Below are positions 1-64,000 of a stretch of DNA of 64,000 bases, piece by piece. The stretch is from Thalassia testudinum (lineage: Eukaryota > Streptophyta > Magnoliopsida > Alismatales > Hydrocharitaceae): positions 930,001 through 994,000 of the forward strand of contig JAZHRO010000062.1 of NCBI GenBank assembly GCA_037157565.1, written 5' to 3'. Every line of letters begins with the position of its first letter. Positions within the stretch are counted from its first letter, which is position 1. Under the pieces are notes generated by a model. That model worked only from the letters and a program-made list of their open reading frames with translations. It searched no databases and was not told where the DNA came from. Both the position numbers and the translations under genes were made by a program.

Positions 1-1248
1 TGAAACTAAAGGAAGCTAACTAACCTAAATCTAAGGGGCAAAAGGGACGGAGAGGCATCAACTTTGATTGGCCGGCACCGGAGAAGGGGAAATCTCCGAT
101 GGGCGAACTGCGAGGAAAAGAGGGAGATGGCGTCTACTGGTACCACAAGACGCAGACGATCATGGGGAAGGAGAATCCACCCACTATTGTCTATGAGGGT
201 GTATGAGGAAGGCGGTCGGAGGAAGCTCGCCGAAGCTACGTTGGAGAAAGGCTGGAGGTAGGGATTTAAAGAGGGTTTTGGCCCAAAACATTGCTAAGGA
301 GGTAAGGAACTTGATCAGGGTTCTTTTATAGGCATTAGGAGGGTCTTCCAAGCTTGGAAACAAAGCTTGGAAGCTTGGGACTTACACACAAAAAGGAAAC
401 CCTTGACTTCAAGTGATTCGCATGATCTTTTGGGAAAGAATCATGATCCAGGATTAGGTTTAGATTGTAGAGGATTCTCTCAGGAGTAGGCGTGAAATCA
501 ATGAGATCTTCCTGATTGAAGGTCGGATGCTTGATGCGTTCACACAATCATGGCGGCAGGGACCTGGTGGTGAAGAAGATGACAAAGTTAGGGGATCCTT
601 GTAATAGATTTTGAAAGCTAGGGGTGCATGTGTGAGAAAAAGAATCAGACTGGACTGAATTGCAAACTAGGTCAATATGATCTCTGATTGGGCCCAAATT
701 TTGGTAAAAACCTAATTTGGACCCAATGAATCTAATGGTGGAGTTGGATTTTAATTTTACCAATTTTTATTGGGTAATTTGCATAGAAATCCAAATTAGG
801 GTAACTTTCCGTCTGAGACTGTTTTAGGTCAAAATGGATTCCAATGGTCAAATCAAAGGTACCAAACCATATAGAATATTTTTTTATGATTTTTAGAAGG
901 TTTAGGTAAATTTTATCCTTAACAGAACCTTAGTTATTTTAGCAGATCTATTTTTAGGGTTTCAGATGTCCATTAATTCTCGTAATGCGTGAAAACTCGT
1001 TTTTGTCTGCATGAACCCACTTATTAGACATTTATGACCATTTGACCTTTAATTAACCCCTAGGAAAACCTGTGGTTATTCTACATTTAGGATATTATGT
1101 TAAAACTGCAGTTTTACCCTTGTTTTAATGCATTTCTCTGAGAAAGGATATGCAGTGAATTACGGTCTTCTGGCGGTTATGTAGGAGCATTTATCAATGG
1201 ATTATGACTAATTAAAGCTAGATATGGCTGATGATGATGTTATCATCA
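1..1248 (-). mobile_element. Family C LTR, reversed and cut by the window edge
   Basis: Read on the minus strand, this matches the beginning of the two complete family C solo LTRs at 18,101 and 29,188: the same start with a short inverted ATGATGATAACATCATC-like block, the same text around the phrase CTCCTACATAACC, and a TATA box at 323-330 (minus). The element's start (TG on minus) is at 1,248. The other end lies outside the window, so I cannot tell whether it is a solo LTR or part of a full element. Small open frames here (64-261, 335-763) are chance frames in the LTR. Family C is probably Ty3/gypsy, judging by LTR length and end sequences only. Confidence 0.75.
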
Positions 1249-1536
1249 GGAACCCTCCTCCTTAACATGTGGATGAAAACCTTTTGGATGAACTTCTTCG
1301 CAAAACTCGAGGACGATGTTCGTCCTCCACCAATAGCATGATCTCTTGATGTTTAGGAGAACACAAGAGAAGAAAAATCTAGAAATCAAAAGTCTAACAT
1401 GCAAGTCATACTTCTAATGCAAACCTTTTTAGATGTTTAACAGGAGTGTTAGACTTCCAGAACAAGTTCTAGACTTCTCCTATGAAGTTTAGACATCCAA
1501 AATAGAGAATAAGGGAGGAAGTAGAAACTTTCTCTT

Positions 1537-1572
<36 letters not shown>

Positions 1573-2334
1573 GAAGGTGGAATTAATTGAATGATTAATT
1601 AGGCTGTTAGAATTTTCCTAAGGAGATATTTATAGGGATTCCCATGAATTCCTAATATGATGGGATCCATTGGAACTCCATCTAATGGATAGGATCAAAT
1701 CCTACTTGACTTTTGCACATTAAGCCCATAACTAATTATGGACTCTTTAGATTTAGTATCCGAACTTTATTTAATTGCTATCCAAACCTTTCGGATCAAC
1801 TCTAATCAAATTAGGCCCAATTAAATGTTAAATCAAATGTAATTTAACTCTTTAAATAACATTTGATGTATTCTACAAGTAGGAACTGATTGATACATAG
1901 TTAATAATGATAACTTGCCATTCATCGATGAAAATGGCTATGTAATCGATTAACCTTATGTTGCAGTATAGTTTCGCATAATCGCTTGAACAACAAAATT
2001 ACAGAACTCAAGACATGATTTTTTTTACTTAAAGAATTTAAGTCCCGCTCAAACTCAAAGAGGTCACGAGTTTTTGAACTAACTTATGGATTTTTCACCT
2101 TGAAATCCACTTGTTCGCAACTCTTTTTTTTTACTTTTTTGTTTCTAATTTTGTTGTATTTTTTTCAAATAATCGACTAACCTAATCTAAACCTAGGCCA
2201 AAAACCTAAACACGTAGTTCGTGATCCCAAACTTCTCCAGTCGTAATTATCTCACAAAAAATGTACGCGATATCGAGGAATATCTAGAAAGTGAAGATAT
2301 ATTTATCATTACACAAAACCTCATTTGTATGAAC
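1249..2334. other. No gene seen; oldest layer of the left nest
   Basis: AT-rich sequence with no credible ORF. It holds a (CT)n run and text that looks like decayed retrotransposon LTR, but I could not match it to another copy in the window. It ends in TGAAC, the target duplication of element A. Removing A joins it to 28,946, so this stretch, 28,946-29,187, 31,968-32,108 and the sequence after 33,443 appear to be one older sequence into which the later elements inserted. Confidence 0.5.
1539..1567. repeat. (CT)n microsatellite
   Basis: About 14 uninterrupted CT units, directly visible. Confidence 0.95.
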
Positions 2335-3792
2335 TGTTGGAACCTAGTTCCGCCTCTCTTCTGTGTTTTGGTGTTAACAAAACCATTGTAAAATCTAATG
2401 TGTTTATGAAGTATTATAGGTTAAAAGAATCTGTGGATGCAAGCAACAAGATAGCATATGAAGAAAGAAGACTAGTTTTTGTTGTATTCATTGTATTTTA
2501 GAATCTTTATGTGTCTCCTAACAAGTAAAACATGATCTAGGAGTTAAAATCAAAGTAGAGATAATTAGGGTTCAGAATATCGTTCATTCATTCGTTTTAA
2601 AACTCAAATTCAATTCTTTCAAAATAAAGTCGTATAGAGTAGATGGGATAACTCTAAAAATTGACAGACACTTATAACATTAGGTACTTGTGGCAAGTAC
2701 CCGTATTGGTCATAAGTACTGGTACTGGTCATAAGTATCGGTACATGCTAGGCACAGGTTTAGGCTTAAGTCCCAAACTGTGAATAATGTTGGACCCTAG
2801 TTCAATCTCTCTTCTGTGTTTTTGTGTTAACAAAACCGTTTTAAAATCTAATATGTCTATGAAGTAATTTCAGGTCAAAAGAATTTTTGGATGCAAGCAA
2901 AAAGATTGCACATGAAGAAGTTTTGAAGATTTTAGTTTTTATTGTAACTTAGAATTTTTGTATGTCTCCAAACAAGTAAAACATAATCTAGGTGTTAAAA
3001 TCAAAGTAGAGATAACTAGGTTTCAGAATATCGTTCATTTACTCGGCTCTTAACTCAAAATCGACTCTTTCAAAACAAAGTCGCCTAGAGTAGATTGCAT
3101 TTCTCTAATTGATTTACACTAATGATCTTTGGTACTTACTTGGCACAGGTTTGGACCTAAGTTCCAAACTGTGAACATCAAGTACCGGTACTCATCATGA
3201 GTACCGATATCAAGTGGTCATAGTTTGTGAACTGGGTTTTTTCCTGGACCTTACAAGTACCGGTACTCATCATGAGTATCGGTACATGTAGGTCACAGGA
3301 GCGTCACAAGTACCGGTACCCAGTGATTTGGTTGTACTGACTGTATGCAGTCAGTACTGGTACCAAGAGTTCAGTACCGGTACCAACTAACCGTTGTGAC
3401 CAGTATGAACGGCTAGTTTGCAATTAATCATATTTCTAATGTTCCTAAAATACCCCTAATGGCTAGAATTCGTGGGAGAGGTGATTAATGGCCTATATAA
3501 GCACTCTTTGAGTGTTGTTTTATACACATCTCTAAAAAAGAATCATACTCTTGCCTACACCTTTAATTCTCAATTTTCAAGCTGAAAGAGAGTTTGTTTT
3601 GTTGCATATCTTTCAAGGCCTCTCACCATTTGCAACAAATCATCAAAGGCGATCGTGTTTTTCTGTATTCAATCGTTTGTTTTACACCTTAGTTTTTCTT
3701 GTTAGATTTGGTTATACTTGCTATAAGATATATTCTTGTTGGAGACTCAGGAAATAGTTGCAAGCTTCTACTTACATTTTGCTTACACCTGT
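2335..3792 (+). repeat. Element A 5' LTR, first part, with a duplicated head
   Basis: Starts TGTTGGAACC. The first 453 bp (2,335-2,787) closely match the start of A's own 3' LTR at 24,221. At 2,788 a second, clearly more diverged LTR start (TGTTGGACCC) begins and runs into the rest of the LTR. So the head of the LTR is present twice, and the LTR (about 1.72 kb without insertions) is longer than its 3' partner (about 1.32 kb). Clusters of the palindrome GTACCGGTAC and variants lie at about 2,683-2,743 and 3,180-3,390, upstream of the TATA box. The Tekay element interrupts it after CCTGT. Confidence 0.85.
3494..3500 (+). promoter_or_regulatory. TATA box of element A 5' LTR
   Basis: TATATAA about 100 bp downstream of the last GTACCGGTAC copy. 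The 3' LTR has the same box in the same context at 26,666-26,672, which supports a real U3 promoter. The transcription start itself cannot be seen. Confidence 0.65.
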
Positions 3793-6485
3793 TGTTACGA
3801 ACGCGTGCCCCAGACGTCTTTTAAGACATCTGGGAGGTGGCCCAGACGTCGGACAAGACGTCTGGGATCACATCCAGACGTCTGGGATCGTTTCCAGACG
3901 TCTGGAAATCAGTTATTTTCGACACGCGCGGGTCGTCTGCGCGCCTGAGTGCGCAGACCGCATATTCGCTTATTCTTCCCTCTGCAGCTGCAGATGCCGC
4001 TGCCGAGCTCCCTCTCTCTCCTCCTCGCGCGGCCTCAAAAGACCACGCCTCCCCTCGCTTCCGTCGCCTCCACCCCTTCCCTCTTCTTCTTCCAGTGAGC
4101 GAGCGCGAGAGCGGACGCGGGGTTGCTGCGGCGGCGACGGCCGCAGTGAGCGCGGAGGGGGTGCTGCGTGCGAGAGCGGCGCTCAGCCGTGAGGGCGAGC
4201 TCGCCGGGGCTGCCAGGGCCGGCCGGCGGGGAGCGCAGCGGGCGCAGAACGATGCAGGAGGCCTGCTGCGGCTTGACCAGCAGGCGCACGAGGTGCGACG
4301 TGGGCGGCGTCGCGAGCGGAGGGCGAGTCGCGCCCTGGTTCTGGAAAAATTTCCAGAATCAAACATCTGTGCTGATAGCCAGACGGTGAGGTCGACGTCT
4401 GGAAGACTGTCCAGATGTCTGAAAGGTGAGTTTTCCGTCTTCTTCTTCCTTCTTGTCGACTGACCGTACTGAGAGAGGGAGATGGGTGTGCGCAGGCTCG
4501 GTGATTCGCCATCCAACACGAATCAGACGTCTGGCTGTAGTACCAGACGGCGGGAGTGACCTCCAGACGTCCGGGGTGACCGTCGGACGACTGGAAACTA
4601 GGTCAGATGTCCCCGCAGGCTTCTGGACGTCTGAGAAACCACGCAGAACGAGCTAATTCTCTGATCCACTTTTTAAGACGTCTGGAAGAAGTTCCAGACG
4701 TCTGATTTTGCATAGTGTCGTCATTTTCGACCTGTTTAGGGCCCGTTCGGGTTTCGTTTTCCGCGATTCGAGTTGCGTTCTTTTCGGAATTAATTCCTCT
4801 ACCCGTCTACAGTAGCTATCCACTGTTTTGAGATACTCCTTGTGTTTGATCCTTGTGATAGGACCCTGTTCTGTTGCAGTCTCGGGGGTCGCGGAGGCAC
4901 GCGGGATTCCCGACCACGCCCCCATTTCTCCCGTTGTACTTGGTAGAGTGGCTTTAAGTTATTAATAAAATCTGTTAAATTATGGAACCATAAATAGAAC
5001 CTAGGACATTGCATGAATCCTAGGAATGAGAAATAGATGGAATGATAGCTCCTAGGTGTTGCATGAATCCTAGAGCTGGAAAACTAGATTGTATGATAGA
5101 TCCTAGGATATGGCATGAATCCTAGGATGGGAAAACTAGTGGAATGTATAATACTGCAGTCTTGGAAAATGGAAAGAGATATAAAGCTGCCTGTAATTTG
5201 AATTAACAGCTGCCTGTTGTGAATAAATAACGTGGTTGAGAACATGGATTGTAAGAATGTGAAACTGGAAAGTGAAACCTGGATGTTTGAGTAAAAAGGA
5301 TGGAACCCTACGAGGAAGTAGGAGTAGAACTCCTGGAAAGTGAATGGAATAGTATTGGGGAAGTGAGCTGGCCCTTGAGTACGGAGTACCAAGGAGAGCG
5401 ACTGTCCCCCTGTTTAGTGCAGAGCGGAGCCGGCAGCCCCAGGGACCCGGGGTTAGGATTGGCCACTCTGTACCGACTTGCTGGCCCTCGCGTACGTAGT
5501 ACCGAGGAGAGCTACTTGTGTAGGGAGGTACTAGCTACCCCACGGGCCCCGGGGTTCTGCTAGCCTCCCACACCGACTTATTAGGCCCGCTGGGGCAAAC
5601 CAGGGTAGTCAGGCGAGGGTGCGCGGACTGTGGAGGGGCAAGGCCCCGGTTTGGTTACTGTGGAGGGGTTGGACCCCTGTTACTGAGAGGGCTCTGCCCT
5701 GGACTGGTTCCGTGCTGTGCTTTGGGCGCACCCGTTAACGGAAACGACTGACCACGTGCCAGTACGGGTTAGCTACCTGTGCGTTTATCGCGCGTGCCGT
5801 AGTCACCGTTACGTCTGTCAGTGACCTTGGGGTGGTTGACTGAGGGTAGGATCACCACGGGGGACTCTCCCGACCAGGAGAGCACCACGTGCTACTTCTA
5901 CTTTTTGGAAAAGACTGCAATCAAGATCGTTCCCACGAGGAACATTCGAGATCAAGAAAAAGATCTGAGGAATAAATGAAATAGTGAGACAATTGAAAGA
6001 TGTGAATAAAGAAAGTAATCGAACATAACAGCTACTGTACACTCTACTGTTGTCTTTAGTTTAGTTGCCACTCTACTCAGCGTTTTGCTGACGTGTTACA
6101 CTCGTTACCCTTTTCAGGACCAGGTGTTGAGCATCCAGGGTCAGCGGCTGCAGAGGACGCTGGGCCGAGTAGGGTCCAGTAGAGTTACCATTGTCTCTTG
6201 TACCTCTTTTTGTTACGTTGTAGTGAGTAGTTCTTGTTTCCGCTGTACTTTCTTTACCTGCAGTTCAAATTATATTATGAATGTTGTTCTACTGTTGTGG
6301 TGGTACATACTGTGGTAGTTTCTTTCCTTACTGCTGTACTTTCTTACTGTTAGTTATATTCATGCTGAATGTGGTTTATTTTACTGCTCTTTTGGTTACT
6401 TCCTCGTTGGACGACTAGGTCTTGGGATTAGTTGAGTCGGTCCGGTTCTCGTGTCTCGTAGGGACTCAGGAACCGGGTCGTTACA
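3793..6485 (+). repeat. Tekay-like 5' LTR
   Basis: 2,693 bp, TG..CA. Near the start (3,813-3,905) and again at 4,374-4,706 are clusters of CAGACGTCTG-type palindromes. A TATAAAG box at 5,180-5,186 is the best promoter candidate. The stretch at 4,000-4,350 is GC-rich and gives long open frames on both strands; these contain no recognisable domain and I do not treat them as genes. Against the 3' LTR, the first 540 bp differ far more than the remaining 2.1 kb. Confidence 0.93.
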
Positions 6486-6488
6486 AGA

Positions 6489-6500
6489 TGGTATCAGAGC
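6489..6500 (+). other. Primer binding site, initiator tRNA-Met
   Basis: TGGTATCAGAGC, the standard plant initiator tRNA-Met complement, three bases after the LTR end. Confidence 0.95.
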
Positions 6501-6667
6501 AAGGTCATCACAAGAAGTGAATCAATTGACTGGAAAATAACCAATTCACATGTTTATAACTAGAGTAGCCACCACAACCTATCTCTTGACATGAGTTCTT
6601 AGACGTTTCCGTTCGGTATCGTTCCGTAGTGACGTGTTCCGTTTTGTTTTGCGTCTCCTTACAGGAG

Positions 6668-7812
6668 ATGCCTCATCGCGAGAGTAGTGAGGCTGGCTGC
6701 GGGCGCGGCCGAGGAGGAGGTCGACGAGGTGGACGTGCTGTTGTTGACGTCTCGGTGGACCAGCCACCACTCCCGGGCATCCAGGCCCAGGACCTCACAA
6801 GACTGATACGGGACATTGTACGAGATGAGCTCCACCCACCGCCCTGAGCACCTCCTCCTGGGGCTGCAGAGGGGGAGTCCTCTGTGGGACCACGCGACGG
6901 ACACGGCGCTGGACACGAGGGAGGGGATGGGCCGCTGCCGCCCCCACCTTCCTCCGACACTTCTGTACACGAGGTACCTTCGCCTGGAGGTGCACCAGCA
7001 CCTCCCCTACAGCGCCACTTCGAGCATTTCGGACAGTTCCGGAAGCTGAAGCCCCCCTCCTTCAAGGGGGATGAGGACCCGACCGAGGCAGAGGACTGAC
7101 TTGAGCAGCTGGAGAAGATCTTTGACACCCTTCGCCCCCCGGTGGAGTGCCGCGTGGCCTTTGCCACGTACCAGCTGGAGAGTGCAGCACACAGGTGGTG
7201 GAGGGCGGTCCGGGGACAGGAGAGGGACGAGCCGACGTGGGACCAGTTCGTCACCCTCTTCTGCGAGCAGTACTTTCCCCAGACGTAGCAAGACCAGAGG
7301 AGGCGGGAGTTCCACACTCTCCGCCAAGGGACGATGACTATGAGCACGTACCCACGCGTTTCTTGGAGCTGTCCCGCTTTGCAACGACAGCGGTAGCCAC
7401 TGAGGAGGAGCACCTTTGGAGGTTCACCGAGGGGCTCCGGCCTGCGATCCGGGGGTATGTCAAACCCTGAAGTTGCCTACGTTTTCGAGGGTGGTAGAGG
7501 TAGCTATGACTTACGAGGAGACCAACCCGTCCGCGCGAGACACCGACGGGGGGCGGAAGAGGCCCTTCCAGCCAGACTTTTCACAGGGTCGGCGAGAACG
7601 GAGACACGTGGCGTCCGCAGGAGAGCCGTCACGTTTTACAGGGCCATCAGTGGCCTTTAGGGGCCCTCGACAGGGGCCAGTCGCCAGCACCGGACCCCCG
7701 CCCAGCCGACAGCAAGGACCCACTAAGGGCGGGAGCCGGGTTCCCCTCTGTTACCAGTGTGGCCAGCCAGGCCACATCAGGAGGGACTGCCCGTCTAGGG
7801 CAGGAGGTCAGT
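6668..7812 (+). pseudogene. gag: Tekay-like gag, broken
   Basis: Structural protein that would coat the element's RNA in the cytoplasmic particle. The ATG at 6,668 starts an Arg/Gly-rich N-terminus and is followed by a retrotransposon gag core (around 7,040-7,460, with the W-rich segment ending in the RRWW-like block near 7,195). A C-terminal zinc knuckle of the CX2CX4HX4C type lies at about 7,747-7,790. In-frame stops are at 6,845, 7,097 (probably a former Trp codon), 7,266 and 7,468, and there are frame changes near 7,335 and after 7,470. The long minus-strand frame across 6,673-7,413 is a shadow of this GC-rich gene. Confidence 0.85.
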
Positions 7813-8772
7813 AGATACTTCCCGCGCAGAGCACTGAAGGACGCGCAGGAGGCCGTGGTTCCCAAGCGCGAGGAGGAGGACAGCAGTCGCGAGGAGGGTA
7901 CCGGCCAGCACCTACCCGTCCGACACAGTGTGGCTACTTCGTCCGCACCTAGAGCTGAAGGGCGTATCAACGCCTTGACACACAGGGACGCCAGAGCTTC
8001 GGGATCGGTGGTAGCAGGTATGGTTTCAGTTTCCGACAGACTCGTTTACACGCTTTTCGATTCCGGCGCTACGCACTCGTTTGTCGCAGCCAGTTTCGCA
8101 GTTAGTTTGGATCGGGATTATACACTGTTAGAGAATCCTTTCGTAATCAGAGGTTCGAGTGGTCAGCTGTTTGTAGTTGAGGAGGTGTACACGGATTGCG
8201 AGGTCAGTGTCGGGGGACATAGCCTGCCAGCTGACCTGATTATGATACAGATGGAGGACTTTGGAGTAATTCTGGGGATGGATTGGCTGTCCGCTTACCA
8301 CGCCTTGGTGGACTGTTTTGAGATCGTCTTCTCCATTCTGGAGTTGCCTTCTTTCGAGTTTCACGGACAGCCAGTGGACGGAGGTTTCAGGTGCATTTCG
8401 GCACTTCGGGCGGCGAGACTTTTGAGCCAGGGGTGTGAGGGCTTCCTAGCTTGTGTGGTGGCAGAGCCCAGCCCTGTGGTAGACTTCCAGAGCATCCCGG
8501 TGGTCAAAGAGTACCCTGACGTGTTTCCAGATGAGTTACCAGGACTACCGCCCGAGCGTGAGATCGAGTTTGAGATCTCACTAGTACCAGAGACCAGCCC
8601 CATCTCCACAGCGCCAAACAGGATGGCACCGCTTGAGCTGCGAGAGCTCAAGTCACAATTGCAGGACCTTCTGGAGAAGGGTTTCGTGAGGCCCAGTGCG
8701 TCTCCTTGGGGAGCCCCGGTACTGTTTGTGAAGAAGAAGGATGGGACCTTACGCCTTTGTGTGGACTACTGA
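7759..8772 (+). pseudogene. pol: Tekay-like protease and start of reverse transcriptase
   Basis: Retropepsin-type aspartic protease with the active site D-S-G at 8,059-8,067 (context [10 protein letters not shown]) and the second conserved ILGMDWL block near 8,275. A linker follows, then the N-terminal fingers of reverse transcriptase with [13 protein letters not shown]. The frame then ends at a TGA (8,770-8,772) where the family normally has Arg in a Y-R-x-L-N motif; CGA to TGA is the simplest explanation. The frame is open from 7,759 but overlaps the zinc knuckle frame, so this part was probably joined to gag by a frame change. Confidence 0.85.
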
Positions 8773-10080
8773 CAGCTGAACAGGGTCACCATCAAGAACA
8801 GATATCCGCTGCCGAGGATCGACGATTTGTTTGACCAGTTGCGGGGTGCCACGGTGTTTTCCAAGATAGACTTGAGGTCTGGATACCACCAGTTGAGGAT
8901 CAGGGAGACCGACGTCTCCAAGACAGCTTTCCGCACCCGGTACGGACACTACGAGTTTTTGGTCATGCCGTTTGGGCTGACCAATGCCCCCGCTGCTTTC
9001 ATGGACCTGATGAACCGGGTGTTTAGACCGTACTTGGACCAGTTCGTGGTGGTTTTCATAGATGATGTACTCATCTATTCTAGAGATCGGATGCAGCACG
9101 GACAGCACTTGCGGATGGTACTGGATACTCTGAGATGACGCCGGCTGCACGCCAAATACAGCAAGTGCGAGTTCTGGTTGAGGGAGGTGACCTTCCTAGG
9201 TCATGTGATCTCTGGAGACGGCTTGGCGGTGGACCCAGCCAAGGTCGAGGCAGTGCTCAGGTGGGAGAGACCGCGTTTAGTCACTGAGATCGTAGTTTTC
9301 TGGGACTGGCAGGCTACTACAGATGATTCATCAGAGGATTTTCGCAGATTGCGCGTCCTATGACACAGTTGACCCGGAAGGACGTGCCTTTCGCTTGGAC
9401 AGACGCCTGTGAGGCGTGTTTTCTGGAGCTGAAGGAGAGGTTGACCTCGGCTCTCGTGCTCACCACCCCTGACAGTAGTGGCCGGTTCGTTGTGTACACG
9501 GATGCCTCCTTGCAGGGGTTAGGAGGTGTGCTCATGCAGAGGGGTCACATGGTCGCTTACGCTTCGCGGCAACTGAAGCCCCATGAGCATACCTACCCTA
9601 CCCACGACCTAGAGTTGGCAGCTGTTGTCTTCGCGCTGAAGACTTGGAGGCACTACTTGTATGGTGAGACCTTCAAGATTTTCACAGATCACAAGAGCCT
9701 CAGATATCTTTTTGACCAGAAGGAGCTCAACATGAGACAGAGATGTTGGTTGGAGCTCCTGAAGGACTACGACTGCAGCATCTCCTACCACCCGGGAAAG
9801 GCCAATGTGGTGGCTGACGCCTTGAGCCGTAAGGCACCCGCACGCTTGGCCAGTCTACAGTTACAGAGTTGGAGCCTTTTGGAGGAGGTGGGCAGATGGC
9901 GACCTCTAGAGTTACGAGGGTACTGTGGGGCAGTGACTGTGACACGGCAGACTAGGCCAGAGCTGATGGACCGCATCATCACAGGACAGATGGCCAATCC
10001 GTACTTGCAGTCTTTGCGCGACAGAGTACTGTCAGGAGACCCAAGGGATTTCTCTTTCACAGACCAGGTGCTATGCTTGA
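8773..10080 (+). pseudogene. pol: Tekay-like reverse transcriptase and RNase H, broken
   Basis: Copies the element RNA into DNA. Palm motifs are readable: [11 protein letters not shown] near 8,860, the [10 protein letters not shown] block near 8,965, and the catalytic F-I-D-D at 9,055-9,066 (F before IDD is normal in chromoviruses). A TGA lies at 9,136-9,138 and a frame change near 9,290-9,330. RNase H follows, with its first catalytic Asp at 9,501-9,503 (VYTDAS), the [13 protein letters not shown] block and the TDHKSL block near 9,690. The frame from 9,360 to 10,280 is open, so RNase H itself looks intact in sequence. Confidence 0.85.
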
Positions 10081-11459
10081 GGGGACGGTTGTGCGTTCCC
10101 AGAGACGAGGAGCTGTTTAGAGAGCTCCTGACTGAGGCACACGGTTCTAGATTCACCATACATCCCGGAAACACGAAAATGTACCACGACTTGAGATGCG
10201 AGTTTTGGTGGAGAGGGATGAAGCGGGATGTGGGTGAGTTCGTGCAGCAATGCTTAGTGTACCAGCAGGTGAAAGCCTAGCATCAGAGGCCTGCAGGGCT
10301 GCTTCAGCCGCTTCCAGTGCCAGAGTGGAAGTGGGAGAGCATCACCATGGACTTGGTGGTGGGCTTACCTGTTACCCAGCGGAGACACGACGCAGTCTGG
10401 GTAATAGTGGATAGACTGACGAAGATGGCGCGATTCTTGCTGATCCGAGTCACTTTGGGACCAGCACAGTTGGCAGAGAGGTATATCCGTGATGTGGTAC
10501 GACTACACGGAGTTCCGCGGGAAATCGTATCCGACCGGGATACCCGCTTTACGTCCCAGTTTTGGGCGGAGTTTCAGTAGGCCTTGGGGACGAGGTTGAG
10601 GTTTAGCACGGCTTACCACCCCCAGACGGACGAACAGTCTGAGCGCACGATACAAACACTTGAGGACCTTTTGCGTGCCTGTATACTGGACTGGAGGGGC
10701 TCTTGGGAGGAGCACCTGCCCCTGGCAGAATTTGCATACAACAACAGTTATCACTCGAGCATCGGCATGGCTCCCTACGAGGCTCTATACGGACGGAAGT
10801 GTATGGCACCCTTGAGTTGGGTTGAGGTGGGGACCAAGTGGGAGGTTGGCCCCAGGTTGATCCGGCAGAGTCAGGAGGTAGTCGAGCAGATCCACAGATG
10901 ACTCTGCACTGTCAGGAGTAGACAGAAGAGCTACGCGGATCGGAGACGCAGAGAGGTGCAGTTTGAGGTTGGGGACCACGTCTTCCTTCGTGTCTCGCCC
11001 ATGAAGGGCTTACAGCGGTTTGGGGTGAGAGGGAAGCTCGCGCCGAGGTTTGTGGGGCCCTTTGAGGTCCTGGAGCGGGTTGGACCCGTTGCTTATCGGC
11101 TTGCCCTTCCCCCGCAGCTTTCTGATGTGCACGACGTGTTCCACGTGTCCAACCTCAGGAAGTACGTAGCCGATTCCAGTCATGTACTGAGTCACGAGAG
11201 CGTTGAGGTGGGCGACGACCTGACCTACCCCGAGCGGCCAGTGCAGATCCTAGACCGAGCCATCCGCAGTTTGAGACGAAAGCAAGTACCCCTGGTAAAG
11301 GTTTTGTGGAGAAGCCAGCGGTACGAGGAGGCTACCTGGGATCCTGAGGCGGCAATGCGGGAGCGGTACCCAAAGCTTCTCGCAGGTACGTCTTTCGGAC
11401 CGGCTTCGGTCCTCTTTGAGTTTGTTATGGTTAATTGGACATCTTTTCCCTTACCCTAG
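10081..11459 (+). pseudogene. pol: Tekay-like integrase with chromodomain, broken
   Basis: Would join the DNA copy to the host chromosome. The N-terminal HHCC zinc site is damaged: the last Cys is Tyr (CLVYQQ, near 10,250-10,264). A TAG follows at 10,278-10,280. The catalytic core shows Asp in TMDLV (near 10,348), Asp in SDRDTRF (near 10,530) and Glu in QSERTIQ (near 10,640). Stops fall at 10,578 (TAG, probably a former Gln codon) and 10,899 (TGA). The C-terminus has a GPFEVLERVG-type block, then a chromodomain-like segment at about 11,240-11,385 ending in EEATWDPE. Chromodomains guide such integrases to marked chromatin (established for chromoviruses). Confidence 0.87.
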
Positions 11460-11504
11460 TTGGCGCAAGTTTCGAGGATGAAACTTCCTTTGAGTTTGTT
11501 ATAT

Positions 11505-14210
11505 TGTTACGAACGCGTGCCCCAGACGTCTTTTAAGACTTCTGGGAGGTGGCCCATACGTCGGACAAGACGTCTGGGATCACATCCAGACGTCTTACCA
11601 GACGTCTGGGATTGTTTCTAGACATCTGGAAATCAATTATTTTCGACACGCGCGGGTCGTCTGCGCGCCTGAGCACGCAGAACGCATATTCTCTTATTCT
11701 TCTCTCTGCGGCTGCAGACGCCGCTACCGTGCTCCCTCTCTCTCCTCCTCACGCGGCCTTAAAAAGACCACGCCTCCCCTCGCTTCCGTCGCCTCCACCC
11801 CTTTCCTCTTCTTCTTCCAGTGAGCGAGCGTGAGAGCGGGCGCGGGGTTGCTGCGGCGGCGACGGCCGCAGTGAGCGCGGAGGGGGTGCTGCGTGTGAGA
11901 GCGGCGCTCAGCCGTGAGGGCGAGCTCGCTGGGGCTGCCAGGGCCGGCCGGCGGGGAGCGCAGCGGGCGTGGAATGACGCGGGAGGCCTGTTGCAGCTCG
12001 AGCAGCAGGCGCACGAGGTGCGACGCGGGTGGCGTCGCGAGCGGAGGGCGAGTCGCGCCCTGGTTCTGGAAAAATTTCCAGAATCAAACATCTGTGCTGA
12101 TAGCCAGACGGCGAGGTCGACGTCTGGAAGACTGTCCAGACGTCTGAAAGGTGAGTTTTCCGTCTTCTTCTTCCTTCTTGTCGACTGACCGTACTGAGAG
12201 AGGGAGATGGGTGTGCGCAGGCTCGGTGATTCGCCATCCAACACGAATCAAACGTCTGGCTGTAGTACCAGACGGCGGGAGTGACCTCCAGACGTCCGGG
12301 GTGACCGTCGGACGACTGGAAACTAGGTCAGATGTCCCCGCAGGCTTCTGGACGTCTGAGAAACCACGCAGAACGAGCTAATTCTCTGATCCACTTTTTA
12401 AGACGTCTGGAAGAAGTTCCAGACGTCTGATTTTGCATAGTGTCGTCGTTTTCAACCCGTTTAGGGCCCGTTCGGGTTTCGTTTTCTGCGATTCGAGTTG
12501 CGTTCTTTTCGGAATTAATTCCTCTACCCGTCTACAGTAGCTATGCACTGTTTTGAGATACTCCTTGTGTTTGATCCTTGTGATAGGACCCCGTTCTGTT
12601 GCAGTCTCGGGGGTCGCGGAGGCACGCGGGATTCCCGACCACGCCCCCATTTCTCCCGTTGTACCTGGTAGAGTGGCTTTAAGTTATTAATAAAATCTGT
12701 TAAATTATGGAACCATAAATAGAACCTAGGACATTGCATGAATCCTAGGAATGAGAAATAGATGGAATGATAGCTCCTAGGTGTTGCATGAATCCTAGGG
12801 CTGGAAAACTAGATTGTATGATAGATCCTAGGATATGGCATGAATCCTAGGATGGGAAAACTAGTGGAATGTATAATACTGCAGTCTTGGAAAATGGAAA
12901 GAGATATAAAGCTGCCTGTAATTTGAATTAACAGCTGCCTGTTGTGAATAAATAACGTGGTTGAGAACATGGATTGTAAGAATGTGAAACTGGAAAGTGA
13001 AACCTGGATGTTTGAGTAAAAAGGATGGAACCCTACGGGAAAGTAGGAGTAGAACTCCTGGAAAGTGAATGGAATAGTATTGGGGAAGTGAGCTGGCCCT
13101 TGAGTACGGAGTACCAAGGAGAGCGACTGTCCCCCTGTTTAGTGCAGAGCGGAGCCGGCAGCCCCAGGGACCCGGGGTTAGGATTGGCCACTCTGTACCG
13201 ACTTGCTGGCCCTCGCGTACGTAGTACCGAGGAGAGCTACTTGTGTAGGGAGGTACTAGCTACCCCACGGGCCCCGGGGTTCTGCTAGCCTCCCACACCG
13301 ACTTATTAGGCCCGCTGGGGCAAACCAGGGTAGTCAGGCGAGGGTGCGCGGACTGTGGAGGGGCAAGGCCCCGGTTTGGTTACTGTGGAGGGGTTGGACC
13401 CCTGTTACTGAGAGGGCTCTGCCCTGGACTGGTTCCGTGCTGTGCTTTGGGCGCACCCGTTAACGGAAACGACTGACCACGTGCCAGTACGGGTTAGCTA
13501 CCTGTGCGTTTATCGCGCGTGCCGTAGTCACCGTTACGTCTGTCAGTGACCTTGGGGTGGTTGACTGAGGGTAGGATCACCACGGGGGACTCTCCCGACC
13601 AGGAGAGCACCACGTGCTACTTCTACTTTTTGGAAAAGACTGCAATCAAGATCGTTCCCACGAGGAACATTCGAGATCAAGAAAAAGATCTGAGGAATAA
13701 ATGAAATAGTGAGACAATTGAAAGATGTGAATAAAGAAAGTAATCGAACATAACAGCTACTGTACACTCTACTGTTGTCTTTAGTTTAGTTGCCACTCTA
13801 CTCAGCGTTTTGCTGACGTGTTACACTCGTTACCCTTTTCAGGACCAGGTGTTGAGCAGCCAGGGTCAGCGGCTGCAGAGGACGCTGGGCCGAGTAGGGT
13901 CCAGTAGAGTTACCACTGTCTCTTGTACCTCTTTTTGTTACGTTGTAGTGAGTAGTTCTTGTTTCCGCTGTACTTTCTTTACCTGCAGTTCAAATTATAT
14001 TATGAATGTTGTTCTACTGTTGTGGTGGTACATACTGTGGTAGTTTCTTTCCTTACTGCTGTACTTTCTTACTGTTAGTTATATTCATGCTGAATGTGAT
14101 TTATTTTACTGCTCTTTTGGTGACTTCCTCGTTGGACGACTAGGTCTTGGGATTAGTTTAGTCGATCCGGTTCTCGTGTCTCGTAGGGACTCGGGAACCG
14201 GGTCGTTACA
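11505..14210 (+). repeat. Tekay-like 3' LTR
   Basis: 2,706 bp, the same ends as the 5' LTR, followed by the CCTGT duplication. It is 13 bp longer than the 5' LTR because it has one extra palindromic unit near 11,594-11,607. The usual purine-rich tract before a 3' LTR is missing; instead the LTR is preceded by CTTTGAGTTTGTTAT, which also occurs at 11,413-11,427. Confidence 0.93.
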
Positions 14211-14476
14211 CCTGTACCTTTATCGCTTTTCATATCTTGTAATTGAGTTGAGGTAACCCGTCAATTACCTCTGATATTAGTAAATTGATTCCCTCTGAGT
14301 TGAGGGAATCAGGTTAAAAATCCTAAGTTAGGAGACTTAGGTAGTGGCGTACCCAAGTGAGGGGAACCACTATATATCTTGTGCCTCTATTTTTGTGGTT
14401 TATTTTCTCTTGCAATTTTTATTTCCCACACTATTCATCCCCCCTTCTAGTGTGCTTGTGATTTACAGATCCTACA
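14211..14476 (+). repeat. Element A 5' LTR, last part
   Basis: Continues A's LTR after the Tekay insertion (starting with the second CCTGT) and ends in GATCCTACA, the same ending as the 3' LTR at 28,940. Confidence 0.9.
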
Positions 14477-14490
14477 GGTAGTATCAGAGC
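14477..14490 (+). other. Element A primer binding site, altered
   Basis: Directly after the LTR: GGTAGTATCAGAGC. It matches the initiator tRNA-Met site except that the expected TGGT is TAGT. Confidence 0.85.
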
Positions 14491-14524
14491 GGGTTGCGAA
14501 AAGAAGTGACAACTCTCTTTTGCA

Positions 14525-16060
14525 ATGGCATCTCCAGTCAAGCGCGCCGAAGGACAATCATCCACACATCCTCCCTACTTTGATGGGACGGACTATGGAT
14601 ACTGGAAGAGGTGGATGCAAATCTTCCTCAAGGCCATGGATGACGACTCATGGATGTTTATCCAAGAGAAGTACATGGATCCGGAGCCACAAGGAGTGGC
14701 ATGGACGGCGGAACAAAAGAAAAGGATCGCTGGAAATGTGAAAGCGATGAACGCACTCTATTGTGCATTATCAAGGGAAGAATTTAACCGTATCTCCGCA
14801 TGCGAGTCCGCATACGAGATATGGAACACATTGCAAGTCACCTATGAAGGTATGAGTAAAGTTAAAGAAACACATATTTCTATTTTAACAGAAAGCTATG
14901 AGCGTTTCAGACTGCAGAAATGTGAAACAATCAAAGGGATGTACACAAGATTTGGAGAGATCGTGAATCCAATGAAGAATCTTGGAGTCAAGCTGAAGGA
15001 GGAACAACTTGTAAGGAAAATCTTAAGATCCCTTACAAGCGACTGGTCTCCAAAGACCATAGCCATTCAAGAGGCAAAAGATCTTTCTACTCTCTCCTTA
15101 GATGAGTTAATTGGAAGCCTCATGGCATATGAAGTCCAGTTGGAAAATATGAAGAAGAATGAAGAAAAATCCATAAGCAAGAAAAAGGAGCTTGCTTTCA
15201 AAGCTTTAAAGGAGGTATCGGACTTTGATGACTCAAATTCCGACGAAGAAGAAGAGCTTGCTCTTCTAACGAGAAGATTCAGAATATTCATCCGAAAACA
15301 AGGTAAGAAAGTCAATAAATTTTCAAATGACATTATTTGTTTTGAATGCAAGAAGAAGGGGCACGTACGAAAAGATTGTCCAGTGATCAAGAAGAAGAAG
15401 GAAGAAAAGAAGGACAAAGAACTCGATCGAAAGAAAAAGAAGACTTCAAGAAAGTATACAAGGCAACTTGGGATGATAGTGATTCCGACACGGAATTGTC
15501 TTCCGAAGAATCTGAAGAAACAGAAGTTACACATCTTTGCTTAATGGCAAACGATGACAACTCGGAAAATGAGGTAGATTCTGAAGTCACCTTTAATGAA
15601 TTAGTACAAGCATATGAAGATTTATATAATAAGGCTAGGATGATTAAAAAGGAAAATAAGGTTTTGCATAATAGTTATAGAACTCTAGAAATAGAGAAAT
15701 CTTGTTTAGAAATAGAATTAGATATGTCCAAAGAAACTAACAATCAATTACATGCAAAAATAATAGAATTAGAAGATATTTATAAACACTTTGACACTTT
15801 AAATAATTTAAAAACAACAACTAGGCTAAATATGAAATTTTGTAATAATTTAAAAGCCAAGTTCAATAATAAGAACACACAAAATAAATCACATGCACCT
15901 AGACATGCATGGATTTATCAAAAGGTCAAGAATCCTAAGAATTATAGATCTAACACTAAAGTGATCTATAAACCTAAGGATTTGAAAGGTACTAACCATC
16001 AAGGACCCAAAAGAAAATGGGTACCTAAAATAGATTTAATAAATTATCTTGTAGGTCAAA
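14525..16060 (+). pseudogene. gag: Element A gag (UBN2-type), frameshifted
   Basis: Ty1/copia gag. It starts at ATG 14,525 and carries an N-terminal PYFDGTDYGYWK motif (FxGxxYxxWK type), the MNALYCAL and EIWNTLQVTYEG blocks of the UBN2 family, and a zinc knuckle CFECKKKGHVRKDC near 15,340-15,385. The frame ends at 15,544, but the real continuation is in another frame from about 15,346: an acidic segment (DDSDSDTELSSEES) and a long Lys/Glu-rich probable coiled coil to about 16,060. A single indel near 15,390-15,440 explains the split. The N-terminal two thirds are otherwise intact. Confidence 0.88.
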
Positions 16061-16477
16061 AAGGACAAATGGATCCTAGACAGTGGGTGTTCCAAGCACA
16101 TGACGGGACACTCCGACCTCTTTATTAAATGGACCAAAATCGAAGATGGACATGTCAAGTTGGGCGACAACAAACGTTGTCGCATTATTGGTGAAGGTAC
16201 AATAGGAAACTCTTCTAAGCAGGTACATAATGTTCTTTTAGTAGAAAACTTAAAACATAACATACTTAGTGTTAGTCAAATATGTGATAATGGATGTGAT
16301 GTTTTGTTCACTAAAATTGGATTTAAAATATTTAAAGAAGGAACAAATATGGTTTTAATTGAAGGCTTTAGATATGAAAATATCTATGCTCTTCATTTTT
16401 CACAAGAGAAATTTGTAAAATATCTGCTTGCCTCCCATGTTGAGGTAGATCTTTGGCACCATAGGCTAGGTCATTAA
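16061..16477 (+). pseudogene. pol: Element A protease and pre-integrase segment
   Basis: Aspartic protease with D-S-G starting at 16,079 in the context LDSGCSKHMTG, typical of Ty1/copia. The GKGTI-like and NVLLVENLKHNILSVSQ blocks follow, then the GAG-pre-integrase motif with LWHHRLGH near 16,450-16,474. A TAA at 16,475 is caused by a one-base frame change; the next frame continues without loss into integrase. A second frame change lies upstream, because gag is read in a different frame from D-S-G. Confidence 0.85.
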
Positions 16478-17399
16478 TCACAAACATCTTAATAGGTTAG
16501 CCAAAAATGAGTTAGTAAGGGGCCTACCCAAACTAACTTATAAAAAGGATGTTTTGTGCAAGTCTTGTGAACTCGGAAAAATGCACAAGGCTTTTTTCAA
16601 TCCTAAAGACTTGGTTTCAACAACACGACCTTTAGAGTTGTTACACCTTGATCTATTTGGACCAACACGATTCGAGAGTCTAAATGGATCAAAATTTTGC
16701 TTAGTTATTGTTGATGACTTCTCTAGGTTCACTTGGGTCATCTTCATAAAACATAAGGATGACTCATTTGATTTCTTCCTAAGTCTTACTCGAAGACTTC
16801 AAAAGGAAAAATCATCCTCTATTCTTAGACTTAGGACTGATCATGGGGGTAAATTTGAAAATGAAAAATTTTCAAGTTTTTGTGTCAATTCTGGCATAAC
16901 CCATGAATTTTCATTTCCTCAGGCTCCATCTCAAAATGGTGTTGTAGAGCGCAAGAATCACACACTACAAGAATGCGCCCGAACTTCACTCTTGGAGTCT
17001 GGGCTTCAAAAATATTTCTGGGCAGAAGCCATTAATACGACATGTTATATTCTAAATAGAACACTTTTAAGGCCTATTATTAAGAAAACTCCATATGAGC
17101 TTTATTATGAGAAGTCTCCTAGGATATCATATTTTAGGGTGTTTGGAAGCAGATGTTATTTATTAAACACCCATGACCGGCTTGATAAGTTTGATGCTAA
17201 AGGCGATGAAGGCATTTTTATTGGTTATTCAACAAGAAGCAAAGCTTATCGAGCCTTTAATAAAAGGACTTTTGTCATTGAAGAATCCCTGCATGTTTCA
17301 TTTAATGAAACAAACTTAGGTGAACCCGAACCAAATTATTTAGATTCTGATGATGAAGATACCCCCTTCATTGATGTATCAAAAATAGAAGATTCATGA
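16478..17399 (+). pseudogene. pol: Element A integrase
   Basis: Core of a Ty1/copia integrase in one open frame (16,554-17,399, extending upstream to the frame change at 16,475). The zinc-finger Cys pair is at 16,558-16,569 (CKSC). Catalytic residues are visible: Asp in LHLDLFGPT (near 16,650), Asp in LRTDHGGKF (near 16,839) and Glu in NGVVERKNHT (near 16,945). The GKR-like C-terminal region with RVFGSRCY and GIFIGYS follows, then an acidic tail. This is the best-preserved pol domain in A. It ends in a TGA at 17,397. Confidence 0.87.
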
Positions 17400-18100
17400 A
17401 ATGTACATGATCTTCCAAAAGAATGGGTACACCATAAGGATCACCCTCAAGAACAGATTATTGGTGATATTGAACAAGGTGTAAAAATCCGATCTCACTT
17501 TAGAGTTGATTTTGTCCTTATTGCTTTTGTTTCACAACTTGAACCCAAGAAAGTTGATGAAGCATTAAAGGATGAATCATGGGTTGTAGCTATGCAGGAG
17601 GAGCTACTCCAATTTACTAGGAACAATGTATGGAACTTGGTACCCACTCCTGAGGGTAATTCCATCATTGGAACCAAGTGGGTGTTCCAAAATAAATTGA
17701 ATGAATCTGGTTTAGTGATCAGGAATAAAGCCAGAATTGTAGCTCAAGGCTATAACCAACAAGAGGGTATTGACTTTGATGAGACAAATGCTCCTGTTGC
17801 TCGCTTAAAGTCCATACGGATGCTACTTGCCTTTGCAAGTGCAAAGGACTTCAAGCTATATCAAATGGATGTCAAGAGCACCTTTCTTAAATAAGCTCCC
17901 AGGGCCGGGTATGATAGGCTTAGGACCTTTCTTCATCAGCACAGATTTAGAATTGGAGTTATTGATTCAACTCTTTTTGTAAAAGAAGGAAATGACATCC
18001 TACTGGTTCAAATATATGTTGACGATATTATATTTGGATCAACTAAGGAGTCTCTGTGTCAACATTTCTGTAAGACTATGAAGATTGAGTTTGAAATGAG
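17400..18100 (+). pseudogene. pol: Element A reverse transcriptase with an in-frame deletion
   Basis: The N-terminal part reads well: WVVAMQEEL, NVWNLVPTP, GTKWVFQNK, then YQMDVKSTFLK. At 17,893 the sequence jumps from the VKSTFL block straight to K-stop-APRAGYDRL. The family has about 35 to 45 residues between these blocks, so they are deleted; the stop is probably a former Gln codon, and Trp in APRAW is Gly here. The catalytic YVDD follows at about 18,015-18,030, then FGSTKESL and FEMS, where the family C solo LTR interrupts the gene. The next codons of this gene resume at 20,862. Confidence 0.85.
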
Positions 18101-20861
18101 TGATGGGAACACCATCACGAGCCCTAACTAGCTCATTTTGACCCATAAAAGAGAATAAAAGCTCCTACATAACCAACTGGAGTCCTAATTTCATGAATAA
18201 CCATTCTGAGAGAAAAGTAAGAAATAAGGGGTAAAACTGTAATTTTACCATTGTAGCACAACAATGGGTTTTCTCATGGGCTAAACATAGGTCAAATGGT
18301 CTTAACAAGATAAAAGGTGAGTTGGTTCAAATAGAAAAGGGTTCATGCAAATTCTAGGAATTAATTGACTTCTTGTAACCCTAAAACAGACCTACTTGAT
18401 TTAACAAGGTTCTGGTCAAGATAAAATTCACATAAACCATCTAAAAATCATGAAAAAATATCCTATAGGGTTTAGAACCTTCAATTTGGCCCTTGGAACC
18501 TATTTTGACCTAAATTGGGGTCTCAGACAAATAGTTACCCTAAATTGGGTTTTTGTGTAAATAGCCCAGTCAAATGTGGTCAAACTCGCATCCAACTTCA
18601 CCATTAGATTCCTTAGGTCCAAATTAGGTTTGTACCAAAATTTTTACCTAAGGGGAATTCATCTTGACCTACTTTGCAAACAGGTCCAGCCCAATTACAT
18701 TTCTACCCCTATCTTTTGAAAACCTCTGTAGAAACTCCCTTATCTTTATCTTCATTCTTTTCAATTAGGTCCCTCCACCATTATAGCGGAAGGAATCCTA
18801 CTCCGGTGAGAATTCGAGGGCAATATCTCTGATTTCTTAGAGAATCCCCTTCAAAATTGAAAGGGAGATTCTCTGAGAAATCTCCTCCAGTTTGAACACA
18901 ATTCAAGGCTCTATTTGGCACCCAATCTCTCATATGAATGCATGAGAGATTCGGGTCTCCTTCAACCTTTCATCTCTGGTGAGCTTGCCGTGCTTGGAAG
19001 CTTGGCTTCCAAGCACAAATCCTTCCTCCAGGGCCTATAAAAGCATACCCAATTCACTCTTCATCCTCTACACTTGAAATTGGCCAGAGAATCCCTCAAT
19101 TTCGTCTCCCCCTCCGGCCAGTGGCTCAACAAGCTCTGGTTACGTCCCTCTCTTTCCCTCGTCGCCCAGCCACAATACCAATGGCAGGGTCCTCTTCCTC
19201 CTGTTCTTCCGCATTGCGCCACAGCCACCGATGCCTCTACAACCCCTTCATCGTCGCCGTCCTCCCCTCACTGAGTGCTTTGTCTCTGATGACGGCAATA
19301 CGAGCCAGCCGCCATCTCTGTCTCCCCCTTCATCTCCCAATGCACAGCTAAGTCCTCCCACCTTTCTAATTCTTTTTCCCTCTTTATTTCTTGAAAATGC
19401 CCCTTGATGCACGTAATCACCATCACATTCTTCATCTCCGGCCAGACCTCTGGCGAGGCGTCCCCGTCGCTCCACACCTCCACCCGCCTCGCCAAGCACC
19501 CCATAAGCTCCGCTACACTCCACTAATCCTAAACCCTCACTCCCCTTACCGCGCCACGCCCCCAAAACACCCCCCAAAATCACCCACTCTCACGCACACA
19601 GGGTGCCTTAGGCACGCACACTCCGGCAGCCCCACGCCACGCTGACCTTTGCAACACGTTCGCCGTGTCTCCACGAAGCTTCCTAAGCTTTCTGACGAGG
19701 CTGTGAGGCCATTTTCATGTTAACAGGTGTTGGAGGTCCGCTGCCATTGAAGCAAGCAAGAAGCTTGCTTGTGAGCTTGCTCCAGGTCTCCCTGCTCCAG
19801 GTGCACAGCCCTAGGTTGCGCGGACTCCCCTCGCACACAACTCCAGGCAAGCAATTGGCTACGATGACCCAAGTAGCCACTGCAATCAAGAGAAGACACC
19901 TGCTACAGACGCACGTGAAGGAGGTGGGAGGATAGTCCCACCTCAGAAAATCTTGAAGCGCCGCAGCCGAATAAAGTGAAAAAGTGCATCAGGCTTACCG
20001 CCTCGTGACCACGGGGTGAGGTCCCACTCACCCTCTCACCGCCTTGTCCATGACCTTGCCTCCACGGACCTGGTGTGACCCGTATACCCGACCTACACTC
20101 CTCGCCCACCACTGCACGCCAGTGGGCCTAGTCCCAGGCACATACCCGACCCGACTACCCGAGAAAGCGGCTCTGGGAGAGCGAGCCTAAGAGAGAAAGA
20201 GGAAGAGAGAGCGCGGGCAGGTAGGGGTAGGTTTTGCTCTTGTAGGAAAGGAGAAGAAGAAGAAGAAGCCAAGGAAGAAGAAGGCTAAGGAAGGAGAAGG
20301 CAAGGCTGAAGAGGAAGAAAGCTGAAATCAGAGAGGCTGAAGGGCTGAAGAAGAAAGAGAAGGAGAAGGAACTGAAGGCAGAAGAAAGAGGAGCCACCAA
20401 AGAGAAGAAGAAGAAAGAGAAGAAGCCAAAGGCAGAAGAAGAAGAAGAAGTAAAGAAAGGCTAAGGCACAAGCACGAGAACAGAAGAAAAGAAAGAAAGA
20501 AGAAGGAAGGAAGCAGCCAGAGATAGAAATCAAAGAAGAGAAAAAGAGAAATAGAAGCATTGTAGCACCCATAAGTTTAAGACGTCTGATTCACAAATCA
20601 GATGTCCATTTTTTGTGCTTGTCTTCATACATTTACACCTTTATTCTTCTGTGCTTACATTTTTGCATTACAACTCCAGTTTTCATTGCATATTATATTT
20701 AATTTCTCAAAAGTTGTGCTCTTGATCTTTAAACCTCAATTTGCTCCTAGTGTTCGACCTCGGACTTAAAACTTTGAGTAATAAAATCTATTTGTTTTTG
20801 AGCGATTTCAACCTATACTATGACGCATTGATTTTAAAACTTGATTTCGCCTCGATAAACA
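18101..20861 (+). mobile_element. Family C solo LTR, first copy
   Basis: 2,761 bp, starting TGATGGGAAC and ending GATAAACA, between exact ATGAG duplications (18,096-18,100 and 20,862-20,866). There is no internal coding region, so it is a solo LTR left by recombination. A TATA box (TATAAAAG) is at 19,036-19,043. The second half contains a long purine-rich tract and, near the end, two palindrome-type units (20,577-20,608: an AGACGTCTG copy and a CAGATGTC copy). It is inserted in A's reverse transcriptase. LTR length and the 3' end text suggest a Ty3/gypsy family, but this is tentative. Confidence 0.88.
20170..20570 (+). repeat. Purine-rich (GAA/AAG) tract in the family C LTR
   Basis: About 400 bases almost entirely A and G on the plus strand. 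The sister copy has a shorter one at about 31,310-31,590. The long Leu/Phe/Ser frames on the minus strand here are products of this composition and not genes. Confidence 0.85.
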
Positions 20862-20866
20862 ATGAG

Positions 20867-21731
20867 TATGATGGGTGAACTCATATTCATTTTAGGACTC
20901 CAAATTCAACAATTAGACACAGGAATTTACATTATTCAAACAAAATATGTTCCTGAAATTCTCAAGAAATTTGACTTTGAAAATGTAAATGGCAAAGAGA
21001 CTCCGATTGCTCTATCTGCTTCTCTTAGTGAAGATTTATCCGGTAAGAGGGTAGATGAAAAGAAATACCGGGGCATGATAGGTTTACTACTATATTTTAC
21101 AACTTCTAGACCTGATATTCTTTTTGCTACATGTTTACGTGCGAGATTCCAATCTGAAGCCAAGGAATCTCATTTTATTGCAGTAAAAAGAATATTTAGA
21201 TACCTAAACAGCAAAAAAGAGCTTGGTCTTTTCTATCCTAAAGCACAAACCTTAGATCTATTATCCTATAGTGATGCACACTATGCAGGGAATCGGACAG
21301 ACTAAAAGAGCACTAGCGGTACATGTCATTTTATTGGAGAATCTCTAGGCTCATGGTTCTCTAAGAAATAGACTTGTGTTTCACTTTCTATGACTGAAGC
21401 AAAGTATATTGCTACTTCACTTGCTTGCTCTCAGGTCATTTGGATGAGACAGACTTTGTCCGACTTTAGATTAATGTTTGTGCAATCCAAAATTTTATGT
21501 GATAATACAAGCACAATAAATTTATCTAAAAATCTGGTACGTCATTCACGTACCAAGCACATAGATGTTAGACATCATTTCCTTAGAGATAATGTGCTTC
21601 AAGGTTCAATTCAATTAGAATTCATTGACACACAAAACCAATTGGCAGACATCTTTACAAAACCTCTTGAAGCAGAGAGATTCTGCTTTATAAGAAGAAA
21701 ATTAGGACTTTGTACAATAAAAGAGACTTAA
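20867..21731 (+). pseudogene. pol: Element A end of reverse transcriptase and RNase H
   Basis: Resumes A's pol after the solo LTR: MMGELIFILGLQIQQ, the KKYRGMIGLLLYFTTSRPDI block, then RNase H with YSDAHYAGNRTD (first catalytic Asp near 21,275). The MTEAKYIATS block (near 21,390) and the DNTSTINLSKN and TKHIDVRHHFLRD blocks complete the domain. Stops are at 21,303 (TAA) and 21,368 (TAG), the second probably from a Gln codon. The C-terminus reads ADIFTKPL and closes at 21,729-21,731, near the normal family end. Confidence 0.87.
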
Positions 21732-21988
21732 AACTAATAATTTGGTTGATATGTAATTAGTTTATATTTATAAAAATCCCTGAGGGCCTCACTGTAATTT
21801 ACTCATGCTTGCTAAAAAAAAAGGGTAAACTATAATATTTCCATATGTCTGGAAATATCAGGATGTTGTTTGCAATATGGTTGCTTAACTTAGGTTGTTG
21901 ACTACATTATTTTTTCAACACCTAAGTTGTCAATTTCATTTCTCTCAACCACTTATGTGATCATGTGACTAGCACATGACCCATCCCA

Positions 21989-21996
21989 TATAAAAG
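21989..21996 (+). promoter_or_regulatory. Candidate internal promoter for the third ORF
   Basis: TATAAAAG in a promoter-like context, followed about 20-30 bases later by a C/T-rich, leader-like stretch. It lies 260 bp after pol ends and 465 bp before the ATG of the third ORF. Its surroundings resemble an LTR promoter more than ordinary 3' pol spacer. Inference only; no transcript evidence is available here. Confidence 0.45.
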
Positions 21997-22212
21997 AGGC
22001 CAAGTGCAAACACTTGCCTCATTTTGTCACTTGCAAACTCTAGTTCTCTTCACAAGAGCCTCTCCAAGCCCTAGCCAAGAAGAGAAAGATCATCTCCAAG
22101 CCTCAACTCTAGGTACACTCTTATCTTCTTGTCATTTTGTGCTTCATTGAGTCATCTCGTATCTTGTTTTCTTTCCCTCAAAACCATTCCTGCAGCTACA
22201 CTCCATTCATGT

Positions 22213-22363
22213 CAGGTACCAGATGGTACCGGTACTAGTTGGGCGTAGCAGTGCCTGCTTTAGTGAGTAGGTACCGGTACTGATTATGAATACCGGTACT
22301 AGCTCGAATTTCTGGTTGGAATAGAAACCAACCAATACCGGTACCAATCACTAGTACCGGTAC
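22213..22363. repeat. GTACCGGTAC palindrome cluster inside element A
   Basis: Several exact or near-exact copies (for example near 22,226, 22,271 and 22,354), in the non-coding gap between RNase H and the third ORF. This is the same palindrome that fills A's LTRs, yet the flanking text is not LTR sequence. Confidence 0.85.
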
Positions 22364-22460
22364 ATGCAAGCTTAAATGTGTTTTTTTTTGTACAAAACAT
22401 GAAAGGAAGTTTTCTATATTTCTAATCGTATTCCTATTCCTTGTTATTGCATGTTTTCAA

Positions 22461-23820
22461 ATGGCACCTAAATATAAGAGTAAGGGAAAAGCACCTCAAG
22501 ATGTTTTTCACAAGTTTTGCATCAATGAGGATGCTAGGTCAAAGTTTGATTGGTATAAAGGCCTAAAATTTCATCATTGTAGGCCAATTGACTTGAAAGA
22601 TTTCTCTCTTCAACTCTTTAATTTTACCACTCGTCTTTCCGAACAAAAACTCATGCATTTCTTTGATGAATCATTTTTTGCCAATGTTCCTGGAGTATAC
22701 CCTGATGTCAATTGTCTATTCTTTGCTAATCTCCAAGAACAAGAAAACAGAGGTCACCTTATCTTAACAACAAATGTTTTTGGTCAGAAAATCACCATCA
22801 CACCAAAATTCTTATCAACCATTAATGAATGTCCTAATGAAGGTCATCCATTTAACACACTTAAGGAGCAATTTCCTACTCATAAAATCCATGAAACTCT
22901 CTTGCTCCCTAACTGCCAGGGCAAAGCATTGGTTGCCTCAAACATGACTCTATTTACTCATCCTTTCTCATATCTTAGCATGGAACTTAAGGGCTAAAAA
23001 TTCAGGATTCCACAAAATTCCTATTGATATTTTACCCTAAATTTATGCTATCATTACAAGCTTCCAGGTAAATTGGAATACAGTTTTCATTCATTTTCTT
23101 AGACCCCATTACCATGCATCAACTTTACCATTGGATATTTTGGTGTCTCACATTCTTCATAAAAATAAAATTAACCTCTCTAATTTTACTCCTCTTAGAA
23201 AAGTGGTCTATTTTAAATGGTCTACTCTTCGAAACATGGGAGTGAAACCTACTAGAAAGGAATCCTCTAATGATGATGAAGAAGAAGAAGTTAATCCAAA
23301 TGCTCAATCTTCTTCTCATCCACCTTTTGAATCATCCTCCACTTTCGTTCATATAACCTACCCATATCCAGAAGCTGAAACACCTTGGGTAAATCTGTTT
23401 AATGTGTCTGGAACTGATCCCAATTTGATAAATACTTTCAATTACATTGGTCAAAATTTAACCAATCTTAATTTTGCCTTCCGTCACATGGAACTCAAAT
23501 TTCATGACCTTTCTCTTTCTATTGAGTCTTCTCATGTCACTTCTTCCACTCAGCAACCTAAACAAAGGAAGCGGACTCAGCGGAAAGCACCTCAAGAATA
23601 CAGTGAAAGAAGGCAAAAGCACTTTCAAGACCCATCTCATGTTTCATCTTCAATGGCAGAAGAAAAACCTGTTCTTTATGATGATGAAGAAGAAGAAGAC
23701 ATTGAAGATGAAGAAGTTTCATATGAAGATAGTGATGATGAAGATAAAGATGATGACGATGATAATGATGATGATGGTGGACATGTACAAAAGCTTATCA
23801 AAAAACGTCCTAGAAATTAG
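22461..23820 (+). pseudogene. Element A third ORF (env-like position; plant transposon protein type)
   Basis: Starts at ATG 22,461. The first 170 codons resemble the 'putative plant transposon protein' domain often found as an extra ORF in SIRE-like elements: a basic start, the ARSKFDWYKGLKF and CRPIDLKDFS segments, then VYPDVNCLFFANL and FGQKITITPKFL. The frame closes at 22,995 because of a one-base change near 22,975; the true continuation is in the frame of 23,131, with one TAA at about 23,036. The C-terminal half has a possible coiled coil, a Gln/Lys-rich patch and a very acidic Asp/Glu run (about 23,680-23,780) before the TAG at 23,818. I see no convincing membrane segment, so a true envelope role is not supported. 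Its function is unknown. Confidence 0.75.
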
Positions 23821-24205
23821 TTTAGTTTTCATTTTTTTGCTTGTTGAATTTGTATAACATTTATATCTTGCTAAACTTGTATGACTTTTAAGATTTCTTA
23901 TGTATGGCTTTGCTAAAATTGTCTCAAGCTTTATCTTTATGAAGTTATCATGTTTAGTTTTTATGAAAGTTTAATAGAGTTGGTTGTTCATGTATCATGC
24001 TTTGATTGCTTAAAAATGTATTATTTGCTCATTTTTTTGCTTGCTTGACAAAATAGAGGAGAAATGATTGGATACTTCATATTTAAAATAAGGAGAGCTT
24101 AGTTTGAGGGGGAGGTTTTTCACTCCTTGTGGAGTTTTTTATTCTTCTCTTATTAAAGTCTCTGTTTATTTTAAAATATGAGTATCTTGTTTGTTTTGTA
24201 AACAC

Positions 24206-24220
24206 CAAAAAGGGAGAGAT
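24206..24220 (+). other. Element A polypurine tract
   Basis: CAAAAAGGGAGAGAT directly before the 3' LTR. A second G-rich patch (GAGGGGGAGG) lies about 110 bp upstream. Confidence 0.85.
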
Positions 24221-24753
24221 TGTTGGAACCTAGTTCCATCTCTTTTCTGTGTTTTGGTGTTAACAAAATCATTTTAAAATCTAATGTGCTTATGAAGTAT
24301 TACAGGTTAAAAGAATCTGTGGATGCAAGCAATAAGATAGCATATGAAGGAAGAAGATTATAGTTTTTGTTATATTCATTGTATTTTAGAATCTTTGTGT
24401 GTCTTCTAACAAGTAAAACATAATCTAGGAGTTAAAATCAAAGTAGAGATAATTAGGGTTCAGAATATCATTCATTCATTCGTTTCAAAACTCAAATTTG
24501 ATTCTTTTAAAATAAAGTCATATAGAGTAGATGGGATAACTCTAAAAATTGACTTACACTTATAATATTAGATAATTGTAGCAAGTACCGATATTGGTCA
24601 TAAGTACCAGTACATGCTAAGCATAGGTTTGGGCCTAAGTCCCAAACTGTGAACAACAAGTATCGATACTCATCGTGAGTACCGGTACCAAGTGGTCACA
24701 ATTTGTGCACTTGGTTTTGCCTGGACCTTACAAGTACCGGTACTAATCACTAG
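24221..24753 (+). repeat. Element A 3' LTR, first part
   Basis: Starts TGTTGGAACC and matches 2,335-2,787 closely, then 3,170 onward. It contains GTACCGGTAC units and ends at ACTAG, where a reversed solo LTR is inserted. It has only one LTR head, unlike the 5' LTR. Confidence 0.9.
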
Positions 24754-26433
24754 TGAAATTGCACTAGAGGGGGGGTGAATAGTGAAATTATATAGTATTG
24801 TAATACAACAAATTCAATCACACAATATACTCAATTATTTTTAGGTGGAAACCCAAACCGGGTGAAAACCACCACCTAACCCTCTCGAGTTAGGATTTTC
24901 CGATCAACCAAGTTGATCAAAATCCACTAAACGAATCACTTTGAAACGAGGGTGATTCAACCTCAGTACAACCACGCTACAAGTACGAGGGTAGCGTTCC
25001 TCAACCCCTTCCTTCCACGAGAAGGATTTTGTCCCACGAAGGAGACGGGAATTCGCAAAGCGAATACCCAACCAAAATACAAAGATAAAATAAAACAACA
25101 GTCCTATAGAGCCAACAAAATTAAACCTAGCTTCTATAGGAAATAGGAAACTCCCCTTTGCAAGGAGTGCGTCGACGATGACGCGGTGCGTGTGCCACGC
25201 GATGGCGCTACGTCGCTCTCGTTATCTACGGCGGGAGAGCGGGTGCGCAACGGTTGAATGCTCTCAAGAAAATGGAGCTTGAGCTTGGAGAGCAAGAACT
25301 TCTTGGACACAAGAGTGTGAAAATGTGTAGCTAAGTGTATCCAAGTGTATTTCTAAGTGTCTCTTATGTTTCTCTTCTTGTGTATTTGTGTTACAAAGGT
25401 TCCCCTCTATTTATAGAGGCCTTAGGAAGGCTTTGGAAGGCTTGGAAAAGCTTCCATAGCCGTTGGGTGCAAAGCCCAAGAGAATCAGGCCGAAATCAGG
25501 ACAATGATTGCATTTGACAAGGTTATCAGATGTCTAACTCTGGCATCAAACGTCTGGAAGGCCACTTTAAGACGTCTGATTCCAAGGTCAGACGTCTGAT
25601 TCTATGCGGGTTTCTCCCTGACTTGAATCAGATCTAAACAGGGTTTTTGTGCAAGTCCATCAGACGACATACAGGACGTCTGGCACTATGTCTGGACGTC
25701 TGGAAACCTACTTTTACTGTGGGAATTGATTTCCAAACGTTGCAACGGCTAGAAAATCTCTGAGAAGAGATTTTGGGTCAGCCGAGGCAAAACGGTCATT
25801 TATCAGACGTCTGTAAAGTCCTATGGACGTCTGATAAGGCTCTAACGGTCATATCCTTGAGCGTCTTCTAAGCCAGCCAACGGTCCACTAACTGGACGTC
25901 TGGCAAAGTCATCAGACGTCTCCTGAGACGTCTGGTCTAAGGTCTGGACGTCTGATTTCATCAGACAGAACTAACTATGTCCAGCCTAACAGTTATCAGA
26001 CGTCTGATTCGTGAATTAGACGTCTGGAAAGTCTGTTTTAACCCTATATTGGTTTTCTAAGTGTTCTACAGAAAACCTAAGTATCCTAGGGTTGTGCAGG
26101 TGTTCCTAGGACTACTGTTAGGGTTCTTTGAGGCTCTTTAACATAATGTCTAAGGAAAATAAAGAGCAAGAAAATAAATACAAGAGATACATGAAAGGAT
26201 AAAAAAGAATCTATCCTATTCTTCTTGTCTTCCATCTCCAATCTTTCGCTCCACGCGAACCTCCTCTGTTTTCCGTCAAGCTCCTCCAATCCGTCCTGGA
26301 TGCGAGCTCGAACTCCGTCTAAACACGTCCTCATTTGCAATTGACCTGAAATCTAGGACTCAAATTGCAAATGTTAAATAACACATGTTTTGTTATCATC
26401 AAAACAAATGATCGTGGTGCTCTAGCACCAACA
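24754..26433 (-). mobile_element. Solo LTR of the B family (CAGACGTCTG type), reversed
   Basis: 1,680 bp between exact ACTAG duplications (24,749-24,753 and 26,434-26,438). On the minus strand it starts TGTTGGTGCTAGAGCACCAC, like element B's LTR. The minus TATA box is at 25,409-25,416. Some fifteen CAGACGTCTG-type units lie at about 25,525-26,030, upstream of the TATA on that strand. No internal sequence remains. Confidence 0.93.
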
Positions 26434-26958
26434 ACTAGTACCGACACATGTAGGTCACTGAACCCAAATCTGTGAGTCACAAGTACTGGTACTCATCATT
26501 AGTACCAGTACCTGGTGACTTAGTGGGGCTAACTGTAGGCAGTCAATACCGGTTCCAACTAACCGTTGTAACCAATCTAAACGGCTATTTTGCAATTAAA
26601 CCTATCTTTAATCTTCCCAAATTGCCCCTAACGGCTAGTATTCGTAGGAGAGGTGTTTAGTGGCTTATATAAGCACTCTTTGAGTGTCTTTTGCACAAAA
26701 AGAAAAGCCAAAAATACTATCCTTGCCTACACCTCAAACTCTCAATTTTTACAGCTGCAAAGGAGCTTGATTTGTTGCATTCCTCTCATGGCCTCTCTCT
26801 ATCTGCAACAAGTCATCAAAGGCGATCGTGTTCTTCATTGTTCAATCGTTCGTTTATGCCTTATTATTATCGTTAGATTAATTTATATACTCTTATTAAG
26901 CAATATACTTGTTGGAGACTTAGGAACTTTTTGTAAACTTTTATTTGCATCTTGCTTA
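26434..26958 (+). repeat. Element A 3' LTR, middle part
   Basis: Continues the LTR between two solo LTR insertions. It holds GTACCGGTAC-type units near 26,480-26,560 and the TATA box at 26,666-26,672, and ends at GCTTA. Confidence 0.9.
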
Positions 26959-28671
26959 TGTTGGTGCTAGAGCACCGCGATCGTTTATTTTGATGATAAA
27001 AAAATACGTGTCATTTAACATTTGCACTTGAAGTCTTAGATTTCAGGTTAATTGCAAATGGAGACATGGTTAGAAGGAGTTCGAGCTCGCATCCATGGCG
27101 GATTGGAGGAGCTTGATGGAGAACAAAGGAGCTTCGCGAGGAGTGATGGCTTGATGAAGGAAGGAGATGAAGAATAAGATAGATTTCCTTTCCTTGTACT
27201 CTATGTGTTTTTGCTTCTTTTGTTGCTCTTTATTTTGTTACTTAGAATATCATGTTAAAGAGCCTCAAAGAACCCTAACAATAGTCCTAGGAACACTTGC
27301 ACAACCCTAAAATACTTATGTTTTTTGTAGAGAACTTAGAAAACCAATATATGGTTCAAATAGCCTTTTTAGACGTCTGATAATGACTTTTAAGACGTCT
27401 GACTGTTGACACAGACGTCCGATAATGTTTAGGCTGGACTTAGTTAGTTCTGTCTGATGAAATCAAACATCCATACCTTAGTCCAGACATCTTAGAAGAT
27501 ATCTGATGATTTTGCCAGACATCCAATTAGTGGACCGTTGGCTAGCTTAGCAAACAACGAAGGGAATGACCGTTAGAGCCTTATCAGAAGTCCGTAAGTG
27601 TTCCCAGACGTCTGATACATGACCGTTCTGCCTCGACTAACCCAAAATCTCTTCTCAGAGATCTTATAGTCGTTGCACTCCCTTGGAAATCCATTCCCGC
27701 AGAAAAGTAGGTTTCCAGACGTCCAGACATCAGTCCAGACGTTCTGTATGTTGTCTGATGACAATTCACTAGAACTCTGTTTAAATCTGATTCAAGTCAG
27801 GAAGAAAACCCGCCTATAATCAGACGTCTGACTTTGTTTCCAGACGTCTTAAACTGGTTTTCCAGATGTCCGATGCCAGGATCAGACGTCTGATAACCCT
27901 GTCAGTGTAATGATTAATCCTAATTTCGGCCTAATTTTCTTGGAGCTTGCACCCAACGGCTATGGAAGCCTTCCAAAGCCTTCCAAAGCCTTCCTAGAGC
28001 CTCTATAAATAGAGGAGAACCTTTGCCACTCAAAAACACACCAAGACATATCCAAGCTACATACTTTCCACTCTTTAGTGTCCAAAAGAAGAAGATCATA
28101 TAGAAGAAAGCTCTTGATCTCCAAGCTTAGTTCTACACCTAGAGAGCTTGATTCCTGTTGCGCACCCGCTCTCCCACTATGATTATGAGAGCGACGAGCG
28201 CTATCGCGTGGTTCACGCATCTGCGTCGTTGACGCACTTCCACTAAAGGGAAGCATCCTTACACCTATAGAAGCTTAGTTTTAGAATATCTTTGTTGGCT
28301 CTATAGGACTATTTGTAATTTACTTTGTTATTTGGTTGGGTATTCTCATTGCGAATTCTCGTCTCCTTCATGAGACAAAATCTTTCTCGTGAAGAGAAGG
28401 GGTTTGAGGTACGCTACCCTCGTATAAAGTAGCGTGGTTGTAATTGAGGTTGTACTACCCTCGTTTAAGTAGTACGTTAGTGGATTTGATCAACTTGGTT
28501 GATCGGAAAATCCTAACTCGAGAGGGTTATGTGGTGGTTTTCACCCGGTTTGGGTTTCCACCTAAAAATCATTGTGCACTTTGTGTGATTGTCTATTTTG
28601 TGAGGTTGTTATATTTTAATTCCGCATTTTTACGTCACGCTGATCTCACCCCCTCTAAGTAGGGAATTACA
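26959..28671 (+). mobile_element. Solo LTR of the B family (CAGACGTCTG type), forward
   Basis: 1,713 bp, TGTTGGTGC at the start and GGAATTACA at the end, between exact GCTTA duplications (26,954-26,958 and 28,672-28,676). Palindrome units lie at about 27,368-27,897, and the TATA box TATAAATA at 28,004-28,011. Many units show C-to-T or G-to-A changes at the central CpG. Confidence 0.93.
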
Positions 28672-28940
28672 GCTTACACCTGTATCTTTATTTCTTTTTG
28701 ATATCTTGTAATTGGGTTGAAGTAACCTTTTAATTACCTCAGGTATTAGCAAATTGATTCCCTCTGGTTTGAGGGAATCGGGTTAAAAATCCTAAGTCGA
28801 GAGACTTAGGTAGTGGAGTACCCAAGTGAGGGGAACCACTATATATCTTGTGTATTTTTGTGGTTTGTTATTCCTGCAAACTTTTATCTACCACACTATT
28901 CATCTCCCTTCTAGTGTGCTTGTGCTTTACAGATCCTACA
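28672..28940 (+). repeat. Element A 3' LTR, last part
   Basis: Ends AGATCCTACA, matching the 5' LTR end at 14,476, and is followed by TGAAC, A's target duplication. Confidence 0.92.
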
Positions 28941-29187
28941 TGAACACCATCGATTGCATTTAAAAACACGTTAGCATCGTTTACAAATCTGGGAGCAACC
29001 ATCTACTATTTTTTTATTATTTTTGTTTTTGTATTTTTTCTATATTTTTCTATTTTAAAATGAAAATAACTAACTAACCTAATCCTAATCAAATTAATGT
29101 AATCTATGTGAAAATAGGAAATCGGGAAACCTAATTTAAACCTAGATCTAATGTGCATGCGTGTGATGATGGAGCAAGGGAGGTGGT
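28941..29187. other. No gene seen; older flanking sequence
   Basis: AT-rich remainder of the older layer. It ends in GTGGT, the duplication of the next solo LTR. Confidence 0.5.
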
Positions 29188-31962
29188 TGATGATAACATC
29201 ATCATCAACCATATCTAGCTTTATTTATTCATATTCCATCATTAAATGCTCCTACATAACCGCTAGAGAGATGTAATTCACTGAAAATCCATTCTGAGAG
29301 AATAACAAGAAAACAGGAGTAAAACTGCAATTTTAACTGCATATCTCAATTGCAGAACAATCATGGGATTTCTCAGGGGTTAATTAAAGGTCAAATGATC
29401 TTAATTGTCTAACAAGTGGGTCCGTGCATATAGAAATGGGTTTTCGCGCGTTTCGAGAATTAAATGACATCTGAAATCCTAAAAACAAACTCGCTTAATC
29501 TACTGAGGTTCTGGTCAGAATGAAATTCACCTAAACCCTCTAAAATTCATAGAAGAATATTATCTAGTGTTTGGCATCTTTTAATTGACCATTAGAACCT
29601 ATTTTGACCTAAAACAGAGTCACAGACAGACCTATGCCCTAATTTGGGTTTTTACATAAATTATCCAGTCAAACGAGGTCAAAATCAAAATCCAACTTCA
29701 CCATTGGATTCCTTATGTCCAAATTATATTTTTACCAAAATTTAGGCCTAATCTAAGATTGTTTCGACCTAGTTTGCAATTTGGTTCAAGTCTGACTTTC
29801 TTTATCTCCAATAGCCCCTCAGCTTTTGAATTCCTCACAAAAAGCCCACCAGCTTCTTTGTATTCTTCACAAAAAGGTCCATGCCACACATGAACTTCTA
29901 ATCCTACAACTCTAGTGAGCTTCATTTGTCAAGATCTCTTTGATTTCTTGACGAATCCTTCTCAGATTTGAAAGGGGAATTCGTCAAGAAATTAGCTTCC
30001 TTTTTAACCAGATCCGAAGTCTCGAAAATCGCCCAATGTATCATGTGAATCCTTCAAAGGAGTGGGTTTCCAACTCCGAAGACCTTCCAAAGTTGAAAGC
30101 TTGGATTCCAAGCTTCAACCGACCCCCTGCTACCTATATAAAGAACCCCTAGGGCAGATCGGTCTCTCCACGCTCGATTTTGGCTTGGAACACCTCTATT
30201 TCATCTTTCCTCTCCGGCTGAGAGGTTCCTCGATGTCCGGTAACTCCTCCTGATCTTCCTCGTCGTTCATTCACAATACCAGTGGCGGATTCCTTCCCCT
30301 CAAATTCTTCCTCTCTTGACCGTACCAGCAGGAGCCTCCTTCCCATCGTCGTCACCGTTTCTACCTCATCGAAGCATTTCGTCTTCTCTGTCGCCAATGT
30401 ACCCCCGACACGAATTCCCCTCCTTTTGTCTAATTAGCTTAGGTTATATTAGTTCCTTATAGCTCAAAGGTTAGTTTCCTACCAAAAACCCCACAAATAT
30501 CCCCTCGACGCCGTCAATCACCCTCATCTTCCCCGTCTCTGGCAATCCCTCCGACGAGGCACCCCCATCGCTACACTCATCCACACTCCTCGCCACAACT
30601 CCCAAAACCTTTGCCACGACTCCACCAATCAAAGCCCCCTCCTATTTTGCTCCACTTCTCACCCAAACACGCCCCCGAACAACCCACGTTCCTCCGTCCA
30701 GTTCTGACTTCGCCAGCCACCTACACGCATCCTCATGCTACATCGCACCCACCACCATGTTCCTCGTTCTACGGCGAAGCTACTAAACTATCTAACCAGG
30801 CCGCAAGGCTGTGTTCTTCATTTTCAGGTTCACCGCCACCATGTCCATTACTAGAGCTACTTCGAGCAAGTTTGAAGCCGTATTCTTGCGACATATGCTC
30901 CAAGTGCCACCTCCAGGTGACACAGCTACATCCTAGGAATCATCCCAGGTCTTCGATTGAGGCCTCCATCAGCTGCAACCATCCATTTGAGCGGAAGCAT
31001 CTTCACTGTAGCGCACGAGCAGAAGGACGAGGACATAGTCCCACATCGGGCGCAGAAGAACATCGAGCAACGCATAAAAGGAAAAAGTGATTGGGGCTAT
31101 CACCTAAACTCACAAGGGGGTGAGGTCCCCTGCACCCCTCACATGCCTCGCCCGTGACACTGTCCACGCAGGCCTGGTCCGACCCGTATACCCCCCTAAC
31201 CCTATACTCACACCTCGGCTACGATCCACGCCCATAGGCCAGGTCGCAGGTGTGCATTGATCCGATACCTGAATACCCGATACTGTGCATGGCCCTAGGA
31301 GGGCGTGAAAGAGGAGAAACCAGAGAGAAGGAAAGAGAGAGAGCCCACGGGGTTAAGGGGGGTTCTGCTCTGTTGTGTATTGGCTAACACTTAGCCAATT
31401 TTGTAAGGTGCCTCCCCATGCATAAGAAATAGAGCCAAGGAAAGAAGGAAAGAAAAGGCAAGGCAGAGAAGCTAAGGAAGAAAGAAAGGAGAAGGAAGAG
31501 GGCCTGTGCACATAGAGAAAGAAGAAGAAGAAGAAGAAAGAAGAGATAGAACCAAAGAAGAGAAGGAAGAAGAAGAATAGAGCAAAAGGAGCACTGTAGA
31601 AATGTCTTTTAAGGCGTCTGATTGATCATCAGTTCCTTCAATTGATTATATTTGAGTAAATGCAATATGTGTTAGACTTATAATTGGTGATTCAAATCAC
31701 CAATATTTTGTCTAGATTTCTTTTGACTCTTCATATACTCATGCTATACATTGCATATTAATTTTTAAGTAATTAATTGTGCTCATTTATATTATTTGTT
31801 GAGATTAACCATTGAATTCCATATTTGCTCCCAGCGAACTATCTCGGAATTCATTTCTCATATTCGAGTTATAAATTTTATCGGTTGTTCAAACTATTTT
31901 TGAGAAATTATTACTACAACGAATGCATCCTTCAAAACCCTTCGATCCAGCCCAAACAAACA
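29188..31962 (+). mobile_element. Family C solo LTR, second copy
   Basis: 2,775 bp, starting TGATGATAAC and ending AAACAAACA, between exact GTGGT duplications (29,183-29,187 and 31,963-31,967). It matches the copy at 18,101 over its whole length, with a TATA box at 30,135-30,143 and a purine tract at 31,310-31,590. A single degenerate palindrome unit remains near 31,610. The open frame at 30,611-31,090 shows no recognisable domain and I do not call it. Confidence 0.88.
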
Positions 31963-32108
31963 GTGGTTGACCACCACTTGATGGTGGTGGTGGGCGTATG
32001 AGTATGGTGGTGATGCAAAGACGAAAATGATGCAAAAATAATCAATGTAACATGAAATAATGAATCACTATATTATAAATAATTATTTCAAACACTAGAA
32101 CTAGAATT
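31963..32108. other. No gene seen; older layer between two solo LTRs
   Basis: Short AT-rich stretch containing GGTGGTGG-type repeats. It would join 33,438 once the next solo LTR is removed. Confidence 0.45.
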
Positions 32109-33437
32109 TGTAGGATCTATAGATAGATGGCTACTATTCTACGTGCACAAGCACTCAAGCAAAGAATTAGTAATAACAAAAAAGATTTGCACAAATTACA
32201 ATCATAGAAATTGACACAAGATGTATAGTTGTTCCCACTCACTTGGGTACACTACCTAAGCTTCCCAGCTTAGGATTTTTAACTCGATTCTCTCAACACT
32301 GAGGGAATCAATTTACTAAACAAGGTAATTAACGGGTTACCTCAACCCAAGTACAACAACGTGTTTGTTACAACCCAAAACAACAAACAAAAGCTTAATT
32401 ACAAATAAGAACAAAATAAATCTTATAACAAGAATACCTAAGAGTCTCAACAAGTGTATAAATTATATTATCAATTTAAGAGCCTAGTGAAGACGTGAAC
32501 TGCCTTGTGAATGCATGAAAGAAACACGTCGAAAAGTTTGCAAAAGTGTAGAGAGATTGAAACCAGCAAACACCAATTTCTTTTCTTCAAAATATGGTGG
32601 AAATATGAAATATAGCTCTAGAATTTTTCTCTTCTATTTCTCGTATATATTATGTGTAAACTAAGAGTCCTAGGTTCTTTTTATAAAGTTAGGACCTTGG
32701 TAATACATCTACTAGACGTTGTGGTTTAAATCCCAACGTTCATATTGCCAAAATTAATTTTCTAGCCATTCAATTTTGAGCCAACAACTAACTGGTACTA
32801 ATACTGCAGTACAACTACCGGTACTAGCTGCATACAATTTTTCTGCAACCAGTACACAAGAGTCCTGGTACAGGTACTCATCATCGATACCGGTACTTGT
32901 GACTCCCAGGTTTGAGACTCACTAGGCACTGTGACCTACCTGTATCGGTACTCATCATAGGCACCAGTACTTGTAAGGTTCAGGCCAGAACTGAGTCTTC
33001 AAACTGTGACCATCAAATACCGATACTTATGGTTAGTATCAGTACTTGTTGTTCACAATTTGAGACATAGGCTCAAACCTGTATCTTGCATATACCGGTA
33101 CTGATGAACAGTACTAGTACTTGCTTACAAGTACCTATTCTAAGAGATTTAATCAATTAAGTATGTTCTTTGAAAATGATCGATATATTAATCTTACTTT
33201 ATCTCTAATTATTTTTACAATCTAAGTTATATTCCTTTATTAGGAGGCATATATTCTATGAAATAAAAACCTAATCTAAAAAACTAAATATCAGAGATGA
33301 TCTTCTCCTCCTTGTCATCTTTCCTCCATGTCATGTTCTCCTTGCCATAGTTCAATGTTTGCCTTGATCTTCACTTTAATCTAAAAAATACTCAATTTTG
33401 TTAACACCAAAACAAGATGTGAAACAAGTTTCCAATA
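32109..33437 (-). mobile_element. Solo LTR of the A family (GTACCGGTAC type), reversed
   Basis: 1,329 bp, close to the 1.32 kb of A's 3' LTR. The plus-strand left end TGTAGGATCT is the complement of A's LTR end. The right end reads TTTCCAATA, where TTCCAACA would be expected. Flanks are GAATT and GAAAT, an imperfect duplication. GTACCGGTAC variants lie at 32,795-33,125, many decayed, so it looks older than element A. Confidence 0.83.
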
Positions 33438-35910
33438 GAAATAAGAACTACAAGGCATGAAACAAGATGTAGAGGAATGATTAAACAATTAACTCTAAAA
33501 AATAACTAAATGTAATAAACTAAAGAGAGTAAGAGAGAGAGGGGGCAACCTTGGGACCAGAAGGAGGAGGAGGGCAACGGTGGTGCTCCAAGGGAGGAGA
33601 GATCGTCAACCTTGGTGGAAAGAGGCGGTGGTCGGCGATAGCATTGGTGGTTGCTGGAGAGGAGGGAGGAGGAGAGGGTGGCGCAAGGTGGAGAAGAGGG
33701 GGTGCATAAGGGTTGGAAGGGGAGGGGTAGGGTTGCTTTTATAGAGTTGGGTTGAGATGTGGTGTACCCTAGGTCTAGGTTAGGAACCACTTAAGGGGGT
33801 ACAACCTAAGGTTTAGTTGTTGGACCGCTTTAATACCTAGCCTAATCAGGTTTAGAAAGAATTAATTGGGTTAGGCTAGCCTAATTAGGAACCACTTAGC
33901 CTAATTAGTTTTCTATTGGACTTAATTGGAACCTAATGGGTCCACTAGGTTTGGGATTGTGAAATTGGGTTAGGGCCTGGATAATTGGGATAGTAAGGAG
34001 TAGGGATAAGGTTAGGGATAGTGGAATAGGAGCATGGATAATAGGATAGGGTTATCTACGTTATGGGTTACAAGATTTGGTCACCTAGGGTTTTAGGTAA
34101 TTAGGGTTAGGGTTTGGCTACCCTAGGTTCTAGAATGGGGTTTAGGGTTATGGTGCAAGGTTATCCTCCTCTATTCTTTATTTTGTGCCATTCTCTCTTC
34201 TTATTATTCTGATCTTTGTTTCTCGCTCTTTATTCCACTACACGTTATTCCATATCAACAGGTACATTTGTCCACAACTTGTCTAATCCACTTTATTCTG
34301 TATCCAGATCGTGGCCCGATCTTCTTACTACCTACAAACATAAATAGAAACATCAATTAACAGGATAAACTCTCATTTATTTTTGTACATCTGCATAAAA
34401 TGAAGTAATGCATGACATGCTAATTATTCATGTAATATGTATAGACTAGCTAGGATTCTAACATTATTTAGGTTAATTAAGACCTATGATTGTTGTGCGA
34501 TCACTTGCTTATTTTATGCCAAGTACTTAGTTAGCTTAGTGCATATAGGTTGTATATATTTCATTATAATCATGCATGCATAATTAGGTCACATAAGTGT
34601 TTTGTGTTTAATTAATATCTAATTAAGATGTTTTGAATAATGCAAGAACAAGAGGTGTAGCTAAAGCAGCTTGGAATAAACTTATGGAGCTAATAAAGCA
34701 TGGAGTGAAGTGAAGCTCAAAGAAATAAAGACAAGGAAGAAAGAAGAAAAGACAAGAGGACACATGTCAACCTTAAAACCCTTCCTGTCCTTAGCACCCT
34801 AAGACAATCTACACCATAAATTGAACCTGGTCCTAGGCCTTCCTATTTTTAGAAATCAAAAGCCTAGTTGATCTTAGCCCTACACCTCCAATCCAAGAGC
34901 CAACACCACAATTACAAAAGGACATAACCACACATGGTGGCCAGCCATGAAGAACCTATCCACAACTTAAGTGGTTGACCACTTATGCCTCATCATCCAC
35001 CATTCCTGCACCATCCTAAGGCCTTAGTTGAATCCCCTTAGCAACCCACTTTTAAGCTTCTCCAAAACTCCACCTAAAAACCATATCCTCTCCATAAAAC
35101 ACTCAACCAAAAACCCAACTCCAAAGGCCTAACATCCACATCCAAACGTAGATCTAGGGCCATCATTCCTTCACCTTGGATGCCCACTTTGGGTTCTTCA
35201 AGAAGCTCAAGTTGCCGGACCCCCTTAGCTGCTTTTATCACCCTTGGTTGCAAATCCAAGGGACTACATCCCATTTGATTTGTTGGCCTACACTAAACCC
35301 TTAGATCTAGATCCTATGGCCCTCATTTATTCACCATCTCTATAAAAAGACCCCTAAGCCTACCATTTCAAGAATCAATTCTTCCACCATCTCCACCCAC
35401 ATATTCTACCACCACATCCAAGGCTTCCTAAGTAGAGTAGAAAAATAGCCTAGCCTTCCCCCTTAGGTTCTCCATCATAGTAGGTTTCCACCACCAAGCA
35501 TTCCTCCACCTTCCCTTCTTATAGCCCTTCCATGCCACCTTTAGTCTTCCTCTGAATCTTCACATCCACTTCACTCTGACATCATCGACGGAACTCTCCA
35601 CTACCATGACTCTGCTTCAGATCATCTCTTGTTTCTACTTTGCATTTCTCTTTTTCTTTATATTTGTTCTAGTTGTTAGTCTGTACTTTTTTTATTAACA
35701 AGAATTTGCTTGTAATCATTTCCCTTTGCATTTCATATTCCTAACACCATTACCAAGTAAAGGCCACAAGGATTAACAAAACTTAATACCAATTCAAGTA
35801 AACACAAACTGGTGTTAACACCACTCTATAAGTAAACACAATTGTGAGTTAACACCAGTTTCACATTTCTTAACACTATTTTCCTAACCCACCAAGTAAA
35901 CTAGCCCTTA
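33438..35910. other. Unassigned retrotransposon-derived sequence, no gene
   Basis: No credible ORF. At 33,500-33,760 the minus strand has a GA/CT-rich, promoter-like region with a TATAAAAG box near 33,736-33,748. From about 34,500 the plus strand looks like another LTR, with a TATAAAAA box near 35,337 and a CTGGTGTTAACACC-type inverted repeat at 35,810-35,865. I cannot fix the ends of either. The right edge abuts a gag fragment, so an insertion boundary lies near 35,895-35,911. Confidence 0.4.
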
Positions 35911-36206
35911 AGGTTGTTGACGATGTTGGTGAAATGAGTGAACATCTCTTTGATTGACCCGTTCTCCTACATCTCAAATTTCTCTAATTCTTGAATTAGT
36001 AAAATAATTTTTGAACTCTTTACCTTATTCATGCCTTCATGTGTAACTTGAAGAGTCCTGTAGATTTCATTTATGGAGGTGCACTAGGAGATTCTATTCA
36101 ATTCCTTTGGACTTAGTGCACAATATAAGGCATTCATTACCTTGGAATTGAGCATGAGTTGTCTCATTTGATCCACCGTGTATGCTCCACCTTCCAGTTC
36201 GATAAG
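35911..36206 (-). pseudogene. gag: Element I gag, second piece (minus strand)
   Basis: Minus-strand translation gives a UBN2-type gag segment: MNALYCALSPKELNRIS, a stop, EIYRTLQVTHEGMNKVK, and FTNIVNNLK at the left edge. It continues in frame from the gag start at 59,746-59,574 if element D is removed, so this is the other side of D's insertion point. At least two in-frame stops are present. The piece is cut on its left at about 35,911 and I find no further gag or pol of this element. Confidence 0.83.
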
Positions 36207-36207
36207 A

Positions 36208-37272
36208 TGTAAACACGTTTATATCACATAAACTGTCTATTTATGCGTGTTCTTAGGCATATAGTTGCATCATACATTATAAATATTACATAACATGCAT
36301 CATCTTGCATTTAGGTTAGATTGTATAAAGTTTAGGTTAATTTTCCCTTTTTGTGGTCAGTGTACAAGGCGATATATAATCGGGGCATCGAATTGAAGAT
36401 CTAACCATACGAATCCAATCAGGGCAACAATCGGAGTTCAACGGCTCCAAGATCGCCCCGATCAGACTTCCATAGCATCAGATGCAGTCCGAGGAAGATC
36501 AGAGGTTAGGAGGCCAGGTGGTGTAAATATGTACTTCAGATGACAAATCCAACCACACGGATGGGTTCGGATCGATGATCGCAGCCCAACGACACGAAAA
36601 TCTATTCAATTCGACATACGTGACATCATCTACAAGATAAAGAAGTTGGACGGCCAGGATGGCACCACGTGGCGCCATCCCAGCTGCCCAATACCAGTCC
36701 AAGACTCCCGCAGCACCTCTTCATGCGTTGATCAACACATCTCAACTGTTGGATTCTCATCCAACGGCTGAGATCAAGCCATGACCATGCACTCACATCT
36801 CCAAAGCATCCATCACCAAGCGATCTGAGCCGTTCGTCCACGATCCAACGGTCACAGGCGATGGAAGCGTGGAGTGTCCTTGAGACAATCCACGGGTGTA
36901 GCTCAGTGGGTGAACACCCTATTGAGAGCCAACGACATGGGTTCAACTCCTCATCCCACCTTCAATCTGCAGTGCGACGCTCACGGGCCAAATTCGGCCG
37001 TTGGATGAAGCACGAATGGTTCTGATGCGGGTCACATGGTGCACGGAGATGCCTCGGTTCGCACACATGAGATCGTATGCTCCCCTGCACGCGTGATCAC
37101 ACGCGGGGGGGTGTGTTGAGGTAGTGAGCGATCTAAGCAGTCTGATCTCTTGATCGGACGAATGAGATCTTTTGAATGTGCATATGAGTTGCATGCATGG
37201 AAGAAGAGGCAAAGGCGTAGGTGCACATCCAGCACGTGGGGGCTTTAGTGACGGTTTTATCCATCACTAAAG
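36208..37272 (+). repeat. Element D 5' LTR, first part
   Basis: Starts TGTAAACACG after the gag piece. From 36,924 to 37,272 it matches the 3' LTR at 56,200-56,496 and 58,741-58,797. It contains a tRNA-like A/B box module (separate entry) and the phrase CATCCAACGGCTGAGATC, which is shared with the LTRs of E. It is interrupted at TAAAG by element B. Frames at 36,499-37,235 on the minus strand have no domain. Confidence 0.75.
36891..36960 (+). promoter_or_regulatory. tRNA-like A box and B box inside the D LTR
   Basis: A-box match TAGCTCAGTGG at 36,899-36,909 and B-box match GGTTCAACTCC at 36,940-36,950, with normal tRNA-gene spacing. The arms do not fold into a complete cloverleaf by eye: the acceptor stem is poor and the D loop too long. 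This is probably a decayed tRNA or tRNA-derived SINE fragment that could act as an internal RNA polymerase III promoter. It is not a working tRNA gene. Confidence 0.6.
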
Positions 37273-38992
37273 TGTTGGTGCTAAAGCACCACGATCGTTT
37301 TTTTTTATGATAACAAAATACGTGTCATTTAACATTTGCACTTGGAGTCTTAGATTTCAGGTCAACTTGCAAATGGAGACGTGATTAGACGAAATTCGAG
37401 CTCGCATCCAGGACAGATTGGAGGAGCTTGATGGAGAACAGAGAAGATTCACGAGGAGTGATAGATTGAAGATGGAAGGACAAGAAGAATAGGATAGAAT
37501 TTTGTTTATTTCTTTCATGTACTTTTGTCTTTATTTCCTTGCTCTTTTTGTTCCTTAGAACATCTTGTTAAAGAGCCTCAAAGTACCCTAACAGTAGTCC
37601 TAAGAACACCTGCACAACCCTAGGATACTTAGGTTTTCTGTAGAAAACTTAGAAAACCAATATAGGGTTCAGACAGCCTTTTCAGACATCTAATTCCAAA
37701 ATTAGACATCTGATAATGAGTTTTAAGATGTCTGACTGTTGATTCAGACGTCTGATAACATTTAGGCTGGACTTGTTAGCTCTGTCTGATGAAATCAGAC
37801 GTCCAGACCTTAGTCCAGACGTCTTAGAAGACGTCTGATGGACTTGCCAGACGTCCAATTAGTGGATCGTTGGCTGGCTTAACAAACACTGAAGGATATG
37901 ACCGTTAGAGCCTTATCAGACGTCCTTAAGCCTTTCCAGACGTCTGATAAATGACCGTTTTGCCTCGGCTGACCCAAAATCTCTTCTCAGAGATTTTCTA
38001 GCCGTTGCACTCTCTTGGAAATCCATTCCCACGAAAAAGTAGGTTTCCAGACGTCCAGACATAGTGCCAGACGTCCTGTATGTCGTCTGATGGACTTGCA
38101 CTAGAACCCTGTTTAGATCTGATTCAAGTCAGGAAGAAACCCACTTAAAATCAGACGTCTGATGTTGTTCCCAGACGTCTTAAAGTGATCTTCCAGACAT
38201 CTGATGCTAGGATCAGACGTCTGATAACCCTGTCAGTGCAATCATTATTCCTGATTTCGGCCTGATTCTCTTGGGCTTTGTACCCAACGGCTATGGAAGC
38301 TTTCCAAAGCCTTCCAAAGCTTTCCTAAGGCCTCTATAAATAGAGAGGAACCTCTTGCACACATATACACACTAGAGACACCTAGACACACCAAGAACAA
38401 GCATTTCCACTCTTTTGTGTCCAAAAAGAATCTCTTGCTCTCCAAGCTCAAGTTCTACACCTTGAGAGCATCAAGCCTTCGCGCACCCGCTCTCCCACCG
38501 TAGTTCACGAGAGCGACGTTGCGCCTTCGCGTGACTCACGCACCCGTGTCATCGATTCGACCCACTCCTTGCAAAGGGGAGTTTCCTAATTCCTATAAAA
38601 GCTAGGTTTAAATCTTTGTTGGCTCTATAGGATTATATTTGTCATTTTACTTTGTTATTTGGTTGGGTATTCGCTTTGCGAATTCCCGTCTCCTTCGTGG
38701 GACAAAATCTTCTCGTGAAGAGAAGGGGTTTGAGGTACGCTACCCTCGTATAAAGTAGCGTGGTTGTAATTGAGGTTGAATCACCCTCGTTTAAGTGATT
38801 CGTTTAGTGGATTTGATCAACTTGGTTAATCGGAAAATCCTAACTCGAGAGGGTTAGGTGGTGTTTTCACCCGGTTTGGGTTTCCACCTAAAAATTATTG
38901 TGTACATTGTGTGATTGATTTTTTGTGATATTATTCATATTATATTCCACAATTTATTACGTCACTCCCTCCTGGTAGGGCCGAATTCTACA
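37273..38992 (+). repeat. Element B 5' LTR
   Basis: 1,720 bp, TGTTGGTGC to GAATTCTACA. About fifteen CAGACGTCTG-type units at 37,682-38,225, then TATAAATA at 38,335-38,342. Confidence 0.94.
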
Positions 38993-38994
38993 TT

Positions 38995-39006
38995 TGGTAT
39001 CAGAGC
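38995..39006 (+). other. Element B primer binding site
   Basis: TGGTATCAGAGC, initiator tRNA-Met type, two bases after the LTR. Confidence 0.95.
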
Positions 39007-39045
39007 AGGTTCTTGCTAATCGGAGTAACACCCGGCAAGAAGATC

Positions 39046-40206
39046 ATGGAGGGGAGCAGTTCTGCAATCCGAATCTACGAGGGGCAAGCCACGTCCCGTC
39101 CGCCATTCTTCGACAGGAGTAACTACCCCTACTGGAAGCTGCGGATGAAGACTTGGCTTCAAGCCAATGACTTCACGATTTGGGCCAGGTGCGAGATGCC
39201 ATTTGAAATCCCAGAGAAACCCGTGGGAGGCTACTCGCAACAACAAATTCGTGAGCTCTCTTTAAACGCAAAAATAATGAATGCGTTGTATTGCGTGCTC
39301 AGCTCAAAGGAGTTCAACAGAATCTCGCAATGCGCCACCGCATACGAGATTTGGCACACACTTGAGGTAACTCACAAAGGTACCTCTAAGGTAAAAACTT
39401 CTAAAATAAATTTACTTTCACAAGAGTTTAAGTCTTTTTCCATGAAACCTAACAAAACTCAAAGTGAGATGAACACTAGGTTCACTCTCATAGTAAACAA
39501 TTTGAAAGCTTTAGGGAAGACTTTCATCAAGGGGGAACTTCAAGGGAAGCTTCTTCGTTCCCTTGGATCGGAGTGGGAACAAAAAGTCACCGCCATCGAA
39601 GAGGCGAATGAAGTGGAGGAGCTCAACATGGAAGATTTCCTAGGCAATCTAATGGCCTACGAGACTAAGTTGAAGGAGAAGAAGAAGGATACACCGGAGC
39701 CTAAACTGAAGAAGACTCTCGCCTTCAAAGCTGTGTCGGATAGCGAGGTAAGTTCCGACGATGAAGACTTTAAAATTTTACTTAAAAAGTTTTCCAAGTT
39801 GTGTAGGGAATCAAAGAAGAAGGAGAAGAAGGAGAGCCTGAGACGTTGCTACCACTGCAACGAGAAAGGTCACCTACGACCAGAGTGCCCTCTTCTCAAA
39901 AAGGAGAAGAAGAAGGAAAAGGAGAAGAAATCTAAGAAGAAGGCGTTCCAAGCCACTTGGGACGATTCGAGCTCAGAGGAAGAAGAAGAAGGAAAGTCTA
40001 TAGAAGAAGAAACAGCTTGCTTTGGTTTCATGGCCAAAGGAAGCAACAGCGAAAGCGGAAGCGACTCCGACAATGAGGTAAATTTCGATTTACAAGAAGC
40101 TTTTAATGAACTATTTGATGTTAGTAAATCATTAAGAATAGAAAACAAAAGCATTAAAAAGAACCTTAATTTTCTTAAAAATGAAAATGATAGGTTAGAA
40201 AAATAA
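39046..40206 (+). CDS. gag: Intact Ty1/copia gag of element B
   Basis: 386 codons with no internal stop. I chose the ATG at 39,046 because it is the first ATG after the primer site and precedes the conserved PPFFDRSNYPYWK motif. The frame is open a further 33 bases upstream without an ATG. Domains: UBN2-type gag core (about residues 15-230, with MNALYCVLSSKEFNRIS and EIWHTLEVTHKG), a Lys-rich linker, zinc knuckle CYHCNEKGHLRPEC (about residue 267), and an acidic Ser/Glu stretch. The last part is a likely coiled coil. It would form the particle and bind element RNA. The gene ends at a TAA (40,204-40,206), shortly before the point where related proteins continue. It is the only undamaged long gene in the window. 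Confidence 0.92.
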   Translation: MEGSSSAIRIYEGQATSRPPFFDRSNYPYWKLRMKTWLQANDFTIWARCEMPFEIPEKPVGGYSQQQIRELSLNAKIMNALYCVLSSKEFNRISQCATAYEIWHTLEVTHKGTSKVKTSKINLLSQEFKSFSMKPNKTQSEMNTRFTLIVNNLKALGKTFIKGELQGKLLRSLGSEWEQKVTAIEEANEVEELNMEDFLGNLMAYETKLKEKKKDTPEPKLKKTLAFKAVSDSEVSSDDEDFKILLKKFSKLCRESKKKEKKESLRRCYHCNEKGHLRPECPLLKKEKKKEKEKKSKKKAFQATWDDSSSEEEEEGKSIEEETACFGFMAKGSNSESGSDSDNEVNFDLQEAFNELFDVSKSLRIENKSIKKNLNFLKNENDRLEK

Positions 40207-40775
40207 CTTAAGGACATAGAAACTAGTCCTAAGGATAATAACATATTATTAGAAAAAAAAAATTAATCAATGAAAATACTAAATTGATTGTAGAAAATGA
40301 TAGTTTAAAGTTAGAAATCTGTGATTTAAAGACTAAGATGCATACTATAGAAAAAGAAATCGCATGTCTTAGGGAAAACTCTAACAAATTAATCAACAAA
40401 GTAGATAATTTTTATAGCCCTAAGGTTGTGAAAGGATCTCCGTCAAGGAGACCCGCTAACTGATCCGGATCCAAGCTTACTTGGATACCGAAGAAAGAAT
40501 TGGAATCTTGTTTTGTAGGTTTCAGGGATAACTACAACACAAAGGATTGGACCTACAAACTCAAGGCTGGTCAACTCGAGTTGGGAGAACCAAGGAGTAG
40601 ACCAAAGAGGAGAACAAGAAGACCGACGAGATGGCGAACAAATGATGGACCTGCCGCACGTCGACCGCCAGACTGGAGACCAGCGTCAATGCCCGGGCCT
40701 CCAAGCTATGGATGGGAGCCCCATCCGATGTGGCATCCACCACCACCATTTGGGCCATTTTATTGGCCATGGTAG
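40207..40775 (+). pseudogene. Element B gag tail fused to a Pro/Trp-rich segment
   Basis: After the gag stop the coiled-coil pattern continues, with a frame change at the A-rich run near 40,252-40,263 and one TGA near 40,461, to a GSKLTWIPK motif that in full elements leads to protease. Instead of protease the frame runs into a basic Arg-rich stretch and a tail rich in Pro and Trp (PPDWRP, WHPPPPFGPFYWPW) that ends at 40,775. I do not recognise this tail. It may be the remnant of a different gag C-terminus or a new sequence formed at the pol deletion. Confidence 0.6.
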
Positions 40776-41099
40776 GTGAGGTAAAAATTCTTTTCCCTAT
40801 TTGTTTATCATAAGCATTTAGATAGGGGGAGTTAAAAAATGAGCTAATTGTCAATTTTTAAGGGGGAGATGCAAGTTAGCTGAATTTCCTTTAGTAAGGG
40901 GGAGAAAAATAATAGCTATCTTGTTGTTACAAAAAGGGGGAGGACATTACTTTTAAAAGAAATTCATAGAAGAGCATGTTTTAAGGGGGAGTTATAGGAA
41001 ATTTAAAATCAATCAAACCTTTTTGATAATGTCAAAAAGGGGGAGGATTTTTTGTTGCATTATTATTTATGGTTTTGTCATCATCAAAAAGGGGGAGAT
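40776..41099 (+). other. Element B 3' UTR with repeated G-runs and the polypurine tract
   Basis: Contains at least six GGGGGA(G)-type purine patches (near 40,827, 40,862, 40,900, 40,937, 40,985 and 41,038). The final tract AAAAAGGGGGAGAT at 41,086-41,099 touches the 3' LTR. Several tract-like copies in a row are usual in SIRE-type elements. Confidence 0.85.
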
Positions 41100-42821
41100 T
41101 GTTGGTGCTAGAGCACCACGATCATTTGTTTTGATGATAACAAAATACGTGTCATTTAACATTTGCACTTGGAGTCTTAGATTTCAGGTCAAATTGCAAA
41201 TGGAGACGTGATTAGACGGAATTCGAGCTCGCATCCAGGACGGATTGGAGGAGCTTGATGGAGAACAGAGAAGATTCGCAAGGAGCGATAGATTGAAGAT
41301 GGAAGGACAAAAAGAATAGGATAGAATTTTGTTTATTTCTTTCATGTACTTTTGTCTTTATTTCCTTGCTCTTTTTATTCCTTAGAACATCTTGTTAAAG
41401 AGCATCAAAGTACCCTAACAGTAGTCCTAGGAACACCTGCACAACCCTAGGATACTTAGGTTTTCTGTAGAAAACTTAGAAAACCAATATAGGATTCAGA
41501 CAGCCTTTTCAGACGTCTAATTCCAAAATTAGACGTCTGATAATGAGTTTTAAGACGTCTGACTGTTGATTCAGATGTCTGATAACATTTAGGCTGGACT
41601 TGCTAGCTCTGTCTGATGAAATCAGATGTCCAGACCTTAGTCCAGACATCTTAGAAGACGTCTGATGGACTTGCCAGACGTCCAATTAGTGGATCGTTGG
41701 CTGGCTTAACAAACACTGAAGGATATGACCGTTAGAGCCTTATCAGACGTCCTTAAGCCTTTCCAGACGTCTGATAAATGACCGTTTTGCCTCGGCTGAC
41801 CCAAAATCTCTTCTCAGAGATTTTCTAGCCGTTGCACTCTCTTGGAAATCCATTCCCACGAAAAAGTAGGTTTCCAGACGTCCAGACATAGTGCCAGACG
41901 TCCTGTATGTCGTCTGATGGACTTGCACTAGAACCCTGTTTAGATCTGATTCAAGTCAGGAAGAAACCCGCTTAAAATCAGACGTCTGATGTTGTTCCCA
42001 GACGTCTTAAAGTGATCTTCCAGACATCTGATGCTAGGATCAGACGTCTGATAACCCTGTCAGTACAATCATTGTTCCTGATTTCGGCCTGATTCTCTTG
42101 GGCTTTGCACCCAACGGCTATGGAAGCTTTCCAAAGCCTTCCAAAGCTTTCCTAAGGCCTCTATAAATAGAGAGGAACCTCTTACACACATATACACACT
42201 AGAGACACCTAGACACACCAAGAACAAGCATTTCCACTCTTTTGTGTCCAAAAAGAATCTCTTGCTCTCCAAACTCAAGTTCTACATCTTGAGAGCATCA
42301 AGCCTTCGCGCACCCACTCTCCCGTCGTAGTTCACAAGAGTGACGTTGCGCCGTCACGTGGCTCACGCACCCGCGTCATCGATTCGACGCACTCCTTACA
42401 AAGGGGAGTTTCCTAATTCCTATAGAAGCTAGGTTTAAATCTTTGTTGGCTCTATAGGATTATATTTGTCATTTTACTTTGTTATTTGGTTGGGTATTCG
42501 CTTTGCGAATTCCTGTCTCCTTCGTGGGACAAAATCCTTCTCGTGAAGAGAAGGGGTTTGAGGTATGCTACCCTCGTATAAAGTAGCGTGGTTGTAATTG
42601 AGGTTGAATCACCCTCGTTTAAGTGATTCGTTTAGTGGATTTGATCAACTTGGTTGATCGGAAAATCCTAACTCGAGAGGGTTAGGTGGTGGTTTTCACC
42701 CGATTTGGGTTTCCACCTAAAAATTATTGTGTACATTGTGTGATTGATTTTTTGTGAGATTGTTTATATTATATTCCGCAATTTATTACGTCACCCCCTC
42801 ATGGTAGGGTCGAATTCTACA
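41100..42821 (+). repeat. Element B 3' LTR
   Basis: 1,722 bp, the same ends as the 5' LTR. Palindrome cluster at 41,509-42,060; TATAAATA at 42,162-42,169. Differences from the 5' LTR are mostly single transitions, several at the central CpG of palindrome units. Confidence 0.94.
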
Positions 42822-43588
42822 TAAAGACCCCTCATTTAATGTTTTAAAAGTAAAATGACCTATTTGCCCATTCAAACCTCACCTATAAATAGCCCTACGA
42901 CCCCCACATATCCTTCATCCCTTCCGCTCTTCTCCTACCCCCTCCAAAGCTCTAAGAGCTTGTCCCAAACCCGGCATGCTCCATTAGAGTTACAATTAGA
43001 ATTTTTCCATCTTCTCATCCCCATTCGTGGAGCACCCGCGGGTTTCTTTTCACTGCCGTTCGAGAAGCAGATCCCGCTGCGATGTCGCCCTCCCCTGTCC
43101 TACATCGTTCGTCGTCATTCTCCTTCATCCCGCATCTCACCACCTTCGTCCGAGCACTCCGTCAATGCAGGTTGTCCTCCAAGCAGCCGTAAAAGAGGAT
43201 AACTTCTCTCTACCTTCTCTTTTACTGCTTTCTAACGTAGATTTCCTACTTTCTAGTGTAACGAGTAGTTGTAATGAACTTAATTCAATGATTAAGAAAT
43301 ACCTGTTCATTCTCACTCTATTTTCTCTTTATTTATATCATTCTCTCTCTCTCTTCTATTAATTATTTTTTAAGTGGATAGCTAGCATAGATTCAATTCA
43401 ACTAGCTAATCTACTTCGTGACAATAAAAAAAATGCGATTTTTGATCAAACGTCCACCTCCCTATGTTCGACCTAGAATTCCTTTTGAGTTTCGGTAAAT
43501 TTACTTGTTGACGGATTTTCTTGCAAATTGAGCTACAACGATGGGTTTCAAAACTCAAATCTTTCAACACACATTTTTCGAACCAACA
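42822..43588 (+). repeat. Element D 5' LTR, last part
   Basis: Resumes with the second TAAAG. TATAAATA is at 42,884-42,891, and it ends CGAACCAACA. It matches 58,792-59,573 over nearly its full length. The frames at 42,855-43,362 also occur in the other copy and are LTR text. Confidence 0.87.
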
Positions 43589-43591
43589 TTT

Positions 43592-43609
43592 TGGCGTCGT
43601 TGTCGGGGA
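43592..43609 (+). other. Element D primer binding site, tRNA-Asp type
   Basis: TGGCGTCGTTGTCGGGGA, close to the TGGCGCCGTTGCCGGGGA site used by Athila/Tat-type gypsy elements, three bases after the LTR. Confidence 0.8.
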
Positions 43610-43757
43610 GGCGGCGGGAGGCGATGCTCTTTGATTTTTCTCATTTTCCGAATTACTGATCATTTCCTTCACTTCTCTCCTTTCTTATTGTGATTGCAGG
43701 TACTCTCACGAGGCAGGCAAAAGCGGTAGATTGGAGTAAAGTGTTGTTGAAAGGTCT

Positions 43758-44747
43758 GTAAGTAACCCCACCACCCCACCCACTGGATTTCATTCCACCA
43801 CCTAATAACACAAACCTTAATTAACCTAAGAGCTTGCATAAACTCTAAAGTTAGTTCTGATTGTTTGTTTGACACTTCCACCCGCCTCACCCTCCACATA
43901 TAAAAGAAAAAATTTTAAGAAAAATCTCACAAAGGTACACAACCTCTTATGATTCTTCATACTCAACCAGTAACCCAATCTTTGGGACCGGTACACTCAT
44001 CAACACATAATTAAGTAGAAATCATATTAGGTAATCACTTGTGTGCCTAATTAAGTGGTGTATCAGGCCAATTGTTTGAGTTGTTTAGGCCACACCACTT
44101 CAACTAAAAATAACTCATTGAGTAGCTGCCAAATAGGTTCAACTTTTAGAGATTTACCAAACACTCCACATTCTTTTAAGTTTTAAAGGAAGACATCTTC
44201 ACCTGTGATTTCAAAACCCGATGTGCCAACTAAACTTCATTGAATACACCTAAAGTTGAACCCTAAAAGCTACTAAACAAGGTTGAACCCTAAAAGATAA
44301 ATCATCAATTAACCTTGTTTGAAAACCTTGGTTGTGCACGCAAACACATATCAATCAATCATTAAGGGCACAACCCAGATAAAGGGCCCATCAAATTCCA
44401 AAGTACCTTCAAACCTAACCCTAATTAAAACAGAGTAGACGTTGGCCTTAAGGATTGAACTCGCTCCTTGAAGACTAGATCGAGGTTATTTTTTATTAGT
44501 CTGCTTCTACCGTTCAATCTTATGTCTAGCTAGGGGAGCAAAATCAAACGATCGTGGTTGGGGGGTATTAAAGGAACCTGAGGCAAAAGCCAAGGGAAGA
44601 ACCTTCTCCCTAGCCCCTCCCCCTAACTAGTTGGATTGACCGAAAAGAAGTAGATCAAAATGTTTCTTCATCTCAAGATGAGTTCTGGGAGTCTGTAGGT
44701 CTTTAGGCTAGCCCACTTAAGGACATGTTTGATTGTTTGTATTGCAG
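43758..44747 (+). other. Candidate leader intron of element D
   Basis: A GTAAGT donor-like site at 43,758 and a pyrimidine-rich TTGTATTGCAG acceptor-like site ending at 44,747, 26 bases before the ORF's ATG. Element E has the same two signals at matching places in its leader although the surrounding sequence has drifted. Inferred; splicing has not been shown. Apart from these signals the interval is non-coding. Confidence 0.45.
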
Positions 44748-44773
44748 GGCACCTTTCTTCGTCCTATTCTGTC

Positions 44774-45427
44774 ATGGATCCTTCCACATCCTATTCACAC
44801 TTCCACTCCTACCCTCCTACCACTACTTATTCCCAAAGTGATTATTATTCCAACCGGACTCATTCTCATCCATCTTTTAGTTGGGATAATCCTGATTGGG
44901 GATACGGTTCCGGACCTCCGTGTTCAAGGTCTAACCCTAGATACCATGATCTTGATTCTTATCTTTCTCCAAGCTACATCAATTATAGATCACCGCCCTT
45001 ATATGGACAACCTAATAAGATCTACAATCAAGAAGGATACGCTGATCCTTACCCTTTCCTAGATTACACTGCATATAGGTCATCACCTCTTTATGGACAA
45101 CCTGAAATGACCTATTATCATGGAGGGTATCAAGAACCTCAATTTGTTGACTCCCCTGGACTGAACCCAAACCCGCCCAACCCTGAACCAAACCATTTAG
45201 TTCAGGTTAACCAGGTCAAAGATAAGGTTTTGGCTAACCTAAGGAATACCATAAAATCTTTAGAAGCTCAGCCAGCACCTTGCCCTAAAGAATTGGAGCC
45301 TCTGATTGAAATGATTGACGATCTTAATAAGTATTTGTTGGATTGGCTCCAATATGTTAAGGATAAGAACCCAGGTGAGTTTTTACTTGGGAAGTTATCA
45401 AAATTGAGGATGAGATTTGTGATTGCT
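44774..45427 (+). pseudogene. Element D unrecognised ORF, first part
   Basis: 218 codons from the ATG at 44,774 to the point where element E is inserted. The N-terminal half is rich in Tyr, Pro and Ser with repeated short motifs (SPLYGQP appears twice, near 45,000 and 45,090). A helical segment rich in Leu and Lys (NLRNTIKSLEAQPAP, LEPLIEMIDDLNKYLLDWLQYV) follows. I see no zinc knuckle and no protease, polymerase or integrase motif. A small likeness (HPSFSW against NHPNFSW in E's gag) hints at a highly altered gag C-terminus, but this is weak. The position, right after the primer site and leader, is where gag should be. The frame continues at 54,379 after E is removed. Confidence 0.6.
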
Positions 45428-45940
45428 TGATCAATGGGTTTTGGCGAAGAAAAATAAGGGTTTCAAGAACCCGTTGTCAATAGCTCGCAAAATGCATTAT
45501 CAAATACAATTTATAAGCAAAATTCTAAGGGAGTCCAGGGTCGAACACAGAGAGGCGATGTTTGCTTTCGTTGAAATCCACATTTTATTTCATTTCTTTT
45601 TTTAGGTTTTAGGGTTTTGTGATTTTTTTCCTTTTGTTTTTGCAATAAACAAGCAGGTAAGATAATGTCACAAAATGAGATGGAAACAAATTTGATATAT
45701 CATGCAATTGTTTATTACAATAAGCTAAGAAATCAAAAGAGATAGGGGTGAGAATAAATCTCCCAAATCAACTGTTTGGTGAGATGACGACACTTGGCGA
45801 CAGTTTGGATGAAAGAGGTGAGGAGCTGGACGACGGAGGTGAGATGCAGGAGGACGTCGGGTAGAGGAATGCTTCACCAAGGCTCTAGAATTGGGATGAG
45901 GAGATGGAGGCGATCTTCTACCGGAATGGAGGTGGGAGGA
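45428..45940 (-). repeat. Element E 3' LTR, distal part
   Basis: Matches 52,888-53,400 of the other LTR. It starts TGATCAATGGG on the plus strand, and solo LTR G interrupts it after GAGGA. Confidence 0.9.
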
Positions 45941-46707
45941 TGTATGGTCGGACCGGATAGGTTGTTAATATGGAGATTTTATCATTGAAATGTGTATAGT
46001 GGTTAACCTAATTCGGACCTAACCATCTCTTTACAAAATTTTTAACCTGGCCTATTTGATTTTATCTTGTCACTTTTAGGCCCAGGGTCGAACTCAGGGA
46101 AGTGGGGTACAAGTCGAGTTTCTACGCCTTTCTTACGATGAGTCTCTTTCGTTCGTTTATTGTATTTTTGGTGTTTTTCTTATTTAGATTTTTTTTTGAT
46201 AATCCTTATCCTTGAGGCACACCCTCAAAATTGTGTCCTTGGCTTTTAGCCAAAACAAAGTTCCAAAACGAGTCTTGCTATTCGCAAGACGAGGTACCTG
46301 CAAGTCAAAAATTATCCTTTTCTCTTTTATATATCTTTTTTATCTTTTAAATAAGAGAAAAGTGAACAGAAATAAAGTAAATATAGTATGTATATATATA
46401 TATGTATATATTATCTATATAAAGGGGTGGGGGTGGAGGCGATGATGGAGTGTAGCACGATGTCGAGTCAGTCGTCGTCTAGAGAGATGCAACCAACACG
46501 ACTAGGTGCCACGTGGAAAGTGGGATGGATAGTGGAAGATATATGTGTCCACGCTTTTTGTACGCATGTATCGAGGAATATCAGCAACTGATGCAGATAT
46601 TCCCTTGATACAATGTATGGTAAATAATGTGAAAATATATATATATGTATGTATATAAGTAAATATATCTATATGTATATATATAGTTATACATGTATAG
46701 GTGTGTG

Positions 46708-46742
<35 letters not shown>

Positions 46743-48080
46743 AGATATATATATATGTATATATAGTTATATAGATATATATATGTATATATGAATGTGT
46801 ATATAAGTAGGTGTGCATGTATGTATATATGTATGTATCTATACTTAGTTATATAGGTAATATATATATAGATATATATATATATAAGTATATGTATAAG
46901 TATATAGATATATATATATGTATATCAATATATGTAGATATATGTCACTATATATAAGTATACGTATATGTATATAAGTTATAATAGTGTTTATGTGTGT
47001 GAAGGTGTGAGTAAGTGTTGGTGTAGGTGTGTGTGTGTGTGGGTGTAGAGTGCTGTGAGTGAGTGAAAGAGAGTGAGAGAGAGAGAGAGAGAGATCGGCA
47101 GAGAGAGAGAATGCAGCCGCTCTGCAGGAGGCACGATAAGTCGTCTGCAGATGGCGGCCGACGTTTGGAGGTCGCGGGCGCACGGGAGCGTACTCGCGCA
47201 GAGGAGATGAGGAGTCTGCGTCGACCTGCTGCGAGCGCGGAGGCTCGCGACAGTGCGCGCGGGGCTCTGTGGGTGCTGGCAGGGAGGCGGGAAGGGGCCT
47301 GGCCGGCCGCTGCAGAGGCACGCAGCGACCGGTTGCGGGCGCAGAGGCGGGCGACAGAGCAGACGAACGGAGGCGGGGAAGGCTTGCAGGCGCGCGCAGA
47401 GGGGCTGGGGCGCCTGCAGTTGCTCGCGGAGGCTGCGGGGGCCGCTGCTGCTGCTGCTTCAAGCTTCAGACCTTGAAGCGGCAGCCATGGCGGGAAGTGC
47501 GGGAATGGGAAAAAAATGAAAAAGAGAAGAGCCACCACGCCCACCGGCTCTTTGAAGAGCTGGGCGGTGGTGGTCTCACTGTGGTGGTGTGCACCACAGT
47601 GAGCTCCTGCCCGCCGGGTGTCTCCTCGAAGGAGGACCGGCGTATGGAGGGGAGGACGGTGGTGGTGATGAGCTGAAGGTGTTTATTTCTTGCTGCAGCC
47701 AGCCGGCCTTTTGAAGAAGAAGCTGAGGCCTTATATAGAAGATGAGAGCATGGCTGCATGCATGGCTGCTGCAAGGAGAGGGAGAGAATGGCAGCCGCAG
47801 GGAATGGGTTTGGCAGCTGCCGCAGCATGGCGTGAGGAAGAACATGCAGCTGCGGGAAACAAAAATCAAGTGGGAAAAATAAAAGATGAGGATTTTTACA
47901 AAGAGGCACTTGAGGAAAAAGTGAATTATGAAGCCATTTATTTCAATCTTCTCTACTCTTAATTAAATGCATGAATGCAAGTATTTTTACAAACGCAACT
48001 ACGGAATCCTAATGTGCATAGTTAATGCTAGGAAATAGCATAAGAAGGCATTATTGCAGGCGTATTTTGAGGTGCAATCA
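45941..48080 (-). mobile_element. Solo LTR G, reversed
   Basis: 2,140 bp, TGTATGGTCG to GTGCAATCA on the plus strand, between exact GAGGA duplications (45,936-45,940 and 48,081-48,085). A minus-strand TATATAAG box lies at 47,731-47,737. Orientation is inferred from that box and from the phrase CCAGGGTCGAACTCAGGG near the left end, which also occurs near the matching end of E. The left third is an AT microsatellite and the next 500 bp is very GC-rich. Frames of 130-205 codons at 46,845-47,676 on both strands are low-complexity and not called. Confidence 0.83.
46385..46980. repeat. Long (TA/TG)n microsatellite region
   Basis: About 600 bp dominated by TATATA with TGTGTG runs and TATAGATA variants, inside solo LTR G. 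Confidence 0.9.
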
Positions 48081-48560
48081 GAGGACGGTTCCAAGGCTTC
48101 CTATGAAGGTGGTGGGATGGAAGATGAATATTTGGTGGGAAATAGGAGCATTACACTAATAAGAGACCTTTGGAGCTTGGGAATAAGCTCTAATGGAGCT
48201 TTCGTAGGCTATTAGAGCTTAGGAGTAGGTGGGAGTAAAGTACATAGAGATGCCTAGGCAAGGGAGGTGTGTAGGTCTTTATATAGTGGATGGGAGGGGG
48301 CTAAAAATGGTCACAGGGTAATTAGCGACCTCCAGGACAACACTGTAGGTCCAGCTTAAGCGTCACTATAGCCAACTCATGCCCACTCACGCACGCGCTC
48401 TACTAACCCTCCATTGTGCCTACAAATCACGTTCATGCCCTACTGGTATGCGCTGTTGTGCTCGTTAGCATGCGTGTGAGTGCGCGTTGGCAGGCGCGCG
48501 GGTGCGTGCTTGCGTGCACGCTAGCATGCACGTTGGCATGTGCCTAATTGGCAAATTGGT

Positions 48561-48580
48561 GGGGGGGGGGGGGGGGGGGG
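48561..48580 (+). repeat. G homopolymer of 20
   Basis: Twenty consecutive G on the plus strand. The matching place in the other E LTR (near 53,847) reads only GGGAGGG. The length may be uncertain because of sequencing error. Confidence 0.85.
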
Positions 48581-48583
48581 TTT

Positions 48584-48648
48584 GCGGGTTTCGAACCCGT
48601 GCCCCTCCCTTGGGATCAAGCACCTCCACCATTGCGCTATGCCAACGA
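48584..48648 (-). promoter_or_regulatory. tRNA-like A box and B box inside the E 3' LTR
   Basis: On minus: A-box TAGCGCAATGG (48,629-48,639) and B-box GGGTTCGAAACCC (48,586-48,598). A D-arm GCGC..GTGC pairs, and the T-arm stem has four of five pairs around the TTCGAAA loop. The anticodon arm is poor. It looks like a tRNA-derived SINE head or decayed tRNA, able in principle to recruit RNA polymerase III. Confidence 0.65.
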
Positions 48649-49103
48649 GATTGTTGAGAGGATGTGTTGTAGGCGCGCGGTGGAGGAAGGCTCTTAGCAG
48701 TTGGATTTTCATCCAACGGTTGAGGTCGCTTGTTGGATGGCCTTTTGAAGTATGTTGAGTGACCTTAGGTACTCCAAATCGTGCCATGTGGCACCATCTG
48801 GATCGTTCACCTTTCCTTGCTTGCAGAGGGTGCCGTGATGCTCGGATCGAGGTGATTTCCACGTTGTCGGACTGCGATCGTCACTCTGGATCCATCCATA
48901 CGGCCAGATTCTTCATTCGAAGCTTGTAAAGATGTCGCATTGCCTCCTGGCCATAAAATGTCAGAATTACTATACAATCTACACAAATTATCCTAAATGC
49001 AATGTAATGCATGTTATGCACTATTTATACTTATGGAATGCAATGCTAGGCTTAGGAACTATCATAAATAAACATTTTATCATGAATTTATGCATGTTTA
49101 TTA

Positions 49104-50344
49104 TACCCCCATGCTTGTCTTTTGCTAGTCCCTAGTAAAATTAACCTAAATGCTATGTATAAGAGTAGAATTAGGAATTGATCACTTAGTCACGATTTGT
49201 TAGTTGCTTTAGAAATTTTCAACCTAAGACCTAGTTATAAAAACTCGACAGTGCCCGGGTATCTACCAGAATGCAGACCTCCCAAGCTCTCACCTTATTT
49301 GAAAAGGGAAGATATATTTTTTTGCTTTTTCTTCTTTTCTTTTTTTCTATTTTTTAGCTTTTTGAGTTTGAGAGTTTCGAGATAACTTTTTACGGCTACC
49401 CAACCCACCCAAGACTTGAAAAGGACTCTAAGTGTTAAGCATCTTGTGAAAGAGTGAAAGACTCACTAAGTGGTCATTAAAATGGACTTCAGGTTTCTAC
49501 GACTCTAGGTAATCTTAAGAGTTTCTGCTTAAAGGTTTATCTTTCTGAGCGATAGCTTTCTCCCTACTTTTAAAAATTTTTTATGGGGTCAACACAAGGG
49601 CAAATCCAGTGTATACCTCCCTGGTTTATTCTACTTCCCCGCTTCTTCCCTAAGTGTTTTGGAATTTATTTATGAATTTTTTGTAAGCTGGACTTTGGAC
49701 AACCGGCCAATGGATTGTTACCCGCGACAACTTGTCAGCCATACTCGTGCGGTGAAGTGTGGTTCATTTTTCTATTTTTTTTCTACTTTTTCTTTTTTTT
49801 TTAATTTTTGAGTACCATTTTTTTTTAAGTAGGTGACTTCCCTTATCTAAAATTTACCTAAAAGCAGTAGAATAAGTATGGTCAAGTAGCTGGGCTCTGG
49901 ACAATCGGCTAATGGACTGTTACCCGTGACAACTTGCCAGCCATACTACCCTAAAAAGTTCATTAGCTACCTAATTTTTGAAGAAATTGCTGAAAAGTGA
50001 GTCAGTGCAAATAGTGTGTAGATGCTTAGACTTAAAGTCTCCTCAAATTAGAGGGCGGGTTGATAAGTCACGTACTTATCACCCCAATTTGTTAGCCAAA
50101 TTAGAATAAAATTATTTAGCGAGGACTCGAGACCAAGTCTACATTCAAGTGGACACTCGGGCTAATTAAGCCCGAAGACCTGAAGAGTCTAAGTATTCAG
50201 GTCCCAAAGTATCAATTCCTAAAGTTTGCAACTCCTAATGCCTAAGATTTTTTCTCAAAAAAAAAAAATAAAGAAAATTACTGTTAGAGCTGACAAAATT
50301 GCATGAGCTAGAGCATTGACCCTTGCATTTCTACCATCTTCAGG
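49104..50344 (-). other. Element E 3' UTR and polypurine tract
   Basis: Non-coding. On minus it ends in the tract AAGCATGGGGGTA (49,104-49,116) before the 3' LTR. The part at about 49,680-50,200 matches D's 3' UTR at 55,700-56,195 in reverse, with T-rich runs and a repeated hairpin-like phrase built around AACTTGTCAGCCATAC. Confidence 0.8.
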
Positions 50345-51644
50345 TTTAAATCAGCCTGCCTGGCGGGTTGTTGAGCATTCCACCCGGGTTGTATGGACTA
50401 ATTAACTTGATTAGGGGACCCTGACCCATTGGTTTTTGTGGGACATAATTATTGGGTCGATATTGGGTCTGCTGCCCCTGATCTTTCCAAGAGAAGTTAG
50501 GGTGATTTTTCCAATCAAGATTGTAGGCATTCGAGTAAGGGTTGGACCTAACATTCTCCTACACAGCATGAACATCCTCATAAGATGAGGATGAAGAAGG
50601 ATCAGAAAAACTGGGATCAAAGGCCCCAGTTTGGAACCCATAAGGTTCCGAGAAGAGCTGGCCCGAAGGTCGAGCTGACTCCAGCTGGTTCACAAACTCC
50701 CGTCTCGTAGGAGCTTGCAGAGAATGGAATCTCGAGCCCTGGGATTGAGTGGATCTAGAAAAATTAGAGTTTCCAGACATCCACTCTTCCATTCATTTAG
50801 CAACCAGATCCAACTTATCTAATTTATTGCAGGTCAATTCCATATCAAATGTATGAGAATCTTGGACCTCATTGGCATTTGATCTAGTTTGTTGGGATCG
50901 ATTGAAGGTTTCCATGGAGGCATGTTTTAAAAAGTTTTCGCTCATTTCCTCAAACAAATCATACACGCTATCTACGTCTTTGTTGAGGAAATTGCCTCCG
51001 CAAGAAGTATCCACATGATTACAGAGTTGATCATTCAACCCGTGATAAAAAATCTGCACAAGTTGCCATTTCGGCACCTCGTGGTGTGGACACTTCCGCA
51101 ACAGATCTTGGAATCACTCCCAGTCCCCATGAAACGGTTTCCCCTACTGCTGGTCAAAAGTGGCAATTGCCCCTTGCAACGCATTGGTTCGCCCAATTGG
51201 GAAGAATTTCTTCAAAATGGCCGATTTCAAAGTTGTCCAGGTAGCAATCAGTCTTCCAATGGTACGATACCAATGTGCATCCTTATCCCTGAGTGAATGG
51301 GGGAAAAGCCTCATGAGCATCTGTTCTTCATCCACATTTTGCGATTTGGTGGTCTGAACCAGAGTGATCAGGTCCTCCAAATGTTGGAATGGGTCCTCTA
51401 AGCCAATCCTGTGAAAGTGTTTAATTAGACTCAAAACCTGGGGCTTGATCTCAACATCACCAGCGGGGATCACAATGTTGGGATGATCCTCATAATTCGA
51501 AGGATCATAAAAATCCTTCAAGGGCCGAGCGCCCTGACCATTCATTCATTGGAACCATTGCTGCATCTGCTACAATTTTTCCAACTACCTCTGAATCAAC
51601 TCCTACTAGTTCAGGAGTAGGGGAGGTGGTTGTTGATCAGCCAT
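50345..51644 (-). pseudogene. gag: Element E gag (Athila/Tat-like), broken by stops
   Basis: One minus-strand frame from ATG 51,644 (MADQQPP) to about 50,345. The retrotransposon gag domain reads clearly: RPLKDFYDPSNYEDH, LEDPFQHLEDLITLV, LRLFPHSLRDKDAHWY-type and WTTLKSAILKKFFP blocks, then VQIFYHGLNDQ. The C-terminal NPYSNAYN..NHPNFSW signature is typical of this clade. At least seven in-frame stops interrupt it (for example four between 51,600 and 51,546, and others near 51,144, 50,793 and 50,559), but I saw no frameshift. No zinc knuckle is visible before the frame ends. Confidence 0.85.
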
Positions 51645-51775
51645 GGGATCTACTTGGCTATAACTCAACCTCCGTCTCCAGGAATGGTCTATAGGTCCTT
51701 CCAAACGAGGGTTCAATGACCTCCTTCCAAGCATACACTGGAAGGAAGTCGGAAGGACGGGGAAGAGAAGGAACC

Positions 51776-52719
51776 CTGCAGCACAAAAATATAAGCCTGT
51801 CCTTAGGGGCTGGGGAGAAGGTTCTTCCTTTGGCTTGCGCCTCCGATTCCTAGTGCACCCCCCAGCCACGGTTGTTTGACGCTACTCCCCTAACTAAACA
51901 TCAGATTGACTAGTATAAGCATTTTAATCGTAAACAATCTCAATCTGGGCCTCGAAGAACGAATCAGTCCTTGTGGCCAACGTCTAATCAATTTTAGTTA
52001 GGCTTGGGATATTTAGTGCTTTCAGAATGTGATGGGCCCTTAATGGGTTGTGCCCTTAATGATTCATTGAAAATGTGTGTATGTGCACAACCAAAAAGTT
52101 TTCAAGCAAGATTATTGATAACAAAGTGAGTTTTAGGATTCGAATCTTGCTTAGTAGCTTTTAAGATTCAAATATTAGGTATATTCAACCATATTTTCAG
52201 GAGGCAAACTAAGTTTGAAATCACAAGCTCAAGTATTTTCCTTTACAAATCAAGAAAAATATGAAGTGCCTAGCTTGACCTAATTATTGAATCCTATGGG
52301 ACAGCTACAAAATGAATTCCTTTTAGATTAGGTGGTGTGACCCAAACAATTCAATCAACTGGCCCAGACGCACCACCGATTAGGGCACACAAAAAGGTGA
52401 TTAACCTAGTATGATTTCTACTCCTTTATGTGTTGAATTGGTGTACCGGTTCCACAGGTCGGAATCTCGGTTGAGTAGATAAAAGTCAAGTTAGGTTATG
52501 TGCCTCAAATGTGGGTGTATGTAGTGTGTATGTTGATTTGTCCCACAAGAAGTATCTTTTTATTTTTTATTTTATAATATATGACAGTGAGATGAGTGGA
52601 GGTGATAAACAAGACAAACAAATTCTTTCCTAGGGTTTATGCAAACACCTAAGTAGATTAGGTCTTGGTTATTGATGTGGCAAAATGAAACTAGTGGGGG
52701 GGAATGTGGAATTACTTAC
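51776..52719 (-). other. Candidate leader intron of element E
   Basis: On minus, a GTAAGT donor-like site at 52,719 and a T-rich GTGCTGCAG acceptor-like site ending at 51,776, 131 bases before the gag ATG. The layout parallels element D (944 against 990 bases). The interval is non-coding. Inferred, not shown. Confidence 0.45.
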
Positions 52720-52866
52720 AAATTACTCTACCCGCACTTTACTCCAGTCTACCGCACTCGGATCTCTTTGCTAGGGTACCTACAAGACAATAAATCAGAG
52801 GCAAGCAGGGTTAATAATAAGTAAATGCAAAGAAACACAAAAGACAAGAAAGCAAATTCCATTGCC

Positions 52867-52884
52867 TCCCCAGCAACGGCGCCA
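52867..52884 (-). other. Element E primer binding site, tRNA-Asp type
   Basis: On minus: TGGCGCCGTTGCTGGGGA, three bases after the LTR end. Confidence 0.88.
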
Positions 52885-52887
52885 AAA

Positions 52888-54373
52888 TGATCAATGGGTT
52901 TTGGCAAAGAAAAATCAGGGTTTCGAGAACCCATCGTCATAGCTTACAAAACGCATAATCAAATGCAATTTATAACCAAAACTCCAAGGGAGTCCCAGGT
53001 CGAACACAGGGAGGCGACATTTACTTTCGTTGAAATCCATGCTTCATTTTGTTTCTTTTTTGGGTTTTTAGGGTTTTGTGATTTTTTTCTTTTGTTTTTG
53101 CAATAAAGAAGTAGGTGAGATAATGTCACAAAATGAGATGGAAACAAATTTGATATATCATGCAATTGTTTATTACAATAAGCTAAGAAATACAAAAGAG
53201 ATAGGGGTGAGAAGAAATCGCCCAAATCGGCTGTTTGGTGAGATGACAGTGCTTGGCGACAACTTAGATGAAGGAGGTGAGGTGCTGGACGACGGAGGTG
53301 AGATGCAGGAGGACACCAGGTAGAGGAATGCTTCACCAAGGCTCTGGAATGGGATGAGGAGATGGAGGCGATCTTCTACCAGAATGGAGGTGGGAGGACA
53401 GCTCCAAGGCTTCTTATGAAGGTGGTGAGATGGAGGACGAATATTTGGTGGGATATAGGAGCATTACACTAATAAGAGGCCTTTGGAGCTTGGGAATAAG
53501 CTCTAATGGAGCTTTGGTAGTCTGGTAGAGCTTAGGAGTAGGTGGGAGTAGAGTAAGTAGAGATGCCTAGGCAAGGGAGGTGTGTAGGTCTTTATATAGT
53601 GGATGGTAGGGGTCTAAAAATGGTTACAAGGTAATTAGCAACCTTCAGGAAGTCACTGTAGGTCCAGCTCAAGTGTCGCTATAGCCAACTCATGCCTGCT
53701 CATGCGCACGCTCCGTTAACCCACCATTATGTGCGCGAATCACGTTCATGCCCTACTTGTGCGTGCTGGTGCACGCTAGCATGCACGTTGGCATGCGCGT
53801 GAGTGCGTGCTTGAGTGCGTGCTGGCACGTGCCTAATTAGCAAATTGGGAGGGTTTGTGGGTTTTGAAACCATGCCCCTCCCTTAGGATCAAGCACCTCC
53901 ACCGTTGCGCCATGCAATGAGATTGTCAAGAGGATGTGTTGTGGGCGGACGGTGGAGAAGGGCTCTCAGCCATTGGATTTTCATCCAACGGCTGAGGTCA
54001 CTTGTTGGATGGCCTTTTGAAGTACATCGGGTAACCTTGGGTGCTCTAGATGGCGCCACATGGCACCATCTGGACCATCCACCTTTCCTTGCTTGCAAAG
54101 GGTGCCACGGTGCTCGGATCGAGGTGATTTCCACGTAGTCGGACTGCGATCGTCGCTCTGAATCCATCCGTACAATCAGATTCTTCATCCGAACCTCGTA
54201 AAGATGTCGCATTGCCTCCTGGCCATAAAATGTCAGAATTACTATACAATCTACGCAAATTAGCCTAAATGCAATGTAATGCATGTTATGCACTATTTAT
54301 ACTTATGGAATGCAATGCTAGGCTTACAAACTATCATAAATAAGCATTTTATCATGAATTTGTGTGTTTATCA
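52888..54373 (-). repeat. Element E 5' LTR
   Basis: 1,486 bp. On minus it starts TGATAAACAC and ends CCCATTGATCA. A minus TATATAAAG box lies at 53,590-53,598. It contains a degenerate copy of the tRNA-like module and GCATGC-type repeats near 53,770-53,840. Confidence 0.92.
53853..53920 (-). promoter_or_regulatory. tRNA-like module in the E 5' LTR, decayed
   Basis: A-box TGGCGCAACGG (53,902-53,912 on minus) still fits the consensus. The B box has drifted to GGTTTCAAAACC. Confidence 0.5.
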
Positions 54374-55204
54374 TTGCTCTAATCCAATCTTGGGAGGATT
54401 CCTAGGATGAACCCCTATCAGGAGAGCCGATGTCAAAATCCACTCAGGCACCTGTAGGGGGAACACATTTTACGAGACCAAGGTTGACCAAGTTGTTTTA
54501 GAGCAATCAAATAAGGATGAATTGAATTCTTCACCTGAGATTCCTAAGCCGGGGAACAAGGAAACGTATGTCTCCATGGATCAGAAAGTGATCGATGATT
54601 TTGAGACATACATTAATGCGGATTTAGAATTCTTTGATTCTGAAGGTGAAGAATCATTATGCGAAGTCTCACTTGAGTTTATAGAAAACGATTTTAGTGA
54701 GATGACTGGGTCTAAGGAATTCAATGAATCATTTGATGGCCCTAAAATCGAGGAACTTGATCCTATTAGGGGTCGCATGGCTGATTCAAACCCTTTTATT
54801 AAGGATTCAATTCAAAGCCCCATTCCTCAATTACACCTGTTGAGCATAATGAAGATTCTGTTCTTAAGATCATTCAACCCAAGTCAATTATGATTCAGTT
54901 ACCACTCTTAGACTTGGAATTTTCAGATGGGGTGATTAACATGCAGGAGGTCCCAGAATCTGAAATTCTGATTATGGAGGATAGGAATTGGGAAATGATG
55001 ATATGGGAAGCCAATTCCAAAGGAAGAAAAAGACTGAGTCTAAGGGTTTCGATTTGTCTGAAACCCCCAACCTTCTACCAGGACCCTTATGACATTGTTT
55101 CTGAGGATGGGCAACCCAAGTACAAATTCATTGATTATCCTTTTGAGCTTGATTTCTCTATAACTCGACTTTTTCGTCTTGAGTTGCATCCTCACAAATC
55201 GTAA
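54374..55204 (+). pseudogene. Element D unrecognised ORF, second part
   Basis: Continues D's ORF after E. In frame it reads LIQSWEDS and stops at 54,403. The next open frame (from 54,411) continues with a long acidic segment (FETYINADLEFFDSEGEESLCEVSLEFIENDFSE is typical in style) to 54,893. A third frame from about 54,830 carries on (IQLPLLDLEFSDG, DPYDIVSEDGQPKYKF) to the TAA at 55,202-55,204. Two indels therefore break what was once one protein of roughly 490 residues. It is acidic in the middle and basic or aromatic at the end. I recognise no family and would not assign a function. Confidence 0.55.
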
Positions 55205-56199
55205 GCCCGACCCTGCATGCATGCTGATCTTAGGTTTTGGATAATTTTTATCCAAAAGCTTAGATATACTCGATAATGGGGTATGGGTCTGCACCACAAT
55301 CTGATCCACATCTGTGGACATCTTCTCCTGGCAGGTCTAAAAATAGATTTTCTTATCCTAATTCTGATCTACACCTGTGAGTTCTTTATTTCTTCTTCTT
55401 TGTATAGTGTGCCTAGCTAAAGGCACTAAATTCAGCACGTATACAATCTCTTTTTCATCTCAGAGCCAACCTGTTAATCACGAAATTCAGGGGCTTTCTT
55501 TTCTACTCCGCTCTTTGTCATGTCATTTTAATACAATGAGGACATTGCATTAAATAAGCATGGGGGGTGAATATTCATCTCTGAATCGTCTTGTTAGCTC
55601 CGTAGATTCTTTTTATTTTTCTTTTTATTTAAGAAAAAAAATGTTGAATTAGGAAAAGAGAACTTCGGCTCCAGAAATTTGTCAACCATAGGAATGATAT
55701 GATATGACCTAAACACTTAGACCCTTCAGGTCTTAGGGCTTAATTAGCCCGGGTGTCCACTAAAATGTGGATTTGTTTATCGAGTCCTCACCATTTGAAA
55801 ATTTATTTTAAATTGGTTAAATAAGTTTGGGTGATAAGTATACGATTTATCAACCCATCCTCTGATTTGAGGGGACTTTAAGTCTAAGCATCTACACACT
55901 ATTTGCACTAACTCACTTTTCAATAGTTTTTACAAAAATTAGGTAGCTATTGAACCTTCTAGGTTGTATGGCTGGCAAGTTATTATGGGTAATATCCCAT
56001 TGGTCAGTTGTCCAGAGCCCAGCCACACAACCATTCTTTTCCTACTGCCTTTAGGTAAATCTTAAATCAGGGAAGCCACCTACTTAGAAAAAAAGAAAAG
56101 AAAAATATCCAAAAAGAGAAAAAGAAAAATAGAAAAGAAAAATAGAAAAAAAAGAAATAAGCCATACTTCACCGCACGAGTATGGCTAGCAAGTTATCG
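55205..56199 (+). other. Element D 3' UTR
   Basis: Non-coding. A polypurine-like patch GCATGGGGGGTGA lies at 55,559-55,571. From 55,700 it matches E's 3' UTR in reverse. It stops abruptly at about 56,198, where LTR text begins in mid-LTR, so the true end of the UTR, the final polypurine tract and the first 700 bp or so of the 3' LTR are missing. Confidence 0.75.
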
Positions 56200-56496
56200 A
56201 GAGCCAACGACGAGGGTTCAACTCCTCATCCCGCCTTCAATCCGCAATGCGACGCGCGAAGGCCAAATCGATCGTTGGATGAAGCACAAATGGTTCTGAT
56301 GCAGGCAACGTGGCGCGTGAAGATGCCTCAATTCGCACACATGAGATCAGATCGTATGCGCCCCTACATGCGTGATTGCACGTGGGGGGTGTGTTAAGGC
56401 GCTGAGAGATCTAAGCTATCTGATCTCTTAATCGGACGGCTGAGATCTTTTGAACGTGCGTATGCGTTGCGTGCATGGAAGAAGAAGAGGCGTAGG
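56200..56496 (+). repeat. Element D 3' LTR, truncated start
   Basis: Matches 36,924-37,222 of the 5' LTR. The B box of the tRNA-like module is kept (56,214-56,225), but the A box was lost in the deletion at 56,198. Solo LTR F interrupts it at GTAGG. Confidence 0.85.
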
Positions 56497-58735
56497 TGAT
56501 AAACGCCAGTTTATCATCATTCTTATGCATTAAAACAAACCTAGCTCTTAGGATTTTGCTCTGCAAATGGGTTTTTGGGCTACATTTAGGCATTAATTAG
56601 GTTAGGCATGCATTACACCTTTTATTATCTTTTTAATGTGTTTTTGTGAGTGTTAAGGATATACAGATTGCCAGATCCCTAGAACCCTAGCACTTAGGAA
56701 GGCAACTGGTGAAGGAGAAGCTCTCACCAACTGGAACTCAACTTGATCCAGCTCACCATAGCTGGAATTCAGCTCACCTAAACTAGGGTTAGCTCATCCT
56801 AGCTCCATTCAGCTCATCTCAACTGAATGGCAGCTTAAGAGAGCTCATCTTAGCTCACCCTAGCTCAGGTCAACTCAGATCCAGCTCAACTTACTTAAGT
56901 CTAGCTCATCTCAGCTCCCATTAGTCCATAGGGAGCTCTAACTAGCTCAGCTGAGTTGACTGGAGTTCACCCCAGCTCAGGTTCAACTACATCCAGCTCC
57001 ACTCAACTCCAGCTAGCTGAAGATGACTTCATTTTAGCTCAGGAAGCTCAAGTCCAGCTCCCGGGGATTCAGCTTAGCTCAACTCAGTTGAGCTAAGCTA
57101 CCTTAACTGCCTCAACTAACTTGATCCTCCCCAGGAGCACCAGACCCAGCTCACCTCAACTCATTATGGTAGAAGCCAGCTCACTTTAGCTTGGCTTAGC
57201 AACTAGTAAAGAACTAGCAAGCTAAGCCAGCTAGAGTAGCTCCATGCCACCCTCTTCAGCAACTGCCAACTCTAGCTCAAGCTCCAGACTTCTCCTCCTC
57301 AACTCCTCTCTTCAAACCCTAGCTCACATTACCTACTCCTCTACTCCATATCTAGCTAAGCTACCTTAGCTTAGCTCAGCTTAGCTAGCATCCAACTCCT
57401 TGGCCATCCTCCACCTTCAACTCAACCCTAGCTAGCTCCACCAACTAAGCTTACCTAGTCCACCTAAGCTACCTAAACCTCTACTCTATTTTGGTGCCAA
57501 AATAGACACCTCTTATCCCCTCAACTACACCCAAAAGGCACCTTATTTTGGCACCAAAATAACCTTCTAGAAGCCCTCCCTTTTGGCGCTAAAACACCCC
57601 CACATCATGGACCTACACCTAACCCTACAACCTATCCTAGCCATCCACTTAACCCCCCTTCTAGAAGCCTTCCAAAACCAAGGCACCTCTCCATGGTTGG
57701 CACCACCTTTAGGTGCCTCTCCACCACCATAACTACCACCTTCACATCCCCCCACTTGGCGCCAACCATTCTCCACTATAAGATCACCTAACCACCTCCT
57801 AAAAGCCATCCTAGCCCTACGCTTCATCTCCACCATAACCACCACCTTCCACCTCTATAAAAACCCATCACCTACCACCATTTTCATCATCCTCCCATTA
57901 GATAATTTCCACCTTACTTCCACCTAAACCTACAGCCAAGAAGAAGGAGTAGAGAAGAAGATTAGGGGGGCACATCACCCGCCCCATTTGGTGCCTTCTT
58001 CTCCCCATTCCTTCCCTTTGTGCCATGCCAAGAAGGAGGAGGATCTTCACCACCAGGAGGACAGCTAGGCAAGGAGAAGAAAGGGTGGTGCACGTCCACC
58101 CTTGAAGGAGATCATTAAAGGCGGTAGCTTCCACCTTGGAGGACACCATCTTGGAGGAGCATAGCAAGGAAGGAGAAGGAGGAGCCCTTTTCAAGCCTAG
58201 CCACTAAGCTTGGAGCAAGGAGCTTCACCACTTCACCATCTTCATCAACTAGGACTTTTGTTTCACTTGTTTTATATTTTCATTGTTGTCATAAGCTTTC
58301 CTCTACTAGTGTAGAACAAGAGTCTGATTTTTTATAAAGTTGCTTTCCTAATCTAGTGCATTTTATTATCTACTTTAGTTTTGTTTTAGGACTTTCACAC
58401 CCTCTTCTCAATTATCCTAGGCCTTCACTTGCCTACAGTGAGCTTGGGAAGAGGTTACTTTGCCACCTAGTTGCTAAAGTAGGTTTTGTCTTTTCCACCA
58501 CCAATTTTCTATTGCCTTATTAAATTCAAAACCCTAAAAAATGATACATTGAAAAAGACCAAAAGGAAAGTTGATTTCCATTTCCAAGCAAGGGATTTGA
58601 TTTGCAAACAATTTGGCCTCCTTGGACGACCCTAGATACCCCACTATCTAGGTTACAAATTTTAAAAGCGAACGGATTTATGATTTACAGCGACTTAAAA
58701 CCCTAATCTTAAAAACTACGTAATTTTCCGCATCA
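56497..58735 (+). mobile_element. Solo LTR F
   Basis: 2,239 bp, TGATAAACGCCAG at the start and TTTTCCGCATCA at the end. Flanks are GTAGG and GCAGG, a duplication with one change. A TATAAAAA box is at 57,856-57,863. It contains an AGCTCA-rich region (about 56,720-57,380) and TTTTGGYGCCAAAA palindromes (57,487-57,780). The start resembles E's LTR start, so a gypsy relative is likely. Confidence 0.8.
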
Positions 58736-59573
58736 GCAGGCACAGGCACGCATCCAGCAACGTGGGGGCTTTAGTGACGATTTTAATCATCACTAAAGAC
58801 CCCTTATTTAATGTTTTAAAAGAAAAATGACCTATTTGCCCATTCAAACCTCACCTATAAATAGCCCTACGACACTTACATATCCTTCTTCCCTTCCTCT
58901 CTTCTCTCACCCCCTCCAAAGCTCTAAGATCTTGTCCCAAACCCGGGATGCTCCATTAGAGTTAAAATTAGAATTTTTCCACCTTCTCATCCCTGTTCGT
59001 GGATCGCCTTTAGTCATCTTATCATCACCATTCGAGAAGCAGATCCCACTGCGACATCCCCCTGCCCCGTCCTCCATCGTCCGTTGTCGTTCTCCTTCGT
59101 CCCGCATCTCACCACCTTTGTCCAGGCGCTCCGTCAACGCGACTCGTCCTCCAAGCAGCCGTCGAGGAGGATAACTTCTCTCCACCTTCTCTTTTATTGC
59201 TTTCTAGCGTAGATTTCCTACTTTCTAGTATAACGAGTAGTTGTAATGAGTAGTTGTAATGAACTTGATTTGATGATTAAGAAATACATGTTCATTCTTG
59301 CTCTATTTTCTCTTTATTTGTATCATTCTCTCTCTCTCTCTTCTATTAATTATTCTTTAAGTAGATCTAGCGTAGATTCAATTCAACTAGCTAATCTACT
59401 TCGTGACAACAAAACAAACGTGATTTTTTATCAAACGTCCACCTCCCTATGTTTGACCCGGAATTCCTTTTGAGTTTCGGTAAATTTATTTGTTTAAGGA
59501 TTTTGTCGCAAATTACACTACAAGGATGGGTTTCAAAACTCAAATCTTTCAGTGTAGATTTTTCGAACCAACA
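58736..59573 (+). repeat. Element D 3' LTR, last part
   Basis: TATAAATA at 58,856-58,863. It ends CGAACCAACA, as in the 5' LTR, and is followed directly by element I's gag. Confidence 0.9.
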
Positions 59574-59746
59574 ATAGGCATTTAGAATACATTCTCTAAC
59601 ATATCCCAAGTAGAAAAATCAACTGATTAGAGGAACATCCCCACTCTTTGCCTCCAATATGTATAATTTGATCCATCAAAGTATGTGGGTTTCGTAGTTG
59701 AATGCCCAATGTTGTTAACAATGGTTGTTGTCACTCTTGTGGCCAT
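59574..59746 (-). pseudogene. gag: Element I gag, N-terminal piece (minus strand)
   Basis: On minus, ATG 59,746 begins MATRVTTTI and leads to the copia gag motif PTYFDGSNYTYWRQR, then a stop where the family has Gln or Lys, then SVDFSTWDMLENVF and another stop. It reaches D's edge in the codons for MPI. The reading frame continues exactly at 36,206 on the other side of D, which fixes D's insertion site to within a base or two. Confidence 0.87.
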
Positions 59747-59786
59747 TTTCATTCACCTAGAAATCACTCCAATAAAATGGTGAAAA

Positions 59787-59801
59787 CCCACTTTGATACC
59801 A
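59787..59801 (-). other. Element I primer binding site, altered
   Basis: On minus: TGGTATCAAAGTGGG, initiator tRNA-Met type with one change in the core (CAAAG for CAGAG). Confidence 0.8.
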
Positions 59802-59803
59802 AA

Positions 59804-62513
59804 TGAGTTTAGCACATGAAGGGGGTGATTTGTGCTTGAAAAGAAAATAATAATAATTAAAATCACACTGCTAATTCAAACTACAATAGAGACAAGTATT
59901 TAGAGAGGAAACTCAAACTAGGAAAAACCTCTACCTAGTTATCCTCTGTTTAGGATTTTGCCCTTGATTAAGCAAGAATCATTGACCACATCACAAATCT
60001 AAGGATGGTGTACCTCTAGTACAACTTCACTTCTTGGACAACCCCAAGAAGTATTTTGTTCCCCTTCTTCAAAGAAGAATAGAAAGCCTACAATCTAGGT
60101 TCCCAACTTTACATAAAAATTTGAAATAAAATGAACAAGTCATATAGAGCCAATAATATATTTAGTGAATGTACATGCAATTAGGACTTGAAACTTTCCT
60201 TTTTTTTTTAATTATAAAAGTAAAGTACTAAGGAAGAGAAATACAAAAGCTCTTCATAAGTGAGAATAAGTAGTTAAGCACTTTATGAACACTTATAAAT
60301 CTCAGGAGAGTTAAAACATATGAGAAAGTGAGAGTAGGTAGTGTGTCTAGGTTCTAAACCGTCACAGGGTATTTATATATAGACCATGATTAGAGGTCTA
60401 GTAACCATAAAAAAATAGAATGAAAACACTTAAATTCAAAGTGAAAATGTGCGATTTTGAAAAGCCAAAATGTAGAATAATGCATCATGAGATGCATTTT
60501 GCAACGCACAGACGTGGCATACCTATGCAACATACTTTTGCACCAATGGAAAATGATTTTGGATGATTTTGACTAGTGCAAAGTGATTTTGCCATGGTGC
60601 AAATGATTCTGGGTGACTTTGCACCGATGCAAAGTAGTGTAAGTACCTCTGTTTTGATGAAATAAAATTATGTTTTATTGTGTACTAATCTTTCAGGATC
60701 ACGCTCGCATAAATCAAGTCAATTATCCTCCGCATGGATCAAAGTGAAGATTATCTTTAGTCAATGTAATTCTTTTATATTTCTTGAGTCTAGAATGACC
60801 GTAAGGAACCTCAAGATTAAAGACAAACCTTTCTAAATCATAAAATAAACATCTAGATAGTATTGATCAACCAATTTAGCCTAACAGTCCAATCCGATTT
60901 TCCCGTAATTGATCGATAATTAAATATTTGATCAATCAGCAATTATTCGACCAATCAAGTTAATTGATCGACCAAAATGAAAATTGATCGACCAATTTGG
61001 TTTGAATGATTTTTCTCAACATTCTAAGAATGCTCCATTTTCACCCATAAATAGGGCTCCACACCCCTCATTTCAAAACACACTTTCAAAGAGAAATCCA
61101 TATAGAAAACTTCTCTCGTGCATTCTCTCCAAGTGCTTCTACGCTTCTATTTTTCATGCTCTCCAAAGCACGTCAATTCGAACCTCTGCAAAAATTTGAT
61201 TTGACTTTCCTTAAGGTTCCATAGGATTATATTATTTTATTTTACTTGTTGCTTTGATTACGGATTCCAAGTTGTTGGGAGAAATCCATTATTGTTGTTG
61301 TTTTTACTTCTCTTCAGGATAAAAAAAGAAGTGGTTTGTAAGAGGTTGTGCCACCCTCGTTCAAGTGGTACATTAGTGGATTGACTAGGTTGCCTAGTCG
61401 GGAAAATCCTAAGCTAGGAGGCTTAGGTAATGGCTTTTACTCGGGAAGGGTTTCCACTATAAATCTGTGTATATTGTGTGATTGTTTTTTTTGTGCCATA
61501 TTTTTACAATTGATATCACTCTTGATCTTGTGTTTGTGGCTAAGTAAGATCCGCAGGTGCACCTCTCAAGTAGTTCTACACTGATGCAAAATGGTCATGG
61601 AATGATTTTACACTAGTGCTGGTGCAAAATAGTTCTACACCGGTGCAAAATTGCACTGGTTTATCATGTCAATGCATTGCAAAATGTGTCAACTTTTGCA
61701 TTTTTGTACCACATCCATTTGAAAAGTTGGAAACAGTTCAAAAATCTCTGAAATTAATTTATTAACACTCATATTAGCCAATCAATGTACTATAGTTAAT
61801 CAATTAATGAAGGAAAATTTGATCAATTAATTTCTGCACATCATAGTTTAACCCAAAACACAAACTTACAAAATTAATCGATTAACAGACTTTGTTAATC
61901 GATTAACCTTATTCCAGGAACTTCCTGATTAGGCCTTTAATAGTTTGATAGATAGCTTGAATCGATTAAGGCTCTTTTCAAACTTGAAATTAATTGATTA
62001 ATCATTTTTCTTAATTGATTAATCATTTTTCTTAATTGATTAATTAGCCATTTTAGACATTGGAAAATTTGAATCGAGTGCCTTTTCACGAAGGGGTGTT
62101 TTTAAACCTAGAACTAACCTTCTAGATGAACCACAACGTTCTTAGTCAATTTATTTTGAATTATTTTGAATTTAAATTGATTTTCTAAATATTTTCCTAA
62201 GAAATGCCATATGTATGAATGAAATACAATTGGCTCTCTAGCAAACTTTTAGAAATATAAAAATTACAAGACTTTCCTTGAAGCTCTTCTTGAAGTTCAT
62301 TTTGAAGCTCCCTTTTTGAATTAATCTTCATTTGCCTTCCAATTAAGCTAAACCATACATGTGTCATTGTGTAAGTAACTCTTTATGCATCATCATCATA
62401 GTATAGCTTTTCCGTATCAATTTAAGTTTTGCATTGTGAAGTTAAGCTAATCTAAAGAATAATCCTTATTTTGTTAACATCAAAATTAGGTTAATTAGTG
62501 CTTTGCACTAACA
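59804..62513 (-). repeat. Element I 5' LTR, reversed, holding solo LTR H
   Basis: About 1.77 kb without the insert. On minus it starts TGTTAGTGC, has TTGATGTTAACAAAA like other SIRE-type LTRs here, and ends next to the primer site. The minus TATA box is at 60,371-60,381. Upstream of it (to the right) are clusters of TTTGCACCGGTGCAAA-type units (60,480-60,635 and 61,570-61,690) and TTAATCGATTAA units (61,760-62,050). Confidence 0.82.
60638..61568 (+). mobile_element. Solo LTR H
   Basis: 931 bp, TGTAAGTACC to GCACCTCTCA, between exact AGTAG duplications (60,633-60,637 and 61,569-61,573). The phrases CTGTTTTGATGAAATAAAA and TTTCACTCGGG-like text resemble copia LTRs here. TTGATCGACCAA-type units lie at 60,900-60,990, and a CATAAATA box at 61,046-61,053 follows them. 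Confidence 0.88.
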
Positions 62514-63759
62514 AACAAAATATACAAAAATCCTATAGAGCCACAATATGAAATGTAAATGCTAGCTCCTATAGGTCAAGGAAACTTCCCTTTGATGGAA
62601 GCGGATGGACGTGTAGGTGCAGCGAATCAATGCTCTCAAATGTAGAGTGATGAGCTTGGAGAGTAGCTAGACAATTTCTCTCTTTGAATCTCTCTTTGTG
62701 TATAAGGTGGGAAGAATTGTATCTAAGGTGTGTCTAATAATGGTAAGCCTCTAGATTATTTATAGAGATGTTAGGAAGGCATTAAACTACTTGGGAGAGA
62801 TCTTACAACCTTTGAGAGTGATTTGGGACATTAACTCTCAAAAGCAAGACAGATTGCACAAAGATTTGCAACTATGAGAACAATATTAGATGTCTAGTAG
62901 AGTGATATGACGTTTGATTTGTCAAGTCAGACATCTGAATAGAATGGGCAGAGGTTTGAAAGAATGGACTCCAAAAGGTTGTCAACATGAACTTGCCTAG
63001 GGGACATCTAATCAAGTGATCATACGACTTAAATGGTATTATCAAACATCTGACCAAATCATTGGCCGTCCATTACTATAATCAAGTCTTTCTTGGATTT
63101 GGGTCTGATGTGAAGTCGTACATCTAGTCTTAATGTTGGTCCTCTAATAGGACATTTGATCTTATGGTTGGACATCTAATGTTGAAATCATCTTAGGATT
63201 TTGGCTTTTAACATAATATCTTCCTCAATTTTGGTTTACAATATTTAACAGGCAACTAAGAGTCATTTAGTAGTGTTATTGGACATTTAAGAAACCTATG
63301 GGACGTCTGTTGATAAGGCTAGATGCCTGATTACCTAAGGTGAACATAACGATTAGATCAAAAAAGGTCTAGAGAAATAATCAATCATCTGAAAATGGAT
63401 TTTCAAACATCCAACAAGAATATAAGATGTCTGATAAGGCAATATATTTGTTGTTTTGTATTTCTATTTTGATTCTAAGTTTTGCCTAAGTATTCTAAGG
63501 TTAAGTAAGTGTGTTTAGGACTTAGGTTATCATACTCGGTCTCTTTACAACATATATAAATAAGGAAAGACAAAAATATATTAAAAGAATAACAAAATCT
63601 AAACTACAAACTTCAAACTCCTCCTTCTTCTGGCTTCCTCAGCTTCTTGCTTCCATGCTTTGGCTTCTTGTTGCTGAAATGTTAATCTTCAAAGGGCAGT
63701 ATAACAGTTATACATTTGTTATCATCAAAATCAAATACTATGCTACTTATGCACCAACA
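62514..63759 (-). mobile_element. B-family-like LTR, reversed and truncated
   Basis: The right end reads GCACCAACA, and the minus start resembles the B family (TGTTGGTGC, then a TTTTGATGATAACAAA phrase). The left part, which would be the LTR end, is missing: LTR I abuts it at 62,513. Degenerate CAGACGTCTG units lie at 62,888-63,435, most with changes at the CpG, so this copy looks old or belongs to a sister family. Confidence 0.72.
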
Positions 63760-64000
63760 CTCTTGTCCTACAAAATTTGCCTCATCTTCCCTTGATTCTT
63801 CTTCTCAAGATCATGCCCATAAGGGTGATAAGAAGCCAGCAACAACAACACCATTCTTTTCTTCTCCTCCTCATTCCTCCCCTTGTCTTCTTCAAACAGA
63901 TTAAGTAGGGAAAATCAAATAACACCAATTAGGGAAAATCTAGCAGTACCATGTGATTGAGGCATAATACCTAGTAGTTTTGAGGGTCCAAGGATTTGGA
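63760..64000. other. No gene seen
   Basis: Short remainder, with an open frame of about 60 codons rich in Ser, Pro and His. There is no family likeness and the window ends here. Confidence 0.4.

What the first reader, a model, noticed from the sequence alone, without database searches (positions are those of the whole stretch)
2335..63759. Unrelated LTR families each carry a cluster of their own palindrome, all with CpG at the centre
Seen: CAGACGTCTG in the B-family LTRs (25,525-26,030; 27,368-27,897; 37,682-38,225; 41,509-42,060) and in the Tekay-like LTRs; GTACCGGTAC in A-family LTRs; TTGATCGACCAA-type in H; TTTGCACCGGTGCAAA-type and TTAATCGATTAA in LTR I; TTTTGGYGCCAAAA in F. Each unit is a 10-16 bp palindrome whose middle two bases are CG, or decay products TG/CA. 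In most families the cluster lies just upstream of the TATA box. Different sequences with the same design in copia and gypsy families suggest repeated origin under one pressure. Candidates are protein sites whose binding depends on CpG methylation, or signals in the RNA or chromatin. Established: GACGTC is a bZIP core and GTAC an SBP-box core. The link to function is inference.
Basis: partly seen in the sequence, partly recalled or inferred. Interest (0 to 1): 0.9.

Follow-up and report, generated by a model that had tools for sequence, protein, structure and literature searches.

The report
Phased palindrome arrays in retrotransposon promoters
Several families of plant jumping genes carry, upstream of their start signal, rows of short mirror-symmetric DNA words centred on CG, mostly about two helix turns apart and better kept than the DNA around them; this looks like a docking array for a paired DNA-binding protein, a design known from one group of such elements and here also seen in a distant second group.

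Summary
Of 137 units, 100 have a CG centre and 29 have TG/CA. Units lie upstream of a TATA-like box. The core is known: Bousios et al. 2010 (PMC2829016) described palindromic repeated motifs in Sirevirus LTRs, upstream of TATA and before env. A and B here are of that kind, and A repeats its word before its env-position ORFs. Not found in what I read: (1) B's word CAGACGTCTG also fills the U3 of a gypsy Del/Tekay element and occurs 455,398 times in the 4.26-Gb genome, against 2,620 for the reversed word; (2) neighbour spacings in the main arrays favour 19-23 bp and a 10.5-11 bp period, though weaker arrays fit less well; (3) arms diverge 2-4 times more slowly than the DNA between units in B and Tekay, while central CpGs decay; (4) the words are gapless, unlike 10 of 13 published motifs. 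Best reading: enhancer arrays for dimeric DNA-binding proteins, perhaps methylation-sensitive. The protein is unknown. A new variant of a known kind.

The parts
3182..3383 (+). A-family LTR (2788-3786): 7 GTACCGGTAC units upstream of TATATAAG at about 3494
2697..2744 (+). Truncated A LTR (2335-2787): 3 units at 19-bp steps; no TATA in the fragment
22226..22363 (+). A element: 5 GTACCGGTAC units (steps 45, 19, 45, 19) about 100 bp before the env-position ORF at 22461
   Evidence: same layout in L007
22461..23820 (+). Env-position ORFs of A (22461-22997, 23131-23820); no transmembrane-type stretch, acidic second ORF
24585..24743 (+). A 3' LTR (24221-24804), 5 units; continues beyond the B1 insertion
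26438..26555 (+). A 3' LTR continued (26434-26958), 4 units, TATATAAG at about 26666
32815..33120 (-). E, diverged A-like LTR: 9 units alternating 19 and 53-56 bp, TATA-like at about 32685
3811..4704 (+). Tekay 5' LTR (about 3793-6487): 17 CAGACGTCTG-type units (up to 2 mismatches) in two groups flanking a GC-rich stretch
11523..12429 (+). Tekay 3' LTR (about 11506-14211): 18 units
7759..11459 (+). Tekay gypsy ORFs scanned (7759-8772, 9360-10280, 10956-11459): protease, RNase H, integrase zinc domain, chromodomain (23.8 bits, cut-off 25.1)
25527..26026 (-). B1 LTR (24805-26433): 14 CAGACGTCTG-type units, TATA at about 25415
27370..27892 (+). B2 LTR (26959-28638): 12 units, TATA at about 28004
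37683..38223 (+). B3, 5' LTR of B element (37273-38993): 16 units
39013..40206 (+). B gag ORF (copia gag and zinc knuckle)
40824..41097 (+). B linker: 7 copies of AGGGGGAG, the last followed by AT/TG of the 3' LTR (Sirevirus signature)
41510..42050 (+). B4, 3' LTR of B element (41100-42822): 15 units
57489..57765 (+). F LTR (about 56498-58735): three TTTTGGYGCCAAAA-type units and a TTGGCGCCAA at 57756-57765, TATA-like at about 57856
60863..60995 (+). H LTR (about 60652-61560): TTGATCGACCAA-type units, TATA-like at about 61046
61754..62043 (-). I LTR (62510 to 59830, H nested inside): TTAATCRATTAA units, commonest step 21 bp
60537..61649 (-). I LTR: second, weaker palindrome (TTTGCAYYGGTGCAAA type, up to 5 mismatches), on both sides of the H insertion
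1921..2180 (-). C, LTR-like region with TTAATCGATTAA-type units (two 21 bp apart), TATA-like at about 1634
62928..63433 (-). J, B-like LTR (63760 to 62511) with 5 decayed units

Best explanation
Each cluster is the U3 enhancer of an LTR promoter, built as an array of dyad-symmetric sites for a dimeric DNA-binding protein, most likely a host transcription factor that differs between families. Dimers sit on the same face of the helix, usually two turns apart, and together drive the TATA promoter downstream (in A perhaps also a promoter for the extra ORF). The central CpG is the part exposed to silencing: methylation there would block or change binding, and in silent copies it decays to TG/CA. 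Shown: arrays, position, arm conservation, CpG decay, and phasing in the main arrays. Inferred: the protein, activation, methylation sensitivity. This is the Sirevirus repeated-motif design in a gapless CG-centred form, also present in a gypsy Del/Tekay element.
For: Unbiased recovery of the words. Units upstream of a TATA-like box; none in the 2.1-kb internal region of B and 4 loose hits in 5.0 kb of Tekay internal. Leave-one-out over four B LTRs (two of them the LTR pair of one element): non-CpG unit sites differ in 32 of 1,152 comparisons (2.8%), against 466 of 4,206 (11.1%) between units and 1,478 of 12,298 (12.0%) elsewhere. Four Tekay LTRs: non-CpG arm sites 109 of 1,199 (9.1%) against 1,575 of 5,737 (27.5%) between units. 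A env-side cluster, gaps left out: 4 of 50 unit sites differ against 61 of 288 outside. Spacing in one copy per array of A, E, Tekay, B, H, I and C: of 54 neighbour spacings of 11-70 bp, 33 are 19-23 and none are 13-18 or 24-31; cosine resultant 0.52 at 10.5 bp, P 0.0001, and P 0.0046 with the 19-23 class removed. Ten-bp spacers in B4 are 29% alike on average, so their fixed length is not just recent tandem copying. Spacing modes 20/12 and 19/45 recur in independent genome stretches.
Against: No binding, expression or methylation data. TF matches (GACGTC with bZIP, GGCGCC with E2F, GTAC with SBP) are recalled, not tested; no one factor fits all words. Spacings left out fit less well: 8 (Tekay), 15 (a loose H unit), 30, 30, 38 (second word of I), 35, 57 (F); with the distinct ones added the resultant falls to 0.29 (P 0.0077). 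The null is uniform and spacings within a family are not independent. Against the rest of the LTR the Tekay arms are little or not better kept (12.6% in four copies; in the three closest copies arms 9.1%, between 20.2%, rest 7.4%). In A/E the contrast is weaker (15.4%, 24.5%, 30.1%). Spacers are more alike in Tekay (42%) and A/E (63%), so duplication played a part there. RNA folding is strong and spacers keep some self-symmetry (51 of 134 pairs after trimming two bases a side, expected 36). Which TATA-like string is the real one was judged by eye; in H, I and J others lie above the units.
Confidence: 0.6

Rival explanations
1. The arrays act as RNA: units in the transcribed 3' LTR (and before the extra ORF of A) pair with each other into hairpins, which serve the element or feed host small-RNA silencing.
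For: 14 of 16 tested clusters or cluster parts fold with z below the lowest of 7 controls (clusters -1.3 to -9.2, controls -0.3 to -2.3). Maize Sirevirus palindromes are small-RNA hot spots with strong predicted structure (passages of PMC10760457 and PMC5311732 citing Bousios 2016, which I could not read). Spacers keep slight symmetry.
Against: A hairpin needs two complementary arms, not a palindrome in every unit with no loop; the CG-centred words are gapless. Any array of repeated palindromes folds well, so the z-scores do not separate the models. Helical phasing is expected for DNA, not RNA. The H and B2(a) stretches fold weakly.
Confidence: 0.15
2. Element-encoded factor: each family makes a protein that binds its own word and lifts silencing, as VANC proteins do with tandemly repeated motifs in Arabidopsis VANDAL elements.
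For: Family-specific words in non-coding arrays, as in VANDAL21 (abstract and one section of PMC5735166). The extra ORFs of A have no transmembrane-type stretch (largest 19-residue hydropathy 0.92 and 0.34) and the second is acidic, unlike an envelope.
Against: B shows only a gag ORF of 150 aa or more, and the three Tekay ORFs scanned show only pol-type domains, so the same word exists without such an ORF, unless served in trans. No homologue of the first A ORF at E 0.001; its best Pfam hit is PF20167 at E 0.028, 14.7 bits against a cut-off of 45.
Confidence: 0.08
3. Mutational by-product: short tandem duplication spread one palindrome in each LTR and nothing reads it.
For: Some arrays are plain tandem repeats (period 21 at 61,990-62,044, 2.6 copies, 100% match). 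Spacers are alike in A/E (63%) and partly in Tekay (42%). H, C and F arrays are small.
Against: Arms diverge more slowly than the DNA between units in B and Tekay; fixed-length spacers in B4 are nearly unrelated (29%); the repeated words are palindromic and CG-centred far beyond chance.
Confidence: 0.05
4. On the shared word: Tekay took its CAGACGTCTG array from a Sirevirus like B (for example by template switching) rather than evolving it.
For: Same 10-bp word and same 20- and 12-bp steps in B and Tekay. Three of 18 comparisons, all with B in reverse orientation, beat nearly all spacer-shuffled controls (0.7%, 1.3% and 1.3% of 150 shuffles reach the score).
Against: The other 15 of 18 lie within the shuffled range (5% or more reach the score), and the 18 are not independent. 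Flanks differ (CCAGACGTCTGG against TCAGACGTCTGA).
Confidence: 0.3

Closest known systems
Sirevirus LTR repeated motifs (RM boxes), Bousios et al. 2010, PMC2829016 (abstract, Results parts 1 and 2 of 3, one Discussion section read)
   Same: Many copies of a family-specific palindrome in the upper half of the LTR, a short way upstream of TATA; extra copies before env where an env-like ORF exists (A) and none where it does not (B). Three published words share their middle 4-8 bp with words here: Usier GTCGGACGTCCGAC (GACGTC, as B/Tekay), Vitis CGGTCGACCG (TCGA, as H), Tnd-1 ACAATCGATTGT (AATCGATT, as I and C).
   Different: 12 of 13 published motifs have a CGG-CCG core and, by my reading of Table 3, 10 of 13 have bases between the half-sites or another centre; here no repeated CGG-CCG dyad was found and the words are gapless and CG-centred. 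The paper calls the motif Sirevirus-specific among copia; here a gypsy element has such an array. Spacing was not analysed in the parts I read.
Palindromic cis-regions of maize Sireviruses, Bousios et al. 2016 (not held; seen only as cited in PMC10760457 and PMC5311732)
   Same: Palindrome clusters in the LTR regulatory region, linked there to small RNAs.
   Different: Nothing on phasing or on gypsy elements in the passages seen; the paper itself was not read.
Del (= Tekay) LTRs with 5' CpG islands, Cruz et al. 2014, PMC4029996 (abstract, three sections and a term search seen)
   Same: Large LTR of a gypsy chromovirus with a CpG-rich, fast-changing 5' part; matches the window's Tekay LTR (CpG o/e 1.1, GC 0.71 at 3916-4340).
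   Different: No occurrence of palindrom, repeated motif or tandem in the text; here that region is flanked by two palindrome arrays whose arms change less than their surroundings.
VANC target motifs of Arabidopsis VANDAL elements, Hosaka et al. 2017, PMC5735166 (abstract and one section read)
   Same: Short family-specific words in non-coding tandem arrays that change quickly between related elements.
   Different: Different class of element; words such as YAGTATTAC are not palindromes; read by an element-encoded protein.

Membership tests
Sirevirus (copia): elements A and B | Copia-type gag | tested here: met
   Retrotran_gag_2 E 7.8e-32 (A) and 2.4e-23 (B)
Sirevirus (copia): element B | Multiple AGGGGGAG tracts, the last followed by AT/TG of the 3' LTR | tested here: met
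   7 copies, junction exact
Sirevirus (copia): element A | Multiple AGGGGGAG tracts, the last followed by AT/TG of the 3' LTR | tested here: inconclusive
   One exact copy (24107); the terminal tract reads AAGGGAGAG, AT/TG kept
Sirevirus (copia): elements A and B | RT phylogeny | not tested
   No RT tree was made
Sirevirus RM boxes | High-copy palindrome in upper LTR, upstream of TATA | tested here: met
Sirevirus RM boxes | CGG-CCG core | tested here: not met
   one search finds no repeated CGG-CCG dyad (5-bp arms, gaps 0-6, at least 4 copies per kb with 2 exact); the published exception Tnd-1 also lacks it
Sirevirus RM boxes | Extra units before env, only in env-bearing elements | tested here: met
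   A: 5 units before ORF 22461; B: 0 in 2,106 bp internal; cluster also in L007. That the A ORFs are env homologues was not shown
Sirevirus RM boxes | Units form a CpG island | tested here: inconclusive
   CpG density raised in A, H and Tekay clusters over their flanks, not in B relative to the part after TATA
Sirevirus RM boxes | Restricted to Sireviruses | tested here: not met
   Gypsy Tekay LTRs carry 17 and 18 units; three sampled Tekay LTRs too
Del/Tekay (gypsy chromovirus) | Gypsy-type protease, RNase H and integrase | tested here: met
   RVP_2, RT_RNaseH, Integrase_H2C2
Del/Tekay (gypsy chromovirus) | Chromodomain after integrase | tested here: inconclusive
   Chromo 23.8 bits, cut-off 25.1
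Del/Tekay (gypsy chromovirus) | LTR of 1.1-4.8 kb with 5' CpG island | tested here: met
   About 2.7 kb; CpG o/e 1.1; no CpG-island program was run, and the published cluster A lacks the island
Del/Tekay (gypsy chromovirus) | RT-RNaseH phylogeny | not tested
VANC-type anti-silencing target | Element-encoded protein binds the repeated motif and removes methylation | not testable with these tools
   No binding or methylation data

The most novel reading that the evidence does not exclude
Gapless, CG-centred dyads set on a two-turn helical phase are a common address code of plant LTR promoters that crosses the copia-gypsy divide: a methyl-CpG-sensitive dimer that binds cooperatively at 19-22 bp spacing reads them, families differ only in the outer letters, and the gypsy Tekay lineage of this genome has adopted the very address of a Sirevirus, so that both respond to one activator and one silencing switch.
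Probability: 0.22. Interest if true: 0.8.

Novelty: new variant of a known kind. Interest (0 to 1): 0.52.

Why it matters
What sets off and what silences the LTR families of large plant genomes is mostly unknown (general knowledge). Here a conserved 8-10 bp dyad with preferred spacing gives a concrete bait: 455,398 copies of one word in one genome, shared by a copia and a gypsy family. If one protein reads it, two unrelated families answer to one control, and the CpG at its centre would be the place where methylation acts. It also carries the 2010 Sirevirus observation beyond Sireviruses and adds a spacing rule that can be tested with reporter constructs.

Tried and rejected
Rejected: chance; plain tandem duplication as the whole account; the idea that every such array is CG-centred. 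Undecided: spacer homology of B and Tekay. Homologues of the first A env-position ORF: none at E 0.001 among 12 and 1,561 candidates. E2F word in papers: one unrelated paper listed. Gypsy arrays in print: the six-term search listed only PMC2829016; the chromovirus search listed 12 papers, the Tekay search 21, of which 10 were shown, the Sirevirus-CpG-island search 7. Of these I opened PMC2829016, PMC6911290 (palindromes at insertion sites), PMC11963269 (only a reference title), PMC3414828 (an identifier code) and PMC4029996; the rest were seen as listings. Searches added nothing further on this point. Genome-wide counts of GTACCGGTAC, CAGATGTCTG and the 20-bp doublet were not obtained.

Limits: the genome sample is 20 stretches of 10 kb. 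It held arrays of Tekay type (4 loci, L016 only partly aligned) and of A (1 locus) and did not test the other families; 'most families of the genome' is untested. In that sample repeated palindromes at 4 or more copies were 14 AT-, 17 TA-, 4 GC- and 4 CG-centred words, most from AT-rich arrays, and shuffled tiles also gave words of 4-14 copies. Counts include both LTRs of one element, leave out F, J and the second word of I, and drop units within 8 bp of a region's edge. LTR families without arrays (D near 547-1248, G near 42822-43588) were judged by eye.

Full report
What was checked. To avoid choosing words by eye I tested 1,016 ten-bp palindromes (all but the simplest repeats) in 127 overlapping 1-kb tiles. 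Outside the AT array at 46-47 kb the words with four or more copies (one mismatch allowed) were CAGACGTCTG, its variant AAGACGTCTT, GTACCGGTAC, TTGGCGCCAA, TGATCGATCA and TAATCGATTA, plus ATTTTAAAAT near 24 kb and four AT- or TA-centred words over the I array; the best word in a shuffled tile had 1 copy in 63 tiles, 2 in 59, 3 in 4 and 4 in 1. At five or more copies all 14 palindromic positions are CG-centred, at four or more 19 of 21, against 15 of 73 unrepeated palindromes. Allowing a gap of 0 to 6 bases between half-sites adds only extensions or overlaps of these words and the AGCT arrays of the F LTR.

What the elements are. The window is a nest of LTR elements. A is a copia element with a Retrotran_gag_2 gag, a TATCAGAGC primer site, env-position ORFs at 22461-23820 and LTRs at 2788 and 24221. 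B is a gag-only relative (37273-42822) with seven AGGGGGAG tracts and the exact AGGGGGAG-AT-TG junction of Sireviruses, plus two further LTR copies. H, I, J, C and F are LTRs or LTR-like regions for which I found no coding part; the 3' part of H's LTR matches that of B at 74-77%.

Anatomy. Units lie upstream of the TATA-like box that I take as the promoter: about 110 bp in A2, A3 and the four B copies, 50 bp in H, 130-165 bp in E, I and J, about 285 in C; in F 90 bp from the TTGGCGCCAA at 57756 and 260 from the others; in Tekay about 285 or 475 bp, depending on which weak TATA-like string is meant. In H, I and J other TATA-like strings lie above the units, and one loose C unit (3 mismatches) lies below its TATA. 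A repeats its word in front of its env-position ORF (22226-22363), as does the copy in L007; B's internal region has none. Of 137 units of A, E, Tekay, B, H, I and C, 100 have CG at the centre, 29 TG or CA and 8 something else (sums over; F, J and the second word of I not counted).

Selection. In four B LTRs (two are one element's pair), with units defined in one copy and differences counted among the other three, non-CpG unit positions differ in 2.8% of comparisons, positions between units in 11.1%, the rest of the LTR in 12.0%; CpG positions inside units differ in 25%. Per unit position, A2, A4 and T7 never differ, while the central C and G differ in 18% and 26%, mostly as C/T and A/G. In four Tekay LTRs (window, L011, L012, L004) non-CpG arm sites differ in 9.1% against 27.5% between units, the rest of the LTR being at 12.6%; in the three closest copies the figures are 9.1%, 20.2% and 7.4%. 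[quoted passage not shown] In A/E the contrast is 15.4%, 24.5% and 30.1%. Before A's extra ORF 4 of 50 unit positions differ between the two copies, outside 61 of 288, gaps left out.

Spacing. Neighbouring centres are most often 19 (A, E), 20 (B, Tekay), 20-21 (H) and 21 bp (I, C) apart, with 12, 32, 42-45 and 51-56 as others. In one copy per array, of 54 spacings of 11-70 bp, 33 lie at 19-23 and none at 13-18 or 24-31. The cosine resultant peaks at 10.5-11 bp (0.52 at 10.5, P 0.0001 against uniform spacings; 0.38, P 0.0046 without the 19-23 class). Against this: an overlapping 8-bp step in Tekay, a 15-bp step to a loose H unit, 30, 30 and 38 bp in the second word of I and 35 and 57 in F; with the distinct left-out values added the resultant is 0.29, P 0.0077, still highest near 11. 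Ten-bp spacers share 29% identity in B4, 42% in Tekay, and the 9-bp ones 63% in A/E. In independent stretches CAGACGTCTG again has 20 (14 of 32 spacings up to 130 bp) and 12 (5 of 32), and GTACCGGTAC 19 (5 of 11).

Genome. The window lies in a 4.26-Gb assembly; CAGACGTCTG occurs 455,398 times, its reversed form 2,620 times. In 20 stretches of 10 kb CAGACGTCTG clusters occur in four (three with Tekay LTRs aligned over the cluster, L016 only near it) and GTACCGGTAC in one; repeated words with other centres also occur (CTCAGCTGAG, CTTAGCTAAG, ATCCTAGGAT, AAGCTAGCTT, ACCCTAGGGT, GTACTAGTAC, besides AT-rich arrays). So the design is common but not the only repeated palindrome.

Known before. Bousios et al. 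2010 (PMC2829016) described family-specific palindromic repeated motifs in 13 of 21 Sireviruses, upstream of TATA and before env, with a CGG-CCG core in 12. By my reading of their Table 3 three of the 13 are gapless and CG-centred (Vitis, Usier, Tnd-1), and each shares its middle 4-8 bp with a word here. Later work tied maize Sirevirus palindromes to small RNAs (passages in PMC10760457 and PMC5311732). Del/Tekay LTRs are known for variable 5' CpG islands (PMC4029996), with no occurrence of 'palindrom' in the text. I found no report of such arrays in gypsy elements in searches, which cover open-licence papers only and of which I opened five papers.

Mechanism. Conserved arms, gapless dyads, phasing of the main arrays and position make an array of dimer-binding sites in an enhancer the best account (0.6). 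A hairpin role in RNA is not excluded: 14 of 16 tested stretches fold better than every control and spacers keep slight symmetry; but a hairpin does not need each unit to be a palindrome, nor phasing. The decay at the central CpG suggests the sites were methylated in silent copies (inference from mutation type), which fits, but does not show, methylation-controlled binding. The shared word of B and Tekay may be convergence or capture (3 of 18 comparisons hint at shared spacers; cannot tell).

Verdict. Real, functional-looking, and an extension of a known Sirevirus feature: a gapless CG-centred, mostly helically phased variant that also lives in a gypsy lineage.

Noticed in passing
22461-23820: The env-position ORFs of A have no hydrophobic stretch of membrane type and the second ends in an acidic run and a basic tail; the first hits PF20167 only at E 0.028. 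Looks more like a nuclear protein than an envelope.
   Followed up: partly
36920-37272 / 42822-43588 and 56195-56498 / 58794-59573: Two copies of one element (G) seem to carry independent insertions, B and F, within roughly 60 bp of the same place (coordinates).
   Followed up: no
3916-4340: GC-rich (0.71), CpG-rich stretch between the two Tekay palindrome groups, open in long frames on both strands (ORFs 3837-4463 + and 3821-4519 -).
   Followed up: no
4994-5146 and 12719-12871: 51-bp tandem repeat in the Tekay LTR with CCTAGG palindromes (TA-centred), downstream of the CG-centred arrays.
   Followed up: no
20570-20615: Isolated B-type doublet (AAGACGTCTG and, about 20 bp on, a decayed unit) inside the pol region of A; origin unclear.
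   Followed up: no
59830-62510: LTR I holds two different palindromes, TTAATCRATTAA and a TTTGCAYYGGTGCAAA type, in separate parts of one U3.
   Followed up: partly
L016:4865-5711: CAGACGTCTG array near a Tekay-like LTR part (3151-4257); the array stretch itself does not align to the window. Whether it belongs to that LTR was not checked.
   Followed up: no
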